Origin: Leisingera sp. ANG-M1
GTDB lineage: Bacteria; Pseudomonadota; Alphaproteobacteria; Rhodobacterales; Rhodobacteraceae
Direction: 5' to 3'
Length of the DNA: 64,000 bases
Assembly (NCBI RefSeq): GCF_000813745.1
Contig: NZ_JWLC01000026.1
Span: 37,775 to 101,774 of the forward strand
Each line of letters starts with the position of its first letter. Position 1 is the first letter of the stretch. A program made the translations under genes and the position numbers. This document shows positions 1 through 64,000 of this stretch, piece by piece. The notes below the pieces were generated by a model. It saw only the letters and a list, made by a program, of their open reading frames with translations. It made no database searches and had not been told where the DNA came from.

Positions 1-104
1 CCATCGCTGCCACCATCACCGCCGCAGCCGCAGCCGCGCGCGTGGCTATCCACGGGGCTGTTCAAAAAACAAGTGAGGAGTACGAGAAACAAGACACGAT
101 GTAA
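1..104 (+). CDS. possible 3' end of an unidentified CDS (partial)
   Basis: From base 3 a plus-strand frame reads 33 codons to a TAA at 102-104. The peptide begins Ala-rich and ends in a charged tail (EEYEKQDTM), as the C-terminus of a membrane or low-complexity protein might. Third codon positions are mostly G or C. A second frame is open to base 123 but is proline-rich and less gene-like. The 5' part lies outside the window, so no function can be given. Confidence 0.3.
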   Translation, partial: IAATITAAAAAARVAIHGAVQKTSEEYEKQDTM

Positions 105-128
105 CAACATCGGCTTGAAGTAGAGCGG

Positions 129-1628
129 TTACCCTTCCAGTCCATACGCCTTCCGGATACCCCTTTGAGTACCGGGGCCGAAGTCTCCGTCAATCGCACC
201 CGCATAGAAGTTGTTTTCCTTGAGTTTCCGCTGCAGGGCGCGGCGAGTCTCAGAGGTGAACATATTGGGGCGTTCGCTGAGCAGGTTCAGCACGTCGGAG
301 CTGCCGGTGCGTAGGGCGGCATACAGGTAATGTGCAGAATCCTCAGGACCTTTTGATGGAATCAGCCCGTCGTCGATCAGCGCTGCGAAATTGAACTGTG
401 CCTGCGGATGGCGCAGGTCCGCGGCGCGTTCAAAGAACGTCAGGGCTTTTTTGGGGTTGGCAGACAAACCCAATCCGCCCTGGTAATGCAGAAAGCCAAG
501 ATCATTGATCGCATCGGCAAAATCCTGTTCGGCAGCTGCGCGGTACAGTTGCAGCGCCTTCGCGGGATCGGCCTCCACGCCGGTGCCGCGTTCGTACAGC
601 TTGGCCAGTTCAAACTGTGCTTCAGGCGAACCGGCATCCGAAGCCCGCTGCAGGAAACTCACCGCCGCCGCAGGATCAAACCGGCCCTCGTTCGGATTGA
701 GCCGGATATAAGCCAGCCCCAGCATCGAGCGGGTGTCGCCGAGCTCAGCCAATGCCAGCAGCTGCTCTTCCTGATCCGGCTTCAGCGCGGCCCAGGCCGC
801 CGAGGCATCTGCCACCGCAACCGGAGCATCATTTTCACCGGGGCCGGCCAGATAGAAGGGAACGCCGGTCAGGGAGCCATAGGTATGCGGTTCCTGCAAG
901 TTGGCGGTGTTTTCCATCACCCGGTCGCGGACCTGCCGGAACAGCAGGCTGATTTCCAGCCCGGGCTGCACCATTTTCTCCATCAGCGCAGTGGCATAGG
1001 GGGAGTTGCTGCCGCTGCCGTCCAGCGCCACCTGGCCGTCCTTTGCAGCAAAGGCCACCAGGGTGCCGCGGTCCGGATCGGCCGGCGCCATGCCGCCGCC
1101 GCCGCGGGTCGTTGCACTGCTTTGCGTCGTTTCACTGCTGCCCTGGTCAAGGGCAATGGAATCGCCCAGCGGGTTGTCGCGGCAGCTGTCCAGGATCACG
1201 ATGCGCATTTTGCGCGCCCTGTCGACCGCGCCCAGCAGCTGTTTCAGCGACAGCGACTGGCGCTGCACATCCCGGTTGCTGGCGACCTTGGCGTCGGCGG
1301 GGATCAGGAAGTTTTCCCCCTGAACTTCTATGCCGTGGCCGGCAAAATAAACCAGCGCCAGATCGGCGACTTCGGAGCGGAAAGCGAAGTCATCCAGCAG
1401 CTGCTCCATTTCGGCAGTGCCCGGATCCAGCGCCAGGCTGACGTCAAAACCGATCCCCTCCAGCGTGTCGGCCATTCCGACCGCATCGTTGCGGGTGTTT
1501 TCCAGCGGCGGCAGGTGCTGATACTCTGCCACCCCGATCACCAGAGCGATCCGGTCGCTCGCGGCCTGGGCCGCGGCTGCAAACAGCAGGCAGGCGGTGA
1601 AACTCAATGCTTTGAAAAGGAAAGACAT
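129..1628 (-). CDS. secreted caspase-like (C14) protein with Sel1 repeats
   Basis: A 499-residue protein with a probable signal peptide (hydrophobic stretch ending AAQAA near residue 23). A caspase-like domain follows at about 25-260: it has the His motif YFAGHGI (His98) and the Cys motif ILDSCRDNP (Cys149), so the catalytic dyad is intact. Sel1/TPR-like repeats span about 290-440 (for example AQFELAKLYERGTGV). The last 40 residues resemble a peptidoglycan-binding motif (GAIDGDFGPGTQRGIRKAYG). Export plus this tail suggests action in the periplasm or at the wall. Bacterial metacaspase/orthocaspase homologues are known, but the substrate here is unknown. It is monocistronic and sits downstream of the chemotaxis operon terminator. 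Confidence 0.85.
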   Translation of the reverse strand: MSFLFKALSFTACLLFAAAAQAASDRIALVIGVAEYQHLPPLENTRNDAVGMADTLEGIGFDVSLALDPGTAEMEQLLDDFAFRSEVADLALVYFAGHGIEVQGENFLIPADAKVASNRDVQRQSLSLKQLLGAVDRARKMRIVILDSCRDNPLGDSIALDQGSSETTQSSATTRGGGGMAPADPDRGTLVAFAAKDGQVALDGSGSNSPYATALMEKMVQPGLEISLLFRQVRDRVMENTANLQEPHTYGSLTGVPFYLAGPGENDAPVAVADASAAWAALKPDQEEQLLALAELGDTRSMLGLAYIRLNPNEGRFDPAAAVSFLQRASDAGSPEAQFELAKLYERGTGVEADPAKALQLYRAAAEQDFADAINDLGFLHYQGGLGLSANPKKALTFFERAADLRHPQAQFNFAALIDDGLIPSKGPEDSAHYLYAALRTGSSDVLNLLSERPNMFTSETRRALQRKLKENNFYAGAIDGDFGPGTQRGIRKAYGLEG

Positions 1629-1713
1629 GCGGATACCCGGGCTGGCAGTTTCTGCTATGGCCCAATGTAGTCCGCAGCGGCAGCAAAGAAAAAGAAAATT
1701 CGCCGCCGTAAAC

Positions 1714-1739
1714 GGCCCCGCCCGGAAGAGGGCAGGGCC
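1714..1739 (-). terminator. terminator hairpin of the minus-strand che operon
   Basis: Arms 1714-1723 and 1730-1739 pair at 9 of 10 positions around a 6-nt loop. The hairpin begins 9 bases past the stop of the last che-operon gene. On the minus strand, T-rich sequence follows after about 15 bases. Confidence 0.55.
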
Positions 1740-1747
1740 AGCAGGTA

Positions 1748-2074
1748 TCAGGTGCCGGCGAGACTGCCCGCAGAGTGCAGCCGCTCGCGCAGCTTTTGCA
1801 GTGTCACCCCTGCCGCCGCAGCCGGCAGATCGGCAGGCCCGGATTCATCCACTTGCGCTTGCACGCGCTTGTAGAAACCAGAAAGCCCGGCCAGGGTCTG
1901 GATCACCAGATCAAAGTCCTGCAGGGAGCGCAGCTCCTGGCTGGTCGGGGGAGTGCCCCGTTCCAGCACATCAAGAACAACGTCTTCCAAGGCTTGCATC
2001 TGGCTGCGCAGCTGCTCCATTTCCCACGCCGAAGCGGCGCACAGTTCACTTAAGGCCTTGCCGGGTCGCTCCAT
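1748..2074 (-). CDS. small chemotaxis protein, CheT-like CheY-P phosphatase candidate
   Basis: A 108-residue acidic helical protein, last gene of the che operon, starting 2 nt after the cheY2 stop. Residues 51-59 read LQDFDLVIQ, giving a D55-x-x-x-Q59 signature inside a predicted helix. DxxxQ is the active-site pattern of CheZ-type phosphatases and is reported for Sinorhizobium meliloti CheT, also a short protein encoded by the last gene of that species' che operon. The order here (STAS protein, cheY1, cheA, cheW, cheR, cheY2, this gene) matches S. meliloti with cheB and cheD removed. The phosphatase role is inferred from motif and position; overall similarity could not be checked. Confidence 0.6.
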   Translation of the reverse strand: MERPGKALSELCAASAWEMEQLRSQMQALEDVVLDVLERGTPPTSQELRSLQDFDLVIQTLAGLSGFYKRVQAQVDESGPADLPAAAAGVTLQKLRERLHSAGSLAGT

Positions 2075-2076
2075 GA

Positions 2077-2463
2077 TTACAGCCGCCCGACGACCTGTTC
2101 GATGGCCTGTTTCATCGTAGCCACCGTAAAGGGCTTGCGGACGATGTTGTTGAGGCCAAGCTGTTTGCCGACCTGGATCATTTCAGGAGTCGGCTTGCCG
2201 GTCACCAGAATGAAGCCGACCCTCTGGGTTGACTGATTGCCGCGCAGCGCCTGCAGCAGGCCCAGCCCGTCCATGCCTGGCATGTTGTAATCCGACAGCA
2301 CCATGTGGACCGGTGTTTGGACCAGTTTCTGGTATGCGCCCTGGCCGGAGTTTTCGACCATGTAGTTCTTGATGCCGATCTCATCCAGGCTCTGGGTGAT
2401 GATTCCGCGGCTTGTCGACATGTCGTCAACAACCATAACGCGGAGAGAGTCTTTCAAGCTCAT
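2077..2463 (-). CDS. cheY2: CheY-type response regulator (second copy)
   Basis: A single-domain receiver of 128 residues. The acidic pair is D13-D14, the phospho-acceptor is D58 (in LSDYNMPG), the switch Thr lies in LVTGK and the conserved Lys in VRKPF. With no output domain it should act by protein contact, most likely as the motor-binding CheY given its place after cheR. In rhizobial che operons the downstream CheY2 drives the motor and CheY1 is a phosphate sink. Here that split is inferred only from gene order. It lies 39 nt after cheR. Confidence 0.9.
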   Translation of the reverse strand: MSLKDSLRVMVVDDMSTSRGIITQSLDEIGIKNYMVENSGQGAYQKLVQTPVHMVLSDYNMPGMDGLGLLQALRGNQSTQRVGFILVTGKPTPEMIQVGKQLGLNNIVRKPFTVATMKQAIEQVVGRL

Positions 2464-2502
2464 TTTTCTTTCCTTCTGCTCTGCTTGCAGCCGTGGTCAG
2501 GG

Positions 2503-3360
2503 TTACCTGCCAGCGGGTGAGTTGACATAAGTTGTGATCCCGGCCGTCTTCAGGTGCTGCGATGCCGGGCCTGACATGCGCTCAGAGTGCCCGATGAAGA
2601 GATAGCCGCCCGGGTTCAGGGCATTCTGGAAGGCGCTCCAGACTTTCTGCTGGGTGGGATTGTCGAAGTAGATCGCCACATTCCGGCAGAAAATCGCATC
2701 GAACCTTCCCTTGAACGGAAACGGCTCGATCAGGTTCAGCACCCCGAAGGTGATCAGGTTGCGCAGGCTGCCAGGCAGGCGCCCTTCGGCATCGCGGGCA
2801 GGCACCAGCTTGCGGTATTTGGCGTCGATCTGAGCCAGTTCGTCCTCAGGGTATTTCGCCGCCTGGGCGTGGCGCACGACAACAGGGTCGATGTCCGTGC
2901 CCAGGATCTTGAAATCCAGTTTTGCCGCCTCCGGGCACATGTCCAGTACGGTCATGGCGATCGAGTAAGGCTCCTGGCCATTGGAACAGCCTGCCGACCA
3001 CAGCCGCACCCGGCCGCCGCGCCGCGCCTGTTCGATCAGCGGCGGCAAAACGTCATTGCGCAGCGTCTCAAAGTGATGCGGTTCCCGGAAGAAATGGGTC
3101 ACGTTTGTGGTCAGCAGCGACAAGAGGCCGCTGCGCTCCTGTTCGGCATTGGGGCCGTCCAGGCAGGCAAGGTATTCCTTGAAGCTGGTGAAGTTCCGCT
3201 GCCGCAGCTTGCGCGCCAGGCGGGAGGACACCAGCGGCTTCTTGCTTGCCGCCAGCGCCAGGCCGAAGTGCTTATGCGCGAATTTTGCAATGGCCTCGAA
3301 TTCCTGATCCGAGAGGGCAAAGCTTTCGGCGTTTGGAGTGATAGACCCTTCTGCGCTCAC
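2503..3360 (-). CDS. cheR: chemotaxis methyltransferase CheR
   Basis: A 285-residue S-adenosylmethionine-dependent methyltransferase that methylates glutamates on chemoreceptors. The N-terminal helical domain (about 15-85) is followed by a Rossmann domain with the SAM-binding run RLWSAGCSNGQEPYS (about 119-133), the ILGTDID motif, and FCRNVAIYF near residue 225. Length is normal for the family. The start codon overlaps the cheW stop by 4 nt, so the two are translationally coupled. The receptor encoded at 7073 ends in a WxxF tail that could dock this enzyme. Confidence 0.96.
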   Translation of the reverse strand: MSAEGSITPNAESFALSDQEFEAIAKFAHKHFGLALAASKKPLVSSRLARKLRQRNFTSFKEYLACLDGPNAEQERSGLLSLLTTNVTHFFREPHHFETLRNDVLPPLIEQARRGGRVRLWSAGCSNGQEPYSIAMTVLDMCPEAAKLDFKILGTDIDPVVVRHAQAAKYPEDELAQIDAKYRKLVPARDAEGRLPGSLRNLITFGVLNLIEPFPFKGRFDAIFCRNVAIYFDNPTQQKVWSAFQNALNPGGYLFIGHSERMSGPASQHLKTAGITTYVNSPAGR

Positions 3361-3839
3361 AGCATCACCTGCTCCGGTGCCGAGATGACCGCATCCAAAT
3401 TGATGATGCGCACCATGGTGTCATCATGGGAGATGATGCCCTGAATGTACTCCATCGTGTTGCGGCTATCGACCGGCGGGGTTTCCTGGATTTCGTCCGG
3501 GTTGATCGAGATAATCTCGGACACCGATTCCGCCAGCAGGCCCACCGGCTTGCCATGCACCGACACGACGATGACCACATTGCGCTCGCTGGCTTCGGTC
3601 TGCTGAAGGCCGAAACGGGCGGAGAGATCATAGATCGGGATCACCGCGCCGCGCAGGTTCATGACACCCAGCACATCGGCAGGGGCATGCGGCAGGATGG
3701 TGACCGGCGACCAGCGCCGGATTTCCCGGATCTGGGTGATCTTCAGGCAGAACGCCTGGCCGGCGACGGTGAAGCTGACAAACTCGCTGTGTTCAGCGTG
3801 CTTCACTTCCTGATCGGTTTGCTTCACTTCAGCTTGCAT
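3357..3839 (-). CDS. cheW: CheW coupling protein
   Basis: A 160-residue scaffold that links receptors to the CheA kinase. It is one CheW domain from about residue 17 (EFVSFTVAGQAFCL), with the typical run VLGVMNLRGAVIPIYDL near 60-75. Its N-terminus overlaps the 3' end of cheA by 11 nt and its stop overlaps cheR by 4 nt, as expected for a tightly coupled operon. Confidence 0.95.
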   Translation of the reverse strand: MQAEVKQTDQEVKHAEHSEFVSFTVAGQAFCLKITQIREIRRWSPVTILPHAPADVLGVMNLRGAVIPIYDLSARFGLQQTEASERNVVIVVSVHGKPVGLLAESVSEIISINPDEIQETPPVDSRNTMEYIQGIISHDDTMVRIINLDAVISAPEQVML

Positions 3840-5988
3840 TGCTCATTCTCCGCTCGGTGTCAAAGGCGGCCGCTGTGGGCGAGGCCGCAATGATGCTTTC
3901 AGGGTCCAGGATCATGGCGATCTTGCCATCGCCCAGGATCGTTGCGGCGGCGACGCCGGGGATTTCCCCGCAGACGCCATCCAGGCTTTTGATCACCACC
4001 TGTCGCTGGTCGTGGATGTCATCCACAGCCAAGGCGCAGCGCTGGCCGGTCTCGGTTTCCACCAGCAGATAGACGCCGGCCTGCTGATCGCTTTCCCGGT
4101 AGAGGCCGAGACCGCCTGCCACGTCGCAGATCGGTACAAAGTTGCCCCTGATCGAAAGCAAGGTGCCATCGGCGCCCAGGCTGTTGATCATGTCGTCGCT
4201 GCCGCGCATGGTTTCGACAATCGACGTGATCGGCACAACCATGGTCTGATCCGCAACGGACACAACCATTCCGTCCATGACCGCGAGTGTCAGCGGCAGG
4301 ATGATGGTAAAGGTCGATCCCTTGCCCGGAGTGGACGAGATGTTGATGCGGCCGCCGAGGCCGGTCACCGCGTTCTTCACAACATCCATCCCCACACCGC
4401 GGCCGGAAAGGTTTGAAACCTCCTTGGCGGTGGAGAAACCCGGTGCAAACAGGAGATTGTCGATCTCTGCGTCGGTGAGTTCGGCGTTTTCCGGGATCAG
4501 GCCTTTTTCGATTGCGATCTGCTTGACCCGCGGGCGGTTCACACCGGCGCCGTCGTCCTTGATTTCGATGCAGACGCTGCCCGAACGGTGCGAAGCAGAA
4601 AGCCGGATTTCACCGATCCTGGATTTTCCAGCTGCTTCCCGGTCCTCGGGTTTTTCGATGCCGTGGTCCACCGCATTACGCAGGATATGCGTCAGCGGAT
4701 CGGACAGCCGTTCGATCACGGTCTTGTCCACCTCGGTATTTTCACCCTCGTTCACCAGCTTGCAGGTCTTCTCGGTCGCAGCGGACGCCTCACGCACGAT
4801 CCGCGCCATGCGCTGGAACAGCGGCTTCACTGGCTGCGCGCGGATGGCCATGACGCCTTCCTGAATATCGCGGGCCAGGTTTTTGAAGCCTTCCAGCTCG
4901 GTCTCGACGTCCCGGGTATCGGAGACGTTGAGATTGGCAATCTGCTGAGCCAGCATCGAATGGTTGATGATGAGCTCCCCGACAGCATTGATTAGCCGGT
5001 CCACCCGCTCGAGCTCGACACGGAGCGTGGGCTTGGGACCGCTGCGCTGCTCCTGCTTGCCGCTCTCGGCTTTCGGGGCCGATGCCTTGTCTTCGGCGGC
5101 TGCCGGCTTGGCTTCGGGTTCGGGCGCGGGGGCCGGCGGCTCAAAAGGGGCTGAAGCAGAATCCGCTGCGGTGTCCGGAGCCGGGTCCGGCAGCGCTGCC
5201 TCAACCGGCGGTGCACTGAACATGGCATCCAGCGCGGCCAGGGCGTTTGCCTCGGCTTCAGCATCGCCGTCGCCGTCGATCGACAGCTCGCACAGGCCTT
5301 CTACAAATTCGAAGACGGCCTCGACGATTGAGCGGGGTTCCTTGGTGACCAGCACCAGATCCCAGGCCAGATAGCTGTCGGACACATCCATCGAGTCAAA
5401 GCCCGGAAGCTCGTTCTCGTCGAGGGTCACCGTCAGCTCGCCCATGTCCTTGAGCGCCTGGAACAGGAAGAAAGGCTCATTGCCGGTGCCGTACATCTCC
5501 TTGAGAGGATGGAAACGGATCCGGTAGGTTTCTTCTTGCGGAACAATGACTTCCGGCGCCGCGGCAGGCCCGCCGAGTCCCATCGGCTCGAAGGTGAGGT
5601 CTTCCTCCTCTTCGGGGATGTACTCATCAAGCGCCGCCAGCAGCGTGTCGTGATGCGCTTCGTCCACCTCGCCGCCGTCGCGGGCCACCTCGACCAGAGC
5701 GGACAGGTGGTCGCTGGAGCGCAGCAGCAGCTGGATCAGCTTCGGGTCCAGATCCAGCCGGTTGGAGCGCACTTCGTCAAACACGGTTTCGAACCGGTGC
5801 GCAAATGCCACCAGGTCATCGAGGCCAAAAGCCCCGGCGCCGCCTTTGATCGAGTGCACGGCGCGGAAGATCGCATTGACAACCTCGGGGTCGTGATCGC
5901 CTCCTTCGATAGCGGTCAGCCCCTCATCCGTTGCTTCGAGGAGCTCTTCGCACTCCTCAAAGAAGGTATCCTGTATCGAACCCGACAT
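3829..5988 (-). CDS. cheA: chemotaxis histidine kinase CheA
   Basis: A 719-residue hybrid kinase, central to the operon. Domains in order: Hpt phosphotransfer (1-105, phospho-His45 in AVHSIKGGAG); an acidic linker with a P2-like region (about 155-250); an Ala/Pro-rich linker (260-320); the P3 dimerisation helix pair; a GHKL ATPase (N box HILRNAVDHGIEKP, G boxes DDGAGVN and GRGVGMDVV); and a C-terminal CheW-like domain. It phosphorylates CheY and CheB according to receptor state. It starts 1 nt after the cheY1 stop. Confidence 0.97.
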   Translation of the reverse strand: MSGSIQDTFFEECEELLEATDEGLTAIEGGDHDPEVVNAIFRAVHSIKGGAGAFGLDDLVAFAHRFETVFDEVRSNRLDLDPKLIQLLLRSSDHLSALVEVARDGGEVDEAHHDTLLAALDEYIPEEEEDLTFEPMGLGGPAAAPEVIVPQEETYRIRFHPLKEMYGTGNEPFFLFQALKDMGELTVTLDENELPGFDSMDVSDSYLAWDLVLVTKEPRSIVEAVFEFVEGLCELSIDGDGDAEAEANALAALDAMFSAPPVEAALPDPAPDTAADSASAPFEPPAPAPEPEAKPAAAEDKASAPKAESGKQEQRSGPKPTLRVELERVDRLINAVGELIINHSMLAQQIANLNVSDTRDVETELEGFKNLARDIQEGVMAIRAQPVKPLFQRMARIVREASAATEKTCKLVNEGENTEVDKTVIERLSDPLTHILRNAVDHGIEKPEDREAAGKSRIGEIRLSASHRSGSVCIEIKDDGAGVNRPRVKQIAIEKGLIPENAELTDAEIDNLLFAPGFSTAKEVSNLSGRGVGMDVVKNAVTGLGGRINISSTPGKGSTFTIILPLTLAVMDGMVVSVADQTMVVPITSIVETMRGSDDMINSLGADGTLLSIRGNFVPICDVAGGLGLYRESDQQAGVYLLVETETGQRCALAVDDIHDQRQVVIKSLDGVCGEIPGVAAATILGDGKIAMILDPESIIAASPTAAAFDTERRMSNAS

Positions 5989-5989
5989 C

Positions 5990-6364
5990 TTAGGCCGCGG
6001 CTCCTGTCACCCGCTTCAGCGCAAAGATCAGCGAAGCGTCGTCAAACGGTTTGGTGATCCAGCCGGTAGCGCCGGCGCCGCGGGCGCGGGCCTTCAGCTC
6101 CGGCGCGCTTTCGGTGGTCAGCACCAGGATCGGCACCTTGGAGTTGATGCCGGTGCCGCGCAGCTCTTCGATCACGCCGAAACCGTCGAGGTTGGGCATG
6201 TTGATATCGGTGATCACCACGTCCGGGTCCACGTCCGGGTACATGTCCACCCCTTCGCGGCCGTCCACGGCGCAGTGGTATTCAAATCCGGCCTCTTCCA
6301 GGGTTGCGGCCAGAAGATTCCTGATCGTGCGGGAATCGTCGATTGCCAGAACTTTGGTTTTCAT
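5990..6364 (-). CDS. cheY1: CheY-type response regulator (first copy)
   Basis: A 124-residue single receiver domain with acidic pair D9-D10, phospho-acceptor D53 (VITDINMPN), switch Thr in LTTES and Lys in ITKPF. Its start overlaps the stop of the upstream STAS gene by 4 nt and cheA begins 1 nt after its stop. By position it matches rhizobial CheY1, the phosphate sink, but that role is not visible in the sequence. Confidence 0.92.
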   Translation of the reverse strand: MKTKVLAIDDSRTIRNLLAATLEEAGFEYHCAVDGREGVDMYPDVDPDVVITDINMPNLDGFGVIEELRGTGINSKVPILVLTTESAPELKARARGAGATGWITKPFDDASLIFALKRVTGAAA

Positions 6365-6648
6365 GCTGTTTCCTCGTCTTCAAAACGGTTGGGCTCCAGC
6401 CCCAGAAGCGTCAGGGACTTGCGGCAGGATTCGGTGATATTGGTGACTGAGAAGCCTACCCCCTCGGACCGCCACTGCTGCTCTGCGCCAAGCAGAAGCT
6501 GCAGGCAGCGCGAAGGCATCAGGGCAACGCCGCCGCAGTCGATTTCAACTGCTTGAGAACGCGCGCCCTGCAGGAAGGCGATCAGCGGATCCAGTTCCGC
6601 GAAGGCGTTTGGCAGATCCAAGTTATGCTTTTGCGTTTCCGTTGTCAT
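6361..6648 (-). CDS. STAS-domain chemotaxis protein, CheS-like by position
   Basis: A 95-residue protein resembling a STAS domain: a central strand/helix run around residues 35-55 (VEIDCGGVALMPSRCLQLLL), then a second strand and an Asn-Ile-Thr turn. I chose the ATG at 6648 because the family-like sequence begins there and the 18 residues upstream are Arg-rich and unlike the domain. No strong ribosome binding site precedes either start. It is the first gene of the che operon. S. meliloti has a small protein (CheS) at the same place that helps CheA drain phosphate from CheY1, so a similar helper role is plausible but inferred. Confidence 0.65.
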   Translation of the reverse strand: MTTETQKHNLDLPNAFAELDPLIAFLQGARSQAVEIDCGGVALMPSRCLQLLLGAEQQWRSEGVGFSVTNITESCRKSLTLLGLEPNRFEDEETA

Positions 6649-7072
6649 TTTCGGCGATTCGCACCCCCGTTGTCGGCGATCAGTTCGAGTTCGATGAGGC
6701 AAGTCTTAGGCGCCGGGCCTTAATATTTGATTGCTGCCGGGCTGGCTGAGACGGGGATTCATAAGGAGAGCTGCCGTAAATACGCCGGGCAATTCGCGTC
6801 AATTTTTACCGGTCCGCTGCGGGTGGGAGAATCACTGCCGGGGCCGGATATGCGGCTTTGCTGGCGTATGCCGCAAACCGGGCACAGCCTGCGCGTGCAT
6901 CTTTACAGTGGCTTTACGAACTGACGCGGGAGCGCACCGGAAACCACCGGTTTTTTGCAGCAAAACAAGGCAAACGGGGCCGCCTGTAAGCGGCAAATTA
7001 AGAACTGCGCCGCATTCTGAGCGGCACATCTACTTGCGGCAGCCTAGGCCGCAATACTCTTAGGAGGACGGA
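6649..7072. promoter_or_regulatory. divergent intergenic region between the che operon and mcp
   Basis: About 420 bp without a convincing gene. It must hold the promoters of both the minus-strand che operon and the plus-strand receptor. A strong ribosome binding site (TAGGAGGA) stands just before the receptor ATG. At 6936-6956 a short stem (ACCGG/CCGGT) is followed by a T run on the plus strand, like a terminator without a gene in front. A purine-rich AAGGAGAG at 6767-6774 has no start codon at proper distance. Small open frames here lack start signals and coding character. Confidence 0.6.
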
Positions 7073-9436
7073 ATGAAAGCGCTTAAATCGCTCAAACTGG
7101 CTTATAAGCTGCCGTTGTTCGTTGTTGGGTTTGTTGTGCTGGTGACGGCGATTCTCGTCACTATCAGCACGATCAGCTTTCAGCGCAGCGCAGCAGACAA
7201 TGCCCAAGACCAGCTGCGTTCCATGGTGGCGGACCGGAAACTTTCGGTGCAGACACTGCTGGACGGTATTCACGCGGACGTGCAGACCCTGGCGGCGGTG
7301 CCGTCATCTGCGACGGCGATCGAATGGCTGACGATGACCTGGAACGATCTGGACGGCAATCCGGGTCAAGTGCTGCGGCAGGCTTATATCGATAACAACC
7401 CGCACCCGCTCGGGCAGAAGCATCTGCTGGCGAGAGGCGAGGGGGATTCGCCGTATCATATGCATCACGAAAGCTTTCATCCGGCCTATAAGACTCTGAT
7501 TGAGAGCAAGGGCTATTATGATGCTTTCCTGATCAACCTGGCCGGCGACATTGTCTATTCGGTGTTCAAGGAAAGCGATTTTGGCACCAATATGATGTCC
7601 GGCCCGTTCAAGGATTCCGGCCTGGCCAAAGTGTACCGGGCCGCCCTGGAAGGCCGCCGCGGCGAAGTTTTCTTTGCCGATATGGAGCCCTACGCGCCGA
7701 GCGCGGGTGCCGCGGCAGCCTTTGCTGCAGCCCCGGTTGTGAACGACGCCAATCTGACCGTCGGCGTGCTGGCAGTGCAGATTCCGGTCGATCTGCTCGG
7801 CACCATCGTCAACAACGAGCAGGGCATGGGCAAGTCTACCCAGATCTACCTGGCGGGCGCGGATATGAAAGCCCGGACCGGGTCCCGGTTCGAAGGCGGC
7901 TTCGAAGTTCTGTCGCAGCTGCCCTCTACCCGGCAGGTGACGGAAGCCTTTGATGGAAATTCGCATGTTCAAACCGGCGTGCCTGGTCTGGATGGGCATC
8001 CGGTGCTTGCTTATTCCGAGCCGCTGCCGCTTGCCTTTGCGGACTGGGTGATCATTGCCGAGCAGGATCTGGCCGAGCTGATGGCCCCGGCGGTCAAGAA
8101 GCGCAACATGCTGCTTGCGGTCTCACTGATCTGTGCCGGCGGCATTTCTTTCTTCGGTTGGCTGTTTGCCCGCTCCATCACCCGGCCGATCGACCGGATC
8201 TGCGAGAACATGGAGGCCGTTGCGGAGGGCAATCTGGAAACTGAAATCGAGGCAGCCGCCCGCACGGATGAAATCGGCAAGATCGGCAAGACCCTGGTGT
8301 CAATGCAGGAAGATCTGAAGCAGGCCCGCGCCTCGGAGGAGGAACGCGCTGAAATGCAGCAGCAGCAGCAGCAGGTGGTCGAAAACCTGAGTGCCGGCTT
8401 GATGCAGCTCGCTAATGGCGATTTCTCACAGCCGATCAAGGGGCCGTTCCCGCAGGAATACGAGCAGCTGCGGGAGAACTTCAACAGCACTGTCAGCAAT
8501 CTCAGCTCGACTGTGCAGCAAGTGATCGAGGCGTCGGGAAGTATCCGGAACGGCGCGGCCGAGATCAGCCAGGCTTCCGACGATCTGTCGAACCGCACCG
8601 AAAGCCAGGCGGCCACGCTGGAAGAGACGGCAGCGGCGCTGGATGAGCTGACGGCCTCGGTGAAATCCGCGGCTGAGGGCGCCCGCAGCGTCGAAAGCAC
8701 CATGGCCGAGGCGCGCACCCAGGCGGAAAACAACCGCGAGGTGGTGCAAAGCGCGGTCTCGGCGATGACCGAGATCGAGCAGAGCTCGAACCACATCAGC
8801 CAGATCATCAGCGTGATCGACGACATCGCCTTCCAGACCAACCTCTTGGCGCTCAATGCCGGCGTCGAGGCGGCGCGGGCGGGCGAGGCCGGCAAGGGCT
8901 TTGCAGTGGTCGCCAGCGAAGTGCGCGCCCTGGCGCAGCGCTCCTCTGATGCGGCGATGGAGATCAAGACGCTGATCGGCGACAGCTCGAAACAAGTGGA
9001 GCGCGGCGTTGATCTGGTCGGCAAGGCCGGCGAAGCGCTGCAGAGCATCGTCGAGCAGGTCACCCATATCTCGCAGCTGGTCTCCGGCATCGCCGAGGGT
9101 GCGGCTGAGCAGTCGACCGGGCTGAACGAGATCAACACCGGGGTGACGCAGCTGGACCAGGTCACGCAGCAGAACGCGGCGATGGTGGAACAGGCCACCG
9201 CGGCGGGGCACATGCTGAACTCGGATGCGGGCAAGCTGTCAGAGCTGGTGGCGCATTTCCGGGTGGCCGGCGGCAGCCCGGCGGCACGTCCGGCAGCCGC
9301 GGCGCCCAAGCCCGCGGCCAAGCCTGCGCCCTCGGCGCATGGCGAGGAAGATTGGGCGATCGAGGCCAGCCCGGCCCTGGCCCCGGCTGTCAGCGGCGGT
9401 GGCAACGCAGCCCGCGACCTCTGGCAGGACTTTTAA
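7073..9436 (+). CDS. methyl-accepting chemotaxis protein
   Basis: A 787-residue chemoreceptor. TM1 is at about residues 14-34, a large periplasmic sensor (about 36-340) probably has a dCache-like fold, and TM2 is at about 344-364. A HAMP domain follows ([21 protein letters not shown]), then a Gln-rich coiled coil (six CAG codons at 8357-8374) and the signalling hairpin with the invariant tip [20 protein letters not shown] near 585-605. It ends in DLWQDF, which fits the x-W-x-x-F tether that recruits CheR/CheB. The ligand is unknown. It heads a plus-strand unit with cheB and cheD. Confidence 0.95.
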
Positions 9437-9537
9437 ACACTCACCGGAGGCGCCGCCGCAATCGGCAGCGGCGCCTTCAGACTATGGCAACCTGTGCCTG
9501 CAATACTCGGGGCACTGCAAATTGACTGGGGAAACCA

Positions 9538-10548
9538 TTGTCTTCGCGAAACTTATTGATAATCACCACGGATCGCAGCTTTGCCCGCACTCTGCAAAGC
9601 TATATGGAGTCGGCCTATCCGGGCATGAAAGTGTTTTTGGCCAACAATCTGATGATGGCCTACAATCAGGCCGAGGCCGCGCAGCCGGTGTTTGCCTTTG
9701 TCGAGGACGGCTTCACCAAACTGCCTGAATTCGAAATGATGATGGCGCTGTTTTCGGCAATGGACACCCGCTGGGTCTCTGTCATGGACCGGCAGGGGGC
9801 GACCCCGGCGCGGAAATCATCGCCGCTGCTGGATGTCGGTGCGGGCATTTTCGAGCTGACCAAAGCCGACCATCCCAGCCAGTTCGCCCAATATTTCGAC
9901 ATGATGGTCAAGGCGCCGCGGCGCAGTGCCCGGAGTGCACCCCGCGCTGCTAACGGCCGCCCCGCAGCGGCGGCAGGCGGAAACCGCAAGCTGATACTGA
10001 TCGGCTCGTCAACCGGCGGTGTGGAGGCCCTGCGCAGCATTCTGGTGGGCTTTCCATTTGATTGCCCTCCGACCTTGATCGTGCAGCATACCGGCAAGAA
10101 CTTCGGCTCCGGCCTGGTGTCGCTGCTGGACCGGATCTGCCCGGCGCGGGTGCGCGCGGCGGAAGACGGAATCTCCCTGGAGCCGGGCCACGTTTACATT
10201 GCGGCAGGCCAGCGCCGCCACATGGGGCTGAGCAGCCGCAAGCCGCTGCGCCTGCGGATGAAGGAGGGCCCGGATATTTCCGGCCATACGCCGTCTGTTG
10301 ACGCTCTGTTCACTTCTGCTGTGCCATATGGAAAGGACGTTGTTGCCACCATCCTGACCGGCATGGGCCAGGACGGCGCCCGGGGGCTTCTGGAACTGCG
10401 CAAGGCCGGAGCCAAGACCTTTTCCCAGGATGAGAAATCCTCGGTGGTCTACGGGATGCCCAGGGTGGCTTGGGACATTGGCGCCTCGCAGCAGCAGGTG
10501 CCGCTGGCCCGGATGGCGGGCACGCTACTACAGGCCAGCAAGGCCTGA
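9538..10548 (+). CDS. cheB: CheB-type receptor methylesterase with degenerate receiver
   Basis: A 336-residue protein-glutamate methylesterase. The C-terminal catalytic domain (about 150-336) has the triad: Ser158 in IGSSTGG, His184 in IVQHTGKNFG and Asp279 in TGMGQDGARG. The N-terminal 125 residues look like a decayed receiver: the usual acidic pair is TTD, and the phospho-acceptor region reads FAFVEDGFTKLP with no clear DxxMP motif. Control by CheA phosphorylation is therefore doubtful. The start is a TTG at 9538 with GGGGAA upstream. It follows the receptor gene by about 100 nt and precedes cheD, away from the main che operon. Confidence 0.9.
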   Translation: MSSRNLLIITTDRSFARTLQSYMESAYPGMKVFLANNLMMAYNQAEAAQPVFAFVEDGFTKLPEFEMMMALFSAMDTRWVSVMDRQGATPARKSSPLLDVGAGIFELTKADHPSQFAQYFDMMVKAPRRSARSAPRAANGRPAAAAGGNRKLILIGSSTGGVEALRSILVGFPFDCPPTLIVQHTGKNFGSGLVSLLDRICPARVRAAEDGISLEPGHVYIAAGQRRHMGLSSRKPLRLRMKEGPDISGHTPSVDALFTSAVPYGKDVVATILTGMGQDGARGLLELRKAGAKTFSQDEKSSVVYGMPRVAWDIGASQQQVPLARMAGTLLQASKA

Positions 10549-10574
10549 ACTCATTGCAGGAAGGGACCACAGCC

Positions 10575-11138
10575 TTGACCACAGTTTTCGCAAACTCGAA
10601 ATCCGTAACGGTTCTGCAAGGGGAATACCGGGTGACTACGGATCCGAAGATCGTGTTCTCCACGGTGCTGGGCTCGTGCATTGCGGCTTGCATTTATGAT
10701 CCCGAAAATGGTGTCGGCGGGATGAATCATTTCCTGCTGGCCAACGCCCGCCAGGGGGGCGCGGCCAACGCCCGCTACGGCATTCACGCCATGGAACTGC
10801 TGATCAATGGGATCATGAAGAAAGGCGCCATCCGCTCCAATCTGAAAGCCAAAGTGTTCGGGGGCGCCAAAATGTCGGCAAACCTGTCGGATATCGGCGC
10901 GGCCAATGCGGATTTTGTGCAGCGGTTCCTGCGCGATGAGGGGATCCCTTGCGTGTCCTCCAGCGTCGGCGGCACCTCGGCGCGGCGGGTGCGGTTTCAC
11001 CCCTGTTCCGGCGCTGCCCAGCAGACCCATGTGAAGGATGACCGCAAGCTCGGCGAACTGGAGCAGCGCGCGGCAACGCGCCCGGCTCCAGCACCGGCTC
11101 CGGCGCCCGAAGGCGCAGGCGCAGTCACGCTGTTCTGA
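10575..11138 (+). CDS. cheD: chemoreceptor glutamine deamidase CheD
   Basis: A 187-residue CheD, which deamidates receptor glutamines. The active-site Cys lies in LGSCIAACIYD and the His in GGMNHFLLA; an FGGAKM motif follows. The tail after about residue 165 is Ala/Pro low complexity. I chose the TTG at 10575 because AGGAAGGG stands 9 nt before it and the family sequence (VFANSKSVTVLQGEYRV) begins right there. An upstream extension would run through the end of cheB in another frame. It is the third gene of the mcp-cheB-cheD unit. Confidence 0.93.
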   Translation: MTTVFANSKSVTVLQGEYRVTTDPKIVFSTVLGSCIAACIYDPENGVGGMNHFLLANARQGGAANARYGIHAMELLINGIMKKGAIRSNLKAKVFGGAKMSANLSDIGAANADFVQRFLRDEGIPCVSSSVGGTSARRVRFHPCSGAAQQTHVKDDRKLGELEQRAATRPAPAPAPAPEGAGAVTLF

Positions 11139-11251
11139 GATCTGCGGCCCGGCTGCGCACCCGCGCACGGAAACTGCGCGGAGCGCCTGGCCGGGCGGGC
11201 GGCAAATACTGTTTGCCCGCGCCGGCTGGCAGGGGTAGTCCCTTAGGGGCT

Positions 11252-12037
11252 ATGATCTTCAACCGGGCATCGACATATGTTTCATGGATCGCGGCGGCCG
11301 TTTTGGCCGCGGTCTTGTTTCCGGGGCCCGCTGCAGGGCAGGCCCGGATTACGGTATTTGCGGCTGCCAGCACCAAAACCGCGCTGGATGAAGCCGCTGC
11401 GGCGTTCCAGCAGGAAACCGGCAATCAGGTTGTTGTCTCTTATGCAGGGTCTGCGGCCCTGGCGCGCCAGATTCAGCTGGGGGCGCCAGCAGATGTCTTC
11501 ATCTCTGCCAATCCCGGCTGGATGGATGTGCTGCAGCAAGAGGGGCTGGTCGATTCGGACACACGGTTCGATTTTCTGACCAACCGCCTGGTTCTCGTTG
11601 CCCATGGCCGCGACGCGGCTTCTGTGGTGCTGGAAACAGCTGATTTGGCGGGGCTGCTGGGCGAAGGCCGCCTGGCGATGGCGCTGGTGGATGCGGTTCC
11701 TGCCGGGATCTATGGCAAGGCGGCGCTAACGGCATTGGGGCATTGGCCCGAAGTTGTGCCGAAAGTAGCGCAGGCGGCAAATGTCAGGGCGGCGCTGGCG
11801 CTGGTGGTGTCTGGCGAGGCTCCGCTTGGGGTGGTTTATGCAACTGATGCGGCGGCGGCCGGCGATGTATCGGTGATTGCGGTGTTTCCGGAGGCAAGCC
11901 ATCCTCCGATCATCTACCCTGCGGCGGCGGTGGCAGGGACCGCCGGGGAAGAGACCCGGGCGTTCCTGGCCTATTTACGCAGCGCGGCCGCCCGGAGTGT
12001 TTTCGAAGGCCACGGCTTTGGGGCGGAGGCAGATTGA
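11252..12037 (+). CDS. modA: molybdate ABC transporter, binding protein ModA
   Basis: A 261-residue periplasmic molybdate-binding protein with an N-terminal signal (hydrophobic 10-26, cleavage near GQA) and the ModA start ITVFAAASTKTALDE, followed by VVSYAGSAALARQI and GAPADVFISANPGWMD, which line the oxyanion site. I prefer the ATG at 11252, preceded by TTAGGGGC; the in-frame start 39 nt upstream lacks a site. The stop overlaps modB. No obvious ModE box or molybdenum riboswitch was recognised in the 113-nt leader. Confidence 0.93.
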   Translation: MIFNRASTYVSWIAAAVLAAVLFPGPAAGQARITVFAAASTKTALDEAAAAFQQETGNQVVVSYAGSAALARQIQLGAPADVFISANPGWMDVLQQEGLVDSDTRFDFLTNRLVLVAHGRDAASVVLETADLAGLLGEGRLAMALVDAVPAGIYGKAALTALGHWPEVVPKVAQAANVRAALALVVSGEAPLGVVYATDAAAAGDVSVIAVFPEASHPPIIYPAAAVAGTAGEETRAFLAYLRSAAARSVFEGHGFGAEAD

Positions 12038-12738
12038 GCGGAATGGCAGGGTGGCTGAGTCCCGAGGAATGGCAAGCGGTCGCGTTGTCGCTTCGGGTGT
12101 CTCTTTGGGCGACGATGGCCGCATTGCCGCTCGCAGTCTGGGTGGCCTATCTGCTGGCACGCCGGGAGTTTCCGGGCAAGCAGCTGCTGAATAGCGCGGT
12201 TCATCTACCGCTGATCCTGCCGCCTGTGGTAACCGGATACCTTCTGCTGATGATGTTCGGCACCAAGGGGCCAGTGGGCGGGGCGCTGCAGCAGATCGGG
12301 ATCGTATTTGCCTTTCGCTGGACCGGCGCGGCACTGGCAGCCGCGATCATGGCCTTTCCGCTGATGGTGCGGGCGATCCGGCTGTCTTTTGAGGCGGTGG
12401 ACCCCAAGCTGGAGCAGGCCGCTGCGACCTTGGGGGCATCAAAGCCCTGGGTGTTCGCAACCGTCACGCTGCCAATGATTTTGCCAGGGTTGATTGCAGG
12501 CACGGTTCTGGGGTTCGCCAAGGCAATGGGGGAATTCGGCGCCACGATCACCTTTGTGTCCAGCATTCCGGGGCAGACACAGACGCTGCCGTCAGCAATC
12601 TACACTTTTTTGCAGGTGCCGGGCGGAGAAGCTGCTGCCTTGCGGTTGACGCTGGTCTCCATTGCCGTTGCGTTAACCGCTCTGCTGCTGTCTGAACTGC
12701 TGGCGCGCCGTGCTGCGGCCCGGCTGGGAGGGCGCTGA
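12034..12738 (+). CDS. modB: molybdate ABC transporter, permease ModB
   Basis: A 234-residue inner-membrane permease with five or six hydrophobic segments and the ABC-coupling EAA loop (VDPKLEQAAATLGASKPWVFATVTLP, about 125-150). The TTG at 12034 overlaps the modA stop; GGAGG lies 4 nt ahead of it. An in-frame ATG at 12043 (MAGWLS) is the alternative. The stop overlaps the modC start by 1 nt, so the three genes are coupled. Confidence 0.93.
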   Translation: MSGMAGWLSPEEWQAVALSLRVSLWATMAALPLAVWVAYLLARREFPGKQLLNSAVHLPLILPPVVTGYLLLMMFGTKGPVGGALQQIGIVFAFRWTGAALAAAIMAFPLMVRAIRLSFEAVDPKLEQAAATLGASKPWVFATVTLPMILPGLIAGTVLGFAKAMGEFGATITFVSSIPGQTQTLPSAIYTFLQVPGGEAAALRLTLVSIAVALTALLLSELLARRAAARLGGR

Positions 12739-13847
12739 TGCTGACGGTGTCTCTGCAGCACGCTTTGCCTGAATTCGCGCTGGACGTGCAGTTTGAGGCG
12801 CCGCCGGGCGTTACGGTTCTGTTCGGCCGCTCGGGCACCGGCAAGACCACTGTGATCCAGGCGGTTGCCGGTTTGCTGAGGCCGGAGCGGGGGCGGGTGG
12901 CGCTGAATGGCGAACTGCTTTTTGATACCGGGCAGCGGCACTGGCTACCGCCGCACAAACGCCGGATGGGGTATGTCTTTCAGGAGGGACGGTTGTTCCC
13001 GCATCTGACTGTTCGGCAGAACCTGTTGTTCGGACAATGGTTTGCACCGCGGGGAGCAAAGCTGGAGAGCCTGGGCCGGGTGGTGGAGATGCTGGGCATC
13101 GGACCGCTGCTGCAGCGGCGCCCCGGGGCGCTCTCGGGCGGTGAAAAGCAGCGGGTGGCCATTGGCCGGGCACTGCTGTCGGCGCCGCGGATGATCCTGG
13201 CCGATGAGCCGTTGTCGGCACTGGACGAGGCGCGCAAGGCGGAGATTCTGCCCTATTTCGAGCGGCTGCGGGACGAAACCGGCATTCCCGTTCTTTATGT
13301 CAGCCATTCCGCCGCTGAAGTTGCCCGGCTGGCGACGACGGTTGTCGTTTTGCAGGACGGCAAGGTGCAACGCCAGGGCACGGCGGCTGAGGTGCTGGGC
13401 GATTCCGCCGTTATGCCTACAGGGGTGCGTGCTGCTGGTGCGCTGCTGGAAGCCCGGGTGGCGCGTCACCATGACGACGGGCTGACCGAGCTGAACGCGG
13501 GCGGGGTGCCCTTGTTTCTGCCGCAGATCGCGCAGGCGCCGGGCAGCCCGGTGCGGGTGCGTATCGCCGCGCATGAGGTGATCCTGTCGCGATTGCGGCC
13601 CGAGGGGCTGTCGGCGCTTAATATTCTGCCGGGATGCGTTGAGCATATCCGCACCGGCGGCGGCCCCGGCGCCATGGTGGCGCTGCAGACGCCGGCTGGG
13701 CGGGTGCTGGCGCGGGTGACCCGGCGCTCGGCCCAAGCCTTGGCGCTGGAGCCGGGGGCGGAGTGTTATGCGGTGGTGAAAACCGTCTCCATCGCGCCGG
13801 AGGATATTGGCGGGGCGGGACCGGGGGCGCGGGACCTTCAAAAATAG
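12738..13847 (+). CDS. modC: molybdate ABC transporter, ATPase ModC
   Basis: A 369-residue ATPase that powers ModB. Walker A is GRSGTGKTT (about 31-39), the signature LSGGEKQRVAIGRALL (about 132-147), Walker B MILADEPLSALDE, and the switch His lies in YVSHSAAE. The C-terminal third is a Mop/TOBE molybdate-binding domain typical of ModC. Its position next to the purine genes fits supply of molybdenum to the xanthine dehydrogenase at 28465-32259, but that link is inferred. Confidence 0.94.
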   Translation: MLTVSLQHALPEFALDVQFEAPPGVTVLFGRSGTGKTTVIQAVAGLLRPERGRVALNGELLFDTGQRHWLPPHKRRMGYVFQEGRLFPHLTVRQNLLFGQWFAPRGAKLESLGRVVEMLGIGPLLQRRPGALSGGEKQRVAIGRALLSAPRMILADEPLSALDEARKAEILPYFERLRDETGIPVLYVSHSAAEVARLATTVVVLQDGKVQRQGTAAEVLGDSAVMPTGVRAAGALLEARVARHHDDGLTELNAGGVPLFLPQIAQAPGSPVRVRIAAHEVILSRLRPEGLSALNILPGCVEHIRTGGGPGAMVALQTPAGRVLARVTRRSAQALALEPGAECYAVVKTVSIAPEDIGGAGPGARDLQK

Positions 13848-13946
13848 CAAAACAATCCTTCATGTATTCTTGGTACGGAAAAAAGTTCGGTTGCACGGAA
13901 GCGGCCGTTATCAATGGAGGCAGCACTTCAGCAGGAAAGGCAGCCG

Positions 13947-14777
13947 ATGACCCAACGATCCTACTACGCACCTGAAGGCGGGCTGCCGCCGCAGACGCAG
14001 CTGCTGACTGACCGCGCAATGTTCACCGAGGCCTATGCGGTGATCCCCAAGGGCACGATGAGCGATATCGTGGCCAGTCTTTTGCCGTTCTGGGACGGCG
14101 CGCGTTTCTGGGTGCTGTCGCGGCCCCTGTCTGGTTTTGCTGAAACCTTTTCCCAGTATATCGCTGAGGTGCAGCCGGGTGGCGGCAGCGACCGTCCGGA
14201 AACCGAGCCAGGTGTAGAGGCCGTGCTGTTTGTGGTGCAGGGCGCCATGACGCTGACCATCGACGGAACCGAGCATGAAATGGAGGAGGGTGGCTATGCC
14301 TTCCTGCCGCCCCAAGCCGTCTGGAGCCTGCGCAACAACGGCGATGCGCCTGTGCGTTTCCATTGGATCCGCAAGGCGTATCAGGCGGTTGCGGGGCTGG
14401 AGGCGCCGGAAGCCTTTGTCACCAGCGACAAACATGTCGACCCGACGCCGATGCCGGGAACCGAGGGCAAATGGGCAACCACGCGGTTCGTGGATCCGAA
14501 CGATCTGCGCCACGACATGCATGTGACGATTGTCACCTTTGAGCCGGGCGCGGTGATCCCCTTTGCCGAGACCCATGTGATGGAACACGGGCTTTATGTG
14601 CTGGAGGGCAAGGCCGTTTACCGGCTGAACCAGGATTGGGTTGAAGTTGAGGCCGGCGACTACATGTGGCTGCGCGCCTTCTGCCCGCAAGCTTGCTATG
14701 CAGGCGGGCCGGGCAAGTTCCGCTATCTGCTGTACAAAGATGTGAACCGCCACATGCCGCTGGCGCCGCTGCGCTGA
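13947..14777 (+). CDS. allE: (S)-ureidoglycine aminohydrolase
   Basis: A 276-residue two-cupin enzyme that releases ammonia from (S)-ureidoglycine to give (S)-ureidoglycolate. The first cupin spans about 60-125 (EAVLFVVQGAMTLTIDG) and the second about 185-265, with metal ligands in PFAETHVMEHGLYVLEG. I chose the ATG at 13947 (MTQRSYYAP), preceded by AGGAAAGG; the ORF could extend 33 nt upstream to an ATG at 13914. It is transcribed alone after modC, convergent with bhcR. Its product is the substrate of AllA at 22462. Confidence 0.9.
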   Translation: MTQRSYYAPEGGLPPQTQLLTDRAMFTEAYAVIPKGTMSDIVASLLPFWDGARFWVLSRPLSGFAETFSQYIAEVQPGGGSDRPETEPGVEAVLFVVQGAMTLTIDGTEHEMEEGGYAFLPPQAVWSLRNNGDAPVRFHWIRKAYQAVAGLEAPEAFVTSDKHVDPTPMPGTEGKWATTRFVDPNDLRHDMHVTIVTFEPGAVIPFAETHVMEHGLYVLEGKAVYRLNQDWVEVEAGDYMWLRAFCPQACYAGGPGKFRYLLYKDVNRHMPLAPLR

Positions 14778-14786
14778 AGGCAGGCG

Positions 14787-14819
14787 CAGCGCCCAGCCCT
14801 GATATGTGCCCGGGCGCTG
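14787..14819. terminator. possible terminator between convergent allE and bhcR
   Basis: Eight-bp arms 14787-14794 (CAGCGCCC) and 14812-14819 pair around a 17-nt loop in the 51-nt gap between two convergent genes. There is no T tract on either side, so the call is weak. Confidence 0.3.
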
Positions 14820-14828
14820 TCCGGCTTG

Positions 14829-15662
14829 TCAGCCGGGCGGGGTCTCATCTGCCGCCGGAGCGCCCAGGCCATACGAAAGCTTCTGCGCGGCGTCCTTGAC
14901 CAGGGCGCCGATGCCGCTGATGCCGCCATCGGGCATCCGGGCTGTGGGGCCGGAGATGGAAATCCCGGCCAGCACCTCGCCCTGCATGCCAAAGACCGGC
15001 GCCGCGACGCAGCGCATGCCCGGCGCTTTTTCCTCATCATCAAAGGACCAGCCGCGGCTGCGGATCTGCGCCAGATCGGCGCGCAGCGCGTCGGGTGAAG
15101 TCAGGGTTTTAGCGGTGAACTGCTCCAGCGTGCGGCCGCGCAGGAAGCGGGTGAGCTGGTCCTCCTCGAAACAGCTGAGCAGCGCCTTGCCGATTCCTGA
15201 TGCATGCATCGGCGAGGTGGTTCCGGGCGGGAAGAAGGCGCGGATCGATTCATGCGTCTCCACCTGGCTTACAAACATCACATCGCCGCCGCGTTCGATG
15301 CCGAGATTGGAGGTCTCGCCGGTGGCCTCCATCAGCTCGCGCATCACCGGTCTTGCCCGCTCAATCACGCTGGAGCGGCGCAGGAAGGCAGAGCCAAGGC
15401 GGAACGCCATGGCGCCGATGTGCCAGGTCTGGCTTTGCGGCTCTATCTCGACGATCTGGCGTGCCTCCAGGGTGGACAGCACCCGGTACATAGTGGCTGC
15501 CGACTGATCGAGCGAAGCCGACAGTTCCGTCAGGGTCATACCGTTGGCGCCGGCCAGTGCGTCCAGCACATCCAGCGCCCGGTCAAGTGATTGAATGGTG
15601 GCTGGCTGGCTGGCGGAATCAAAGCTTTTGGGGCGGCCTTTGCGGCGCGGCGGCTGGGGCAT
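14829..15662 (-). CDS. bhcR: IclR-family regulator of the beta-hydroxyaspartate cycle
   Basis: A 277-residue IclR protein: a winged helix-turn-helix at about 20-80 (QSLDRALDVLDALAGANGMTL..SAATMYRVLSTLE) and an effector domain at about 95-265 with GIGKALLSCF and GMRCVAAPVFG motifs. It is divergent from bhcABCD, the arrangement described in Paracoccus denitrificans, where BhcR binds the bhc promoter and glyoxylate weakens binding. The role here follows from family and context. Confidence 0.9.
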   Translation of the reverse strand: MPQPPRRKGRPKSFDSASQPATIQSLDRALDVLDALAGANGMTLTELSASLDQSAATMYRVLSTLEARQIVEIEPQSQTWHIGAMAFRLGSAFLRRSSVIERARPVMRELMEATGETSNLGIERGGDVMFVSQVETHESIRAFFPPGTTSPMHASGIGKALLSCFEEDQLTRFLRGRTLEQFTAKTLTSPDALRADLAQIRSRGWSFDDEEKAPGMRCVAAPVFGMQGEVLAGISISGPTARMPDGGISGIGALVKDAAQKLSYGLGAPAADETPPG

Positions 15663-15860
15663 TTTCAGGCCTTCCCTGGCAATTCAAGCAGCAGCTTATG
15701 GATAATTATGAAAATCACTTCTGTACAGTGAAAAAACTAAAGCTGTTGAAATTATGAGAATTTTCCTCTCAATTCCAGTTTTTGAAACCTTTTTTCAAAA
15801 AAATTCACCTGCGGGCAGCTTCCCTTTACTGTGAAGGAAATCGCCACAGGAGGGCACGAA
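15663..15860. promoter_or_regulatory. bhcR/bhcA divergent promoter region with palindrome
   Basis: A 198-bp A/T-rich gap in otherwise GC-rich DNA. At 15779-15801 there is a perfect inverted repeat (TTTTTGAAA, 5-nt spacer, TTTCAAAAA), about 60 bp before the bhcA ATG. A smaller palindrome CTGTACAG lies at 15721-15728. The first is the best candidate for a BhcR operator. AGGAGGG at 15848-15854 is the bhcA ribosome binding site. Confidence 0.55.
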
Positions 15861-17051
15861 ATGAGCTTTCAAAATCCGGTTTTCATCCCCGGTCCGACCA
15901 ATATGCCCGAAGCGCTGCGCAAGGCCGTGGACATGCCGACGCTGGATCACCGCTCGCCGCTGTTCGGTCAAATCCTGCACCCGGCGCTGGCCGGGGTGAA
16001 GAAGGTTCTGAAAAGCGAGAACGCCGAGATTTTTGTCTTCCCGTCGACCGGAACCGGCGGCTGGGAAACCGCGATCACCAACACGCTGAGCGCCGGCGAC
16101 AAGGTTCTGGCCGCGCGCAACGGCATGTTCAGCCACCGCTGGATCGACATGTGCCAGCGCCACGGGTTGGAGGTTCAGGTTGTTGAGACCCCTTGGGGCG
16201 AAGGCCTGCCTGCGGACCGCTACGAGGAAATCCTGACCGCCGACACCGCGCATGAGATCAAGGTGGTTCTGGCGACCCACAACGAGACTGCCACCGGCGT
16301 GAAGTCCGATATTGCCGCTGTCCGCCGTGTGCTGGATGCGGCCGGCCACCCGGCGCTGCTGTTTGTTGATGGCGTGTCCTCCATCGCTTCGATGGATTTC
16401 CGCATGGATGAGTGGGGCGTCGATATTGCCGTCACCGGCTCGCAGAAGGGCTTCATGCTGCCGCCGGGACTGGCCATCGTCGGCTTCTCGCCCAAGGCGA
16501 TGCAGGCGGTGAAAACCGCGTCCCTGCCGCGCACCTTCTTTGATATCAAGGACATGGCGCTTGGCTATTCCAACAGCGCTTATCCCTACACCCCCTCTGT
16601 CGGCCTGCTGAACGGGTTGAACATGGCTTGTGGTATGCTGTTGGAGGAAGGGCTGGAAAACGTTTTTGCCCGCCACCACCGGATTGCCGAAGGCGTACGT
16701 TCCGCGGTCCGGGCTTGGGGCCTGGAACTCTGTGCCGTCTCGCCGGAAGTCTACTCGGACAGCGTCAGCGCGATCCGCACGCCGGACGGCTTTGATGCCA
16801 ACAAATTCGTGAGCCTGGCGGCCGAGAAATACGGTGTCGCCTTTGGCACCGGTCTGGGCGAGGTCGCAGGCAAGGTGTTCCGCATCGGCCACCTGGGCAG
16901 CCTCACCGATGTGATGGCGCTGTCCGGCATCGCGACCGCCGAAATGGTAATGGCCGACCTTGGGCTGAACATCCCGCTGGGCTCCGGCGTGGCGGCTGCG
17001 CAGGACTACTACCGCGGCAATACCGCAGCCAGCACCAAGGCTGCCGCCTGA
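15861..17051 (+). CDS. bhcA: aspartate-glyoxylate aminotransferase BhcA
   Basis: A 396-residue fold-type I PLP enzyme of the serine-glyoxylate aminotransferase family. It moves the amino group of aspartate to glyoxylate, giving glycine and oxaloacetate, the first step of the beta-hydroxyaspartate cycle. Visible marks are the N-terminal FIPGPTNMPEALR, the loop FPSTGTGGWE, FVDGVSSIAS and the PLP lysine K196 in GSQKGFMLPPG. I start at 15861 because AGGAGGG lies 6 nt before; the 10 residues upstream are in the leader. It overlaps the ATG at 17051 of the bhcB frame. Confidence 0.95.
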   Translation: MSFQNPVFIPGPTNMPEALRKAVDMPTLDHRSPLFGQILHPALAGVKKVLKSENAEIFVFPSTGTGGWETAITNTLSAGDKVLAARNGMFSHRWIDMCQRHGLEVQVVETPWGEGLPADRYEEILTADTAHEIKVVLATHNETATGVKSDIAAVRRVLDAAGHPALLFVDGVSSIASMDFRMDEWGVDIAVTGSQKGFMLPPGLAIVGFSPKAMQAVKTASLPRTFFDIKDMALGYSNSAYPYTPSVGLLNGLNMACGMLLEEGLENVFARHHRIAEGVRSAVRAWGLELCAVSPEVYSDSVSAIRTPDGFDANKFVSLAAEKYGVAFGTGLGEVAGKVFRIGHLGSLTDVMALSGIATAEMVMADLGLNIPLGSGVAAAQDYYRGNTAASTKAAA

Positions 17052-17065
17052 TGAAGGATAACGCG

Positions 17066-18019
17066 ATGTATATCCCGACCTATGAGGACATGCTGGCTGC
17101 GCATGAGCGCATCCAGCCGCATATCCGCCGTACGCCGGTGCGCAGCTCGGCTTATCTGAATGAGCTGACCGGCGCCGAATTGTTCTTCAAATGCGAGAAC
17201 TTCCAGGAGCCGGGCGCCTTCAAGGTGCGCGGCGCCACCAACGCGGTGTTCGGGCTGGATGATGCGCAGGCCGCCAAGGGAGTGGCGACGCATTCCTCTG
17301 GCAACCATGCCTCCTGCCTGTCTTATGCGGCGATGCTGCGCGGCATTCCCTGCAACGTGGTGATGCCGCGGACGGCTCCGCAGGCCAAGAAAGACACCGT
17401 GCGCCGTTATGGCGGTAAGATCACCGAGTGCGAGCCCTCGACCAGTTCGCGTGAGGAGACCTTTGCCAAGGTGCAGGCCGAGACCGGCGGCGATTTCGTG
17501 CACCCCTACAATGACCACCGGGTCATCGCGGGGCAGGGCACTTGCGCCAAGGAGTTCGTGGAGCAGACCGATGGCCTGGACATGGTTGTGGCCCCTATCG
17601 GCGGCGGCGGCATGATTTCGGGTACCTGCCTGACGCTGTCGACGCTGGCACCGGAAACCCAGGTGATTGCGGCAGAGCCGGAGCAGGCCGATGACGCCTA
17701 CCGCAGCTTCAAGGCGGGTTACATCATCGCCGATGATGCGCCCAAGACCATCGCCGACGGGCTGCTGGTGCCGCTGAAGGAGCTGACCTGGCACTTCGTC
17801 AGCAACCACGTCAGCGGGATCTACACTGCGTCCGATGCGGAGATCATCGAGGCGATGAAGCTGATCTGGAAGCATCTGCGCATTGTAATGGAACCGTCTT
17901 CGGCGGTGCCGCTCGCCACCATTCTGAAAAACAAAGACGCCTTCGCGGGCAAACGCGTGGGCCTGATCGTCACCGGCGGCAATGTCGACCTCGACAAGCT
18001 GCCCTGGATGAACAGCTGA
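17066..18019 (+). CDS. bhcB: beta-hydroxyaspartate dehydratase BhcB
   Basis: A 317-residue fold-type II PLP enzyme of the serine/threonine dehydratase family. It dehydrates beta-hydroxyaspartate to iminosuccinate. The PLP lysine is K53 in PGAFKVRGA, the substrate loop is SSGNHASCLS and the phosphate-binding loop GGGGMISG. The ATG at 17066 (MYIPTYEDM) has AAGGA 7 nt upstream; the ATG at 17051 overlapping the bhcA stop is the alternative start (5 residues longer). It lacks the C-terminal regulatory domain of biosynthetic IlvA, as expected. Confidence 0.95.
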   Translation: MYIPTYEDMLAAHERIQPHIRRTPVRSSAYLNELTGAELFFKCENFQEPGAFKVRGATNAVFGLDDAQAAKGVATHSSGNHASCLSYAAMLRGIPCNVVMPRTAPQAKKDTVRRYGGKITECEPSTSSREETFAKVQAETGGDFVHPYNDHRVIAGQGTCAKEFVEQTDGLDMVVAPIGGGGMISGTCLTLSTLAPETQVIAAEPEQADDAYRSFKAGYIIADDAPKTIADGLLVPLKELTWHFVSNHVSGIYTASDAEIIEAMKLIWKHLRIVMEPSSAVPLATILKNKDAFAGKRVGLIVTGGNVDLDKLPWMNS

Positions 18020-18036
18020 TTTTGGGAGTTAAACTC

Positions 18037-19200
18037 ATGAACGTGCAGACAAATTTCGAAGAGCTTGAAGTTGGCTATGACATCCCGGCGGTTCCGGGCA
18101 TGGCCGAGGGCGATATCCAGACCCCGGCGCTGGTGCTGGACCTGGACGCGCTGGAGCGCAACATCAAGAAGATGGGCGACTATGCCAAGGCGCATGGCAT
18201 GCGCCACCGGGTGCATGGCAAGATGCACAAGTCGGTGGATGTGGCCAAGCTGCAGGAAACCCTGGGCGGCGCGGTTGGCGTCTGCTGCCAGAAGGTGTCC
18301 GAGGCCGAGGTCTTTGCCCGCGGCGGCATCAAGGACGTGCTGGTTTCCAACCAGGTCCGCGACCCGCAGAAGATCGACCGTCTGGCCCGCCTGCCCAAAC
18401 TCGGCGCCCGCACCATCGTCTGCGTCGATGACATCGACAATGTGGCCGACCTGTCGGCGGCGGCGCAGAAGCATGGCACCGAAATCGAGGTCTTTGTCGA
18501 GATCGACTGCGGCGCCGGCCGTTGCGGTGTGACCACCACTCAGGACGTTGTCGCGATCGCCAAAAGCGTCGATGCAGCCGAGGGGCTGAAGTTCTCGGGC
18601 ATCCAGGCGTATCAGGGGGCGATGCAGCACCTCGATACCTATGAGGCGCGCAAGGAGAAGCTCGATATCGCCATCGAAATGGTCGAGAACGCGGTGCAGG
18701 GGCTGAAGGCGGTTGGACTGGAACCGGAACTGGTTTCGGGCGGCGGAACCGGCTCCTACTACTTCGAGAGCAACTCTGGCGTTTTCAACGAACTGCAGTG
18801 CGGGTCCTACGCCTTCATGGACGCCGATTACGGGCGTATTCTTGACAAGGACGGCAACCGCATTGACCAGGGCGAGTGGGAGAATGCCTTCTTCCTGCTG
18901 ACCCAGGTGATGAGCCACGCCAAAAGTGACAAGGCCATCGTTGACGCGGGCCTCAAGGCCCAGTCGGTGGACAGCGGCTTGCCCTTCATCTTCGGCCGCG
19001 ACGATGTGGAGTATGTCAAATGCTCGGATGAGCACGGCGTGGTCGCCGACCCCGAGGGAGCACTTAAAGTGGGTGAGAAGCTGCGGCTGGTGCCTGGCCA
19101 CTGCGACCCGACCGCCAACGTGCATGACTGGTACGTCGGTGTGCGCGGCGGCAAAGTTGAAACCGTCTGGCCTGTCTCGGCCCGCGGCAAAGCATACTAA
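18037..19200 (+). CDS. bhcC: beta-hydroxyaspartate aldolase BhcC
   Basis: A 387-residue D-threonine aldolase-like (fold-type III, PLP) enzyme that condenses glycine and glyoxylate to beta-hydroxyaspartate. The PLP-lysine region reads HGKMHKS (K62 or K65, by analogy with the KTHK motif of the family). EIDCGAGRCG, SGGGTGSYYF and the C-terminal metal-binding pair in LVPGHCDPTAN are also present. I use the ATG at 18037, with GGGAG upstream; a TTG 15 nt earlier would include the ribosome binding site in the protein. It follows bhcB by 17 nt. Confidence 0.95.
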   Translation: MNVQTNFEELEVGYDIPAVPGMAEGDIQTPALVLDLDALERNIKKMGDYAKAHGMRHRVHGKMHKSVDVAKLQETLGGAVGVCCQKVSEAEVFARGGIKDVLVSNQVRDPQKIDRLARLPKLGARTIVCVDDIDNVADLSAAAQKHGTEIEVFVEIDCGAGRCGVTTTQDVVAIAKSVDAAEGLKFSGIQAYQGAMQHLDTYEARKEKLDIAIEMVENAVQGLKAVGLEPELVSGGGTGSYYFESNSGVFNELQCGSYAFMDADYGRILDKDGNRIDQGEWENAFFLLTQVMSHAKSDKAIVDAGLKAQSVDSGLPFIFGRDDVEYVKCSDEHGVVADPEGALKVGEKLRLVPGHCDPTANVHDWYVGVRGGKVETVWPVSARGKAY

Positions 19201-19213
19201 CTGATCCATCCCC

Positions 19214-19255
19214 GAACAGGCGGAGGTGCGCGTGCCGCCCTTCGCCTGTTTTTTA
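19214..19255 (+). terminator. terminator-like hairpin between bhcC and bhcD
   Basis: AACAGGCG at 19215-19222 pairs with CGCCTGTT at 19243-19250, with further pairing possible inside, and a run of six T follows. It lies inside the operon 14 nt past the bhcC stop and just before the bhcD ribosome binding site (TGAGGAG). It could lower bhcD expression relative to bhcABC or mark an RNA processing site. Confidence 0.6.
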
Positions 19256-19271
19256 TTGAGGAGAAACAAAC

Positions 19272-20237
19272 ATGTATATCGTTCCGGAGAAGGAAATCGC
19301 GGGCCTGATGACCCGCGAGGCCGCGTTTGATGCGGTCGAGAAGGTCTTTGCCGCCATGGCATCGGGCGATGCCTATAACTTCCCTGTAGTGCGTGAAGCG
19401 ATTGGCCATGAGGATGCGCTTTATGGCTTCAAAGGCGGTTTTGACCGTGCCGGCCTCACCCTAGGCCTGAAAGCCGGCGGCTACTGGCCGAACAACCTGG
19501 AAAAGCGCGGACTGATCAATCACCAGTCCACCGTTTTCCTGTTCGACCCGGACACCGGCAAGGCCAAGGCGATGGTGGGCGGCAACCTGCTGACTGCGCT
19601 GCGCACTGCCGCGGCGTCCTCGGTCTCGATCAAGCATCTGGCCCGCAAGGATGCCAAGGTGATCGGCATGATCGGCGCGGGCCATCAGGCCAAGTTCCAG
19701 CTGCGCGCGGCATTGGAGCAGCGTCAGTTTGAAAAAGTCATCGGCTGGAACCTGCACCCGGATATGCTGCCGAACCTGCAAGAAGTTGCGGATGAAGCGG
19801 GCCTGCCCTTTGAAGCAGTGGAGCTGGACGGCATGCGCGAGGCGGATGTGATCATCTCGATCACCTCGTCCTTCGACGCGATCCTGAACACAGCTCAGGT
19901 CAGCCCGGGCACCCACATCGCCTGCATGGGCACCGATACCAAGGGCAAGCAGGAGGTGGACCCGCAGCTGCTGGTGGCGGCAGACGTGTTCACTGATGAG
20001 GTGGCGCAGTCGATCTCCATCGGCGAGACGCAGCACGCGGTGGCGCAGGGGCTGATCCAGGAAGCCGACGTGGCCCAGATCGGCGCGGTGATCAACGGCA
20101 CCAACCCCGGGCGCACCTCGGGCGATCAAATCACGCTGTTCGACGGCACCGGTGTCGGCCTGCAGGATCTGGCGGTGGCGGCCTCGGTCGTTGATCTGGC
20201 GGTGGAGCAAGGCATCGCCATCGAGGTCGACTTCTAA
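19272..20237 (+). CDS. bhcD: iminosuccinate reductase BhcD
   Basis: A 321-residue member of the ornithine cyclodeaminase/mu-crystallin family. In the cycle it reduces iminosuccinate to aspartate with NADH, regenerating the amino donor for BhcA. The Rossmann loop is IGMIGAGHQAKFQLRA (about 131-146). The N-terminal substrate part has the LKAGGYWPNN region and a final catalytic section lies around GTNPGRTSGDQITLFDGTG. It is the last gene of the bhc operon, followed by a strong terminator. Confidence 0.94.
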   Translation: MYIVPEKEIAGLMTREAAFDAVEKVFAAMASGDAYNFPVVREAIGHEDALYGFKGGFDRAGLTLGLKAGGYWPNNLEKRGLINHQSTVFLFDPDTGKAKAMVGGNLLTALRTAAASSVSIKHLARKDAKVIGMIGAGHQAKFQLRAALEQRQFEKVIGWNLHPDMLPNLQEVADEAGLPFEAVELDGMREADVIISITSSFDAILNTAQVSPGTHIACMGTDTKGKQEVDPQLLVAADVFTDEVAQSISIGETQHAVAQGLIQEADVAQIGAVINGTNPGRTSGDQITLFDGTGVGLQDLAVAASVVDLAVEQGIAIEVDF

Positions 20238-20283
20238 GCTTCAGCCAGAAACATATTCTGCAATTATCCGCCTAGCGGAGCAG

Positions 20284-20313
20284 CGGGAGAGAGGTACACC
20301 TCTCTCCCGTTTT
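20284..20313 (+). terminator. strong intrinsic terminator after bhcD
   Basis: Perfect 12-bp arms (20284-20295 and 20298-20309) followed by TTTT, then GCTTTT. It separates bhcABCD from the urea channel gene. Confidence 0.85.
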
Positions 20314-20333
20314 GCTTTTGGAGGATACCGAAC

Positions 20334-20846
20334 ATGTTTCTGGGCTTGAGCCTGCTGGTGGTTGGCGTGGTGCTGTGCCTGAATGGCATCTGGCTGTTTG
20401 GCCGGATCGAGGACCGGGAAATCTGTTTGATCAACTTCGCCGCGGCGGCCGTCTTCTTTGCCATCGTCCTGCTGATCGCCCTTGCCGCGCAGCAGCCGTC
20501 CGATCTGCTGGACGCCGGCATGACGCTGCTGTTCGGCACCACCTATCTGTGGGTCGGTTATAACCGGCTGGTTCCCGCCAACGGTGCAGGACTCGGCTGG
20601 TTCAGCGGCTTTGTTGCCTTAACTGCGGCGCCTATGGTGCTACGGGTGCTGGCGCAGGCAGACGGGCTGTTCGATGTCTGGCTGGCGGCCTGCTGGGCAG
20701 CCTGGGCCGGGCTGTGGTTTCTCTATTTCCTGAACCTTGCCCTCAACCGCGGCAGCACCCGGGTGACCGCCGTTGCCACTCTTTTGTGCGGGATCTTCAC
20801 CGGCTGGCTACCGGGTCTCGCCGTCCTGCACGGGCTGGCGGGCTGA
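20334..20846 (+). CDS. AmiS/UreI-family urea or amide channel
   Basis: A 170-residue integral membrane protein with six predicted helices, the size and pattern of the AmiS/UreI family (start MFLGLSLLVVGVVLCLNGIWL; conserved GTTYLWVGYNRL near 62-73). Members let urea or short amides cross the inner membrane. Purine breakdown through AllA releases urea, so urea movement is the likely job here. It has its own ribosome binding site (GGAGGAT) and sits between two terminators. No urease genes are in the window. Confidence 0.83.
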   Translation: MFLGLSLLVVGVVLCLNGIWLFGRIEDREICLINFAAAAVFFAIVLLIALAAQQPSDLLDAGMTLLFGTTYLWVGYNRLVPANGAGLGWFSGFVALTAAPMVLRVLAQADGLFDVWLAACWAAWAGLWFLYFLNLALNRGSTRVTAVATLLCGIFTGWLPGLAVLHGLAG

Positions 20847-20861
20847 GGCGGATACGAAAAA

Positions 20862-20884
20862 GGCCGGCCCGTTGAGGGCCGGCC
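20862..20884. terminator. bidirectional terminator between the urea channel and the permease
   Basis: Perfect 9-bp arms GGCCGGCCC/GGGCCGGCC around GTTGA. TTTT follows on the plus strand after GG, and TTTTTC directly on the minus strand. It can serve both convergent genes. Confidence 0.85.
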
Positions 20885-20912
20885 GGTTTTCAGTTCGTTG
20901 ATGCCCTTGGCG

Positions 20913-22385
20913 TCAGGCGCGGTCCTCCTGCGGAAGCGAGCCGCGGCCGTGGCCGGCGTGTCCTCCGGAGACCTCATCGGTCGCCTCATCCGCCAGTTCT
21001 TCCGGCAGGATCAGGTTCAGCACGATGGCGATCAGCGCGGCTGGCAGGATGCCCGAAGCGGCCAGGATGCGCAGGGTATCGGGCAGATACTGCAGTGCGT
21101 TCGGGGAGCCGGGCTTGAGGTTCATCACCTCCAGCTGCAGGCCAAAGCCAATCGACAGCGCAATGGCGAAGATCACCATGTTGCGGCGGTTCCAGACCAC
21201 ATCCGACAGCATCGAGACACCGGCGGAGACCACCATGCCGAACATCACGATCACGCCGCCGCCCAGAACCTCGATCGGGATGGTACGGATCACCGCGCCG
21301 ACCTTGGGGATCAGGCCGCAGATAATCAGGAAGATCGCGCCGATGGTCACCACATGGCGGCTCATCACACCGGTCATGGCAATCAGGCCGACGTTCTGGC
21401 TGAAGGACGTGTTGGGCAGCCCGCCGAACAGGCCGGCAATCGCGGTGCCGACGCCATCGGCATAAGTCGCGCCCTGGATTTCCTTGTCGGTTGCCTCGCG
21501 GCCAGCGCCGCCCTTGGTGATGCCGCTGACATCGCCGACGGTTTCAACCGCGCTGACAAAGGACATCAGACAGAAGCCGATAACCGCAGCTGTGGTGATC
21601 TCGATACCGTATTTGAAGGGGTTCGGCAGGCCAAAGGCTGCCGCGCGGTCCCAGCTTTGGCCGATGCTTTCAAAGGTGACGAGGCCAAAGAACATCGCGT
21701 AGACATAGCCGACCAGGATGCCGATCAGCACCGCCGAGACAGACATCATGCCGCGGGTGAAGAACTTGAGACCGAGGGTCGAGAACACCACCACCAGCGC
21801 CACCGACCAGTTCAGCAGGCTGCCGTATTCTTCCTTGCCAAAGGCCTTGGCGGGCACGCCGCCTGCCGCATATTCGATGCCGACCCGCACCAGGTAGAGG
21901 CCGATCATCAGCACCACCAGGCCGGTGACCAGCGGCGGCAGGGCAAAGCGGATGCGGCCGATCACGGTGCCAAGGGCTGCGTGGAACAAACCGCCGACCA
22001 GCACGCCGCCAAAGATCGCGGGCAGCGCCTCGACGCCCTTGCCTGCGACCAACGGGATCATGATCGGGATGAAGGCAAAGCTGGTGCCCTGCACGATGGG
22101 AAGCCGGGCGCCCACGGGGCCCATGCCGATCGACTGGAACAGTGTTGCGATGCCGGCAAAGAGCATCGACATCTGAATGAGGTAGCTCATGTCCGGAAAG
22201 CCCTGCGCGCCGGCGTCAGAGCCGAAGCCAAAGCCGGCGGCGCCGGAGATGATGATGGCGGGCGTGATGTTCGAGACAAACATCGCCAGCACATGCTGGA
22301 TGCCCAGCGGCACCGCCGTCATCAATGGCGGGGTGTAGTTCGGATCGCGCAGCTGTGCCGGCGACCCAATGGAAGTGTCAGCCAT
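20913..22385 (-). CDS. NCS2-family urate/xanthine permease
   Basis: A 490-residue transporter with about 12-14 hydrophobic segments and the NAT/NCS2 signature QNVGLIAMTGV near residue 323. The early TM1 sequence PLGIQHVLAMFVSNITPAIII is typical of urate/xanthine permeases of the UacT/PbuX type. The most likely start is the ATG at 22385 (MADTSIGSP), with AGGAG 10 nt upstream; in-frame ATGs at 22409 and further upstream are weaker. It is downstream of puuE-allA on the same strand with a 76-nt gap. Exact purine preference cannot be read from sequence. Confidence 0.9.
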   Translation of the reverse strand: MADTSIGSPAQLRDPNYTPPLMTAVPLGIQHVLAMFVSNITPAIIISGAAGFGFGSDAGAQGFPDMSYLIQMSMLFAGIATLFQSIGMGPVGARLPIVQGTSFAFIPIMIPLVAGKGVEALPAIFGGVLVGGLFHAALGTVIGRIRFALPPLVTGLVVLMIGLYLVRVGIEYAAGGVPAKAFGKEEYGSLLNWSVALVVVFSTLGLKFFTRGMMSVSAVLIGILVGYVYAMFFGLVTFESIGQSWDRAAAFGLPNPFKYGIEITTAAVIGFCLMSFVSAVETVGDVSGITKGGAGREATDKEIQGATYADGVGTAIAGLFGGLPNTSFSQNVGLIAMTGVMSRHVVTIGAIFLIICGLIPKVGAVIRTIPIEVLGGGVIVMFGMVVSAGVSMLSDVVWNRRNMVIFAIALSIGFGLQLEVMNLKPGSPNALQYLPDTLRILAASGILPAALIAIVLNLILPEELADEATDEVSGGHAGHGRGSLPQEDRA

Positions 22386-22461
22386 GAGGTCGTTTCTCCT
22401 GTCGGTCATGGGGATCTCGCCGCTTCTTATTGTTTTGTTGAGCGGCTTCGGGGTGTTGCGG

Positions 22462-22953
22462 TCAGTCAGAGACCACTGTGAAAGGCTCCTTGAACCAATG
22501 TTCTTCAAGGTTCGGCGTGGTGCCGATGCGGTCCACCACGATGTATTGGCCGGGGGCGCCCAATGGCGCGAGCACGCCGTGCCAGGTACCGCGGTGCAGG
22601 TTGATGGACTGGCCCGGCTGGCTGATGAAGGCCTTCAGGCTGACCGGGGTGCCATCGTCATCATCGGCGACAACAACCAGCATCGGCACACCGCTGACCG
22701 GCACGAAAGCCTGGCTGCCTTCGGGGTGGCGTTCCACCATGTCGACCTTGTGCGGCAAGTGGCGGGCCTTGGCATCAAACAGGCTGATGCCAGCCCGGCC
22801 GTCCGGGCCGAAGTCCAGAGCCGCGCGGTCGTGGTGGCGGCCGCACATGCCCTGATTGATCAGCTTGTCCGGCGCGCCGTTGACCTCGATCACGTCGCCA
22901 TAAGGCGCAAAAGCCTCGGCCGTCAGCGGCATTGCTGTCAGCCAGTTGCTCAT
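22462..22953 (-). CDS. allA: ureidoglycolate lyase AllA
   Basis: A 163-residue enzyme that splits (S)-ureidoglycolate into glyoxylate and urea. Family marks are the early EAFAPYGDVIEV, the central ISLFDAKARHLPHKVDMVERHPEGSQAF, and LHRGTWHGVLAPLG with its metal-ligand His. Length is normal. Its start overlaps the stop of the puuE fusion by 4 nt. It produces the glyoxylate that the bhc enzymes would consume. Confidence 0.94.
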   Translation of the reverse strand: MSNWLTAMPLTAEAFAPYGDVIEVNGAPDKLINQGMCGRHHDRAALDFGPDGRAGISLFDAKARHLPHKVDMVERHPEGSQAFVPVSGVPMLVVVADDDDGTPVSLKAFISQPGQSINLHRGTWHGVLAPLGAPGQYIVVDRIGTTPNLEEHWFKEPFTVVSD

Positions 22954-24365
22954 GGCAGCAGGTCCTGCAGACGGAACTGGGCGATGCGCTCAACCTGGCG
23001 GCAGGCCTCGTCGAACTCGGTGGCCCGGTCGTTGTGGATACGGCGGTGGAAGGCCTCCATGATCGAAGCCTTGTTGTGGTCGCGTACCGCGATGATGAAG
23101 GGAAAGCCGTGTTTTTCGACATACTCGGTGTTGAGCCGGGTGAAGGTTTCCCGTTCTTCATCGGTCAGCATATCAAGGCCGGCACTGGACTGTTCCGAAG
23201 TGCTCTCGGCTGTCAAACGGCCAGCGGCGGCCAGTTTGCCCGCCAGATCCGGGTGCGCGGTCAGCACGCCAAGACGCTCTTCCTCGGAAGCGGTGCGGAA
23301 GATCCGGCACAGCGCATTGTGGACACCGGCAGCGCAGTCATGCGCCGGACCCAGCTCCAGGTCAAAGGCACGGTCAGCGATCCAGGGCGAATGCTCGAAG
23401 ATCGAACCGTAGCTGGACACGAACTCTTCGCGCGCCATCCGGCTGGGGCGGACGCGCTGTTCGGGGGCATGATTGGCTGCCCAATGTTCGGCGATGTCGA
23501 TGCGGCGCGGGCACCAGACGTCCTCGAAGCTTTGGATGTAGTCAATGAAGCGCTTGAGGCCCGCAATCTTGCCCGGACGGCCAACTAGTCGGCAGTGCAG
23601 CCCGATGGTCATCATCTTCGGGGCACCCGCCTCGCCTTCGGCATAGATCACATCAAAGGCATCCTTCAGGTACTGGAAGAAATGCTCGCCAGTGATCCAG
23701 CCCGGCGAATTGGCGAACCGCATGTCATTGGCTTCTAGCGTATAGGGGATGATCAGCTGATCACGGCCGCCGGTTTCCAGCCAATAGGGCAAGTCGTCGT
23801 CGTAAGTGTCTGAGATATAGTCGAACCCGCCTTCCTCAGCCACCAGCCGCACGGTGTTGGCGCTGCAGCGGCCGGTGTACCAGCCGCGCGGGCGGTCGCC
23901 TGTCACCTCGGTATGCAGGCGCACGGCTTCGGCAATCGCGGCGCGCTCTTCGTCCTCAGCCATGTCCTTGTGTTCGACCCATTTCAAGCCGTGGCTGGCG
24001 ATTTCCCAGTCGGCGTCCTTCATCGCCTGCACCTGCTCAGGGGAGCGGGCCAATGCGGTGGCAACGCCATAGATGGTCAGCGGGATGCCGGCACCGGTGA
24101 ACAGCCGGTGCAACCGCCAGAAGCCGGCGCGGGCGCCGTATTCATAAACGGACTCCATGTTCCAGTGGCGCTGGCCAGGCCATTGCGCGGCACCGGGGAT
24201 GTCGGACAGAAACGCCTCGGAGGCCGCATCCCCGTGCAGGATGCAGTTCTCGCCGCCCTCTTCATAGTTCAGAACAAATTGCACGGCGGCTTTGGCCCCA
24301 TTGGGCCACTGCGGGTCAGGTGCGGCAGCACCGTATCCGCGCAAGTCACGAGGATAGCGCGTCAC
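22950..24365 (-). CDS. puuE: fused allantoinase (PuuE) and OHCU decarboxylase
   Basis: A 471-residue bifunctional protein. Residues 1 to about 305 are a polysaccharide-deacetylase-like allantoinase of the PuuE type (LNYEEGGENCILHGD, EIASHGLKWVEHKDM, GWYTGRCSANT, MTIGLHCRLVGRPG). Residues about 310-471 are a 2-oxo-4-hydroxy-4-carboxy-5-ureidoimidazoline decarboxylase (YGSIFEHSPWIA, TAHPDLAGKL, KHGFPFIIAVRDHNK). Two consecutive activities, stereospecific formation of (S)-allantoin and its hydrolysis to allantoate, thus sit in one chain. This fusion is known in other Proteobacteria. It is divergent from uraH, whose product is the decarboxylase substrate. Confidence 0.94.
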   Translation of the reverse strand: MTRYPRDLRGYGAAAPDPQWPNGAKAAVQFVLNYEEGGENCILHGDAASEAFLSDIPGAAQWPGQRHWNMESVYEYGARAGFWRLHRLFTGAGIPLTIYGVATALARSPEQVQAMKDADWEIASHGLKWVEHKDMAEDEERAAIAEAVRLHTEVTGDRPRGWYTGRCSANTVRLVAEEGGFDYISDTYDDDLPYWLETGGRDQLIIPYTLEANDMRFANSPGWITGEHFFQYLKDAFDVIYAEGEAGAPKMMTIGLHCRLVGRPGKIAGLKRFIDYIQSFEDVWCPRRIDIAEHWAANHAPEQRVRPSRMAREEFVSSYGSIFEHSPWIADRAFDLELGPAHDCAAGVHNALCRIFRTASEEERLGVLTAHPDLAGKLAAAGRLTAESTSEQSSAGLDMLTDEERETFTRLNTEYVEKHGFPFIIAVRDHNKASIMEAFHRRIHNDRATEFDEACRQVERIAQFRLQDLLP

Positions 24366-24416
24366 GTCAGGTCTCCTGTCTTTTGTTCCTTATAGAACAG
24401 AATAATCCGGGTAGGC

Positions 24417-24435
24417 TTTCAGTAAATTTTTGAAA
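24417..24435. promoter_or_regulatory. TTTCA-N9-TGAAA palindrome in the puuE/uraH divergent promoter
   Basis: The inverted repeat is extended to CTTTCA/TGAAAG (24416-24436). It lies in the 148-bp gap between puuE and uraH. The same half-sites at the same spacing occur upstream of xdhA at 28351. Candidate binding site for one of the two LysR regulators nearby. Confidence 0.5.
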
Positions 24436-24513
24436 GAACTTTTTGACTCTTGCCGCTGTATGGGGCGGGCTGAACCAAGCATACCTAAGGAAACGGACTG
24501 ATAGGAGGCTGAG

Positions 24514-24870
24514 ATGGCCGGATTTCTGACCACCCATGTGCTGGACACCGCCCGCGGCTGCCCGGCGGAAGGGCTGAAGATCGACCTTTACCGGATCGAC
24601 GGCGGCGAGCGCATCCACCTGCGCAGCCTGACCACCAATGACGACGGGCGCACGGATGAGCAGATCCTGCCTGCAGGCGAGTTTGCCACCGGTACCTATG
24701 AACTGGTGTTCCACGCCGGCGGCTACCTGCGTGCCACCGGCCAGGCCGGCGCCGATCCTCTGTTCCTGGACGAGGTGCCGCTGCGTTTCGGCATAAGCGA
24801 AGCGGACAGCCACTATCACGTGCCGCTGCTGCTGTCGCCCTACGGCTATTCCACCTACCGCGGCAGCTGA
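24514..24870 (+). CDS. uraH: 5-hydroxyisourate hydrolase (transthyretin-like)
   Basis: A 118-residue HIU hydrolase. It opens 5-hydroxyisourate, the unstable product of urate oxidation, to OHCU. The N-terminal THVLDTARG and the C-terminal YRGS signature are both present, with [16 protein letters not shown] before the end. No signal peptide is seen, so it is cytoplasmic. A good ribosome binding site (TAGGAGG) precedes the ATG. It feeds the URAD half of the divergent fusion gene. Confidence 0.96.
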
Positions 24871-24914
24871 TCCCCGAAATACCTCCTCCTCCCGCTTGGC
24901 ATCTGCCGGCGGTT

Positions 24915-24944
24915 CCCGTCCCAGGCAACTGGGGCGGGCTTTTT
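24915..24944 (+). terminator. terminator after uraH
   Basis: Ten-bp arms with one G-T pair (24915-24924 and 24929-24938), a GCAA tetraloop and then CTTTTT. It abuts the stop codon of the convergent LysR gene. Confidence 0.8.
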
Positions 24945-25852
24945 CATTCTGAGGGGAGGGCGCCCTGGATGTGATCCACCATAAAGTCCATGAACAGGCG
25001 CACCTTGGGGTCCTGGTGGCGGCGGTGGACATAGAGGCAGGCCATCTGGATCGGAATCGGCGGCTCCTCTGCCAGCACCGGCGCCAGCCGGCCTGAGGTC
25101 AGATGCTCGGAAATCTCAAACACCGGCTTCAGAATGATCCCATGCCCGTCCAAGGCCCAATTGGTCAGCACGTCGCCGTGATCCGATTCAAACGGCCCGG
25201 TGACCGTCACCCGCTTGACCCCGTCGCGGCTGCGCAGCGGCCATTGAAATTCCGGTGCGCCAGGATAGCGCAGGTTGAGGCAATCATGCGCCTCGGTCTT
25301 CAGCTCCTCGCTGCTGGCGGGCTGGCCGCGCTGTTTGATGTACTCTGGCGACGCGCAGAGCACCCGCGGGCAATCGGCAATCTTGCGGATGCGCAGGTTG
25401 GAATCTTCCGGCACGCCCAGGAAGAAGGACGCATCCAGCCCCTCGGCCGCCAGGTCCAGCTTGCGGTCCGACAGCCGCAGCCGGATTGAAATCAGCGGGT
25501 AGGCTTCGTTGAACTTTGGCACTGCGGGCGCGATCAGCCGCTGTCCCAGCCCCAGCGGCGCCGCCACATAGAGCGTGCCGCGCGGCGTTTGCGTCACGCT
25601 GCTGATATCGGCCTCTGCCTCATCCACAGCTTCCAGGATCTTGACCGCGCCGTGATAGAACAGGTTGCCTTGTTCCGTGGGATTGAGCAGCCGCGTGGTG
25701 CGTTGGAAGAGGCGCACGTTAAGGTGTTCTTCCAGCTGAGAAATCCGCGACGACGCCACCGCCGCCGATATCCGCATGTCGCGCGCAGCGGCGGACATGT
25801 TGCCAAGTTCATAGACGCGGACGAAAGTGCGGATATTGTCGAGATAGGCCAT
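24944..25852 (-). CDS. LysR-family regulator, divergent from puuD
   Basis: A 302-residue LysR regulator. The winged helix-turn-helix is at about 4-63 (FVRVYELGNMSAAARDMRISAAVASSRISQLEEHL) and the effector domain at about 88-295, with ADCPRVLCASPEYI. It belongs to the CrgA-like branch and is clearly a paralogue of the regulator at 27340-28257: both share SDRKLDLAAEGLD/SDRKVDILADGLD, DVLTNWALDG and QDPKVRLFMDF/QDPKVRLFVDY. It is divergent from puuD over 105 bp, so control of urate oxidation is likely; effector unknown. Confidence 0.9.
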   Translation of the reverse strand: MAYLDNIRTFVRVYELGNMSAAARDMRISAAVASSRISQLEEHLNVRLFQRTTRLLNPTEQGNLFYHGAVKILEAVDEAEADISSVTQTPRGTLYVAAPLGLGQRLIAPAVPKFNEAYPLISIRLRLSDRKLDLAAEGLDASFFLGVPEDSNLRIRKIADCPRVLCASPEYIKQRGQPASSEELKTEAHDCLNLRYPGAPEFQWPLRSRDGVKRVTVTGPFESDHGDVLTNWALDGHGIILKPVFEISEHLTSGRLAPVLAEEPPIPIQMACLYVHRRHQDPKVRLFMDFMVDHIQGALPSE

Positions 25853-25890
25853 TCACGTATTCTTTGTGTTATTTTGAAACAGCTTGGGTT

Positions 25891-25909
25891 TTTTACCTAA
25901 TACATGAAA
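25891..25909. promoter_or_regulatory. imperfect copy of the TTTCA-N9-TGAAA site before puuD
   Basis: TTTTA, 9 nt, TGAAA: one base from the palindrome at 24417 and 28351, at identical spacing, 49 bp before the puuD ATG and in the gap shared with the LysR gene. Confidence 0.35.
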
Positions 25910-25957
25910 ATAGCGGCATGCTCTAGTGTCCTTGCCAAAGCTTATGAGGAGAGAACA

Positions 25958-27217
25958 ATGGAAGAGCTTGTGATCATGTGGGACTGGCTGGGCTTTGCAG
26001 TCCGCTGGCTTCACGTCATCACCGCCATTGCCTGGATCGGATCGTCCTTCTACTTCGTGGCGCTGGACCTTGGCCTGCGGAAGGTTCCGCATCTGCCGGT
26101 CGGCGCGCATGGCGAGGAATGGCAGGTCCATGGCGGCGGTTTCTACCACATCCAGAAATACCTGGTGGCGCCGGAAAACATGCCGGACCATCTGATTTGG
26201 TTCAAATGGGAGAGCTACGCCACCTGGCTGTCGGGTGCGGCGCTTTTGATGATCGTCTACTGGGCGGGCGGCGAGCTGTATCTGATTGACGCCAGCAAGG
26301 CCGACCTGGCCCTGTGGCAGGGCATCCTGATTTCCGGCGCATCGCTGACCATCGGCTGGATCGTCTATGACTTCCTGTGCAAGTCGCCGCTGGGAGAAAA
26401 ACCGACCTTCCTGATGGTGCTGCTGTTCGTGCTTCTGGTGGCCATGGGCTGGGGCTACAATCAGATCTTCACCGGCCGGGCAGTGATGCTGCACCTGGGT
26501 GCCTTTACGGCGACCATCATGACCGCAAACGTCTTTTTCATCATCATGCCGAACCAGCGCATCGTGGTGAAGGACCTGCAGGAAGGCCGCACTCCGGATG
26601 CCAAATACGGCAAGATCGCCAAGCTGCGCTCGACCCACAACAACTACCTGACGCTGCCGGTGGTGTTCCTGATGCTGTCCAACCACTACCCGCTGGCCTT
26701 TGCCACCGAGTACAACTGGCTGATCGCAGCGCTGGTGTTCCTGATGGGCGTGACCATCCGCCACTACTTCAACAGCAACCACGCAGGCACCAGCAACCCG
26801 ACCTGGACCTGGCCGGTGACCGCCATCCTGTTCATCGGCGTGATGATCCTGAGCCAGGCGCCGCTGCAGCAGGATACTTACGAGGACTCCGAAGCGCGCG
26901 AGCTGAACAAGACCGAGCAAGTGTTTGCCAGCAACCAGCATTTTGAGGACGTGATGAATGTGGTACCGGGCCGCTGCGCCATGTGCCACGCGCGGGAGCC
27001 CTACTATGAAGGCATCCGCCGCGCGCCCAAGAACGTGCTGCTGGAGACCCCGGCGGATGTGGCGAAATACGCGCGTGACATCTACCTCCAGTCCGGTGCC
27101 ACCCATGCGATGCCGCCTGCCAACGTCACCTATATGGAGGAGGATGAGCGAGCGCTGATCCGCCGCTGGTACGGCAGCGCTTCCAAGGATCTGCCGTTTG
27201 CGCTGGCTTCAAACTGA
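25958..27217 (+). CDS. puuD: membrane-bound urate oxidase PuuD with cytochrome c domain
   Basis: A 419-residue protein that oxidises urate to 5-hydroxyisourate. The first 300 residues hold about eight membrane helices (for example RWLHVITAIAWIGSSFYFVALD). The C-terminal part is a cytochrome c domain with the haem motif C340-x-x-C343-H344. PuuD-type enzymes pass electrons to the respiratory chain through this domain, unlike cofactor-free uricase. The ATG at 25958 has AGGAGAG upstream; the longer frame from 25904 adds 18 unlike residues. It is flanked by two LysR genes and ends at a terminator. Confidence 0.94.
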   Translation: MEELVIMWDWLGFAVRWLHVITAIAWIGSSFYFVALDLGLRKVPHLPVGAHGEEWQVHGGGFYHIQKYLVAPENMPDHLIWFKWESYATWLSGAALLMIVYWAGGELYLIDASKADLALWQGILISGASLTIGWIVYDFLCKSPLGEKPTFLMVLLFVLLVAMGWGYNQIFTGRAVMLHLGAFTATIMTANVFFIIMPNQRIVVKDLQEGRTPDAKYGKIAKLRSTHNNYLTLPVVFLMLSNHYPLAFATEYNWLIAALVFLMGVTIRHYFNSNHAGTSNPTWTWPVTAILFIGVMILSQAPLQQDTYEDSEARELNKTEQVFASNQHFEDVMNVVPGRCAMCHAREPYYEGIRRAPKNVLLETPADVAKYARDIYLQSGATHAMPPANVTYMEEDERALIRRWYGSASKDLPFALASN

Positions 27218-27238
27218 TCCGGCTCTGCAGTAAATCAG

Positions 27239-27271
27239 AAACGGCCCTGCCTGCGCGGCAGGGCCGTTTTT
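27239..27271 (+). terminator. terminator after puuD
   Basis: Eleven perfect pairs (27241-27251 with 27257-27267), extendable by two A-T pairs, then TTTT. Loop TGCGC. Confidence 0.88.
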
Positions 27272-27339
27272 CTTTGGCACCATGCGTGCACCCCCTGTAC
27301 ACCGCCTGTGCACCGGACAGCCGCTAGAAGGAAGGGATG

Positions 27340-28257
27340 CTACTCCCCGGCCTCGCTGCGCCGGAAGGCGGCAAGCCCGTGTTTCACCGCGTAGTCCACA
27401 AACAGGCGGACCTTCGGATCCTGCAGTTTCCGGTGCGGGTAGAGGCAGCCGAAAATGGTCGGCTCCGGCGGGGTGTCCGGCAGCACCTTAACCAGCGCGC
27501 CGGAGCGCAGATGGGCCGCCACATCAAACCACGGCTTGTTGACGATGCCGCGCCCGTCCAGCGCCCAATTGGTCAGCACGTCGCTGTCGTCCGCATCGTA
27601 TTTGCCCGAAACCTCCAGCTTGCGCGGGCCCTCGGGCGTTTCCAGTGTCCAGTAGTATTCGGGCGAGCGCGGGTAGCGCAGCAGCAGGCAGTTGTGGCCG
27701 CTCAACAGATCCTCCGGAACCTGCGGGGTGCCGTGGCGTTCCAGATACTCCGGCGCTGCGCACAGAACCCGGGTGCAATCGGCGATCTTGCGCATCTTCA
27801 GGGTGGAGTCATGCGGGGTTCCGATAAAGAACGCCACATCCAGCCCGTCCGCCAGGATATCCACCTTGCGGTCCGACATCCGCATGCGGATTTCGGTGGC
27901 CGGATAGTCCTCGACAAAGGCGGGCACCAGTGGCGCAATGATGCGGCGGCCGACGCCCAGCGGCGCAGTCACCCGGATCACCCCGCGCGGCGCCTCGGAG
28001 AACTGAGAGACCACCGCCTCGGCGTCCTCAATCGATTCGAGCACCTTCTTAGCCTCGGCATAAAACAGCTGTCCTACCTCGGTCGGGGTCAGTGATCTCG
28101 TGGTGCGGTTGAACAAACGCACGCCTAGATGCTTTTCAAGCTCCTTGATCCGCTTGCTGGCCACCGCCGGCGTCAGCCGTAAATCGCGCCCGCCAGAGGT
28201 GATGCTGCCCAGTTCAACGACTCGGGTAAAAACGCGCAGGGATTCCAGATAAGACAT
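27340..28257 (-). CDS. LysR-family regulator, divergent from xdhABC
   Basis: A 305-residue LysR protein with helix-turn-helix at about 3-62 (TRVVELGSITSGGRDLRLTPAVASKRIKELEKHL) and an effector domain that is the paralogue of the protein at 24944. The ATG at 28257 (MSYLESLRVF) has AAAGGA 9 nt upstream; an in-frame ATG 42 nt earlier is less likely. It is divergent from xdhA across a 207-bp region holding a perfect palindrome. Likely regulator of xanthine dehydrogenase; effector not known. Confidence 0.9.
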   Translation of the reverse strand: MSYLESLRVFTRVVELGSITSGGRDLRLTPAVASKRIKELEKHLGVRLFNRTTRSLTPTEVGQLFYAEAKKVLESIEDAEAVVSQFSEAPRGVIRVTAPLGVGRRIIAPLVPAFVEDYPATEIRMRMSDRKVDILADGLDVAFFIGTPHDSTLKMRKIADCTRVLCAAPEYLERHGTPQVPEDLLSGHNCLLLRYPRSPEYYWTLETPEGPRKLEVSGKYDADDSDVLTNWALDGRGIVNKPWFDVAAHLRSGALVKVLPDTPPEPTIFGCLYPHRKLQDPKVRLFVDYAVKHGLAAFRRSEAGE

Positions 28258-28350
28258 GTTTAACAGTCCTTTGCGGGGCGCAATCGGCGCTTGGGCCATG
28301 GATCATACGGCGCAATTGCGGCCGGTTCCGGCACCTATTAGCCTAACCAT

Positions 28351-28369
28351 TTTCAACAGGGTGTTGAAA
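28351..28369. promoter_or_regulatory. perfect palindrome in the lysR/xdhA promoter
   Basis: TTTCAACA, GGG, TGTTGAAA: 8-bp arms. The outer half-sites give TTTCA-N9-TGAAA, as at 24417. It lies 96 bp before the xdhA ATG and 94 bp before the divergent LysR ATG, a place typical of a LysR operator. Confidence 0.6.
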
Positions 28370-28464
28370 GCCTTTCTCGATTGCAGCCGTTAACCGTGGC
28401 AGTCAGACAAGGTAAAAATGAAGCAACAGAACTAGAAGCTGTCCAGCGACTACTTGGAGGCCAG

Positions 28465-29928
28465 ATGGAACATCAAAACGACATTCGCTTTCTGCTGAAC
28501 GGGCGGGAGCTATCGGTCAAGGACGTGAAGGCGACTACGACCCTGTTGGATTTCCTGCGGCTGGAGCAGCGCCTGACCGGCACCAAGGAAGGTTGCGCCG
28601 AGGGCGACTGCGGCGCCTGCACTGTGCTGGTGGGCCGGCTGCATAATGGCGCCCTGCGCTATGAGGCGGTGAACGCCTGTATCCGCTTCCTGGCGTCTCT
28701 GAACGGCTGCCATGTGGTGACGGTGGAGCATCTGTCCGGCCCGAACGGACGGCTGCACCCGGTACAGCAGGCGATGGTCGAATACCACGGCAGCCAGTGC
28801 GGCTTCTGCACCCCCGGCTTTGTGATGTCGCTTTACGCGCTGTGGATGGAAAACCCGCAGCCGAGTGAGGCCGAGGTGGAAATCGCCGTGCAGGGCAACC
28901 TCTGCCGCTGCACCGGCTATGAGCCGATCGTGAAAGCCGCGCTGGCGGTTAACCAATACGGCACCCCGGCCAATGATTACCTGACCACCGAGCGTGAGAG
29001 CCTGACCGCCAAGCTGCAGGCAATCCAGCCGCAGGCCCGGGTGGTGACCGGTCCAGAAGACGACCGCGCCATCCTGCCGCTGGATGCGGCGGATCTGGCA
29101 GAGGTGCTGGCGGTGAACCCCAAGGCAACCATTGTTGCGGGCTCCACCGATGTGGGCCTGTGGGTGACCAAGTTCATGAAGCCGATCTCTCCGGTGGTGT
29201 TTGTTGCCCATCTGGAGGAGCTGAAGGCGGTTGAGCTGACGGATGAGGCGCTTATCATTGGTGCCGGCGTCACCTATACCGAAAGCGAAGAAGCCATCCG
29301 CGATGCCTTCCCGCACCTTAGCGACTACTGGGACCGCATCGCCGGCTGGCAAGTGCGCAACATGGGCACCATCGGCGGCAATATCGCCAACGGCTCCCCC
29401 ATCGGGGACACCCCGCCGGTGCTGATTTCTCTGAGCGCTGAAGTGACGCTGCAGAAAAAGGGCGGTTCGCGCACCCTGCCGCTCGAGGATTTCTTTATCG
29501 ACTACGGCAAGCAGGACCGGGAACCGGGGGACTTTGTTGCCTCGATCCGCATTCCGCGGGCTGCAGCGGGCCAGATTGATGCCGCCTACAAGATCTCCAA
29601 GCGCCGGGATGAGGATATCTCCTCGGTTGCTGCTGGGGTCAGCGTGACCGTGAAGGACGGCGTGATCACCTCTGCGCGGATCGCATTCGGCGGCATGGCG
29701 GCAACGCCCAAACGCGCCGCGGGCGCCGAGGCGGCTCTGGTGGGCCAGCCCTGGGGCGAGGCTGCGTTTGACGCAGCAGCGGAAGCGGTGAAGCAGGACT
29801 TCACTCCGCTCAGCGACTGGCGCGCCTCTGCCGAGTACCGCGCGCTGTCGGCCAGCAACCTGCTGCGCCGCTTCTATCTGGAAAACGATGCGGGAACCGC
29901 CGGTGCCGTCCGGTTGGCCGTCGCCTGA
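28465..29928 (+). CDS. xdhA: xanthine dehydrogenase small subunit XdhA
   Basis: A 487-residue subunit with two [2Fe-2S] clusters and FAD. Cluster ligands are in GCAEGDCGACTVL, QCGFCTPGFVMS and GNLCRCTGYEP (first 160 residues). The FAD domain has IVAGSTDVGLWV and GGNIANGSPIGDTPP. It passes electrons from the molybdenum site of XdhB to NAD. The ATG at 28465 has GGAGG 5 nt upstream; the longer frame from 28381 would place the start 28 residues earlier without a site. xdhB follows after 12 nt. Confidence 0.95.
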   Translation: MEHQNDIRFLLNGRELSVKDVKATTTLLDFLRLEQRLTGTKEGCAEGDCGACTVLVGRLHNGALRYEAVNACIRFLASLNGCHVVTVEHLSGPNGRLHPVQQAMVEYHGSQCGFCTPGFVMSLYALWMENPQPSEAEVEIAVQGNLCRCTGYEPIVKAALAVNQYGTPANDYLTTERESLTAKLQAIQPQARVVTGPEDDRAILPLDAADLAEVLAVNPKATIVAGSTDVGLWVTKFMKPISPVVFVAHLEELKAVELTDEALIIGAGVTYTESEEAIRDAFPHLSDYWDRIAGWQVRNMGTIGGNIANGSPIGDTPPVLISLSAEVTLQKKGGSRTLPLEDFFIDYGKQDREPGDFVASIRIPRAAAGQIDAAYKISKRRDEDISSVAAGVSVTVKDGVITSARIAFGGMAATPKRAAGAEAALVGQPWGEAAFDAAAEAVKQDFTPLSDWRASAEYRALSASNLLRRFYLENDAGTAGAVRLAVA

Positions 29929-29940
29929 GGAGGATTTGAG

Positions 29941-32259
29941 ATGAAAGACCATCAGACCATCAGCGGCGCCGTGCATCATGACCGCCAGCACGACAGTGCG
30001 ATCAAGCATGTGACCGGCCGCGCCGAATACACCGACGATATCGCCGAACCCTATGGCACGCTGCACGCCTACCTCGGTGCCTCCACCGTGGCGCATGCCA
30101 ATATCAAAGGCATCGACCTCACCGCTGTCCGCAACGCCCCCGGCGTGGTGGATGTGCTGACCGCTGCGGACGTTCCTGGCGTCAATGATATCAGCCCCAC
30201 CGGCAAGCATGATGAGCCGGTCTTCCCGACGGAGAAGGTGGAGTTCCACGGCCAGCCGATGTTTGCGGTGATTGCCGAAACCCGCGACGCGGCCCGCCGT
30301 GCCGCCGAACTAGCAAAGGTAGATTACGAGTTGCTGCCGCACGCGCTGGATCCGGTTCAGGCGCAGCTGGCCGGGTATCCCATGGTCACCGATCCGCTGA
30401 AGCTGGAGCGCGGCGATGTGGAGGCGGGCCGCAAAGATGCGCCCCACCGCATCCAGGCGCAGATGACCGTTGGCGGCCAGGACCACATGTATCTGGAGGG
30501 CCACATCGCCTTTGCCATTCCCGGCGAAGACGAGGATGTGACCGTGCATTGCTCCACCCAGCACCCCAGCGAGGCGCAGCATATGGTGGCGCATGTTCTG
30601 GGCGTTGCGAACAATGCGGTGACCGTCAACGTGCGCCGGATGGGCGGCGGCTTTGGCGGCAAGGAAAGCCAGATGAACCTGTTCTGCGCGGTGGCTGCCA
30701 TTGCCGCGAAGAAGCACAACCGGCCTGTAAAGATCCGCCCGGACCGCGATCAGGACATGACCGCCACCGGCAAGCGCCATGACTTTGTGATCGACTATGA
30801 CGTGGCCTTTGACGATGAGGGGCGTATCCAGGCGGTCGAGGGCGGCTTTGCCGCGCGCTGCGGCTATTCCTCGGACCTGTCCGGTCCGGTCACCGACCGG
30901 GCGCTGTTCCATGCGGATAACGCCTATTTCTACCCGAATGTGCTGCTGAAAAGCCGTCCGATGAAGACCAACACCGTCTCCAACACCGCCTTCCGCGGCT
31001 TTGGCGGCCCGCAGGGGGTGGTTGCGGCGGAACGGATGATCGAAGAGATCGCCTATGCGCTCGGCAAGGATCCCTTGGATGTTCGTAAGGCCAATTTCTA
31101 TGGCGAAGAAGGCCGCGACCTGACGCCTTACCATCAGAAGGTGGAGGACAATATCCTCGACCGGCTGATCACGGAGCTGGAGGAAAACGCTGAGTACCGC
31201 AAGCGCCGCGAAGAGATCATCGCCTTCAACAAGGACTCGAAGATCATCAAGAAGGGCATTGCGCTCACCCCGGTGAAATTCGGCATCTCCTTCACCGCGA
31301 CCTGGTACAATCAGGCGGGTTCGCTGATCCATGTTTACAATGACGGCTCGATCCACTTGAATCACGGCGGCACCGAGATGGGGCAGGGCCTCAACACCAA
31401 GGTGGCGCAAGTGGTGGCCGATGCCTTCCAGGTGGATTTCGAGCGCATCAAGATCACCAAGACGACGACCGAGAAAGTGCCGAACACTTCGGCCACTGCG
31501 GCCTCGTCCGGGTCGGACCTCAACGGCATGGCGGCACTGGATGCGGCGGAGCAGATCATTGCCCGGCTGACCAAATTCGCGGCGGAGAAATACGAGGTCT
31601 CAGAGGCCGAAGTCGAATTCCTGCCCAACCGTGTGCGCATCGGCGGTGAGGTGATTTCTTTCGACACGCTGGTGAAAGAGGCCTATATGGCCCGCGTTCA
31701 CCTGTCGGCGGCGGGTTTTTATAAGACGCCGGAGATCCACTGGGACCGCGCGGCGGGCAAGGGGCAGCCGTTTTTCTACTACGCCTATGGCGCGTCCTGC
31801 TCCGAGGTGTCTGTCGACACGCTGACCGGCGAATACCGGGTCGAGCGCACCGACATCCTGCACGACGTGGGCCGCTCGCTGAACCCAATCCTGGACAAGG
31901 GCCAGGTAGAGGGCGCGTTCATCCAGGGCATGGGCTGGCTCACCACGGAAGAACTGTGGTGGGACGGCGAGGGCCGGTTGCTCACCCACGCGCCCTCAAC
32001 CTACAAGATCCCGCTGGCCTCTGACCGGCCGCGCATCTTCAACACGCAGCTGGCCGAATGGTCGGTGAACAAGAAGCGCACCATCAAACGGTCCAAGGCC
32101 GTGGGCGAGCCGCCCTTCATGCTGGGCATCTCGGTGTTCGAGGCGCTGTCGATGGCTGTCGCCAGCACTGCGGACTACAAACACTGCCCGCGCCTGGATG
32201 CGCCCGCCACGCCGGAGCGCGTGCTGATGGCGATCGAAACCCTCAAAGATCGGGGCTGA
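29941..32259 (+). CDS. xdhB: xanthine dehydrogenase large (molybdopterin) subunit XdhB
   Basis: A 772-residue molybdenum hydroxylase subunit that converts hypoxanthine to xanthine and xanthine to urate. Cofactor-contact motifs are RRMGGGFGGKES (about 230-240), NTAFRGFGGPQGV (about 348-360) and GGTEMGQGLNTKV. The catalytic base is Glu723 in AVGEPPFML. Substrate-side arginine lies in the AFRGFG region. Length and order match the bacterial XdhAB type. Confidence 0.96.
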   Translation: MKDHQTISGAVHHDRQHDSAIKHVTGRAEYTDDIAEPYGTLHAYLGASTVAHANIKGIDLTAVRNAPGVVDVLTAADVPGVNDISPTGKHDEPVFPTEKVEFHGQPMFAVIAETRDAARRAAELAKVDYELLPHALDPVQAQLAGYPMVTDPLKLERGDVEAGRKDAPHRIQAQMTVGGQDHMYLEGHIAFAIPGEDEDVTVHCSTQHPSEAQHMVAHVLGVANNAVTVNVRRMGGGFGGKESQMNLFCAVAAIAAKKHNRPVKIRPDRDQDMTATGKRHDFVIDYDVAFDDEGRIQAVEGGFAARCGYSSDLSGPVTDRALFHADNAYFYPNVLLKSRPMKTNTVSNTAFRGFGGPQGVVAAERMIEEIAYALGKDPLDVRKANFYGEEGRDLTPYHQKVEDNILDRLITELEENAEYRKRREEIIAFNKDSKIIKKGIALTPVKFGISFTATWYNQAGSLIHVYNDGSIHLNHGGTEMGQGLNTKVAQVVADAFQVDFERIKITKTTTEKVPNTSATAASSGSDLNGMAALDAAEQIIARLTKFAAEKYEVSEAEVEFLPNRVRIGGEVISFDTLVKEAYMARVHLSAAGFYKTPEIHWDRAAGKGQPFFYYAYGASCSEVSVDTLTGEYRVERTDILHDVGRSLNPILDKGQVEGAFIQGMGWLTTEELWWDGEGRLLTHAPSTYKIPLASDRPRIFNTQLAEWSVNKKRTIKRSKAVGEPPFMLGISVFEALSMAVASTADYKHCPRLDAPATPERVLMAIETLKDRG

Positions 32260-32262
32260 GCC

Positions 32263-33156
32263 ATGGCCCGCCGCCCTTCCCTTCAGGATTTTCTAGCCAG
32301 CCACGTCAACGTGGTGCAGGTCGCGTTGACCCGCGTTCGCGGTTCCTCCCCGCGCGAGGCCGGCACCTGCATGTTTGTGGCGGCGGAAGGCCTGTGGGGG
32401 ACCATCGGCGGCGGCCAGCTGGAATATATTGCCATCGACCATGCGCGGCGGATGCTGAAGCAGCATGTGATCAGCGACACGCTGGACGTGCCGCTGGGGC
32501 CGGAGATCGGCCAGTGCTGCGGCGGAAGGGTGGAAATGTCGCTGGCGCAGATGCGCCAGGCTGACCGCGAAGACGCCCTTGCCCGCCAGCAGGCCGAGGA
32601 ACAGGCGCTGCCGCATGTCTATGTGATGGGCGCGGGCCATGTGGGCCGGGCGCTGGCGGATCTGTTCCAGCATATGCCGGTGCGCTGCATCCTGATCGAC
32701 CAGCGCGCCGAAGAGCTGGCCTTGTGCCAAGCGGATGTGGAAATCCGCCAAAGCGCCATTCCTGAGATCGACATCGCCACCGCACCTGCGGGCAGCGCCT
32801 TTGTTGTTCTCACCCATGATCATGCGCTCGACTTCCTGCTTGCCTCCGCTGCCCTGCAGCGCGGCGATGCGGGCTATGTCGGGCTGATCGGATCGGCCAC
32901 CAAGCGGGAGAAGTTCCGCCGCTGGTGCCGGGACCATTGCGACGGTCTTGCAAGCGACCGTCTCATCTGCCCCATCGGGGCAAGCGGTAGCCGCGACAAG
33001 CGGCCCAGCGTCATCGCCGCCTTCGTGGCGGCGGAAGTGATCGCTGATTTGACCTCTGAAACTGCCGCGTCCGCTCCATCACGGAGCACTGACCTGCCCC
33101 AAAGGGGCAAGCAACCGGACGCAGAGGGAGACACGGCTGGAGCATTCAGCCGTTAA
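32263..33156 (+). CDS. xdhC: XdhC molybdenum cofactor insertion protein
   Basis: A 297-residue chaperone that binds molybdenum cofactor and helps deliver its sulfurated form to XdhB. The N-terminal CoxI-like part has TRVRGSSPREAGTCMFV and GTIGGGQLE. The C-terminal Rossmann part has VMGAGHVGRAL, VLTHDHALD and GLIGSATKREKFRR. After about residue 262 a Ser/Pro-rich tail of some 35 residues lies beyond the conserved domain, and its DNA contains two small palindromes. It starts 3 nt after the xdhB stop. Confidence 0.93.
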   Translation: MARRPSLQDFLASHVNVVQVALTRVRGSSPREAGTCMFVAAEGLWGTIGGGQLEYIAIDHARRMLKQHVISDTLDVPLGPEIGQCCGGRVEMSLAQMRQADREDALARQQAEEQALPHVYVMGAGHVGRALADLFQHMPVRCILIDQRAEELALCQADVEIRQSAIPEIDIATAPAGSAFVVLTHDHALDFLLASAALQRGDAGYVGLIGSATKREKFRRWCRDHCDGLASDRLICPIGASGSRDKRPSVIAAFVAAEVIADLTSETAASAPSRSTDLPQRGKQPDAEGDTAGAFSR

Positions 33157-33188
33157 GGACTGCGTCCTCTTGACAGGAGGAGGCCGCC

Positions 33189-34784
33189 ATGACCACAGGG
33201 CGGAGCTATACGTACAAACTGTTCGCGCGGAATGACTTCAGTGCATTCTGGGCGCTGTTCACCGACAACCTGATCAACCTGATCGTGCTTTCGGGCATCT
33301 GTCAGTTTGTCTTCAACATGCCTGCCGACATCGTGTTCGGCCGCATCGTGCCCGGCGCCGCAGTGGCGATCCTGGCCGGTATCGCAGTCTACACCTGGAT
33401 GGCAAAGCACATCGCCGAGAAAGAGGAGCGCGACGTGACCGCGCTGCCCTATGGCATCTCGACGCCCGTCATGTTCGTCTATCTGTTCGGCGTGATCGGG
33501 CCGATCTACTGGTCCACCAATGACGCGATGCTGGCCTGGCAGGTGGGTATCGGCGCGGGCTTCATGGGCGGCATCGTTGCTGCCCTGGGCGCCATCGTCG
33601 GGCCGTGGCTGAAGCGCGTGACCCCGCGTGCGGGCATGCTCGGCACCCTCTGCGGCATTGCGCTGGTGTTCATTGGCACCGTGCCGCTTGCGACGATCTT
33701 TGAGGATCCGTTCATCGGCTTTGCTTCGATGATCATCATCCTTTGGGGCCTGGTCGGCCGCCACCGGCTGCCGTTCAACATCCCGGCAGGTCTGCTCGCG
33801 CTGATCGTCGGTACTGTTGTGGCGCTTGGCATGGGCAAGGCCTCGGTCTCGTTCGAAGGCGTGGGTGTCTACCTGCCGATCCCGTATTTCGGCGACCTGA
33901 TTGCGGGCATCCAGCATCTGTTCGCCAACCCGGAGCTGTTCCTGGTTCTGGTGCCGGTGCAGATCTACAACTTCATCGAAACCATGAACAACGTCGAAAG
34001 CGCCGAAGCGGCGGGCGACCATTACCCGGTCGGCGTCTGCCAGGTGACCGACGGTGTTGGAACCATGATCGGTGCGGTCTTCGGCTCGCCGTTCCCGACC
34101 ACCGCCTACATCGGCCACCCGGCCTATAAGCGGATGGGCGCACGTTCGGGCTATATCATCGGCGTTGGCATTGTGATCCCCTTTGCCGCCTTCTTTGGTC
34201 TCCTGGCGTTCCTCAACAACCTGATCCCCGTGGCTGCTGCCGCGCCGGTGCTGGTGTTTGTGGCGCTGAGCCTGGTGACCAATACCGCGCATTCGGTGAA
34301 AACCGATCACATCGCCGCGGTGACCATCGCAATGATGCCGCATGTCTCTGCCTTCCTGGTGGTGAAATGGGGCGCGCTGGCCGGCGCCTTGGGCGCATTG
34401 GGCGCCACCGGCATGGCCCAGCTGGGCGATCCGGAGCTGACTGCGGCGCTGCTGCAGCAGGGGGCGCACTATGAAGGCCATCTGGCGCTCAGCCAGGGTG
34501 CGATCCTGACCGGCCTGATCTGGGGCGCCATCGTGGCCAGCGTGATCGACGGCGACTTCCGCAACGCGGGCGGCTTTGCCCTGGCGGCGGCGGGCATGGC
34601 GCTGGTGGGCGTGATCCACTCGGCCAGCCTGCATTGGCCGGAGTTCAGCGGCATTGCCCTGGGTTACCTGATCGCTGCAGCCTTCCTATTCATCTACCCG
34701 ATCTTCCACAAGGCGGATGAGGGTGAGGAAGCGGAAGAGGACGGCGCCAAGCCCCATGTGCCGCATCTGCCGGCAGGCGAATAA
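33189..34784 (+). CDS. putative purine permease of the xdh cluster
   Basis: A 531-residue membrane protein with about 12-13 hydrophobic segments. It resembles the NCS2/AzgA-like permeases often placed between xdhC and guaD (FTDNLINLIVLSGICQF, ALPYGISTPVMFVYLFGVIGP, IYNFIETMNNVESAEAAGD, SPFPTTAYIGHPAYKRMGARSG). The classic NAT signature seen in the 20913 permease is not present, so its substrate may differ, for example guanine, adenine or xanthine. The C-terminus is acidic and cytoplasmic. AGGAGGAGG precedes the ATG. Confidence 0.82.
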   Translation: MTTGRSYTYKLFARNDFSAFWALFTDNLINLIVLSGICQFVFNMPADIVFGRIVPGAAVAILAGIAVYTWMAKHIAEKEERDVTALPYGISTPVMFVYLFGVIGPIYWSTNDAMLAWQVGIGAGFMGGIVAALGAIVGPWLKRVTPRAGMLGTLCGIALVFIGTVPLATIFEDPFIGFASMIIILWGLVGRHRLPFNIPAGLLALIVGTVVALGMGKASVSFEGVGVYLPIPYFGDLIAGIQHLFANPELFLVLVPVQIYNFIETMNNVESAEAAGDHYPVGVCQVTDGVGTMIGAVFGSPFPTTAYIGHPAYKRMGARSGYIIGVGIVIPFAAFFGLLAFLNNLIPVAAAAPVLVFVALSLVTNTAHSVKTDHIAAVTIAMMPHVSAFLVVKWGALAGALGALGATGMAQLGDPELTAALLQQGAHYEGHLALSQGAILTGLIWGAIVASVIDGDFRNAGGFALAAAGMALVGVIHSASLHWPEFSGIALGYLIAAAFLFIYPIFHKADEGEEAEEDGAKPHVPHLPAGE

Positions 34785-34808
34785 CCTCAAACTCACTCAC
34801 GGAACAGG

Positions 34809-34834
34809 GCAGGGGGCGGGCCACCGCCCCCTGC
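34809..34834 (+). other. strong hairpin between the permease and guaD, no T tract
   Basis: Perfect 11-bp arms (34809-34819 and 34824-34834) with loop GCCA. No run of T follows, so it is more likely an RNA stabiliser or processing site than a terminator. The guaD ribosome binding site (AAGGA) follows. Confidence 0.6.
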
Positions 34835-34857
34835 CAGTCAACAAGGACATTAAAGAC

Positions 34858-36156
34858 ATGACATCGAAACAGACGCTGCTGCGCGGGCGGGTGCTTTCCT
34901 TCACCGCCGAGCCGCAAGGCGCTGACGACACCAGCGCCTATGAGTTCATCGAAGACGGCGCGCTGCTGGTGGCGGACGGCATGATCCTGGCCAAGGGCAG
35001 CTACGGCGACGTTTCCGCCCAAGCAAACGGCGCCAAGGTGATCGACCACCGCCCGCATATCCTGATGGCCGGTTTCATCGACACCCACCTGCATTTCCCG
35101 CAGGTGCAGGTGATCGCCTCCTGGGGCTCGCAGCTTTTGGAGTGGCTGAACAATTACACTTTCCCCGAGGAGGTGCGTTTTGCCGACGCGGGCCACAGCG
35201 CCGAGATGGCCGGGCATTTCTTCGACCTGCTGACCAGCCATGGCACCACCACGGCCGTCGCCTATTGCTCGGTCCACAAAACCTCCGCCGAGGCCTATTT
35301 CAACGAGGCCGCGCGCCGCAACATGCGGATGATCGGCGGCAAGGTGCTGATGGACCGCAACGCGCCCGAGGGCCTGCTGGATACGCCGGTCAGCGGCTAT
35401 GACGACACCAAGGAGCTGATTGCCAAGTATCACTGCCAAGGCCGCGGCATGTATGCAATCACCCCGCGCTTCGCCATTACCTCCACCCCCGACCAGATGG
35501 AGATGGCCGGCGCCTTGGTGAAGGAGCATCCGGACTGCTACGTCCAGACCCATCTGTCGGAAAACCACGACGAGATCGCCTTTACCGCTGAGCTCTACCC
35601 GCAGGCGCGGGACTATCTGGATGTCTACCAATCCTACGGGCTGCTGACGGAAAAGATGCTGCTGGGCCACTCGATCCACCTGCAGCCGCGCGAGATCGAT
35701 GCGCTGGCCGAGACCCAGGCCAAGCCAGTGTTCTGCCCGACCTCAAACCTATTCCTGGGCAGCGGGCTGTTTGACGATGCTGGCCTGCGCAGCCGCGGTA
35801 TCACCAACGCGATTGCCACCGACATCGGCGCCGGCACCAGCTATTCGATGCTGCAGACCCTGAACGAGGGCTATAAGGTCCTGCAGCTGCAGAACCAGAA
35901 GCTGCACCCATTACGCGCCTTCCACTGGATCACCCGCGGCAATGCGGTGGCGCTGGGGCTGGAGGACAAGATCGGTACGCTGGAGGCCGGGACTGAAGCC
36001 GACATCGTGGTGCTGGATTCCCGCGCCACCCACGCGATGGACCTGCGGATGCAGCGGGCCGAGACGTTGTCGGAGGAACTGTTCGTCCTGCAAACCCTGG
36101 GTGACGACCGCTCCATCGCGCAGACTTACGCGGCGGGTCAGCCGATGAAGGCTTAA
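34858..36156 (+). CDS. guaD: guanine deaminase
   Basis: A 432-residue zinc amidohydrolase that turns guanine into xanthine. The metal site starts with GFIDTHLHFPQ (about residue 73-83); the family motif of guanine deaminases, FPEEVRFAD and CSVHKTSAEAYF, follows, then QTHLSENHDEI and LLGHSIHL, and the metal Asp in IATDIGAGTSYSML. It delivers xanthine to XdhAB. It is probably co-transcribed with xdhABC and the permease. Confidence 0.95.
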   Translation: MTSKQTLLRGRVLSFTAEPQGADDTSAYEFIEDGALLVADGMILAKGSYGDVSAQANGAKVIDHRPHILMAGFIDTHLHFPQVQVIASWGSQLLEWLNNYTFPEEVRFADAGHSAEMAGHFFDLLTSHGTTTAVAYCSVHKTSAEAYFNEAARRNMRMIGGKVLMDRNAPEGLLDTPVSGYDDTKELIAKYHCQGRGMYAITPRFAITSTPDQMEMAGALVKEHPDCYVQTHLSENHDEIAFTAELYPQARDYLDVYQSYGLLTEKMLLGHSIHLQPREIDALAETQAKPVFCPTSNLFLGSGLFDDAGLRSRGITNAIATDIGAGTSYSMLQTLNEGYKVLQLQNQKLHPLRAFHWITRGNAVALGLEDKIGTLEAGTEADIVVLDSRATHAMDLRMQRAETLSEELFVLQTLGDDRSIAQTYAAGQPMKA

Positions 36157-36169
36157 CCTCTGCCTGAAC

Positions 36170-36195
36170 AAAAAAGACCGGCCCTAGGGCCGGTC
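36170..36195 (-). terminator. terminator between guaD and the URO-D-like gene
   Basis: A 20-bp perfect palindrome (36176-36195), followed on the minus strand by six T. It terminates the minus-strand gene at 36241. On the plus strand it can pause guaD transcription but has no T tract. Confidence 0.8.
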
Positions 36196-36240
36196 CATGC
36201 CGCCAGGCAGGGGATCATACCTGGCGCGGGAGTGAGCCTC

Positions 36241-37575
36241 TCAAGCTTTGAACTGGATCGGGTCCGAATTGTAGACTTCTTCCAGAATGATCTCGACCAG
36301 ATCGAACTGCGTGTGCAGGTTGACGTCCTCGAAATAGATATGGCTGGGCCAAGCCTGGCTGACGTGGTTGTCCCCGGGCAGATCCACATTGGCGCAGACA
36401 TTGCGGATCGCCGCCACATGCGCGCGCGCCATCTCGCGGGTTTCGGCCTTGGTGGCGTCCAGATCCTCGATGCTGTTGCGGTCGATCTGCGGCGAGCCGA
36501 TGCCCGAGGTCAGCGGCATGTTGCGCTTGATCGCCTGGTCTTCATAGAACGAAATATCCACGTTATCTGCGGCCAGCCTCATGATGAAGACCGGGTTGGC
36601 GCTGACCTTGGCGTCGGTCAACTCCAGCAGTGCCGGGTTTTCAGAGGGCGCCAGCTCCGGTGCGGCTGCGCCGCTGGCCTCTGTGCCGCCTCGGCGGCGG
36701 GAGCGCCGGTCTTTCTTCTTGGCCAGCGCCACATGGTCGCCGCGGTAGTTGTTGTCAAACACCCGGTCGGCATAGGGCTTGTCCCGCAGCATATGGCGGA
36801 TTGAGCGGATCGACATGTTCTTGCAGTTGTCAGGCCCGATGAAGAAGGGCGAGCCGGAGGCGTCGGAGAGTTCGATCCAGCCGTTCGGGAAGGTGGCGAT
36901 ATGGTGGTCCATCCAGGGGCCCAGCACCACGTCGCCCAAGTGGTCAAGCAGCGCGTTCACCTCGTCCGGGTCGTTCACCACGTCGCCCAAGAGCGGCTCC
37001 TGCCCGTAGATGTCGGCGGCGAGGCTGTAGGGCGCGGTGATCTGCAAGAGCGGCGGCAGGCCAGTCAGCTCTTCATGCACCCGCAGGATGTTGGTGATCG
37101 CCAGAGGCACGCCGGTGGTGAAATCCGGGGTCTTGAGGTCGCGCCAGTTGTCCTTGTTGATCAGCATGTCATCCGGGTCGGCGCCCGGCGGGTACTTGTC
37201 CGGGTACATCATGGTCTGGCCCAGCGGCTCGCAGGACCAGGCATAAAGCGCCCAGGTGATGTAGAACTTGTTCACCCCCAAGAGACGGCTGACCGCGAGG
37301 TTGGCGCGGACATAGCGGTAGGGGTCCTCGTGATAATACTCGCGGGTCTCGATGCCATAGAGGTCGTTCAGCACCGCCAGCGCCAGCATGTGGACCGAGG
37401 CCACGCTATTGACGCGGCCCGGGTCGGCCTTTTGCCCGAAATTGGCGTCGAAGTCGCCGGCGATGGCGGCGTCGAATACCCGTGTCATTTCTGCTTTGGC
37501 TTCAGCGTCGCCCGCCTGCCAAGCCCGCAAAAGGTCGAGCCCTTTGGGGAATGCGTAATCTTCAATTCTGGTCAT
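36241..37575 (-). CDS. uroporphyrinogen decarboxylase (URO-D)-fold protein, function unknown
   Basis: A 444-residue protein with the pattern of the URO-D/cobamide methyltransferase superfamily: LQITAPYSLAADIYGQEPLLGDVVNDPDEVNALLD resembles the family's substrate-side strand and helix, then a late IELSDASGSPFFIGPDN strand. I see no HxC...C zinc motif of the corrinoid methyltransferases and not the usual arginines of haem-pathway HemE. A basic stretch (KKKDRRSRRRGG, about residues 287-298) forms a charged insertion. It is divergent from a MocR regulator, which likely controls it. It is not a housekeeping HemE. Confidence 0.6.
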   Translation of the reverse strand: MTRIEDYAFPKGLDLLRAWQAGDAEAKAEMTRVFDAAIAGDFDANFGQKADPGRVNSVASVHMLALAVLNDLYGIETREYYHEDPYRYVRANLAVSRLLGVNKFYITWALYAWSCEPLGQTMMYPDKYPPGADPDDMLINKDNWRDLKTPDFTTGVPLAITNILRVHEELTGLPPLLQITAPYSLAADIYGQEPLLGDVVNDPDEVNALLDHLGDVVLGPWMDHHIATFPNGWIELSDASGSPFFIGPDNCKNMSIRSIRHMLRDKPYADRVFDNNYRGDHVALAKKKDRRSRRRGGTEASGAAAPELAPSENPALLELTDAKVSANPVFIMRLAADNVDISFYEDQAIKRNMPLTSGIGSPQIDRNSIEDLDATKAETREMARAHVAAIRNVCANVDLPGDNHVSQAWPSHIYFEDVNLHTQFDLVEIILEEVYNSDPIQFKA

Positions 37576-37699
37576 GGATCGGCCTCAAACCTTCGTGAAC
37601 CCGTGACGCGCGGGGCGCGCCGATTGGGATTGAGGCTATCCAAGAGTGGGTACATCAACTATACCCGCTATTGATCCATTTATAGACCCACTAAGAGCC
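37576..37699. promoter_or_regulatory. divergent promoter with nested inverted repeats
   Basis: The gap between the URO-D-like gene and the MocR gene holds AGTGGGT (37645-37651) and its inverse ACCCACT (37686-37692). A smaller palindrome GGGTA-N9-TACCC (37648-37666) is nested inside. Such repeats beside a MocR gene are good operator candidates. Confidence 0.5.
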
Positions 37700-39184
37700 A
37701 TGCCAAAATCCCCGGGCGGCGCGCTGCTGCAAGGTTTCACAATCGAACGCGACTCGTCAGTGCCGATCTACAGGCAGCTGGATGCCTCCTTGCGGCGGCT
37801 GATCCTAGACGGTTCGCTGGCGCCGGGACAAAAGCTGCCCTCTACCCGCGAGCTGGCGCAGGAGCTGGGGATTTCGCGGATCACGGTGAAAAACGTCTAT
37901 GAACAGATCATCGCCGAGGGCTATGCGCAGGCCAAGACCGGCGCCGGCACCTTTGTGGCGGACGGGCTGGACACCGAGGCCTTCCCCCAGGTCCGCACCC
38001 CGCGGCGCAAGGACAAGCCGTCGGGGATCGAGATTTCCACCCGGGCGCGGACCATTGCCGCGTCGAAATCGGTGGCGCGCTATGGCGAGACCGCGCCGTT
38101 CCGTCCCGGCGTGCCGGCGCTGGATCAGTTTCCGGTGAAGCTGTGGAACAAATACCTGGCCGAGGCGATGGCGCGAGATGCGCGCCGCAGCCTCAGCTAC
38201 GGGCAGGTGAATGGAAATGCGAGCCTGCGCGAGGCAATCGCCCGGCATCTGGCGGATGCGCGCGGCATGAAAGTGGATGCGGAACGGGTGATCATCACCT
38301 CGGGCGCGCAGCAGGCCTTTGTGCTGATCGCCTTTGTGCTGCTGAACCAAGGCGATACGGTCTGGTACGAGAACCCCGGCCATATCGCCGGCCGGGACGT
38401 GATGCAGATCATGGGCGCCAATGTGGCGCCGGTGCCGGTGGATGGCGAGGGGCTGGATTTGGATCACGCGATGGGACGGCACCCGAAGCCTGCGCTGATC
38501 TTTACCACGCCCTCGCACCAGCAGCCTTTGGGCACTACCATGAGCCTGGGACGGCGGCTGGCGCTGCTCAATTACGCGCAGGAGAACAACGCCTGGATCA
38601 TCGAGGACGACTACGACAGCGAGTTCCGCTACCGCGGCCGGCCGCTGCCTGCGCTCAGCGCCTTGGACAGCGCGCGGCGGGTGTTCTATGTGGGCACGTT
38701 CTCCAAGTCGATGTTTGCGGCGATGCGGCTCGGCTATGTGGTGGTGCCGCCGGAGTTCACCGAAACCTTTGCCACTGCCCGCAATCTCCTGGGACAGAAC
38801 TCTTCCGCCGTGGTGGAGGAGGCAATGGCGCGGTTCATGGCAGACGGGCGGTTCACCGAGCATATCCGCAAGATGCGCCGGCTGTACCGGGCCCGGCGCG
38901 ATGTCCTGTTTGAGAGCCTGGCACGCGATTGCGGTGAATTCCTGGAGCCCGAGCGCACGGATGCCGGCATGCATATGGTGGCCTGGCTGAAGGCAGGCAT
39001 CGACGATCAGGCCGCACATGACGCGCTGCTGGAGGCGGGCATCGACTCTCTGCCGATCTCGGTTTACTGCATTGAACCATTGAACCGCGCAGCATTGGTG
39101 CTGGGCTTCTCCGGCGTGGATGAGCGGATCATTCCGCGGCTGACTAAACGTCTTGCAGCCGTGCTGCGCGATCTCACCGGCTGA
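37700..39184 (+). CDS. MocR-family (GntR-aminotransferase) regulator
   Basis: A 494-residue regulator with a GntR winged helix at about 20-90 (PIYRQLDASLRRLILDGSLAPGQKLPSTRELAQ) fused to a fold-type I aminotransferase-like domain (about 135-490). The PLP lysine region is GTFSKSMFAAMRLG, and EDDYDSEFRYRG is the usual family motif. MocR proteins sense PLP or an amine adduct of it; TauR and PdxR are relatives. I start at the ATG 37700; the longer GTG frame from 37646 would run through the operator-like repeats. The effector cannot be predicted. Confidence 0.9.
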   Translation: MPKSPGGALLQGFTIERDSSVPIYRQLDASLRRLILDGSLAPGQKLPSTRELAQELGISRITVKNVYEQIIAEGYAQAKTGAGTFVADGLDTEAFPQVRTPRRKDKPSGIEISTRARTIAASKSVARYGETAPFRPGVPALDQFPVKLWNKYLAEAMARDARRSLSYGQVNGNASLREAIARHLADARGMKVDAERVIITSGAQQAFVLIAFVLLNQGDTVWYENPGHIAGRDVMQIMGANVAPVPVDGEGLDLDHAMGRHPKPALIFTTPSHQQPLGTTMSLGRRLALLNYAQENNAWIIEDDYDSEFRYRGRPLPALSALDSARRVFYVGTFSKSMFAAMRLGYVVVPPEFTETFATARNLLGQNSSAVVEEAMARFMADGRFTEHIRKMRRLYRARRDVLFESLARDCGEFLEPERTDAGMHMVAWLKAGIDDQAAHDALLEAGIDSLPISVYCIEPLNRAALVLGFSGVDERIIPRLTKRLAAVLRDLTG

Positions 39185-39190
39185 ACCGCT

Positions 39191-40081
39191 TTACTGCCCC
39201 TCTTTGCAGCCCAGTTTGCGGACCAGAGCCTCCAGCTCAGGCTGTTGCGCGGGCAACTGCCCCAGCTGTCCGCCGGAGCCGCAATGAACCACCCGCTCGG
39301 CGGTACTGATCATGGCCGGGTTGCTGGTATAGGCCACCAGCCCGCTGCCCAGCACGGTATAGAGCCCGTCGGGCTGCGGCGCGGAGTAGTAGCCCTCAAC
39401 CTGCACCAGGCCGGTCGCGGTGCCAAAGAGACCGGTTTCGATCCGGCTGGCAGCAATGCCGCCAGGGATCGGAGACCCAAAGACCCGCAGTATCCCGCCC
39501 GGCTGCAAGTGCTGGGGCTGCAAGCCGCCCAGCACCGAGCCGCCGACCAGATGGCGCTCACGGTTATCAGCACCCAGGTAAGTGCCGCTGATCCTTGCCA
39601 GGCTGCCTGCCGGGATTGCATCCAAGCGCGAGGCCAGCACCCGGTTTCCCTGCCACAGGCCGCTGACCGCCAGCCAGTCCCCCGGCTGAACGTCCTCGGC
39701 CAGGGCGCCGGCCTCTACTGTGCTGCCCAGGATGGTCAGCCGGCCATTTTCAACGGCCTCCACCGGGCCTGCAAGCGGCAGGACCTGACGGATATGCAAT
39801 GCGCGCCAGCTGCCGCCTTCAAGCCTGGCGGTAACCGCCACGGTGTGGCCCGGGCGCAGATCTGCTGCCGTCATTGCGGGCAGCGCATCCTCCACTGGCA
39901 TACCGCTGTCCAGCCGGATGTGCTGGCCATTCACATAGATGCTGCCAAGACTGGTCACCGTGCCGGCAATACCGGTGCCGATGATGCCACCCTCCCGTTC
40001 TTCGCTCTCTTGCGCCACGGCAAGCGAGGCCGCCGCCGCGGCGGCAAGAACCCAAAGCAAAAGCCGCTGGAGCACGCTCAT
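39191..40081 (-). CDS. exported DUF5666-like beta-rich protein
   Basis: A 296-residue protein with a clear signal peptide (hydrophobic 8-20, cleavage near AVAQE). The rest is repeated short OB-like beta units: VNGQHIRLDSG, LRPGHTVAVTARLEGGSWRALHIR, VQPGDWLAVSGLW, LQPGGILRVFGSPIPGGI. That spacing is like DUF5666 repeats. Near the C-terminus a Cys pair (VVHCGSGG and RKLGCKEG) could form a disulfide. It overlaps the upstream DUF6502-like gene by 4 nt. No enzymatic motif is visible; envelope location is inferred. Confidence 0.7.
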   Translation of the reverse strand: MSVLQRLLLWVLAAAAAASLAVAQESEEREGGIIGTGIAGTVTSLGSIYVNGQHIRLDSGMPVEDALPAMTAADLRPGHTVAVTARLEGGSWRALHIRQVLPLAGPVEAVENGRLTILGSTVEAGALAEDVQPGDWLAVSGLWQGNRVLASRLDAIPAGSLARISGTYLGADNRERHLVGGSVLGGLQPQHLQPGGILRVFGSPIPGGIAASRIETGLFGTATGLVQVEGYYSAPQPDGLYTVLGSGLVAYTSNPAMISTAERVVHCGSGGQLGQLPAQQPELEALVRKLGCKEGQ

Positions 40082-40902
40082 GTCTCTTCTTCCTCTTCTG
40101 AGGTTCCGCCGGGGGAGGGCAGGATGTAAGCGCCAAGGACAAACCGGCCGTCAAAGCTGCTCTCTGCCTCTTTCTCCTGCAGGGCGCGGGCCTCGGCGTT
40201 GATCTCTTCCAGCAGCGCCTGAGCCTTCTGCGCCGAGAGCCGGTGCAGCTTTTCAACCGAGGCAGGCGACAGGTGGGAATAGCGCACCGCGCGGTCGAAA
40301 TTCCGGGAGTCGCCGTTCCCGGCCAAAAGATTCTGAGTCGCCGCCGCCAGATGCGCTGACAGGGTCGCCTGGTAGGCTGCAACCTGCTCGGCACTGCCCG
40401 CTGCTGGCAAAAGCGTGTGGGTGAGCAGCCGAAGCCTGCCGTCTTCCTGCAGTTCGACCGCGCCCTGGCCAAGCAAGGCTTGCAGCACGGTTCCGGGCGC
40501 CATATCGGCACGGGTCTGCCTCACCAGTTCATCAAACCCAGGGCTGTTTTTGCTGCCGCTGCGGGGCAGGTCGCGGGGGCTTCCGTTCTTGTGCTGGTAC
40601 TCAGGCGCGGTGGCCCAGTAGCTGAGCACCAAAGCCGCGGCATTGACGCTGCGGCGGGGCGGACCTTCGCTCTCCTCCGCACGTAACCGTTTGATATCTT
40701 TGCGATGAATGCCGGTGAGCAAGCTGGCTTTGCTGTCGCTGACCTTACCCTCCGAGGTCGCCAGCGCCGCCTCCAGCAGCGCTTTCTTCAGCGCCTCATT
40801 GGCTGTGCCCAGCGTCAGCCCGCGTGCCACCATGGCTTGCGCCAAGGGGGCAAGCAGCGCCGCCAGGGCGGCTTCAAACGGGTCGTCGGTTCCGGTCGTC
40901 AT
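40078..40902 (-). CDS. DUF6502-like cytoplasmic protein
   Basis: A 274-residue protein without signal or membrane segments. The N-terminal 90 residues look like a helix-turn-helix (LTLGTANEALKKALLEAAL, then VSDSKASLLTGIHRKDIKRLRAEE), so DNA binding is possible. A mixed helical region and an acidic tail ending SEEEEET follow. It resembles DUF6502 proteins. The ATG at 40902 is chosen over a TTG two codons earlier. It is coupled to the exported protein gene downstream, with which such genes seem to travel. Confidence 0.72.
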   Translation of the reverse strand: MTTGTDDPFEAALAALLAPLAQAMVARGLTLGTANEALKKALLEAALATSEGKVSDSKASLLTGIHRKDIKRLRAEESEGPPRRSVNAAALVLSYWATAPEYQHKNGSPRDLPRSGSKNSPGFDELVRQTRADMAPGTVLQALLGQGAVELQEDGRLRLLTHTLLPAAGSAEQVAAYQATLSAHLAAATQNLLAGNGDSRNFDRAVRYSHLSPASVEKLHRLSAQKAQALLEEINAEARALQEKEAESSFDGRFVLGAYILPSPGGTSEEEEET

Positions 40903-40996
40903 ACGCAAGAATCCAAAGGGTCAGATCCCTCTACCATTAACACTTTGTTTACACATCCAACGGCTTCGTGAGCGGTTTTTGATCTGTTGTGAATTC

Positions 40997-41017
40997 TAAT
41001 GGGAAAATTTCCCATTA
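40997..41017. promoter_or_regulatory. 21-bp palindrome before the adenylation gene
   Basis: Perfect inverted repeat with arms TAATGGGAAA and TTTCCCATTA around one A. It lies 37 bp before the ATG at 41054 in an A/T-rich gap. A second inverted repeat (TGAGGT, 8 nt, ACCTCA at 41024-41043) overlaps the region just ahead of the CAGGAG ribosome binding site. Operator-like; no protein assigned. Confidence 0.55.
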
Positions 41018-41053
41018 TCAAATTGAGGTGAATTTTAACCTCAGGAGAATGTT

Positions 41054-42679
41054 ATGCAGGACATAGCCGCCAATTTCCTTTCCGGTTTCCACCCGCTCAC
41101 ACCGCCTGCCGTTCAGAGCGGTGAAGAGGACCCGCTGGCCGGTCTCAGCGCCGCCGACCGGGCGCGCTTCCTGGCCTTTGGGTTTGGCCCCGTGGAGCAG
41201 CCGCGGTTTGCCACAATTTCAGCGGCCCTCCTGAATCAAATGGCAACCCGGCCGCAGACCGTTGCAGCCGAGGCAGGGGACCGCAGCATGACCTATGGCG
41301 CGCTGGATGCCGCCTCGGACCGCCTTGCAGGGGTGCTGCAGGCGCATGGGGTGAAACGCGGCGATGCCGTGTGCCTCTATCTGCACCGCTCGCTGGAGAT
41401 GCTGGTGGGCATTGCCGCAATCCTGAAGCTTGGCGCAGCCTATGTGCCGCAGCATGTGGGTGTCGCGCCGCCTGAGACTCTGCGTCATATCGCTGGCGTG
41501 ACTGGCGCAAAAGTGATCCTGAGCCTCAGCGAGCTGTCAGGGCAGGTGCCGGTGGCGGCGGATCAAACCCTGATCACCATCGACACCGTAGCCTACGACC
41601 CGGCACTGGATGCGCCGGCGCCGGACCCTGAGCTGCACGCCGCGCGCGCCGGTGACCTGGCGATGATCCTGTTCACCTCCGGCACCACCGGCGTGCCGAA
41701 CGGGGTGCAGGTGACCCATGCAAACCTCGCCAACATCCTGCTGACCGCGCCCGGGGATCTGGGCATGCGTCCGGGGCTGAAGGTGGGGCAGATCCTGTCG
41801 ATTGCCTTTGACATGGCCGCCTGGGAGACGCTGGGAGCCCTGTCGAACGGCGCCACGCTGGTCATTCGCGGGAAATCTATCCAGGAGACGGCGGAGAAGG
41901 TGGATGTGCTGATCGCTACCCCCTCGATCCTGAACGCGCTGGATGCCGGCCGCTGCCTGCAAGTCAAGGTTGCGGCGGTGGCGGGTGAGCCCTGCCCGCG
42001 GCCTCTGGCCGATACCTGGTCCGGCTTCTGCACTTTTTACAATTCCTGCGGGCCGACCGAGACCACCATCATCAACCCCGCCGAGCCGCATCTTCCGGAC
42101 AAGCCGGTGGTGTCGATCGGGCGGCCGACGCCGAACAACACGGTCTACATCCTGGGCGAAAACCTGGAGCCGCTGCCGATCGGCCACAAGGGCGAGATGT
42201 GGGCCGGCGGCGATTGCGTCACCGCCGGATACCTGGCCAATCCTGACCTTACGGATGAACGCTACCGCCCCGACCCGTTCCGCCCCGGCCACATGATGTT
42301 CCGCACCCGCGACCTGGGCCGCTGGACCGAAGATGGCGCGCTGGAGCACTTTGGCCGGGTCGACGATCTGGTCAAGATCCGCGGCTTCCGGGTGGAGCTG
42401 GACGGGGTCTCCTCGGCCCTGGAATGCTCGGAGTGCTGTGAGCAGGCGGTGACCTTGAAATACGACGCCCGCAATCTAGTGAGCTTCATCTCCCCCGGCG
42501 GTGCCTGCCCCAAGAAGGCGGTACATGAGGTGCGCGCGCGGCTGCCCTATTACTGCAAGCCTACCGTGGTGCTGCCGATGGAAGGTCTGCCCCGCACGCC
42601 GCGCGGCAAGCTCGACAAACGGCTGCTTTTACAGATGGCGCAGGCGCATATCGCTGACGCAGGTGTGGAGCTGAACTGA
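41054..42679 (+). CDS. stand-alone NRPS-like adenylating enzyme
   Basis: A 541-residue ANL-superfamily enzyme, closer to NRPS adenylation domains than to acyl-CoA synthetases. Motifs: FTSGTTGVPNGV (A3, with Asn for the usual Lys), FYNSCGPTETTI (A5), FRTRDLGRW (A7), GRVDDLVKIRGFRVEL (A8) and PRTPRGKLDKRLL with the catalytic Lys (A10). There is no carrier or condensation domain. It should activate a carboxylic or amino acid as an adenylate; the substrate is unknown. Its stop overlaps the next gene's start (ATGA), so it is coupled to the membrane flavoprotein. Confidence 0.85.
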   Translation: MQDIAANFLSGFHPLTPPAVQSGEEDPLAGLSAADRARFLAFGFGPVEQPRFATISAALLNQMATRPQTVAAEAGDRSMTYGALDAASDRLAGVLQAHGVKRGDAVCLYLHRSLEMLVGIAAILKLGAAYVPQHVGVAPPETLRHIAGVTGAKVILSLSELSGQVPVAADQTLITIDTVAYDPALDAPAPDPELHAARAGDLAMILFTSGTTGVPNGVQVTHANLANILLTAPGDLGMRPGLKVGQILSIAFDMAAWETLGALSNGATLVIRGKSIQETAEKVDVLIATPSILNALDAGRCLQVKVAAVAGEPCPRPLADTWSGFCTFYNSCGPTETTIINPAEPHLPDKPVVSIGRPTPNNTVYILGENLEPLPIGHKGEMWAGGDCVTAGYLANPDLTDERYRPDPFRPGHMMFRTRDLGRWTEDGALEHFGRVDDLVKIRGFRVELDGVSSALECSECCEQAVTLKYDARNLVSFISPGGACPKKAVHEVRARLPYYCKPTVVLPMEGLPRTPRGKLDKRLLLQMAQAHIADAGVELN

Positions 42680-43992
42680 TGACCACGCAAACCACCAATC
42701 TGGACTCCCGCGCCTTCAACTGGCGGCGGGTCACCCGGCATCCGGCGCTGATGGAGTACCGCCGCCTGGCCTTTCTCGTGGCCGCAGTCAATCTGGCCGT
42801 GTTTGTGATCGAGCTGCGCGACGGGCGCTGGATCTCCGGCGGTGCCTATGTGCTTAGCCCTATCGCCGATATGGCGCTGATCAACCTGTCGCTGGGTATC
42901 CTGATCCGCCAGCAACGGGTGGTGAACGCGCTGTTCTGGCTGGCGACACGGGTGCCGGTCAGCTGGCCGCTGTGGATCCGCTGGGGCGCGGGCAAGGTCT
43001 TCCACTTCGGGGGCTTGCACTCCGGCGGCACGGTGGCAGGCACCGTCTGGTTCGGCTTCCTGCTGTTTGCCATGGCCGCGAACCGGATGCAGGGCGCGGC
43101 GCTGCCCTCGGACCTGACGCTGGGCCTGAGTACAGCGATGATTGCCCTGATGGTGCTGATGGTGATCTCAGCCCTCGGCCCCATCCGCGCCCGCTTTCAC
43201 AACACGTTTGAGAAGATCCACCGCTTTGCCGGCTGGACCGTGCTGGCTCTGTTCTGGGCGCAAACCGTGTCGCTGACCCGTGATACAGGCGGCGAGCTGC
43301 TGCAGACGCCGGCCTTCTGGATGCTGTGCCTGATCACGCTGTCGATTGCCTCGCCCTGGCTGACGCTGAAGCGGGTGGATGTGGAGATCGTGAAGCCCTC
43401 GAACCACGCGGTGCTGGCGCGGTTCGATTATGGCGACACGCCGTTTCCCGGCAGCTCCAACGCGATCAGCCATACGCCTTTTGGCGAATACCACTCCTTT
43501 GCCAATATCCCGGCGCCGGATCAGACGGGCTACAGGCTGGCAATCAGCCGGGCCGGGGACTGGACCGGGCGGTTCATCGACAACCCGCCGGACAAAGTCT
43601 GGGTCAAGGGGATCACCACCTCGGGCGTGGCGCGGATCGAAGTGCTGTTCAGGAAGGTGGTCTATGTCGGCACCGGCTCCGGCATCGGCCCGATCCTGCC
43701 GCATCTCTTGGCCGGAGATGTCCCGAACCGGCTGATCTGGTCCACCCGCAGCCCGCGCGCGACATATGGCGATGCGCTGGTGGATGAGATCGAGGCCCAT
43801 ACCGAAAGCCCGCTGATCTGGGACACCGACGCGCGCGGCAAACCGAACCTGTCGGCCTTGGCCTTGCAAGCGGTGCGCGACAGCGGCGCCGAGGCGGTGA
43901 TCGTGATCTCCAACCAGAAGCTCACCCGCCAGGTGGTGCATGACATGGAAAGCCTTGGCATCCCCGCCTATGGCGCGATCTGGGACAGCTGA
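42679..43992 (+). CDS. TmpA-like membrane protein with ferredoxin-reductase-like domain
   Basis: A 437-residue protein. Residues 25-225 contain about six membrane helices with conserved His/Arg positions (KVFHFGGLHSGG, HNTFEKIHRFAGWTVLALF), possible haem ligands. The C-terminal half (about 235-437) resembles an FNR-type FAD/NAD module, ending with VVYVGTGSGIGPILPHLL, a nucleotide-binding loop. The architecture matches fungal TmpA and its bacterial relatives, which are often encoded next to NRPS-like adenylating enzymes. Role inferred: membrane electron transfer on the product of the neighbour. The exact reaction is not known to me. Confidence 0.75.
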   Translation: MTTQTTNLDSRAFNWRRVTRHPALMEYRRLAFLVAAVNLAVFVIELRDGRWISGGAYVLSPIADMALINLSLGILIRQQRVVNALFWLATRVPVSWPLWIRWGAGKVFHFGGLHSGGTVAGTVWFGFLLFAMAANRMQGAALPSDLTLGLSTAMIALMVLMVISALGPIRARFHNTFEKIHRFAGWTVLALFWAQTVSLTRDTGGELLQTPAFWMLCLITLSIASPWLTLKRVDVEIVKPSNHAVLARFDYGDTPFPGSSNAISHTPFGEYHSFANIPAPDQTGYRLAISRAGDWTGRFIDNPPDKVWVKGITTSGVARIEVLFRKVVYVGTGSGIGPILPHLLAGDVPNRLIWSTRSPRATYGDALVDEIEAHTESPLIWDTDARGKPNLSALALQAVRDSGAEAVIVISNQKLTRQVVHDMESLGIPAYGAIWDS

Positions 43993-44045
43993 TCATTTGC
44001 CCGGCCGCCGCGCCGGGCAGACCCGTTTTTCCGAGGAAAATCCAC

Positions 44046-44813
44046 ATGTTCGAAACCATCAAGACAAATACAGAGGGCCGCGTCGCCACCATCCGCTTTG
44101 ACCGGCCGGAGCAGTTGAATGCGCTCAACACCCAAGTGATGGAGGAGGTGCTGGCCGCCGCCACCGCCTTTGACAAGGACCCTGGCATCGGCTGCTTGAT
44201 CCTAACTGGCAGTGAGCGCGCCTTTGCGGCCGGTGCCGATATCGCCGAGCTGGCCGTGCAAAACTACACTTCGATGCAAGAGAGCGATTTCTTCGCCGGC
44301 TGGGACCGCTTTGCTGCCTTGCGCCTGCCCAAGGTGGCGGCCGTCGGCGGCTATGCCCTGGGCGGCGGCTGCGAGGTGGCGATGATGTGCGACGTGATCC
44401 TGGCGGCGGACACCGCCCGCTTTGGCCAGCCGGAAATCAAGATCGGCTGCATCCCCGGCATCGGCGGCAGCCAGCGGCTGACCCGGCTGGTGGGGCGGGC
44501 CCGGGCGATGGACATGATCCTCACAGGGAAAATGATCGACGCAGGAACCGCCTTGCAGATGGGGCTGGTGAGCCGGGTGGTACCCGCATCTGAACTGATG
44601 GGCACGGCGCAAGAAGTGGCCGACACCATCGCAAGCTTCCCGCGCAACATTGCGCAAATGGCGCGAGCTTGTGTGAACATGGCCGACCAAAGCACGCTGG
44701 AAAGCGGCTTACGCTTTGAGCGGCAGATGTATCATGCGCTCTATGGCTTGCCAGCACAGCAGGAAGGCATGGCCGCTTTCCTGGAGAAGCGGCCGCCCAA
44801 GTTCAACAGTTGA
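44046..44813 (+). CDS. enoyl-CoA hydratase/isomerase family protein
   Basis: A 255-residue crotonase. The oxyanion-hole motifs are AFAAGADIAELA and GYALGGGCEVAMMCD. The hydratase glutamates are present (Glu in GGCEVAM and in FGQPEIKIGCIPGIGGSQRL), so hydratase activity is plausible (PaaF or short-chain type). It has a good ribosome binding site (CCGAGGA) 53 nt after the TmpA-like gene and may share its transcript. It could equally be an ordinary fatty-acid enzyme. Confidence 0.9.
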   Translation: MFETIKTNTEGRVATIRFDRPEQLNALNTQVMEEVLAAATAFDKDPGIGCLILTGSERAFAAGADIAELAVQNYTSMQESDFFAGWDRFAALRLPKVAAVGGYALGGGCEVAMMCDVILAADTARFGQPEIKIGCIPGIGGSQRLTRLVGRARAMDMILTGKMIDAGTALQMGLVSRVVPASELMGTAQEVADTIASFPRNIAQMARACVNMADQSTLESGLRFERQMYHALYGLPAQQEGMAAFLEKRPPKFNS

Positions 44814-44816
44814 GGG

Positions 44817-45449
44817 TCAGGCCAGGCCGGGCAGCACGGCCTTGATCCCGGCGGTCAGCATCTCGACCGCGATGGCCAGCAGGATCATCCCCATCAGCCG
44901 CACCATGATCACCCGCATGGTGGCGGTCAGCAGCTTGCCAAAGAAGGAGGCAAAGAAAAGGACCGCAAACAGCAGCGCCAGCACCGCGCCAAGGACCAGA
45001 GCGACGGCGGACAGCCCGGCGGCACCGCCGGCGTGGCCGGTATAGATGATGATGGTGGCAATGGTGCCGGGGCCGACGATCATCGGGAAAGTCACCGGGT
45101 AGAAGGCCAGCCCGGACAGCGCCTGCATGTCTGTCTGTTCGGCGCCGGAGCCGTGGTGCGACGCAAAGCCCTCGCCATTCAGCATCGACCAGGCGATATG
45201 CGCAAGCACCGCGCCGCCGGCAATGCGGAACTGGTCGATGGTGATGCCGAAGAAACTGATGATCGCTTGGCCTGCCAGCAGGATCACCCCGCACATGATC
45301 GCCGAGTAGCAAACCACCTTGACCGCCAGCATCCGCTGCTGCGCGACAGAAAACCCGTCAGTGATGGCCAGAAAGATCGGCAGGTTCACAAACGGGTTCA
45401 TGATCGCAAAGAAGGCCCCGAAAGCCTTGATCAGAAGGGCGGTGCTCAT
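44817..45449 (-). CDS. MarC-family integral membrane protein
   Basis: A 210-residue protein with six membrane helices and the MarC family features: FFAIMNPFVNLPIFLAIT at the N-terminus, SGLAFYPVTFPMIVGPGTIATIIIY mid-protein. The function of MarC proteins is unsettled despite the old antibiotic-resistance name. The stop lies 3 nt from that of the convergent hydratase gene. It is upstream-separated from the two-component genes by a short gap. Confidence 0.9.
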   Translation of the reverse strand: MSTALLIKAFGAFFAIMNPFVNLPIFLAITDGFSVAQQRMLAVKVVCYSAIMCGVILLAGQAIISFFGITIDQFRIAGGAVLAHIAWSMLNGEGFASHHGSGAEQTDMQALSGLAFYPVTFPMIVGPGTIATIIIYTGHAGGAAGLSAVALVLGAVLALLFAVLFFASFFGKLLTATMRVIMVRLMGMILLAIAVEMLTAGIKAVLPGLA

Positions 45450-45465
45450 AAGAATTCCTTTCGGT

Positions 45466-46830
45466 TCAAGACACGGGGAAGATCACATCCGCTTGCAGCC
45501 CGGGTTCGGCGCTGCTGAGTTTCAATTCGGCGCCGTGCAGGTCGGCAATGGCGGCAACCAGGCTCAGGCCAAGGCCGCTGCCCGGGGTGGTGCGGCTCTG
45601 CTCCAGCCGGTAGAGACGGCGCAGCACGTTTTTGTGTTCCGCTTCCGGGATGCCGGGCCCGTGGTCGCGCACTGACAGGGTTGCAGCTTCGCCTTGCTGC
45701 AGCGACAGGCTGATACCGGTACCCTCCGGCGTGTGGCGCAGCGCGTTTTCGATCAGGTTAGCCAGCATCTGGCCGATCAGCGCCCGGTCGCCGGCGACCA
45801 GAACCGGCGTATCCGGCAGGCTGAGCGCAAAGGACCGGTTCTGCTCCTCCGCCGCCGGTTCATAAATCTCGGCAAAGGTGGCAGCAACTTCGCACAGGTC
45901 CACTGGCTCAAACCGAGACTTCGGCGTGCCGCCTTCCAGCTGGGCAATCTGCAGCAAGGCCTGAAACGTGCTGGTGATGCGGCGGGTTTCCTCCAGCGCC
46001 TGATCGGCCAGATCCTGTGCCGCGGCCGGCAGATCCGACACCTCCTGCAGCCGGGCCAGCTGCACCGCCACTCGCTGGATCGGGGTTTTCAGGTCATGCG
46101 CTATATCCGCCGAAACCTGCCGCAGCGCCTCGGTCGATTGCTGCTGCGCCTCGGCCATGCGGTTCACGCTGTGGCCGATACGGCCAATGTCGCCTTTGCT
46201 CTGAACGGTCTCCGGCACCCGGGCGCTGAGATCGCCGGAGGTCAGCGCCGACAAAGTGTGCTCGATCCCCCGCAGCGCCCGCGCCGAACGGCGCGCCAGC
46301 AACACCCCGCCCAGCACAGCGATGCCTATTGCGGGCAGCAGGCTGAAAAGAAAGACCCGCAGGAAAGTCTGGCGGAGAGTATCCAGCGGCTCTGCAGTCT
46401 GGGCGACGGTCAGCAGCCCACCGTGGATGTACTCGCTGAGGGAAATAAAGCGGCCTTGGATCTCGACCGGTTCAGGGCCCAGGGCAATGATCCGGAACCC
46501 CTCCTGCTGCTGCATAATCGCGGCATTGCCGGCCACCACCCGCCCGCCGAACCGGCGGTAGCTGAGCAAGCGGCGCTGCGGGTCGGTCTCAGCGGTTTCG
46601 GCATTGACGATGGCCGCCAGTGCCGCAGCAGAAGGCGTCGCGCGGAAGCCCGCCATGTCCTGGGTCAGGCTTTCCTCGATTGCCTGGCGCTGCGCCCCCT
46701 GCGCCACGTAATAGGTAATGCCCAGGCTTAGCGAGCTGGCAGCCACAAACAGCAGCGACAGCCACAGCGACTGCCGCATCGGCGAGGAGCGCAGCAACGC
46801 CCGTGCACGGGACTTCAGGTCATTCGGCAA
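45466..46830 (-). CDS. sensor histidine kinase
   Basis: A 454-residue membrane kinase. TM1 is at about 20-40, a periplasmic sensor of about 120 residues, TM2 at about 160-180 (LFSLLPAIGIAVLGGVLLA), HAMP, then HisKA with the phospho-His in ADIAHDLKTPIQR, N box NLIENALRHTP, G boxes DHGPGIP and GSGLGLSLV. The gene overlaps the response-regulator gene by 11 nt. The partner is 46820-47491. The divergent HtrA protease suggests an envelope-stress role. Confidence 0.93.
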   Translation of the reverse strand: MPNDLKSRARALLRSSPMRQSLWLSLLFVAASSLSLGITYYVAQGAQRQAIEESLTQDMAGFRATPSAAALAAIVNAETAETDPQRRLLSYRRFGGRVVAGNAAIMQQQEGFRIIALGPEPVEIQGRFISLSEYIHGGLLTVAQTAEPLDTLRQTFLRVFLFSLLPAIGIAVLGGVLLARRSARALRGIEHTLSALTSGDLSARVPETVQSKGDIGRIGHSVNRMAEAQQQSTEALRQVSADIAHDLKTPIQRVAVQLARLQEVSDLPAAAQDLADQALEETRRITSTFQALLQIAQLEGGTPKSRFEPVDLCEVAATFAEIYEPAAEEQNRSFALSLPDTPVLVAGDRALIGQMLANLIENALRHTPEGTGISLSLQQGEAATLSVRDHGPGIPEAEHKNVLRRLYRLEQSRTTPGSGLGLSLVAAIADLHGAELKLSSAEPGLQADVIFPVS

Positions 46831-47491
46831 TCCGGTACCCCGCGCCGCGCACGGTTTCGATCAATTCACTCGCAAAAGGCCGGTCGACCTTGGCCCGCAG
46901 GCGGGAGATATGGGTCTCCACCACATTGGTCTGCGGGTCAAAGCTGATGTCCCAGACCGCCTCCAGCAGCATGGTCCGGGTCTGCACCCGGCCCTTGCGC
47001 CGCAAAAGGTGCTCCAGCAGGCGGAACTCGCGCGGCAGCAAGTCGATCTCCTGGCCGCCGCGGGTCACCTTGCGGCGGACCAGATCCATCTCCAGATCTC
47101 CTGCTTTCAGCACGGTTTCCTGCGTTTGCAGCCCCGGACGGCGGGCGAGGGCGGCAACACGCGCGGCCAGCTCGCCAAAGGCGAAGGGTTTGACCAGATA
47201 GTCGTCCGCCCCGGCCTCCAGCCCGTCGATCCGGTCATTCACCCCGCTGAGCGCGGTCAGCATGATGGCGGGGGTCCGTACACCGGCGCCGCGCAGGGTC
47301 TTGATCAGGCTCAGCCCATCAAGGCTGGGCACCATCCGGTCGATGATCAGCACATCGTAATCCGCAGCGGTCGCCTGCAGCAGCCCCTCGCGGCCGTCGG
47401 TGATGAGATCGGCTGTATGGCCTTCCTCGCGCAATCCCGCAGCCACATAAGGACCGGTGGTGGCATCGTCTTCTATCACCAGGATCTTCAA
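46820..47491 (-). CDS. OmpR/PhoB-type response regulator
   Basis: A 223-residue regulator: receiver with E7-D8-D9 acidic cluster, phospho-acceptor D51 (LIIDRMVPS) and Lys in LVKPFAFGEL, plus a winged-helix output domain at about 125-220 (LLPREFRLLEHLLRRKGRVQTRTMLLEAVW and VVETHISRLRAKVD). It is first in the operon with the kinase. Its gene is divergent from the protease gene over 141 bp. Confidence 0.95.
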   Translation of the reverse strand: MKILVIEDDATTGPYVAAGLREEGHTADLITDGREGLLQATAADYDVLIIDRMVPSLDGLSLIKTLRGAGVRTPAIMLTALSGVNDRIDGLEAGADDYLVKPFAFGELAARVAALARRPGLQTQETVLKAGDLEMDLVRRKVTRGGQEIDLLPREFRLLEHLLRRKGRVQTRTMLLEAVWDISFDPQTNVVETHISRLRAKVDRPFASELIETVRGAGYRIAE

Positions 47492-47632
47492 GGCTTCCCC
47501 CGCTTTGCTGCCTGCCTGAATTACACCGGAACAGGTTCAGGCACACATTACAGATCTGTATAGAATGCGTCAGGACATTGAAATCCGGGCCTTCCATTTG
47601 CCTTGCATCACTTCGAACGCAAGGAAAAGAAG
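47492..47632. promoter_or_regulatory. divergent region between the response regulator and htrA-like gene
   Basis: TGCCTGAA (47513-47520) and TTCAGGCA (47536-47543) form a spaced inverted repeat, and a 12-bp palindrome TACAGATCTGTA follows at 47549-47560. Both are candidates for binding by the adjacent regulator. A ribosome binding site (AAGGAAA) precedes the protease ATG. Confidence 0.45.
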
Positions 47633-48745
47633 ATGCCCGAAACCAACGCTCCCAAACGGTTTGCTTTTGCCCTCACCGCTGCTGCTTCGGCTGCGGCCCT
47701 GTTTGCCCTGGCCCCCGCGCCCGCGATGGCGGTGCCCGCCGGCGGCTACGCTGATCTGGTCGAGACCATCTCGCCTGCGGTGGTCTTTGTCGAGGTCACC
47801 GGCAAGGCGCAGCCTGCGGCCGACCGCCAAGCCATGCCGAACGACAAGTTCATGGAGGAATTCATGCGCCGTTTTGGCGGCCGCATTCCGCAGTTCGATC
47901 ATGACCGCCCGGTCAAGGGCGCAGGCTCCGGCTTTGTGATCTCAGACGAGGGGCTGATCGTCACCAACCACCATGTGATCGACAACGCGCAATCCGTGTC
48001 AGTCACCCTGGCCGACGGCAGCAAGCACGAGGCCACCGTGATCGGCGCCGACCCGCTGACCGATATTGCCCTGCTGAAAGTCGAGGCGGATGCGCCGCTG
48101 ACGGTTGTCGAGTTCGGTTCCTCGGACGCATTGCGCGTCGGTGATGAGGTTCTGGCCATGGGCAGCCCCTTTGGCCTTGCGGGAACTGTGACCTCGGGCA
48201 TCGTCTCGGCCACCTCGCGCAACATCAACGCAGGGCCGTTTGACAACTTCATCCAGACCGATGCGGCGATCAACAAGGGCAACTCCGGCGGCCCGCTGTT
48301 CAATGCTTCAGGAGAAGTGGTGGGCGTCAACACCATGATCTATTCGCCGGGCGGCGGCTCGGTTGGGATCGGCTTTGCGGTGCCTTCGGACATGGTGCAG
48401 AAGATCGTCGCCGACCTGGAAGATGACGGCGAGATTGCCCGCGGCTGGCTGGGTGTGCAAATCAAGCCATTGTCTGAGGACGCCGCCAATGTGCTGGGCC
48501 GGGAGGCTGGCAAGGGCGTGGTGATTGAAAGCGTGGTGGCGGAAAGCCCGGCGGCTGAGGCGGGCCTGAAAGCCGGCGACGTTGTGCTGCGCTTTGGCGA
48601 AACCGAGATCAGCGAGCTGCGCGATCTGACCGCCGCCGTGGCGGTGAACGCCCCGGGCGAGGCGGCGCAGATCGAGGTTCTGCGGAAGGGTAAAGAAGTC
48701 ACCCTGGATGTGACCCTGGGCGACCGATCCGGTCAGGACGCCTGA
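47633..48745 (+). CDS. HtrA/DegP-type periplasmic serine protease
   Basis: A 370-residue protease with signal peptide (about 1-33, ending AMA). The trypsin-like domain has an intact triad: His114 (TNHHVID), Asp144 (LTDIALL) and Ser218 (KGNSGGPL). One PDZ domain follows at about 265-360 (GWLGVQIKPLS, GVVIESVVAESPAAEAGLKAGDVV). Canonical DegP has two PDZ domains, so this is a short form. It is divergent from a two-component system, as envelope-stress proteases often are. Confidence 0.93.
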   Translation: MPETNAPKRFAFALTAAASAAALFALAPAPAMAVPAGGYADLVETISPAVVFVEVTGKAQPAADRQAMPNDKFMEEFMRRFGGRIPQFDHDRPVKGAGSGFVISDEGLIVTNHHVIDNAQSVSVTLADGSKHEATVIGADPLTDIALLKVEADAPLTVVEFGSSDALRVGDEVLAMGSPFGLAGTVTSGIVSATSRNINAGPFDNFIQTDAAINKGNSGGPLFNASGEVVGVNTMIYSPGGGSVGIGFAVPSDMVQKIVADLEDDGEIARGWLGVQIKPLSEDAANVLGREAGKGVVIESVVAESPAAEAGLKAGDVVLRFGETEISELRDLTAAVAVNAPGEAAQIEVLRKGKEVTLDVTLGDRSGQDA

Positions 48746-48874
48746 TCCTGTCCCATTCTCAATCCCTGTCCGGTAACGGGCAGGGGCTGGGACGGCCAAG
48801 GCTGTTTCCCCTCCGGCGGGCAGGGAGTGTCTCTGCCAAGCCTTGGCCGGACCTCTTGACGAATTGGCAGAAAA

Positions 48875-49129
48875 TCAAGGCAGGTAGAAGCGGCGCTCGC
48901 GGACCTGTTCCTTGGCCCGGACCCGGCGCCGTTTGCTGTAGCTGAGCGCACCCGAAGGGCAGGCGGTCGCGGCCGTTTTCAGCATGTCCTCATCCGCATC
49001 ATCGGCGGTGCCTGTCTCGCCGGACAGGGCCTGGATCATTCGGGAGAGCCGCAGGCCGCATCGGCCAGAGTTCTGGCATCTCGCCTCATCAAAGCGGACG
49101 CGCGACTGGCTGGTTACTATCTCCGGCAT
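48875..49129 (-). CDS. small divergent [4Fe-4S]/mono-cluster ferredoxin
   Basis: An 84-residue protein like the Fer4_19 family: RFDEARCQNSGRCG (C18, C24) and ACPSGALSY (C57). The ending CPSGAL-x-Y is characteristic. Only three Cys are present, so the cluster may be [3Fe-4S] or have a non-Cys ligand. A basic tail (SKRRRVRAKEQVRERRFYLP) is unusual. It lies alone downstream of the phosphonate genes on the same strand. Partner unknown. Confidence 0.75.
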   Translation of the reverse strand: MPEIVTSQSRVRFDEARCQNSGRCGLRLSRMIQALSGETGTADDADEDMLKTAATACPSGALSYSKRRRVRAKEQVRERRFYLP

Positions 49130-49222
49130 GGATTGGTTCTCCCCTTTATTAATTTTGTAGTTTTTGGTCTTCCGTTCTGATCGTGTCTTCGTTGTTGTTC
49201 CGCTGCGCGGAGGAATGGCCCG

Positions 49223-50560
49223 TTACTGGGCCGCCTTGACAGCCGCAATGACAATGTCCAGCGCCCGGGTCAGGTCTTCGCGCGCAATGGTCAGCGGCGG
49301 CGACAGGGTGAGCACGTTGCCCTGGCTGATCTTGAAGCTGAGGCCGCCTTCAAGGCAAGCGTAATAGATCTTCTCAGCTCGGGCCCGGGCGATGTCTGCG
49401 TTGCCTGCGATCTCCACCCCGAACATCAGCCCGCGGCCGCGGATATCTGCGGTGATCGGCAGATGGCCGATCTGCTCCTGCAAGTACTCCAGCGCATAGG
49501 CCCCTAGGTCTGCAGAGCGCTCAACCAGGCCTTCGTCCTCGATGATCTGCAGGGTGGTGAGGGCCGCGCGGGCGGTGACCGGGTTCTTTTCATGGGTGTA
49601 GTGGCCGATGGCAAAGTCGCCGCAGACGTCCAGGTCGCGGCGGGCGACGCAGGCGGCTATGGGCAGGATGCCTCCGCCAAGCGATTTGCCCAGCGTCACG
49701 ATATCCGGCACCACACCGTCATGCTGGAAGGAGAACATCCGCCCGGTCTTGCCCAGCCCGGTGGGGATCTCATCCAGGATCAGCAGCACACCGTGCTTGT
49801 CGCAGGTCGCGCGCACGGCTTTCCAGAATCCCGGCGGCGGCACGATAGGCACGGCGCGCATCGGCTCAGCGATGAAAGCGCAGTAGTCGCCGTCGCGGCC
49901 CAGCACATAATCGATCATCTTCGCACAGGCCTCGGCGCTCGCTTCCAGGGTTTGATGGCCGTATGGGCAGTCCGACGGGCTGTAGGGCGCCACATGCTCG
50001 GTGCCGGGCAAGAGCGGCCCGGCGATATGGCTGCGGAAAGTGGCCTCGCCGCCGACCGAGGCGGCGCCAAAGCCAGCCCCGTGGAAGGAGTCCCAGAAAC
50101 TCAGCGTCTTGAACCGTCCAGTGGCGGCGCGGGCGATTTTCAGAGCCACCTCGTTGGCGTCGGAACCGCCGGTGGTAAACAGGGTCTTGCCCAGATCGCC
50201 GGGGGTGATCTCTGCCAGCTTCTCGGCCAGTTCCACCGCCGGGTCGTTGGTAAAACGGCGAGGGGCAAAAGGCAGATCGTCCAGCTGCTGCTTGATCGCC
50301 GCCACCAGCCGCGGGTGGCCATAGCCCAAGTGATGCACCGAGTTGCCGTGGAAATCCATGTAACGGCGCCCGTCCATGTCCTCGATCCAGATGCCCTCGG
50401 CCTTGGCGATGGTGCTGACACAGGGGCTGGAGAGGCTTTGGTGCAGGAAAACGCTGGCGTCCCGCTGCAAGAGCGGCGCGGAGTTGGAGCCGATGGATTT
50501 CTGCAGCCAGGCCTTGCGGGCGTCCGAGGTGTTGGATTCACCTTCGGTATGGACAAGCAT
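49223..50560 (-). CDS. pbfA: PbfA-type (R)-1-hydroxy-2-aminoethylphosphonate ammonia-lyase
   Basis: A 445-residue fold-type I, class III-aminotransferase-like PLP enzyme (GNSVHHLGYGHP, LFTTGGSDANEVALKIAR, LILDEIPTGLGKTG, PLP lysine in LGKSLGGGI). In phosphonate clusters with phnW, phnY and phnA, such proteins are the PbfA lyases, which convert (R)-1-hydroxy-2-aminoethylphosphonate to phosphonoacetaldehyde and ammonia. The call rests on family and context. A plain transaminase is the alternative. It follows phnY with a hairpin between. Confidence 0.82.
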   Translation of the reverse strand: MLVHTEGESNTSDARKAWLQKSIGSNSAPLLQRDASVFLHQSLSSPCVSTIAKAEGIWIEDMDGRRYMDFHGNSVHHLGYGHPRLVAAIKQQLDDLPFAPRRFTNDPAVELAEKLAEITPGDLGKTLFTTGGSDANEVALKIARAATGRFKTLSFWDSFHGAGFGAASVGGEATFRSHIAGPLLPGTEHVAPYSPSDCPYGHQTLEASAEACAKMIDYVLGRDGDYCAFIAEPMRAVPIVPPPGFWKAVRATCDKHGVLLILDEIPTGLGKTGRMFSFQHDGVVPDIVTLGKSLGGGILPIAACVARRDLDVCGDFAIGHYTHEKNPVTARAALTTLQIIEDEGLVERSADLGAYALEYLQEQIGHLPITADIRGRGLMFGVEIAGNADIARARAEKIYYACLEGGLSFKISQGNVLTLSPPLTIAREDLTRALDIVIAAVKAAQ

Positions 50561-50598
50561 GGGACACTCCCGAGGGAAAATTCTGGTTGAAAATCAAA

Positions 50599-50625
50599 GC
50601 CGGGGCTGCGTGGGGCAGCCCCGGC
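50599..50625 (-). terminator. hairpin between phnY and pbfA
   Basis: Perfect 11-bp arms (50599-50609 and 50615-50625) with a 5-nt loop. On the minus strand TTTGATTTT follows. It may be a partial terminator that lowers pbfA expression relative to phnWAY, as pbfA is downstream. Confidence 0.6.
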
Positions 50626-50635
50626 AGGGCCGGGA

Positions 50636-52084
50636 TTATTCCGGCCAGGGCAGGGAGTAGGTCTTGACGTTGGTGAAGAACTTCATCGCCTCGATGACGC
50701 CTTCCTTCACCCCGTTGCCAGAATCCTTGATCCCGCCGAAGGGCGACATTTCGATCCGGTAGCCCGGCTGCTCCCAAATGTTGCAGGTGCCGACGTCCAA
50801 ACCGTTGATATAGGCAATCGCCCGGTTCAGGTCGTTGGTGCAAACGCCGGAGGAGAGACCAAACTCGGTGGAGTTGGAGATCTTCATGACCTCCGCATCA
50901 TTGTCCGGCACCCGCACGATCGGCACGATGGGGCCAAAGGTTTCCTCCATCACCAGCTCGCTGTTGTGGGGCACTTTGTCGACCACGATGGGCGGCAGCA
51001 GGGCGCCGTCGCGGCCCGGGTGATAGAGGATCTCGGCGCCTTCCTTTTCGGCCTGCAGCACGCGGTTTTCGAACAGCTCCGCCGCCTTGTCGTGAATGAC
51101 GCAGCCCAGTTCGGTGGCCGGGTCCTGCGGGTCGCCGAATTTGATCTTCTTGGCCTTCTCCAGCACCAGCGGCACGAATTTGTCTGCCACGCTTTCCTGC
51201 ACCAAAATGCGCTTGATCGCGGTGCAGCGCTGGCCCGAGTTGCCGGTGGCGCCTGCCACGGCGATGGTTGCGGCCTTGTCCAGGTCGGCGTCGGACAGGT
51301 CGTTCAGCACGATCAGCGGGTCGTTGCCGCCCAGCTCCAGCGCCTGGCGTTTATAGACGCCTTTCTCAGCGATCATCTTGCCCACCGGCACACCGCCGGT
51401 GAAGGTGATGATATCGATGTTTTCATTGGTGATCATCTCGTCACCAATGTCCTGCGGCCAGCCGGTGACCACCTGGAACATCTCCTTGGGCAGGCCGGCC
51501 TCATAGAGGATATCGGCCAGTGCAATACAGGTCAGCGGCGTCAGTTCCGTCGGCTTGCAGACCATGCAATTGTTGGTGGCAATCGACGGCGCAATCTTGT
51601 GGCTCACCATGTTGAGCGGGTGGTTGAACGGGGTGATCGCTGAGATCGCCTTGACCGGCTCGCGCTTGGTGAAGATCTTGCGCGGCTTGCCGTTGTGGGT
51701 GAGGTCGCAGGAGAAGATCTCGCCATCATCCTTCAGCGCCTCAGCCGCCGCGAACTGGTAAACGTCCTGCGCCCGCTTGGTCTCATAGATCGAGTGCTGG
51801 TGGCAGATGCCCAGCTCCAGCGTCAGCCATTTCGCCAGGTATTCGCGGCGCTCGCCGATCAGCTCGGCGGTGCGCTGCAGGATCTGGCTGCGCTCATAGC
51901 GGGTCAGCTTGGGTTTGTAGTTCGCCGCCACCTCAAAGGCCATGCGGGCGTGCTCGGCCTTGCCTGCGGGCACATAGCCGACAACCTCGTTGGTATAGGG
52001 GTAGTGGACCGGCACGGTCTCGTCAGTGAAAACGGTCTCGCCGCCGATGCGCATGCCTTCGTTGCGGATTTCGATGTTGGTCAT
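50636..52084 (-). CDS. phnY: phosphonoacetaldehyde dehydrogenase PhnY
   Basis: A 482-residue aldehyde dehydrogenase that oxidises phosphonoacetaldehyde to phosphonoacetate with NAD. Catalytic Cys is in [10 protein letters not shown], the general-base Glu in LELGGNDPL, and the coenzyme motif [11 protein letters not shown] is present. I use the ATG at 52084 (MTNIEIRN), with GGGTGAG just before; an ATG 12 nt earlier has no ribosome binding site. It is between phnA and pbfA. Confidence 0.92.
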
Positions 52085-52099
52085 AGTCTCACCCATAGA

Positions 52100-53347
52100 T
52101 CAGAGGGCCGCCGCAGTGGTGGCATAGAAGAAGGCGTCAAAGTTGCGCAGATCCTCGGGCTGGTCCGGCAGGTCGATGACACGGTTCACGATAAAGGGCA
52201 CTTCCTGTTCAGTCAGCCCGCCATGGCTGCGCAGCGGCTCTTTCAGCGCCGCCAGGTCGTGGCGGTGGGCCGAGGTGCCGATGGTCATGTTCTCGCCCGA
52301 GATCATCACGATGTCGCCGATGCGGTCGCCCGGCAGTTCAAAGCGCTTGATGGCCTCTTCTTTGTCCACCACCAGGATCAGTTCCTCGCGGGCGTCCAGT
52401 TTGGCCATCACTTCTGCCTTGTCGGCGCCTTCGGGCAAATAGGCGGTGGCAAAAGAGCCAAGCGCGCCATGGTGCACCACATAGGGGTCGGTGATCGGCA
52501 GGATCACCCGCGCCGCGTCCTTGCCCAGCCACTCATCCAGCAGGTCCTGCGCGTAGATCACGCTGGGGGAGCCGTCGGCGTTATGCTTGGGCTTCATGCC
52601 GTGGTCGGCAGTGACAACAATCGCCGCACCCATTTCATCGAGCTGCGCCAGGTACTTGTCAAACATCGCGTAGAAATCCAGTGCGCCCTGCTGCTCCGGC
52701 GCGAACTTGTGCTGGATGTAGTCAGTGGTCGACAGATACATCACGTCCGGCTTGAACTCGGCCAAGAGCTTCACGCCGGCAGCAAAGACAAACTCGGACA
52801 GCTCGGCCGAATAGACCTCCGGCACCTCCATGCCCAGCCATTGGCTGGCGTTGTCGATGCCGTGCTCCGCCTTGGTGGTCTCGCCAGACCGCTCCGAGGA
52901 AAACGCCACTGCGCGGTCCTCGTCGAACTTCAGCCCCGCCCCCAGAAGCGCCCGCAGCTTGTCCTTGGCGGTAACCATGGCGACGCGGTAGCCGGCCTCG
53001 TAGAACTGCGAAAAGATGGTCGGCGCGCGCAGGAAGCGCACGTCGTTCATCATCACCTCTTCGCCCGTGTCCGGGTCGATCAGGTAATTGCCGCAGATGC
53101 CGTGCACAATCGGCGGGCGGCCGGTGGCAATCGACAGGTTGTTGGGGTTGGTGAAGGAGGGGATCACCGAATGCGCCAGCCGGTCGGTGCCGGTCTCGCG
53201 GATCCGCTTCAGGGTCGGCATCAGCCCCTTGGCGATGGCAACTTCCAGGTATTCCGGCTCGCAGCCGTCCAGGCAGATGGCAATCGCGCAGGTCTTTGGC
53301 GCCGGGTAGGTCCGCTCGTTGGCAGTAACGGGGGTTCCAATGGTCAT
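52100..53347 (-). CDS. phnA: phosphonoacetate hydrolase PhnA
   Basis: A 415-residue zinc enzyme of the alkaline phosphatase superfamily that cleaves phosphonoacetate to acetate and phosphate. Asp27 (ICLDGCEP) and the nucleophile Thr66 (SFTNPNN) match the known S. meliloti residues with an offset of two. VVTADHGMKPK holds further metal ligands. I use the ATG at 53347 (MTIGTPVTAN), with AAAGGA upstream; the longer frame from 53440 overlaps phnW. It completes the AEP to acetate route. Confidence 0.94.
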   Translation of the reverse strand: MTIGTPVTANERTYPAPKTCAIAICLDGCEPEYLEVAIAKGLMPTLKRIRETGTDRLAHSVIPSFTNPNNLSIATGRPPIVHGICGNYLIDPDTGEEVMMNDVRFLRAPTIFSQFYEAGYRVAMVTAKDKLRALLGAGLKFDEDRAVAFSSERSGETTKAEHGIDNASQWLGMEVPEVYSAELSEFVFAAGVKLLAEFKPDVMYLSTTDYIQHKFAPEQQGALDFYAMFDKYLAQLDEMGAAIVVTADHGMKPKHNADGSPSVIYAQDLLDEWLGKDAARVILPITDPYVVHHGALGSFATAYLPEGADKAEVMAKLDAREELILVVDKEEAIKRFELPGDRIGDIVMISGENMTIGTSAHRHDLAALKEPLRSHGGLTEQEVPFIVNRVIDLPDQPEDLRNFDAFFYATTAAAL

Positions 53348-53366
53348 ATCTCGGGGTCCTTTGTCT

Positions 53367-54554
53367 TCAGGCGGCCAGTTTGGCGCGTTCTTCCAGCGCC
53401 GCGGCGGGCGGGGCCGCGCTGGCGACGCCCATCTCGGCAAGCGTTTCCTTGGCGGCGGTCACAACCTGCCGCATCACGTGTTCATCCATCTGCCCGATGC
53501 AGCCGACGCGGAAACTGTCCACAACGGTCAGCTTGCCCGGGTAGATGATAAAGCCCTTCTCCTTCATCAGGTCATAGAAGCGGCTGAACTCAAACTTCTC
53601 ATCCGCAGGGCAAAAGAATGTGACGATGATGGGCGACAGCCAGCGGTTTTCCAGCAGCGTCTCAAACCCCAGCTCACGCATCCCCGCCACCATCACATCG
53701 CGGTTGCGGGCGTAGCGGGCACCGCGGCCGGCCACGCCGCCCTCGGCTTCATGCGCCTTCAGCGCTTCGAGGAAGGAAGCCACCACATGGGTCGGCGGGG
53801 TAAAGCGCCACTGGCCGGTTTTTTCCATATTGGCCCATTGCGCGTGCACATCCAGAGACAGTGAATGGCTGTTGCCCTTGGCCGCTTCAATCTCGCCCTT
53901 GCGGGCAATGACAAAGCCAAAGCCCGGCACCCCCTCGATGCATTTGTTGGCCGAGGAGACCATCGCCTCATAGCGGATCTGCGAGGGCTGCAGCTCGATG
54001 GCGCCAAAGGCCGACATCGAGTCTATCTGCAGCTTGCGGCCTGCTGCATAGACCGCCTCGGAAATCTCCTCGACCGGGTTCAGAATGCCCGAGGAGGTCT
54101 CGCAATGGATCGCCACCACATGGGTAATTGCCGGGTCATCGGCCAGGATTTGCGCCACCTCATCGCCGCGCGGCGGCAGGTAGTCGCCCTTGTCCAGCAC
54201 CACATGATCGCGGCCCAGGTACTTCAGCGTCTGCGCCGAGCGCAGCCCGTAGGCGCCGTTGGCCAGCACCAGCACCTTGCCATCACGGGGGATGAAGCTT
54301 CCCAGCATCGCCTCCACCGCAAAGCTGCCGGAGCCCTGCATTGGCACGCAGTCAAAATCATCAGCGCCTTCGCCGAGCAGCGCCAGCAGGCGGCTGCGAA
54401 TCTCGCGGGTCATACCGCGGAAGTCATCATCCCAGCTGCCCCAGTCCCGCAGCATCGCCTCTTTCACCGCATAAGAGGTGGTCAAAGGGCCGGGGGTAAG
54501 CAAGTAGGGCTCGCCCAATCTGGGCGCTTCAATCGAGTCCGTGGAAGTACTCAT
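53367..54554 (-). CDS. phnW: 2-aminoethylphosphonate:pyruvate transaminase PhnW
   Basis: A 395-residue PLP enzyme, first step of AEP degradation. Family marks: LLTPGPLTTSYAVKEAMLRDWGSWD, QGSGSFAVEAML, IHCETSSGILNPVEE, and the PLP lysine in SSANKCIEGVPG. The ATG at 54554 follows GGGAG; a TTG two codons upstream starts the longer frame. It heads the operon phnW-phnA-phnY(-pbfA), divergent from a LysR gene. No phnX is present, so the oxidative PhnY/PhnA branch is used. Confidence 0.96.
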   Translation of the reverse strand: MSTSTDSIEAPRLGEPYLLTPGPLTTSYAVKEAMLRDWGSWDDDFRGMTREIRSRLLALLGEGADDFDCVPMQGSGSFAVEAMLGSFIPRDGKVLVLANGAYGLRSAQTLKYLGRDHVVLDKGDYLPPRGDEVAQILADDPAITHVVAIHCETSSGILNPVEEISEAVYAAGRKLQIDSMSAFGAIELQPSQIRYEAMVSSANKCIEGVPGFGFVIARKGEIEAAKGNSHSLSLDVHAQWANMEKTGQWRFTPPTHVVASFLEALKAHEAEGGVAGRGARYARNRDVMVAGMRELGFETLLENRWLSPIIVTFFCPADEKFEFSRFYDLMKEKGFIIYPGKLTVVDSFRVGCIGQMDEHVMRQVVTAAKETLAEMGVASAAPPAAALEERAKLAA

Positions 54555-54633
54555 CTGCAATCTCCCAAGAGGAATTTGAGGGCATCATTGCCCTGCGCCA
54601 ATCCATATGTAAAATTGCAAAAAACGATCCACT

Positions 54634-54650
54634 TATAGGCTACGCCTATA
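54634..54650. promoter_or_regulatory. LysR-box palindrome in the phnW/lysR promoter
   Basis: TATAGGC, TAC, GCCTATA: a perfect 17-bp inverted repeat that contains the LysR consensus T-N11-A (T at 54636, A at 54648). It lies 22 bp before the LysR ATG and about 80 bp from the phnW start. Confidence 0.7.
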
Positions 54651-54671
54651 CATCGGAATTGAGGGAAAGAG

Positions 54672-55559
54672 ATGCGCCACAGCCAGCTCCGCGCCTTTCA
54701 TCATGTTGCGCTTCTGGGCGGCTTTTCCCGGGCTGCAAAAGCACTGCATCTGACCCAGCCCGCGGTCTCGGAACAGGTGCGCAAGCTGGAGCAGGATCAC
54801 GACCTCTTGCTGTTCCGCCGCGAGAAGAAGCAGATCACCCTGACGCCCCAGGGCGAGGAGCTGCTGCGGCTGACCAAAGGATACTTTGAGATCGAGGATC
54901 AGATCGGCGACTACCTCTCAGAATCCGGCGCTGCGGTGGAGGGTGAATTGCGGATCATCGCGGACTCGGCTCTGCACATGACCGCCTTCCTGGGGCCGTT
55001 CCGGCAGAAGTATCCGAACATCACCATCTCGCTGCGGACCGGCAACACCGAGGAAATCCTGGAGGAGCTGCGCGCCTATAACGCCGAGATCGGCGTGGCC
55101 GGCAGCCTGACCCCGGGCCGCGACATGAAGGTGCTGAACCTGGGTGCCACCGGCATCACCGCCTTTGCCGCCCGCGGGCTGCTGCCGCCCGACAAGACAA
55201 GCATAGCCTTTGACGAACTGACCAAATTGCCGCTGGTGTTCCGGGAAGCGGGCTCAAAAACCCGCCAGAACTTGGATGCCGAAGCGCAGCGCCGCGGCAT
55301 CACCCTGAAGCCCGCCATCGTCGCCGAGGGCCGCGAGGCCGTGCGCGAGCTGGTCGCCTCGGGCGCCGGCGTCGGCTTTGTTTCCGAAGCCGAGTTCGGC
55401 CACGACAACCGCCTGATCCCGATCCCGCTGGAGGACACAGACCTGACGATGAGTGAAAGCATCGTTTCGCTGACCCAGCGGCAGGATGTGCGGGTGATCC
55501 GTGCCTTCATGGAGTTTGCCGCCGGCACGCTGGCCCGGCAAACCCCGGCAAAACCTTAG
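54672..55559 (+). CDS. LysR-family regulator of the phosphonate operon
   Basis: A 295-residue LysR protein with helix-turn-helix at about 3-60 (LRAFHHVALLGGFSRAAKALHLTQPAVSEQVRKLE) and an effector domain at about 90-290. It is divergent from phnW with a LysR box between, so it most likely regulates AEP catabolism. The inducer could be AEP or phosphonoacetaldehyde. Its 3' end overlaps the convergent cobW-like gene by 4 nt. Confidence 0.9.
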   Translation: MRHSQLRAFHHVALLGGFSRAAKALHLTQPAVSEQVRKLEQDHDLLLFRREKKQITLTPQGEELLRLTKGYFEIEDQIGDYLSESGAAVEGELRIIADSALHMTAFLGPFRQKYPNITISLRTGNTEEILEELRAYNAEIGVAGSLTPGRDMKVLNLGATGITAFAARGLLPPDKTSIAFDELTKLPLVFREAGSKTRQNLDAEAQRRGITLKPAIVAEGREAVRELVASGAGVGFVSEAEFGHDNRLIPIPLEDTDLTMSESIVSLTQRQDVRVIRAFMEFAAGTLARQTPAKP

Positions 55560-56491
55560 GGGCAGGGCAGGGCGGCCAGGGACTGCTCCATATGATTTTT
55601 CAGGAAGCCAGCTGTTTCCAACCCGTCTTCACCAATGGCAACCAGGCGCGTTTCCGGCGCACCGCGCCACAGGCCGTCCTTGTGGAACTCAATCCGCGAG
55701 CCGACCTTTTGAAACACAATCCGGGTGTCCGGAAAATCCGCACAATAAAGCACGCCTTTGGACCGGAATACCGAAGCGGGCAGAGTACCTAGCGCAGACT
55801 TGAAGCTGGCATAACTGTACGGCTCTTGCACCGACCAGCTCTGCGAGCGAAACCCTGCGGCCGGCCGCGATTGCGGCAGGACAACGTTTTCCGGGTCATG
55901 CCGGCCGGTGTCCAAAAGATACTGCACCGGGACTTTTCCGTTGCAGGCCTTATAGGCGGGCAGATCCGGAAACAGCCATTGCGCGCGGAAATCGGCAACC
56001 CGCTGCGGCTGCACCAGATCCGTCTTGGTCAGCACCGCGATATCGGCAGCCTCAATCTGCGCCTGCACCAGTTGCTGGCAGTTGTCCGACAGCGCATCGG
56101 TGTTCTCCACATCCAGCAGAGTTACCACCGCATCCAAACGGGCATAGTCCCGCAGCTGCGGATAGCCGAAGACCGAAGCGATGCGGCCGGGCTGCGAAAC
56201 CCCGCTGGCCTCGATCAGCAGATACTCAGGCGGGTTGTCCGAGCGGAACAGCGCCTGCAGCTGCGCCACCAGATCGCTTTGGATCGAGCAGCAGACACAG
56301 CCGTTTGAGAGCTCCATCACCTCACGCTCGCGCTTCAGGATCAGGTCGGCGTCGATATTGACCGCGCCGAAATCGTTGACCAGCACGGTGATATTCAGTC
56401 CGTGATCTCCCTGCAGCAGGGTGTTGATCAAGGTGGTTTTGCCAGCGCCGAGAAAGCCCGCGACGATGGTAACCGGAACGCGCGTATCCAT
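55556..56491 (-). CDS. CobW/COG0523-family metal chaperone GTPase
   Basis: A 311-residue G3E GTPase. Walker A is GFLGAGKTTLIN (about 12-23), the metal-binding CxCC is GCVCCSIQSDL (about 64-74), Walker B lies in YLLIEASGVSQPG, and the base-recognition motif is VLTKTDLV. The C-terminal CobW_C domain is present (about 215-300). Members insert zinc or cobalt. Its start overlaps the stop of the amidohydrolase gene by 1 nt, so metal loading of that enzyme is a natural guess. Confidence 0.9.
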   Translation of the reverse strand: MDTRVPVTIVAGFLGAGKTTLINTLLQGDHGLNITVLVNDFGAVNIDADLILKREREVMELSNGCVCCSIQSDLVAQLQALFRSDNPPEYLLIEASGVSQPGRIASVFGYPQLRDYARLDAVVTLLDVENTDALSDNCQQLVQAQIEAADIAVLTKTDLVQPQRVADFRAQWLFPDLPAYKACNGKVPVQYLLDTGRHDPENVVLPQSRPAAGFRSQSWSVQEPYSYASFKSALGTLPASVFRSKGVLYCADFPDTRIVFQKVGSRIEFHKDGLWRGAPETRLVAIGEDGLETAGFLKNHMEQSLAALPCP

Positions 56492-58239
56492 CAGATGTCC
56501 TTTGGCGTGAAATCAGGGACAGGGGAGGTGATGCGGCGTTCAAAATCCGTGCCCTGCATCCAGCCCTTGGGGTCATGCACAATCTCGCCATCCACCATGG
56601 TCAGATGCACCTGCGATTTATGCCAGTTGCCCTTGGCCTCGGTCTCCAGCAGGTTGCGGTCCAGCACAATCAAATCGGCGGTCTTGCCTGCAGTGATCGA
56701 ACCGGACACATCCTCGCAGCCCATCGCATAGGCGCCGTTGAGGGTCAGCATCCGGATTGCCTCCTCGGGCGTGATTGGCTGGCCCAGTTTGCCCTCCATC
56801 TCGCCGCGCGGGTTTTCGCGGGTGACAAGGGTCTCAAACCCGAACCAGGGATCAATGCTGCTGACCGGCCAGTCGGTCCCCATCACCGTGACCCCGCCCG
56901 CATCCAGCACCCCGCGCACGTTATAGGCCTCCTGCAGCCGTTCCCCGAAAGACGACCGCGCGCCGATGGTGAACTCCGAAGGGAACCAGCCCACCGGCGA
57001 AAACTCGGCAATCACGTCCAGTTCGGCAAAGCGGGCCAGGTTGCCCTCGTCCAGCAAGGTGGAATGGGCGCATTGATGGCGCATGCCGCCGGGACCGTTG
57101 CGGCGGCGGCACTCAGCCACTGCATCCAGGAAAATGTCCGAGGCGCCATCACCGGTGCAATGGGCAATCACGCGGATGTGCTTGCGGTCCATTTCCGCCA
57201 CCATGTCATAGATGTGCTCAGGCGTCAGATTCAGCGAACCCTGCCAGGTCTTCTCGTTCGGCCAGGGGATGATCAGGTAAGAGGTGCGCGGCTCGGCGGT
57301 GCCGTCAAAGTGGAACTTGACCGCATTCGCATTGAGGCGCTTTGAGCGGTAATAGTGCCGTTCGCCCGCCAGCAGCTCCCAGCGGCGGCGCACCGGGAAG
57401 ATGTCGTCCTGCCAGCTGATCGCCGCTTCAACCCGAACCGGCAGCTCACCCGCCAGGTCGATGGCGCGCAGCGCATCCAGCCGCTGTTCGCAGACATGCA
57501 CGTATTTCGTTGCCACAACGCCGCGGGCAGACTGGAACCGCGCGCCCTCGCGGTAGGCGCGGGTCAGCGCGTGCATCGGCGGCGGCGGCATTGCTGCCAT
57601 GATCAGCGCATAGGCGCCATCCACCAGAATGCCGTCCGGTTCGCCGGTCAGCGGGTCGCGCACAATGTAGCCGTTGTTGGGGTCCACGGTGTCCTTGCCG
57701 ACGCCCGCCAGTTCCAGCGCCTTGGAGTTGGCCATGCAGCTGCCCCACATCCGGTCCATGATCGCAACCGGCCGGTCCGGGATAAAACTGTCGAGCCATT
57801 CACGCCCCGGCGTCTGCCCCGCCTTGCGGAAGGCATAGTGGACAAAATGCTTGCCGAAAATCCACTCGCGGTCCGGATTGTCCGCGGCATAGCGCAGGAT
57901 CGCCTCGCGGACCTGATCCGGGGTTGGGGTCTCAAGCCCCACATCCAGATAGTCCGAATACTTCGGCCCTAGTGCAAGATCCGGATGGGTGTGCATGTCG
58001 TAAAGCCCCGGCATGGTAAAGGCACCATTCAGATCATGCACATGGGTGTAATCCGCAATCAGCGGCTCCATGTCAGCGTTGCTGCCCACCGCCATAAACC
58101 GCCCGTGTTTGATCGCCACCGCCTCGGCCCAGGGCTGGTCCGGATCGACGGTGTAAATCCGCCCGTTCCGCAGCACCATATCCGCCGCGGGCAGCCCTTC
58201 GGGCGTGTTGGTCGACCGGATTCCGGCGCTCGAAACCAT
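56491..58239 (-). CDS. YtcJ-like amidohydrolase (Amidohydro_3), substrate unknown
   Basis: A 582-residue metal-dependent amidohydrolase. Metal ligands: MPGLYDMHTHPD (about 74-85), IAHCTGDGASDIF and MRHQCAHSTLLD, with MGTDWPVSS near 470. The N-terminal MVLRNGRIYTVDPDQPWAEAVAI and C-terminal TAGKTADLIVLDRN are typical of the YtcJ/NfdA group, which act on N-substituted amides. It is divergent from a LysR gene and is followed by the CobW gene. The neighbouring ABC transporter may import its substrate. Confidence 0.85.
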   Translation of the reverse strand: MVSSAGIRSTNTPEGLPAADMVLRNGRIYTVDPDQPWAEAVAIKHGRFMAVGSNADMEPLIADYTHVHDLNGAFTMPGLYDMHTHPDLALGPKYSDYLDVGLETPTPDQVREAILRYAADNPDREWIFGKHFVHYAFRKAGQTPGREWLDSFIPDRPVAIMDRMWGSCMANSKALELAGVGKDTVDPNNGYIVRDPLTGEPDGILVDGAYALIMAAMPPPPMHALTRAYREGARFQSARGVVATKYVHVCEQRLDALRAIDLAGELPVRVEAAISWQDDIFPVRRRWELLAGERHYYRSKRLNANAVKFHFDGTAEPRTSYLIIPWPNEKTWQGSLNLTPEHIYDMVAEMDRKHIRVIAHCTGDGASDIFLDAVAECRRRNGPGGMRHQCAHSTLLDEGNLARFAELDVIAEFSPVGWFPSEFTIGARSSFGERLQEAYNVRGVLDAGGVTVMGTDWPVSSIDPWFGFETLVTRENPRGEMEGKLGQPITPEEAIRMLTLNGAYAMGCEDVSGSITAGKTADLIVLDRNLLETEAKGNWHKSQVHLTMVDGEIVHDPKGWMQGTDFERRITSPVPDFTPKDI

Positions 58240-58329
58240 GCTTTATCCTTTCCCTTGCCGCGCAGCCACTGCCTCGCGCCATACCGGACCGGAAATGCGG
58301 CCGGCTTGTTCCGGCACAGTAAGAACGCA

Positions 58330-58384
58330 GAATTTCTCACGTCAAATGAAAGAAATTCCGCTGCGTTTCCGAATTTTTCTCATG
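58330..58384. promoter_or_regulatory. amidohydrolase/LysR divergent promoter with shared motifs
   Basis: Contains GAATTTCTCACG (58330-58341), the 16-mer TCACGTCAAATGAAAG (58337-58352) and GAATTTTTC (58371-58379). The 16-mer recurs exactly, inverted, at 59406-59421 before the ABC operon, and the first motif recurs with one change at 59379-59390. This suggests one regulator, most likely the adjacent LysR, controls both. Confidence 0.65.
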
Positions 58385-58421
58385 TAATATGCCCAAAACT
58401 CTGCATAGAGAGGTCCCGAAC

Positions 58422-59360
58422 ATGGGCAGCATGGCCGAAAGAGACGCAAGCGACGCCCGCCGGGTTTACCCGTCGATGACCGCGCTCAGGATGCTTGAGG
58501 CGGTGTCGCGGTTGGGCAGCCTGCACAAGGCATCGGAGGCGATGTTCGTCACCCCCAGCGCCGTCTCGCACCAGCTGCGCAACCTGGAGCAGATGCTGGG
58601 CGTCAAGCTGATCAGCCGAGCGGGCCGCAAGGTGGAACTGACCTCGGCCGGCAACCGCTATGTGCAGGACATCCGCAAGGCGCTGGAGATCGTCGAGCGC
58701 GCCAATGCGCCGCTGGGCGACAGCGAACCATTCGGCCCCTTGCGCATCAACTGCGCGTCCGGATTGGGCAGCTATTGGCTGGCCTATCACATCACCGAAT
58801 TCCTGGATCTCTTTCCCAACATCGACCTGGAGATCACCAACGAAACCGACCGCAACGATATCCTCAACGATCAGACCGACTTCTCGATCATCTACGGCGA
58901 CGGCGCCTGGCCCGGCAAACATGTCCAGCACCTGTTCACCCCGCGCGCTTTCCCGGTTTGCTCGCCCGGCTTTCTGGAGCGCCACGGCCGCATCCGCACC
59001 CCTGAGGATCTGGTGAAACTGCCGCTGCTGCACCATCGCAATCAAAGCGACTGGGTGGTCTGGCTGTCCGCCGCCAGCAAGAAGAGTTTCGAGCTGAGCA
59101 AAGGCATTGTGTTCTCGGACGTGACCCACAACATGAACGCCGCCATCGCCGGCGCCGGGATCGCGATTGGCGACGACATCCTGGGCCGCCACGCGCTGAG
59201 CGAGGGCAAGCTGGTGCGCCTGTTCGACACCGAAATCCGCGGCCCGCACGCCTATTACATCGTTGCCCAGAAGGAACGGATGCAGCGCCGTGTCTGCCAA
59301 TTGGCGATCGACTGGCTGTCGCGCTGGTTCCAGGAATACACACTGCAAACACAGAGCTAG
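58422..59360 (+). CDS. LysR-family (GcvA-like) regulator
   Basis: A 312-residue regulator with helix-turn-helix at about 15-70 (TALRMLEAVSRLGSLHKASEAMFVTPSAVSHQLRNLE), the pattern of the GcvA/AmpR branch. The effector domain runs about 100-305. The ATG at 58422 (MGSMAERD) has GAGAGG 7-8 nt upstream. It lies between the amidohydrolase and the ABC operon, whose promoters share motifs, so it probably controls both. Confidence 0.9.
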   Translation: MGSMAERDASDARRVYPSMTALRMLEAVSRLGSLHKASEAMFVTPSAVSHQLRNLEQMLGVKLISRAGRKVELTSAGNRYVQDIRKALEIVERANAPLGDSEPFGPLRINCASGLGSYWLAYHITEFLDLFPNIDLEITNETDRNDILNDQTDFSIIYGDGAWPGKHVQHLFTPRAFPVCSPGFLERHGRIRTPEDLVKLPLLHHRNQSDWVVWLSAASKKSFELSKGIVFSDVTHNMNAAIAGAGIAIGDDILGRHALSEGKLVRLFDTEIRGPHAYYIVAQKERMQRRVCQLAIDWLSRWFQEYTLQTQS

Positions 59361-59369
59361 TCAGGCGCA

Positions 59370-59394
59370 TTATCGTGAGAATTTTTCACGATAA
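59370..59394. promoter_or_regulatory. palindrome before the ABC operon
   Basis: TTATCGTGA, 7 nt, TCACGATAA: perfect 9-bp arms starting 10 nt past the LysR stop and 100 bp before the ABC start codon. It may be an operator or, on RNA, a weak terminator of the LysR gene. Confidence 0.5.
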
Positions 59395-59405
59395 CACGGC
59401 AATTA

Positions 59406-59421
59406 CTTTCATTTGACGTGA
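59406..59421 (+). promoter_or_regulatory. inverted copy of the 16-bp amidohydrolase-promoter motif
   Basis: CTTTCATTTGACGTGA, exact reverse complement of 58337-58352, 73 bp before the GTG start of the ABC ATPase gene. Confidence 0.65.
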
Positions 59422-59493
59422 AAAAAACTGACTGCAATCCTCCCGCCAATGCTCAGGGCCTTGCCAGAGCCAGGAACGACGGGGAGCCAGTCA

Positions 59494-60561
59494 GTGTCAC
59501 AAATCGCGGCCAGCAGCATCTGCAAGTCCTATGGCGACTTCAAGGCTCTGCACGACGTCAGCATGGAGATCAGCAAGGGCGAGTTCCTGACCTTCCTCGG
59601 CCCCTCCGGCTCCGGCAAGACCACGTTCCTGATGATCCTTGCAGGTTTCACCGAACAGACCTCGGGCCAGCTGATGAAGGATGGCCGGGACATCAGCGCG
59701 ATGGCCGCGGAAGAGCGCAATTTCGGCATGGTGTTCCAGGGCTATGCGCTGTTTCCGCATATGACCGTCTGGCAGAACGTCGACTACCCCCTGCGGGTGC
59801 GCAAGATGGGCAGCGCCGAACGCAAGCAGAAGGTGGGGCGGATCATCGAGACTGTTGGCCTTGCCGAACATGCCCACAAGAAACCTTCGCAGCTTTCGGG
59901 CGGCCAGCAGCAGCGGGTGGCGCTGGCGCGCTCACTGGTGTTCCAGCCGGACGTTCTGCTGCTGGATGAGCCGCTCTCGGCGCTCGACCGCAATCTGCGC
60001 GAACAAATGCAAAGCGAGCTGAAGCGGGTGCATGAGGAAACCGGCACCACCTTTGTCTTTGTCACCCATGACCAGGGCGAGGCGCTGGCGATGTCCGACA
60101 AGATCGCCATTTTCAACAAGGGCCGGCTGATGCAGCTGGCGACGCCTGACCACATCTACAACGCACCGGATTCGCGCTTCGTGGCGGAATTCCTGGGCCA
60201 GATCAACATCTTCCCGGTCGCCAGCCCCGGCATAGACGGCGGGCTGTTGCGCGGCAATCTGGACGGCACGACGCTTTCGGCCGCCAACCCGGGAAACCGC
60301 GTGAACGGCACCGCCAGCATCGCGGTCCGCCCCGAACACATGACCCTCAGCGCCGAGCGCCCCGCGGATCAGGCCAATGTGCTGCCCGCCCGGGTGATCC
60401 AGACCACCTATCAAGGTTCGCACAGCGACCTGGTCCTGCAGACGCCGCAGGGCCATAGCATCAGCGCCTCAACCCACAACGCCAATGGCGCGCTGCCCAG
60501 CGTCGGCAGCGATCTGTGGGTCGGCTGGTCGCCTGAAAACAGCATCGTGATTGCCGACTAA
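59494..60561 (+). CDS. ABC transporter ATPase, polyamine/opine type (PotA-like)
   Basis: A 355-residue ATPase with Walker A GPSGSGKTT, signature LSGGQQQRVALARSL, Walker B VLLLDEPLSALDR and switch His in VTHDQGEAL; a C-terminal TOBE domain starts near 240. I use the GTG at 59494 (VSQIAASSICKSYG), with GGGGAG upstream; the longer frame from 59449 begins with unlike residues. It is the first gene of an operon with the binding protein and two permeases. Confidence 0.92.
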   Translation: MSQIAASSICKSYGDFKALHDVSMEISKGEFLTFLGPSGSGKTTFLMILAGFTEQTSGQLMKDGRDISAMAAEERNFGMVFQGYALFPHMTVWQNVDYPLRVRKMGSAERKQKVGRIIETVGLAEHAHKKPSQLSGGQQQRVALARSLVFQPDVLLLDEPLSALDRNLREQMQSELKRVHEETGTTFVFVTHDQGEALAMSDKIAIFNKGRLMQLATPDHIYNAPDSRFVAEFLGQINIFPVASPGIDGGLLRGNLDGTTLSAANPGNRVNGTASIAVRPEHMTLSAERPADQANVLPARVIQTTYQGSHSDLVLQTPQGHSISASTHNANGALPSVGSDLWVGWSPENSIVIAD

Positions 60562-60626
60562 CAGAACCGGGCCGCGCCATCCAAGGCGGCAACCAGACCC
60601 GGCCGCAAATCATCAGGGAGGAAACC

Positions 60627-61730
60627 ATGAACAACTTTCAACGAGACTGCTGCGAGCTATTGGCCGAGCGCTTCCGCTCCGGCAAGCTGGACCGCCGCGG
60701 CTTTCTGACCGGGCTGGTGGCCTTGGGCGCCGCCACTGTGGCCGCACCGGGCGCCCGCGCCGCAGGCCAGGAGCTGGTGGTGGTCAACTGGGGCGGCGAT
60801 GCGATCGACGCCTACTCCGCAGCCTTCGCCGAAGCCTACGAGACGGCCACCGGCAACAAGCTGAAAATCGACGGCTCCGGCCCGCTCGAAGGCTCGATGA
60901 AAACCCAGTTCGAAAGCAACTCGGTCCGCTGGGACGTCTGCGACGCGGAACCCTATTCCGCGATCCGCCTGGGCCGCGAAGGTATGATGGAGAAGATCGA
61001 CTATTCCATCGTCGACCGCAGCAAGATCGAGCCGGGCTTTGACGGCGAATTCTACGTTCCCTCCTATTTCTACAGCAACGTCATCGCCTATGACGCAGCA
61101 CGTTTCGGCGATGATGCGCCCAGCACCTGGGCCGATTTCTGGAACGTGGAGAAGTACCCGGGCAAGCGCACGCTTTACAAATGGATGACCGGCGTGCTGG
61201 AGGCCGCGCTCTTGGCCGATGGCGTTGCCCCTGCCGAGCTTTACCCGCTGGATGTGGACCGCGCGCTGGCCAAGATCGAAGCGCTGAAGCCGCATATCGT
61301 CAGCTTCTGGTCCTCCGGCGCCGAAAGCCAGCAGCTGCTGCGCGACGGCGAGGCCTCGATGGGCCTGCTGTGGCACACCCGCGCCAACCTGACCAAACAG
61401 GACACCGAGGGCGAGGTCGACTGGACCTTTGACCAGGGCTTGGTGTCGCCGTCCGGCTGGACCGTGATCAAAGGCAACCCGGCGGGCGCTCAGGCCGCGA
61501 TGGAGTTCATCGCCCTGGCCCAGAACCCCGACAATCAGGTGACTCTGCTGAATGAGCTGGGCAACGGCCCGGCCAACCCCGCCGCCCATGCGCTGGTCTC
61601 GGAAGAGATGAAGCCGGTTGACGCGAGCTCCAAAGAGAACCTGGAGCGCCAGATCGTGCTGCAGGCGGAATGGTACGCCGACCACTACGGCACCGCGCTG
61701 GACAAGTATCTGGCCCTGGTCAGCAGCTAA
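60627..61730 (+). CDS. ABC transporter periplasmic binding protein (PotD-like)
   Basis: A 367-residue solute-binding protein with a twin-arginine signal (LDRRGFLTGLVALGAATVAAPGARA, about 22-46), so export in the folded state is likely. The mature part starts with LVVVNWGGDAIDAYSAAFAEAYE, typical of spermidine/putrescine-type proteins, and has the usual FDGEFYVPSYFYSNVIAYD and LLWHTRAN segments. The real ligand is not known; polyamines, opines or a related amide are candidates. Confidence 0.9.
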   Translation: MNNFQRDCCELLAERFRSGKLDRRGFLTGLVALGAATVAAPGARAAGQELVVVNWGGDAIDAYSAAFAEAYETATGNKLKIDGSGPLEGSMKTQFESNSVRWDVCDAEPYSAIRLGREGMMEKIDYSIVDRSKIEPGFDGEFYVPSYFYSNVIAYDAARFGDDAPSTWADFWNVEKYPGKRTLYKWMTGVLEAALLADGVAPAELYPLDVDRALAKIEALKPHIVSFWSSGAESQQLLRDGEASMGLLWHTRANLTKQDTEGEVDWTFDQGLVSPSGWTVIKGNPAGAQAAMEFIALAQNPDNQVTLLNELGNGPANPAAHALVSEEMKPVDASSKENLERQIVLQAEWYADHYGTALDKYLALVSS

Positions 61731-61753
61731 CGCCTAAGGGGAAGGGCAGCGAA

Positions 61754-62581
61754 ATGGCCGCACGGCTCAATATACACACCATAGCCATGTGGCTGCTGCC
61801 CGCCCTGTTCCTGGCGGTCTATCTGGCACCGCTTCTGGGCGTCTTCGGCTGGTCCGTCTCCCGGCCCGAGCCGGGTGCGGAGAACTATGTGCGGATGCTG
61901 ACGGATGCGGATGCGCTCAACATCATGCTGCGCACCGCACGGGTTTGCATCCTGGTCACCCTCACCTCGGTGCTGCTGGCCTATCTGCTGGCATATCATT
62001 GGGTGTTCGGCTCGCCCGCACGCAAGCTGTTCATGGAGCTCTGCATTTTCATCCCCTTCTGGATCTCGGTGCTGATCCGCGCCTTCGGCTGGGTGGTGAT
62101 CCTGCGCAATAAGGGCATCCTGAACGAGAGCCTGCTGTCCATCGGCGCCATTGCCGAGCCGCTGACCCTGGTGCGGACCGAATTCTCGGTGATCCTGGGC
62201 ATGGTGCATTTCCTGGTGCCCTTTGCGGTTTTCCCGATCGCCTCGGTCATGCGCCAGATCGACAGCCGTGTGCTGCTGGCCTCCCGCGGAATGGGCGCCA
62301 GCCCGGGTTTCACTTTCTGGAACGTGTTCCTGCCGCTCACTGTGCCTGGAATCCTTGCCTCGGTGATCATCGTCTTTGTCTTTGCGCTTGGCTTCTTCAT
62401 CACGCCGGCAATCCTTGGCGGCGGCAAGATCGTGATGATTGCTGAATATATCTACATCCAGATATTCCAGACCTCGAACTGGGGCTTTGGCGCCGCCCTC
62501 AGCATCGGCGTGCTGGCGGTGGTCGCCGCAATGGCCGGGCTCCTGTTCAAGGTCATCCGCCCGGAAAGGCTGGTCAAATGA
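61754..62581 (+). CDS. ABC transporter permease (PotB-like)
   Basis: A 275-residue permease with six membrane helices and the EAA loop (SRGMGASPGFTFWNVFLPLTVPGI, about 177-200). The ATG at 61754 has AAGGGGAAGGG upstream; the longer frame from 61670 runs back into the binding-protein gene. Its stop overlaps the next permease by 4 nt. Confidence 0.92.
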   Translation: MAARLNIHTIAMWLLPALFLAVYLAPLLGVFGWSVSRPEPGAENYVRMLTDADALNIMLRTARVCILVTLTSVLLAYLLAYHWVFGSPARKLFMELCIFIPFWISVLIRAFGWVVILRNKGILNESLLSIGAIAEPLTLVRTEFSVILGMVHFLVPFAVFPIASVMRQIDSRVLLASRGMGASPGFTFWNVFLPLTVPGILASVIIVFVFALGFFITPAILGGGKIVMIAEYIYIQIFQTSNWGFGAALSIGVLAVVAAMAGLLFKVIRPERLVK

Positions 62582-63381
62582 CGCGCAAGCCCCTGAATCT
62601 GCAAAGCTGGCTGCTGAAACTTGCCGCCGTGCTCACCGGCGTCTTCATGCTGATGCCGCTGGTGGCGGTAATCCCGGTCTCCTTCACCCCCAAGCGCTTC
62701 CTGTCGCTGCCCAAAGGCGACTGGTCCTTGCGCCACTACCAGGCGCTGCTGACGGACGAGGCCTGGCTTGCCAGCATCTCCGACAGCGTTCTGGTGGCGC
62801 TGGCCAGCAGCGTAATCGCCACGGTTCTGGCAGCGGCATTCGCCCTGGGCCTGTGGTTCCGCCAGCCGCGCTATGGCGGCGCGCTGGTCGGACTGGCGCT
62901 GCTGCCGATGGCAGTGCCGCCAGTGGTCTCGGCGGTGATCATCTACTTCCTGCAAGCGCGCATCGGCCTGATCGACACCTATGCGGGACTGATCCTGACC
63001 CATGTGATCATGGTGACGCCTTTTGCGGTGATCGTGATGCTGACTGCCACCTCCCGGCTAGACAAATCGCTGGAGCTTGCCTCCCGCAACCTTGGCGCCT
63101 CGCGGATGCAGACCACCTTCTGGGTGGTGCTGCCAAACCTCAAGTTCGGCCTGTTCTCGGCCTGGTTCCTGAGCCTGGTGCTGTCCTGGGAGGAGATCGC
63201 CGTCACCCTGTTTGTCAGCGGTATCGACGTGATTACCCTGCCAAAGCGGATCTGGGACGGGCTGCGCCTGAACGTCGACCCGATTATCGCTGCGGTCTCG
63301 GTGATCCTGATGGTTCTGACCACCATCGCCATTGTCGCCAAGACCCTGCACGAGCACCGCAAAGGCAAGTCCGGCAGCTAA
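62578..63381 (+). CDS. ABC transporter permease (PotC-like)
   Basis: A 267-residue permease with six membrane helices and the EAA loop (SRNLGASRMQTTFWVVLPNLKFGLF, about 168-192). With the previous gene it forms the heterodimeric channel. It is the last transporter gene; an FAD-linked oxidase follows after 26 nt, probably in the same operon. Confidence 0.92.
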   Translation: MTRKPLNLQSWLLKLAAVLTGVFMLMPLVAVIPVSFTPKRFLSLPKGDWSLRHYQALLTDEAWLASISDSVLVALASSVIATVLAAAFALGLWFRQPRYGGALVGLALLPMAVPPVVSAVIIYFLQARIGLIDTYAGLILTHVIMVTPFAVIVMLTATSRLDKSLELASRNLGASRMQTTFWVVLPNLKFGLFSAWFLSLVLSWEEIAVTLFVSGIDVITLPKRIWDGLRLNVDPIIAAVSVILMVLTTIAIVAKTLHEHRKGKSGS

Positions 63382-63407
63382 GACCGGGCGTAACGAAAGC
63401 ATCCCTG

Positions 63408-64000
63408 ATGGACATCAACCAGATTTCCGAGCTGTTCGCCCAGGCGATCGGCGCAAAGAACGTGATCACCGGCGAGCGGCTTGCCCTGCGTGGCACCGGT
63501 TATTGCGCCGCGAGCTATGACGGCGACGTACTGCTGACGCCTTGCTCGGCGCAAGAAGTCAGCGAGGTCTGCCGGCTGGCCGCCGAACACGGGCTGGCCA
63601 TTGTTCCGCACGGCGGGCTGACCGGGCTGGTTCAGGGCACCGCAACCGCGCCGGGGCAGGTTGCGCTGTCGCTGGAGAAGATGAACCGCATTCTGGACCT
63701 CGACCCGGTGCAGGGCGTTGTCACTGCCGAGGCCGGCGTCACTCTGCAGCAAGTAATTGACGCCGCCGAACCGCACGGCTTTGCCCCAGGCGTCGACCTG
63801 CCATCCCGCGGCAGCTGCACCCTTGGCGGGCTTGCTTCGACCAATGCCGGCGGTATCCAGGCGATCCGTTACGGCATGGCGCGCGACAACATCCTGGGGC
63901 TGGAAGCGGTGCTGGCCGACGGTACCATCCTCGATCTGAACAACACTCTGCTCAAAAACAACGCAGGCTACGACCTGAAGCAACTGTTCATCGGCTCCGA
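63408..64000 (+). CDS. FAD-linked 2-hydroxyacid oxidase/dehydrogenase (5' part)
   Basis: The first 197 codons of a gene that continues past the window. It has the FAD-binding PCMH fold: IVPHGGLTGLVQGT, ALSLEKMNRILDLDPVQGVVTAEAGVTLQQV, SRGSCTLGGLASTNAGGIQAIRYG and NNAGYDLKQLFIGSE. Relatives are GlcD, D-lactate and D-2-hydroxyglutarate dehydrogenases. Which one cannot be told here. It starts with ATG 26 nt after the last permease, so it likely acts on a product of the amidohydrolase/ABC cluster. Confidence 0.85.
   Translation, partial: MDINQISELFAQAIGAKNVITGERLALRGTGYCAASYDGDVLLTPCSAQEVSEVCRLAAEHGLAIVPHGGLTGLVQGTATAPGQVALSLEKMNRILDLDPVQGVVTAEAGVTLQQVIDAAEPHGFAPGVDLPSRGSCTLGGLASTNAGGIQAIRYGMARDNILGLEAVLADGTILDLNNTLLKNNAGYDLKQLFIGS

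Follow-up and report, generated by a model that had tools for sequence, protein, structure and literature searches.

Gene content of the block

The window is a 64,000-nucleotide stretch of the genome of Leisingera sp. ANG-M1. Profile matches and the annotation of a syntenic Leisingera plasmid placed bhcR-bhcABCD together with the genes of a guanine/xanthine-to-glyoxylate pathway at 13914-36156, and each gene named in the initial annotation was recovered in one of these two ways. The left edge given there was moved, because modABC (11213-13847, + strand), which adjoins it, belongs to the same syntenic unit; the block thus reaches further left than 13914. ModB and ModC scored over cut-off, the solute-binding protein had a match, and modABC is so named in the syntenic locus L241. 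This molybdate ABC transporter provides molybdenum uptake for the Mo-dependent xanthine dehydrogenase. Two LysR regulators inside the block were a further addition to the gene list.

The four enzymes of the beta-hydroxyaspartate cycle are encoded contiguously and co-directionally on the + strand, and all scored above their equivalog cut-offs, as a cluster for this cycle should: bhcA, aspartate-glyoxylate aminotransferase (15831-17051; NF045640, 757 bits, cut-off 650), bhcB, beta-hydroxyaspartate dehydratase (17051-18019; NF045641, 582 bits, cut-off 550), bhcC, 3-hydroxy-D-aspartate aldolase (18022-19200; NF045642, 761 bits, cut-off 690), and bhcD, iminosuccinate reductase (19272-20237; NF045643, 594 bits, cut-off 500). 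The gene for the IclR-type regulator of the cycle, bhcR (14829-15662, - strand; NF045644, 418.5 bits, cut-off 350), is divergent from bhcA, and an exact-match search found a candidate BhcR operator between them, the palindrome TGAAA-N5-TTTCA at 15783-15797 (no strand assigned), an arrangement that would suit the regulator of a bhc cluster. On the other side of bhcR lies uglyAH (13914-14777, + strand), with matches to NF040771 (509 bits, cut-off 350) and NF008376 (537 bits, cut-off 338). The call of ureidoglycine aminohydrolase made for this protein was upheld and broadened, since it also passes the model for a bifunctional enzyme; together with the RefSeq name of the L241 counterpart this makes it a probable bifunctional allantoicase/(S)-ureidoglycine aminohydrolase, which would probably carry out the allantoicase step.

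Downstream of bhcD, a probable urea channel of the AmiS/UreI family (20334-20846, + strand; PF02293, 4e-46) is followed by three genes on the - strand. The first encodes an NCS2 purine permease (20913-22508; TIGR00801 over cut-off, PF00860, and xanthine permease TIGR03173 at 401 bits, just under its cut-off of 414), whose true start is probably inside the ORF. The others are allA, for the ureidoglycolate lyase that forms glyoxylate and urea (22462-22953; PF04115, 4.8e-57), and a puuE-uraD fusion of allantoinase and OHCU decarboxylase (22950-24365; TIGR03212, 527 bits over residues 4-300, and TIGR03164, 214 bits over residues 310-469, both over cut-off). Then come hiuH, 5-hydroxyisourate hydrolase (24514-24870, + strand; PF00576, 7.7e-36), and two regulator genes, each divergent from an enzyme gene. 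LysR-type regulator 1 (24944-25852, - strand; matched by LysR family models, those listed all below cut-off) faces the membrane urate oxidase gene puuD (25904-27217, + strand, true start probably slightly later; PF06181, 6e-133), and LysR-type regulator 2 (27340-28299, - strand; PF03466, PF00126) faces xdhA.

The remaining genes are on the + strand: xdhA, xanthine dehydrogenase small subunit (28381-29928; TIGR02963, 665 bits, cut-off 467), xdhB, molybdopterin subunit (29941-32259; TIGR02965, 1326 bits, cut-off 849.5), xdhC, accessory protein (32263-33156; TIGR02964, 277 bits, cut-off 161.6), a second permease (33189-34784), and guaD, guanine deaminase (34717-36156; TIGR02967, 550 bits, cut-off 375), whose true start is probably near 34850 judging from the length of the L241 gene. 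The second permease matched no NCBIfam model at 1e-8 and no Pfam model at 1e-3, and was assigned as a xanthine/uracil/vitamin C permease from the RefSeq name and position of the syntenic L241 gene. Of the PuuD-type set for aerobic purine ring cleavage, the block encodes urate oxidase and XdhAB(C), allantoinase and OHCU decarboxylase, as well as HIU hydrolase and ureidoglycolate lyase.

A Leisingera plasmid is colinear with the window for about 36 kb. Proteins related to those that serve its partition and replication are encoded on contig C8 and not on C19, the contig of the window. Seventeen Leisingera plasmid records held 80% or more of the block, which lies on plasmids in both Leisingera and Pseudosulfitobacter. 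In Leisingera plasmids, the joined pathway thus exists as a single unit on an extrachromosomal replicon. The bhc copy on the Ruegeria pomeroyi megaplasmid had no purine neighbour within the 31 kb examined.

A methyl-accepting chemotaxis protein encoded upstream (7073-9436) matched dCache_1 at 36.9 bits, under the cut-off of 45. It was rejected as a purine-sensing dCache_1PU receptor: the motif Y..R..W(aromatic)..F.D/N is missing, as searched with a pattern that is our own reading of the available text of PMC11245519, with spacing from McpH residue numbers.

Linkage of bhc and purine genes in Rhodobacteraceae

One genome per genus of the family was scanned (198 genera), giving 86 bhcC loci. Purine genes were matched at 42% identity and 50% coverage, and PuuE-UraD by bits over 150. 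Two or more purine genes lay within about 10 kb of bhcC at 30 of the 86 loci, in 30 of 83 genera. Among the control loci this was true of 1 of 40 (Fisher p 3e-5); 37 of the 40 control genomes had bhcC over cut-off, and some control stretches ended at contig ends. The linkage of bhc and purine genes exceeds chance expectation and is not confined to ANG-M1; had it been so confined, this would have spoken against the initial proposal. In the sole positive control stretch, the anchor gene lies 13 kb from bhcC of its own genome.

Among the best 80 named loci by identity, a set biased by that choice, 42 had two or more purine genes this close to bhcC. Some genomes occur in both the named and the genus set (one 1,688,967-base contig, for example, underlies both L091 and L094), and the two were not summed as independent counts. 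In an earlier pass, with identity set at 38%, linkage was counted at 42 of the 80 named loci and at 14 of the first 40 genus loci. At 56 of the 86 genus-level loci, some of them truncated by contig ends, one purine gene or none lay within about 10 kb; the same was true of 42 of the 66 loci with 8 kb available on both sides. The linked locus L177 (G025), counted in the 30, has bhcC without bhcA, bhcB or bhcD.

De novo clustering of the neighbours of the 86 genus loci showed that, after bhc itself, the commonest were purine genes (puuE-uraD at 27 loci, allA 26, hiuH 26, uglyAH 24, puuD 23, xanP 21) and, as frequent as these, a GAPDH paralogue (25 of 86). The 74 linked loci gave 16 junction signatures, and the end of the stretch is the sole reason for some of the differences. 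A quick BhcC tree, with long branches flagged, was built from 100 genus sequences, 8 of the 80 named ones, 8 from L233-L240 and that of the window. It required 24 changes of linkage label, at least 11 of them forced by starred branches; some "lone" labels (e.g. L096, L102, L132) are due to contig ends. Linkage has been gained and lost often.

A lone BhcC-like aldolase follows uglyAH within the purine cluster in four genera (G025, G146, G097 and G072) and shares 52-72% identity with the BhcC of the window. No bhcA, bhcB or bhcD was found beside these genes in the four genera, in a comparison confined to the neighbourhood; L233, one of these loci, is cut off by the end of its contig and is no demonstration that bhc genes are absent. 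In G025 and G146 the lone aldolase sits between uglyAH and the purine permease, where the commonest layout has the complete bhc block. Every complete-cycle BhcC of the tree falls within one clade, and the four lone aldolases lie outside it. The lone aldolase could represent a shorter condensation of glyoxylate and glycine that predated the cycle, or a remnant of the cycle. That the beta-hydroxyaspartate cycle in Rhodobacteraceae grew out of purine catabolism is a speculation that we regard as doubtful.

Regulation

Of 144 bhcR-bhcA intergenic regions, 86 contained the exact TGAAA-N5-TTTCA palindrome, and 101 of its 104 matches over all loci searched fell in such regions. In the window, the match at 15783-15797 was the only exact one. 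Purine promoters had no exact match at any locus searched, and so a shared BhcR operator, with both halves under a single regulon, is unsupported; since the exact palindrome is also missing from 58 of the 144 bhc promoters, weak or different sites could occur at purine promoters. A weak match at 24426 scored 7.7 bits, compared with 34.8 at bhc, and was not counted as an operator. According to the portions of PMC11323563 consulted, glyoxylate acts through BhcR in Paracoccus, and bhc expression there depends on this regulator. In the block, the LysR regulators probably control the purine genes, and the two halves would be coupled by a shared metabolite rather than a shared operator.

Other routes for glyoxylate and the fate of nitrogen

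Glyoxylate carboligase (Gcl) scored over cut-off in none of the 198 genera, with lower-scoring relatives in all, so that the Gcl part of an E. coli-type allantoin-Gcl regulon was not found. AllA was present in 181 of the 198 genera, and BhcC over cut-off was missing in 114. Glycolate oxidase genes (glcDEF) lay beside bhc at none of the 86 genus loci and none of the best 80 named loci, with a single sub-threshold match (GlcF, 32% identity, L107). The same queries detected glcDEF on another contig of the window's genome, so bhc may serve glycolate too.

Neither urease nor urea carboxylase was found over cut-off in the ANG-M1 genome; the many sub-cut-off matches for urea carboxylase were to its biotin-carboxylase part, reaching 552 bits against a cut-off of 1304. 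Most purine nitrogen should therefore leave as urea here. This qualifies one half of the initial suggestion that purines serve as both carbon and nitrogen source: a carbon role remains probable, and the nitrogen role is in question for this genome, though urease is present in 27 of the 30 linked genera. Absence of urease is accordingly ruled out as a general feature of the linkage. In that count, G087 and G079 had no match, G147 was among 11 unlisted genomes without one, and G152 was taken as over cut-off from an E-value of 2e-257. AllC was over cut-off in none of 12 genomes, ANG-M1 included, with sub-cut-off paralogues in 11 and a positive E. coli control. The PF03561 allantoicase model also gave 0 of 12, a search that is uninformative because its controls were silent too.

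A proposed purine-to-C4 catabolic block

We consider it likely that the block is a purine-to-C4 catabolic unit in which glyoxylate from AllA both feeds and induces bhc, the metabolite itself providing the coupling. Purines would enter by the two permeases and be taken through urate to allantoate by GuaD, xanthine dehydrogenase, PuuD, HIU hydrolase and the PuuE-UraD fusion. From allantoate, the bifunctional cupin enzyme and AllA would then lead through ureidoglycolate to glyoxylate and urea. Glyoxylate would serve BhcA and BhcC as substrate and BhcR as signal, so that BhcABCD would be made when purine carbon arrives. Two glyoxylates would yield one C4 acid with no carbon lost, and urea would probably be exported through the UreI-type channel in this genome. 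The observations are gene content, recurrent linkage, variety of layouts, the operator candidate and, in this genome, no score over cut-off for Gcl, urease, urea carboxylase or AllC; flux, allantoicase activity, the way urea flows and induction by purines are inferred. The entry of AllA-derived glyoxylate into the cycle, as first proposed, is well supported by linkage in several layouts and by the results for Gcl and glcDEF.

Two other explanations were weighed against this. The bhc and purine genes might merely have been collected together as accessory catabolism on plasmids or islands, with bhc serving glycolate and the purine genes nitrogen. The plasmid location in Leisingera and Pseudosulfitobacter, the frequent gain and loss of linkage, the glcDEF genes of this genome and the urease of most linked genera would all fit such a history. 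It does not account for the high rank of purine genes as bhc neighbours when no glcDEF was found there, nor for the presence of the purine genes at just one control locus, and this genome lacks urease and urea carboxylase over cut-off; we consider it quite unlikely. Equally improbable in our view is that bhc removes reactive glyoxylate while purines serve as nitrogen source, net carbon gain being secondary. A four-enzyme assimilation cycle would be a costly detoxification, and this genome, with neither urease nor urea carboxylase over cut-off, could draw little usable nitrogen from xanthine or allantoin. The response of BhcR to glyoxylate, described in the available text of PMC11323563, agrees with detoxification, as does the number of genera that have AllA without BhcC over cut-off, which suggests that the full cycle is unneeded merely for making glyoxylate from purines.

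If purines do feed bhc, marine purine exudates would be a carbon source without carbon loss at the glyoxylate step, and genomes without urease would turn them into a urea source for their neighbours.

Comparison with known systems

The all-gcl regulon of E. coli likewise couples ureide-breakdown genes to a glyoxylate-assimilating module. As far as PMC11323563 was available, E. coli AllR is a glyoxylate-sensing regulator of the IclR family, and assimilation there runs through Gcl and the glycerate pathway with one CO2 lost per two glyoxylates, in contrast to the block described here, with no Gcl over cut-off. SAR11 bacteria also obtain glyoxylate as carbon from purine or allantoin and release urea where urease is absent (PMC11698098, main text in part), and the term hydroxyaspartate is missing from what was accessible of that main text. 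On Rhizobium and Methylorubrum plasmids, the bhc cassette is similarly joined to a glyoxylate-producing module, which there is glycolate oxidase (glcDEF) and not purine breakdown. Linkage of bhc with purine genes was not met in a search of partly accessible full-text literature, which did not cover the 2019 description of the cycle.

Paracoccus denitrificans bhcRABCD has the same four enzymes and an IclR-type regulator gene, bhcR, that diverges from bhcA; a figure legend in PMC11323563 refers to a potential palindromic site upstream of bhcA. The literature, as far as accessible, presents the cycle mainly as a pathway for glycolate (or ethylene glycol), and the commonest catabolic genomic partner of bhc in Rhodobacteraceae is purine breakdown. 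Whereas the Paracoccus cycle belongs, in the sections available, to a route from glycolate (PMC11323563) or ethylene glycol (PMC11166783), the cycle genes of ANG-M1 are embedded among those for purine breakdown.

Gene content of the block

The initial annotation had joined purine breakdown and the beta-hydroxyaspartate cycle (bhcRABCD) in one block, and this was borne out when 13914-36156 was checked gene after gene. In a profile search of the window, BhcA, BhcB, BhcC, BhcD and BhcR all scored over curated cut-offs. They are flanked by genes for guanine deaminase, xanthine dehydrogenase A, B and C, PuuD, HIU hydrolase, a PuuE-OHCU decarboxylase fusion, AllA, an AmiS/UreI channel, an NCS2 permease and two LysR regulators; the name of a second permease rests solely on a syntenic Leisingera gene. 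The limits first assigned to the block were right in content and too narrow in extent, as the unit is larger and includes modABC, directly upstream at 11213-13847. Window positions 125-36153 are colinear, at 85-91% identity, with a Leisingera aquaemixtae plasmid; individual genes on the Leisingera plasmid were already named in RefSeq.

Left of the block, 129-11138 encodes CheA, CheR, CheB, CheD and a receptor (Pfam), CheW (synteny) and a caspase-domain protein, and these genes are kept in the Leisingera plasmid. Colinearity is broken just past guaD by about 9.4 kb (36153-45527) containing a uroporphyrinogen-decarboxylase-like gene and genes for a MocR-type regulator, an adenylation-domain protein, an enoyl-CoA hydratase, DUF5666 and DUF6502. 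By similarity to annotated plasmids, about 50637-55540 is a phosphonate cluster (phosphonoacetate hydrolase, phosphonoacetaldehyde dehydrogenase, aminoethylphosphonate transaminase).

Recurrence of the pairing in Rhodobacteraceae

We compared bhc neighbourhoods across 198 genomes of the family, one per genus. BhcC was over cut-off in 84 genera, which, with the window's own locus set aside, gave 86 bhcC loci in 83 genomes, all 86 retrieved. Of the 86 loci, 30 had two or more purine genes within about 10 kb; one of these 30 (L177) carries bhcC but no bhcA, B or D. Among the 66 loci whose flanks both reach 8 kb or more, 24 were linked in this way; bhcC loci below the cut-off were linked in 2 of 14 cases. 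As controls we used 40 loci centred on acetolactate-synthase-like genes, of which 37 came from genomes with bhcC over cut-off; purine genes occurred in only one, a stretch that overlaps a bhc neighbourhood. In a partly overlapping set of named loci, picked by identity, 42 of 80 were linked, with genera including Leisingera, Ruegeria, Roseovarius, Shimia, Paracoccus, Defluviimonas, Nitratireductor, Oricola, Labrenzia and Roseitalea. The pairing of these two known pathways is therefore real and recurrent, and is not confined to the window's genome.

The neighbours were also clustered bait-free, using proteins from the fetched locus L001 and from all 100 genus loci, the 14 below cut-off included, with overlapping shadow frames excluded and labels assigned afterwards. 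After bhc itself, the top neighbours in the 86 loci were puuE-uraD (27), allA (26), hiuH (26) and a glyceraldehyde-3-phosphate dehydrogenase (GAPDH) paralogue (25), followed by uglyAH (24), puuD (23), the purine permease gene xanP (21) and LysR1, the regulator divergent from puuD (21). The GAPDH paralogue (L109:11631-12626 and 24 more) also adjoins bhc in 14 of the 80 named loci; that of L109 scored 334 bits, under the GAPDH-I cut-off of 367 bits. It may have a role in gluconeogenesis from C4 acids.

The two sets together gave 74 linked loci with sixteen junction signatures, several of these signatures differing solely through stretch ends; three of the 74 are lone-aldolase loci. The commonest was uglyAH-[bhc]-xanP (26/74). 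When "complete bhc with purine neighbours" was mapped as a label onto a quick tree of 117 BhcC-family proteins, it required 24 changes, at least 11 of them forced by starred branches, and was weakly clustered (6 of 500 shuffles were as low); truncated contigs inflate the apparent losses in this tree, and the program flagged long branches. The pairing has thus changed repeatedly in the course of evolution, by gain or by loss, the two being counted together.

Four genomes (G025, G146, G097 and G072) each have a single BhcC match, whose identity to the window's BhcC is 72%, 64%, 58% and 52%, respectively. The gene follows uglyAH inside the purine cluster, and no bhcA, B or D was found beside it. 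At the 54 positions where complete-cycle BhcC and five outgroup aldolases share a residue, the four lone aldolases retain it in 209 of 216 cells. A 97-row clade (SH-aLRT 95) holds all 92 complete-cycle rows, including the window's, and the four lie outside it, a placement made unsure by long branches. The lone aldolase may be an ancestor, a remnant or an enzyme of a different reaction.

Plasmid copies of bhc

BhcC relatives were found in 122 plasmid records. At least 80% of the block was present in 17, all from Leisingera, and a 108.6-kb Pseudosulfitobacter plasmid has the block in a different order. No purine genes adjoin the R. pomeroyi megaplasmid copy of bhc over the stretch examined. Elsewhere on plasmids bhc adjoins the glycolate oxidase genes glcDEF (Rhizobium, Methylorubrum), and on an Aminobacter aminovorans plasmid (L252, NZ_CP015008.1) bhcRABCD adjoins FAD-dependent oxidoreductases and an ABC transporter. 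This strain is a nitrilotriacetate degrader, and its bhc is perhaps tied to aminopolycarboxylate breakdown. Since plasmid copies adjoin such differing partners (purine genes, glcDEF, FAD-dependent oxidoreductases), the comparison suggests a bhc cassette that docks to whichever pathway yields glyoxylate.

A Roseovarius plasmid of 30 kb, conjugative by typing (L250, NZ_CP020476.1), carries bhcB and bhcC at 7933-12338, with no annotated bhcA or bhcD, beside RidA proteins, an FAD oxidoreductase and a TRAP transporter; hydroxyaspartate or D-amino-acid use is possible. In the window's genome, a contig other than the window's (C8:4276-6812) encodes proteins 98% and 96% identical to a partition-like AAA ATPase and a DnaA-like protein of a 108.9-kb Leisingera plasmid.

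Candidate operator upstream of bhcA

A candidate operator, TGAAA-N5-TTTCA, was present about 48 bases upstream of bhcA in 86 of 144 bhcR-bhcA intergenic regions drawn from both overlapping sets, the other 58 having no exact match. It occurred in neither composition shuffles nor, as an exact match, control loci. In loci L013-L232, 101 of 104 exact matches lay between bhcR and bhcA or bhcB and three elsewhere. One figure legend in PMC11323563 refers to a potential palindrome ahead of bhcA. Because purine promoters in the same loci had no exact match, coupling through glyoxylate as inducer seems more likely than through a shared operator.

Fate of nitrogen and glyoxylate

Among 12 genomes examined, none had an AllC over cut-off and 11 had lower-scoring paralogues. 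The cupin enzyme UglyAH scores over the cut-off of the model for a bifunctional allantoicase/(S)-ureidoglycine aminohydrolase, an activity that would release urea and not ammonia from allantoate. Neither urease alpha subunit nor urea carboxylase was over cut-off in the window's genome, whose completeness is estimated at 99.8%. Across the 198 genera, urease exceeded its cut-off in 150, and 27 of the 30 linked genera have it, so carbon-only use with urea release would be a reading for the window's genome and not for the linkage in general.

AllA was found in 181 of 198 genera. PMC11323563 names two routes for net glyoxylate assimilation, and purines and allantoin as glyoxylate sources. As glyoxylate carboligase was over cut-off in none of the 198 genera (the E. 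coli positive control was detected), the beta-hydroxyaspartate cycle is the only one of those routes evident from the genes of this sample. Glycolate oxidase was searched with the Rhizobium and Methylorubrum plasmid genes that adjoin bhc (threshold 35% identity, 60% coverage), and was absent from all 86 genus and 80 named bhc loci, L107 giving one weak GlcF match below threshold; the same queries found glcDEF on another contig of the window's genome (C66, 48-73% identity).

Our full-text literature search found no report of the bhc-purine linkage, though an earlier one may exist; it is unstated in the available portions of PMC11323563, PMC11698098, PMC13313319, PMC12214560, PMC11166783, PMC10499878 and PMC11245519. 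A carbon role of the purine-bhc block is strongly suggested by the genomes. The pairing would operate in the manner of the E. coli allantoin-Gcl system, with a module that conserves carbon instead.
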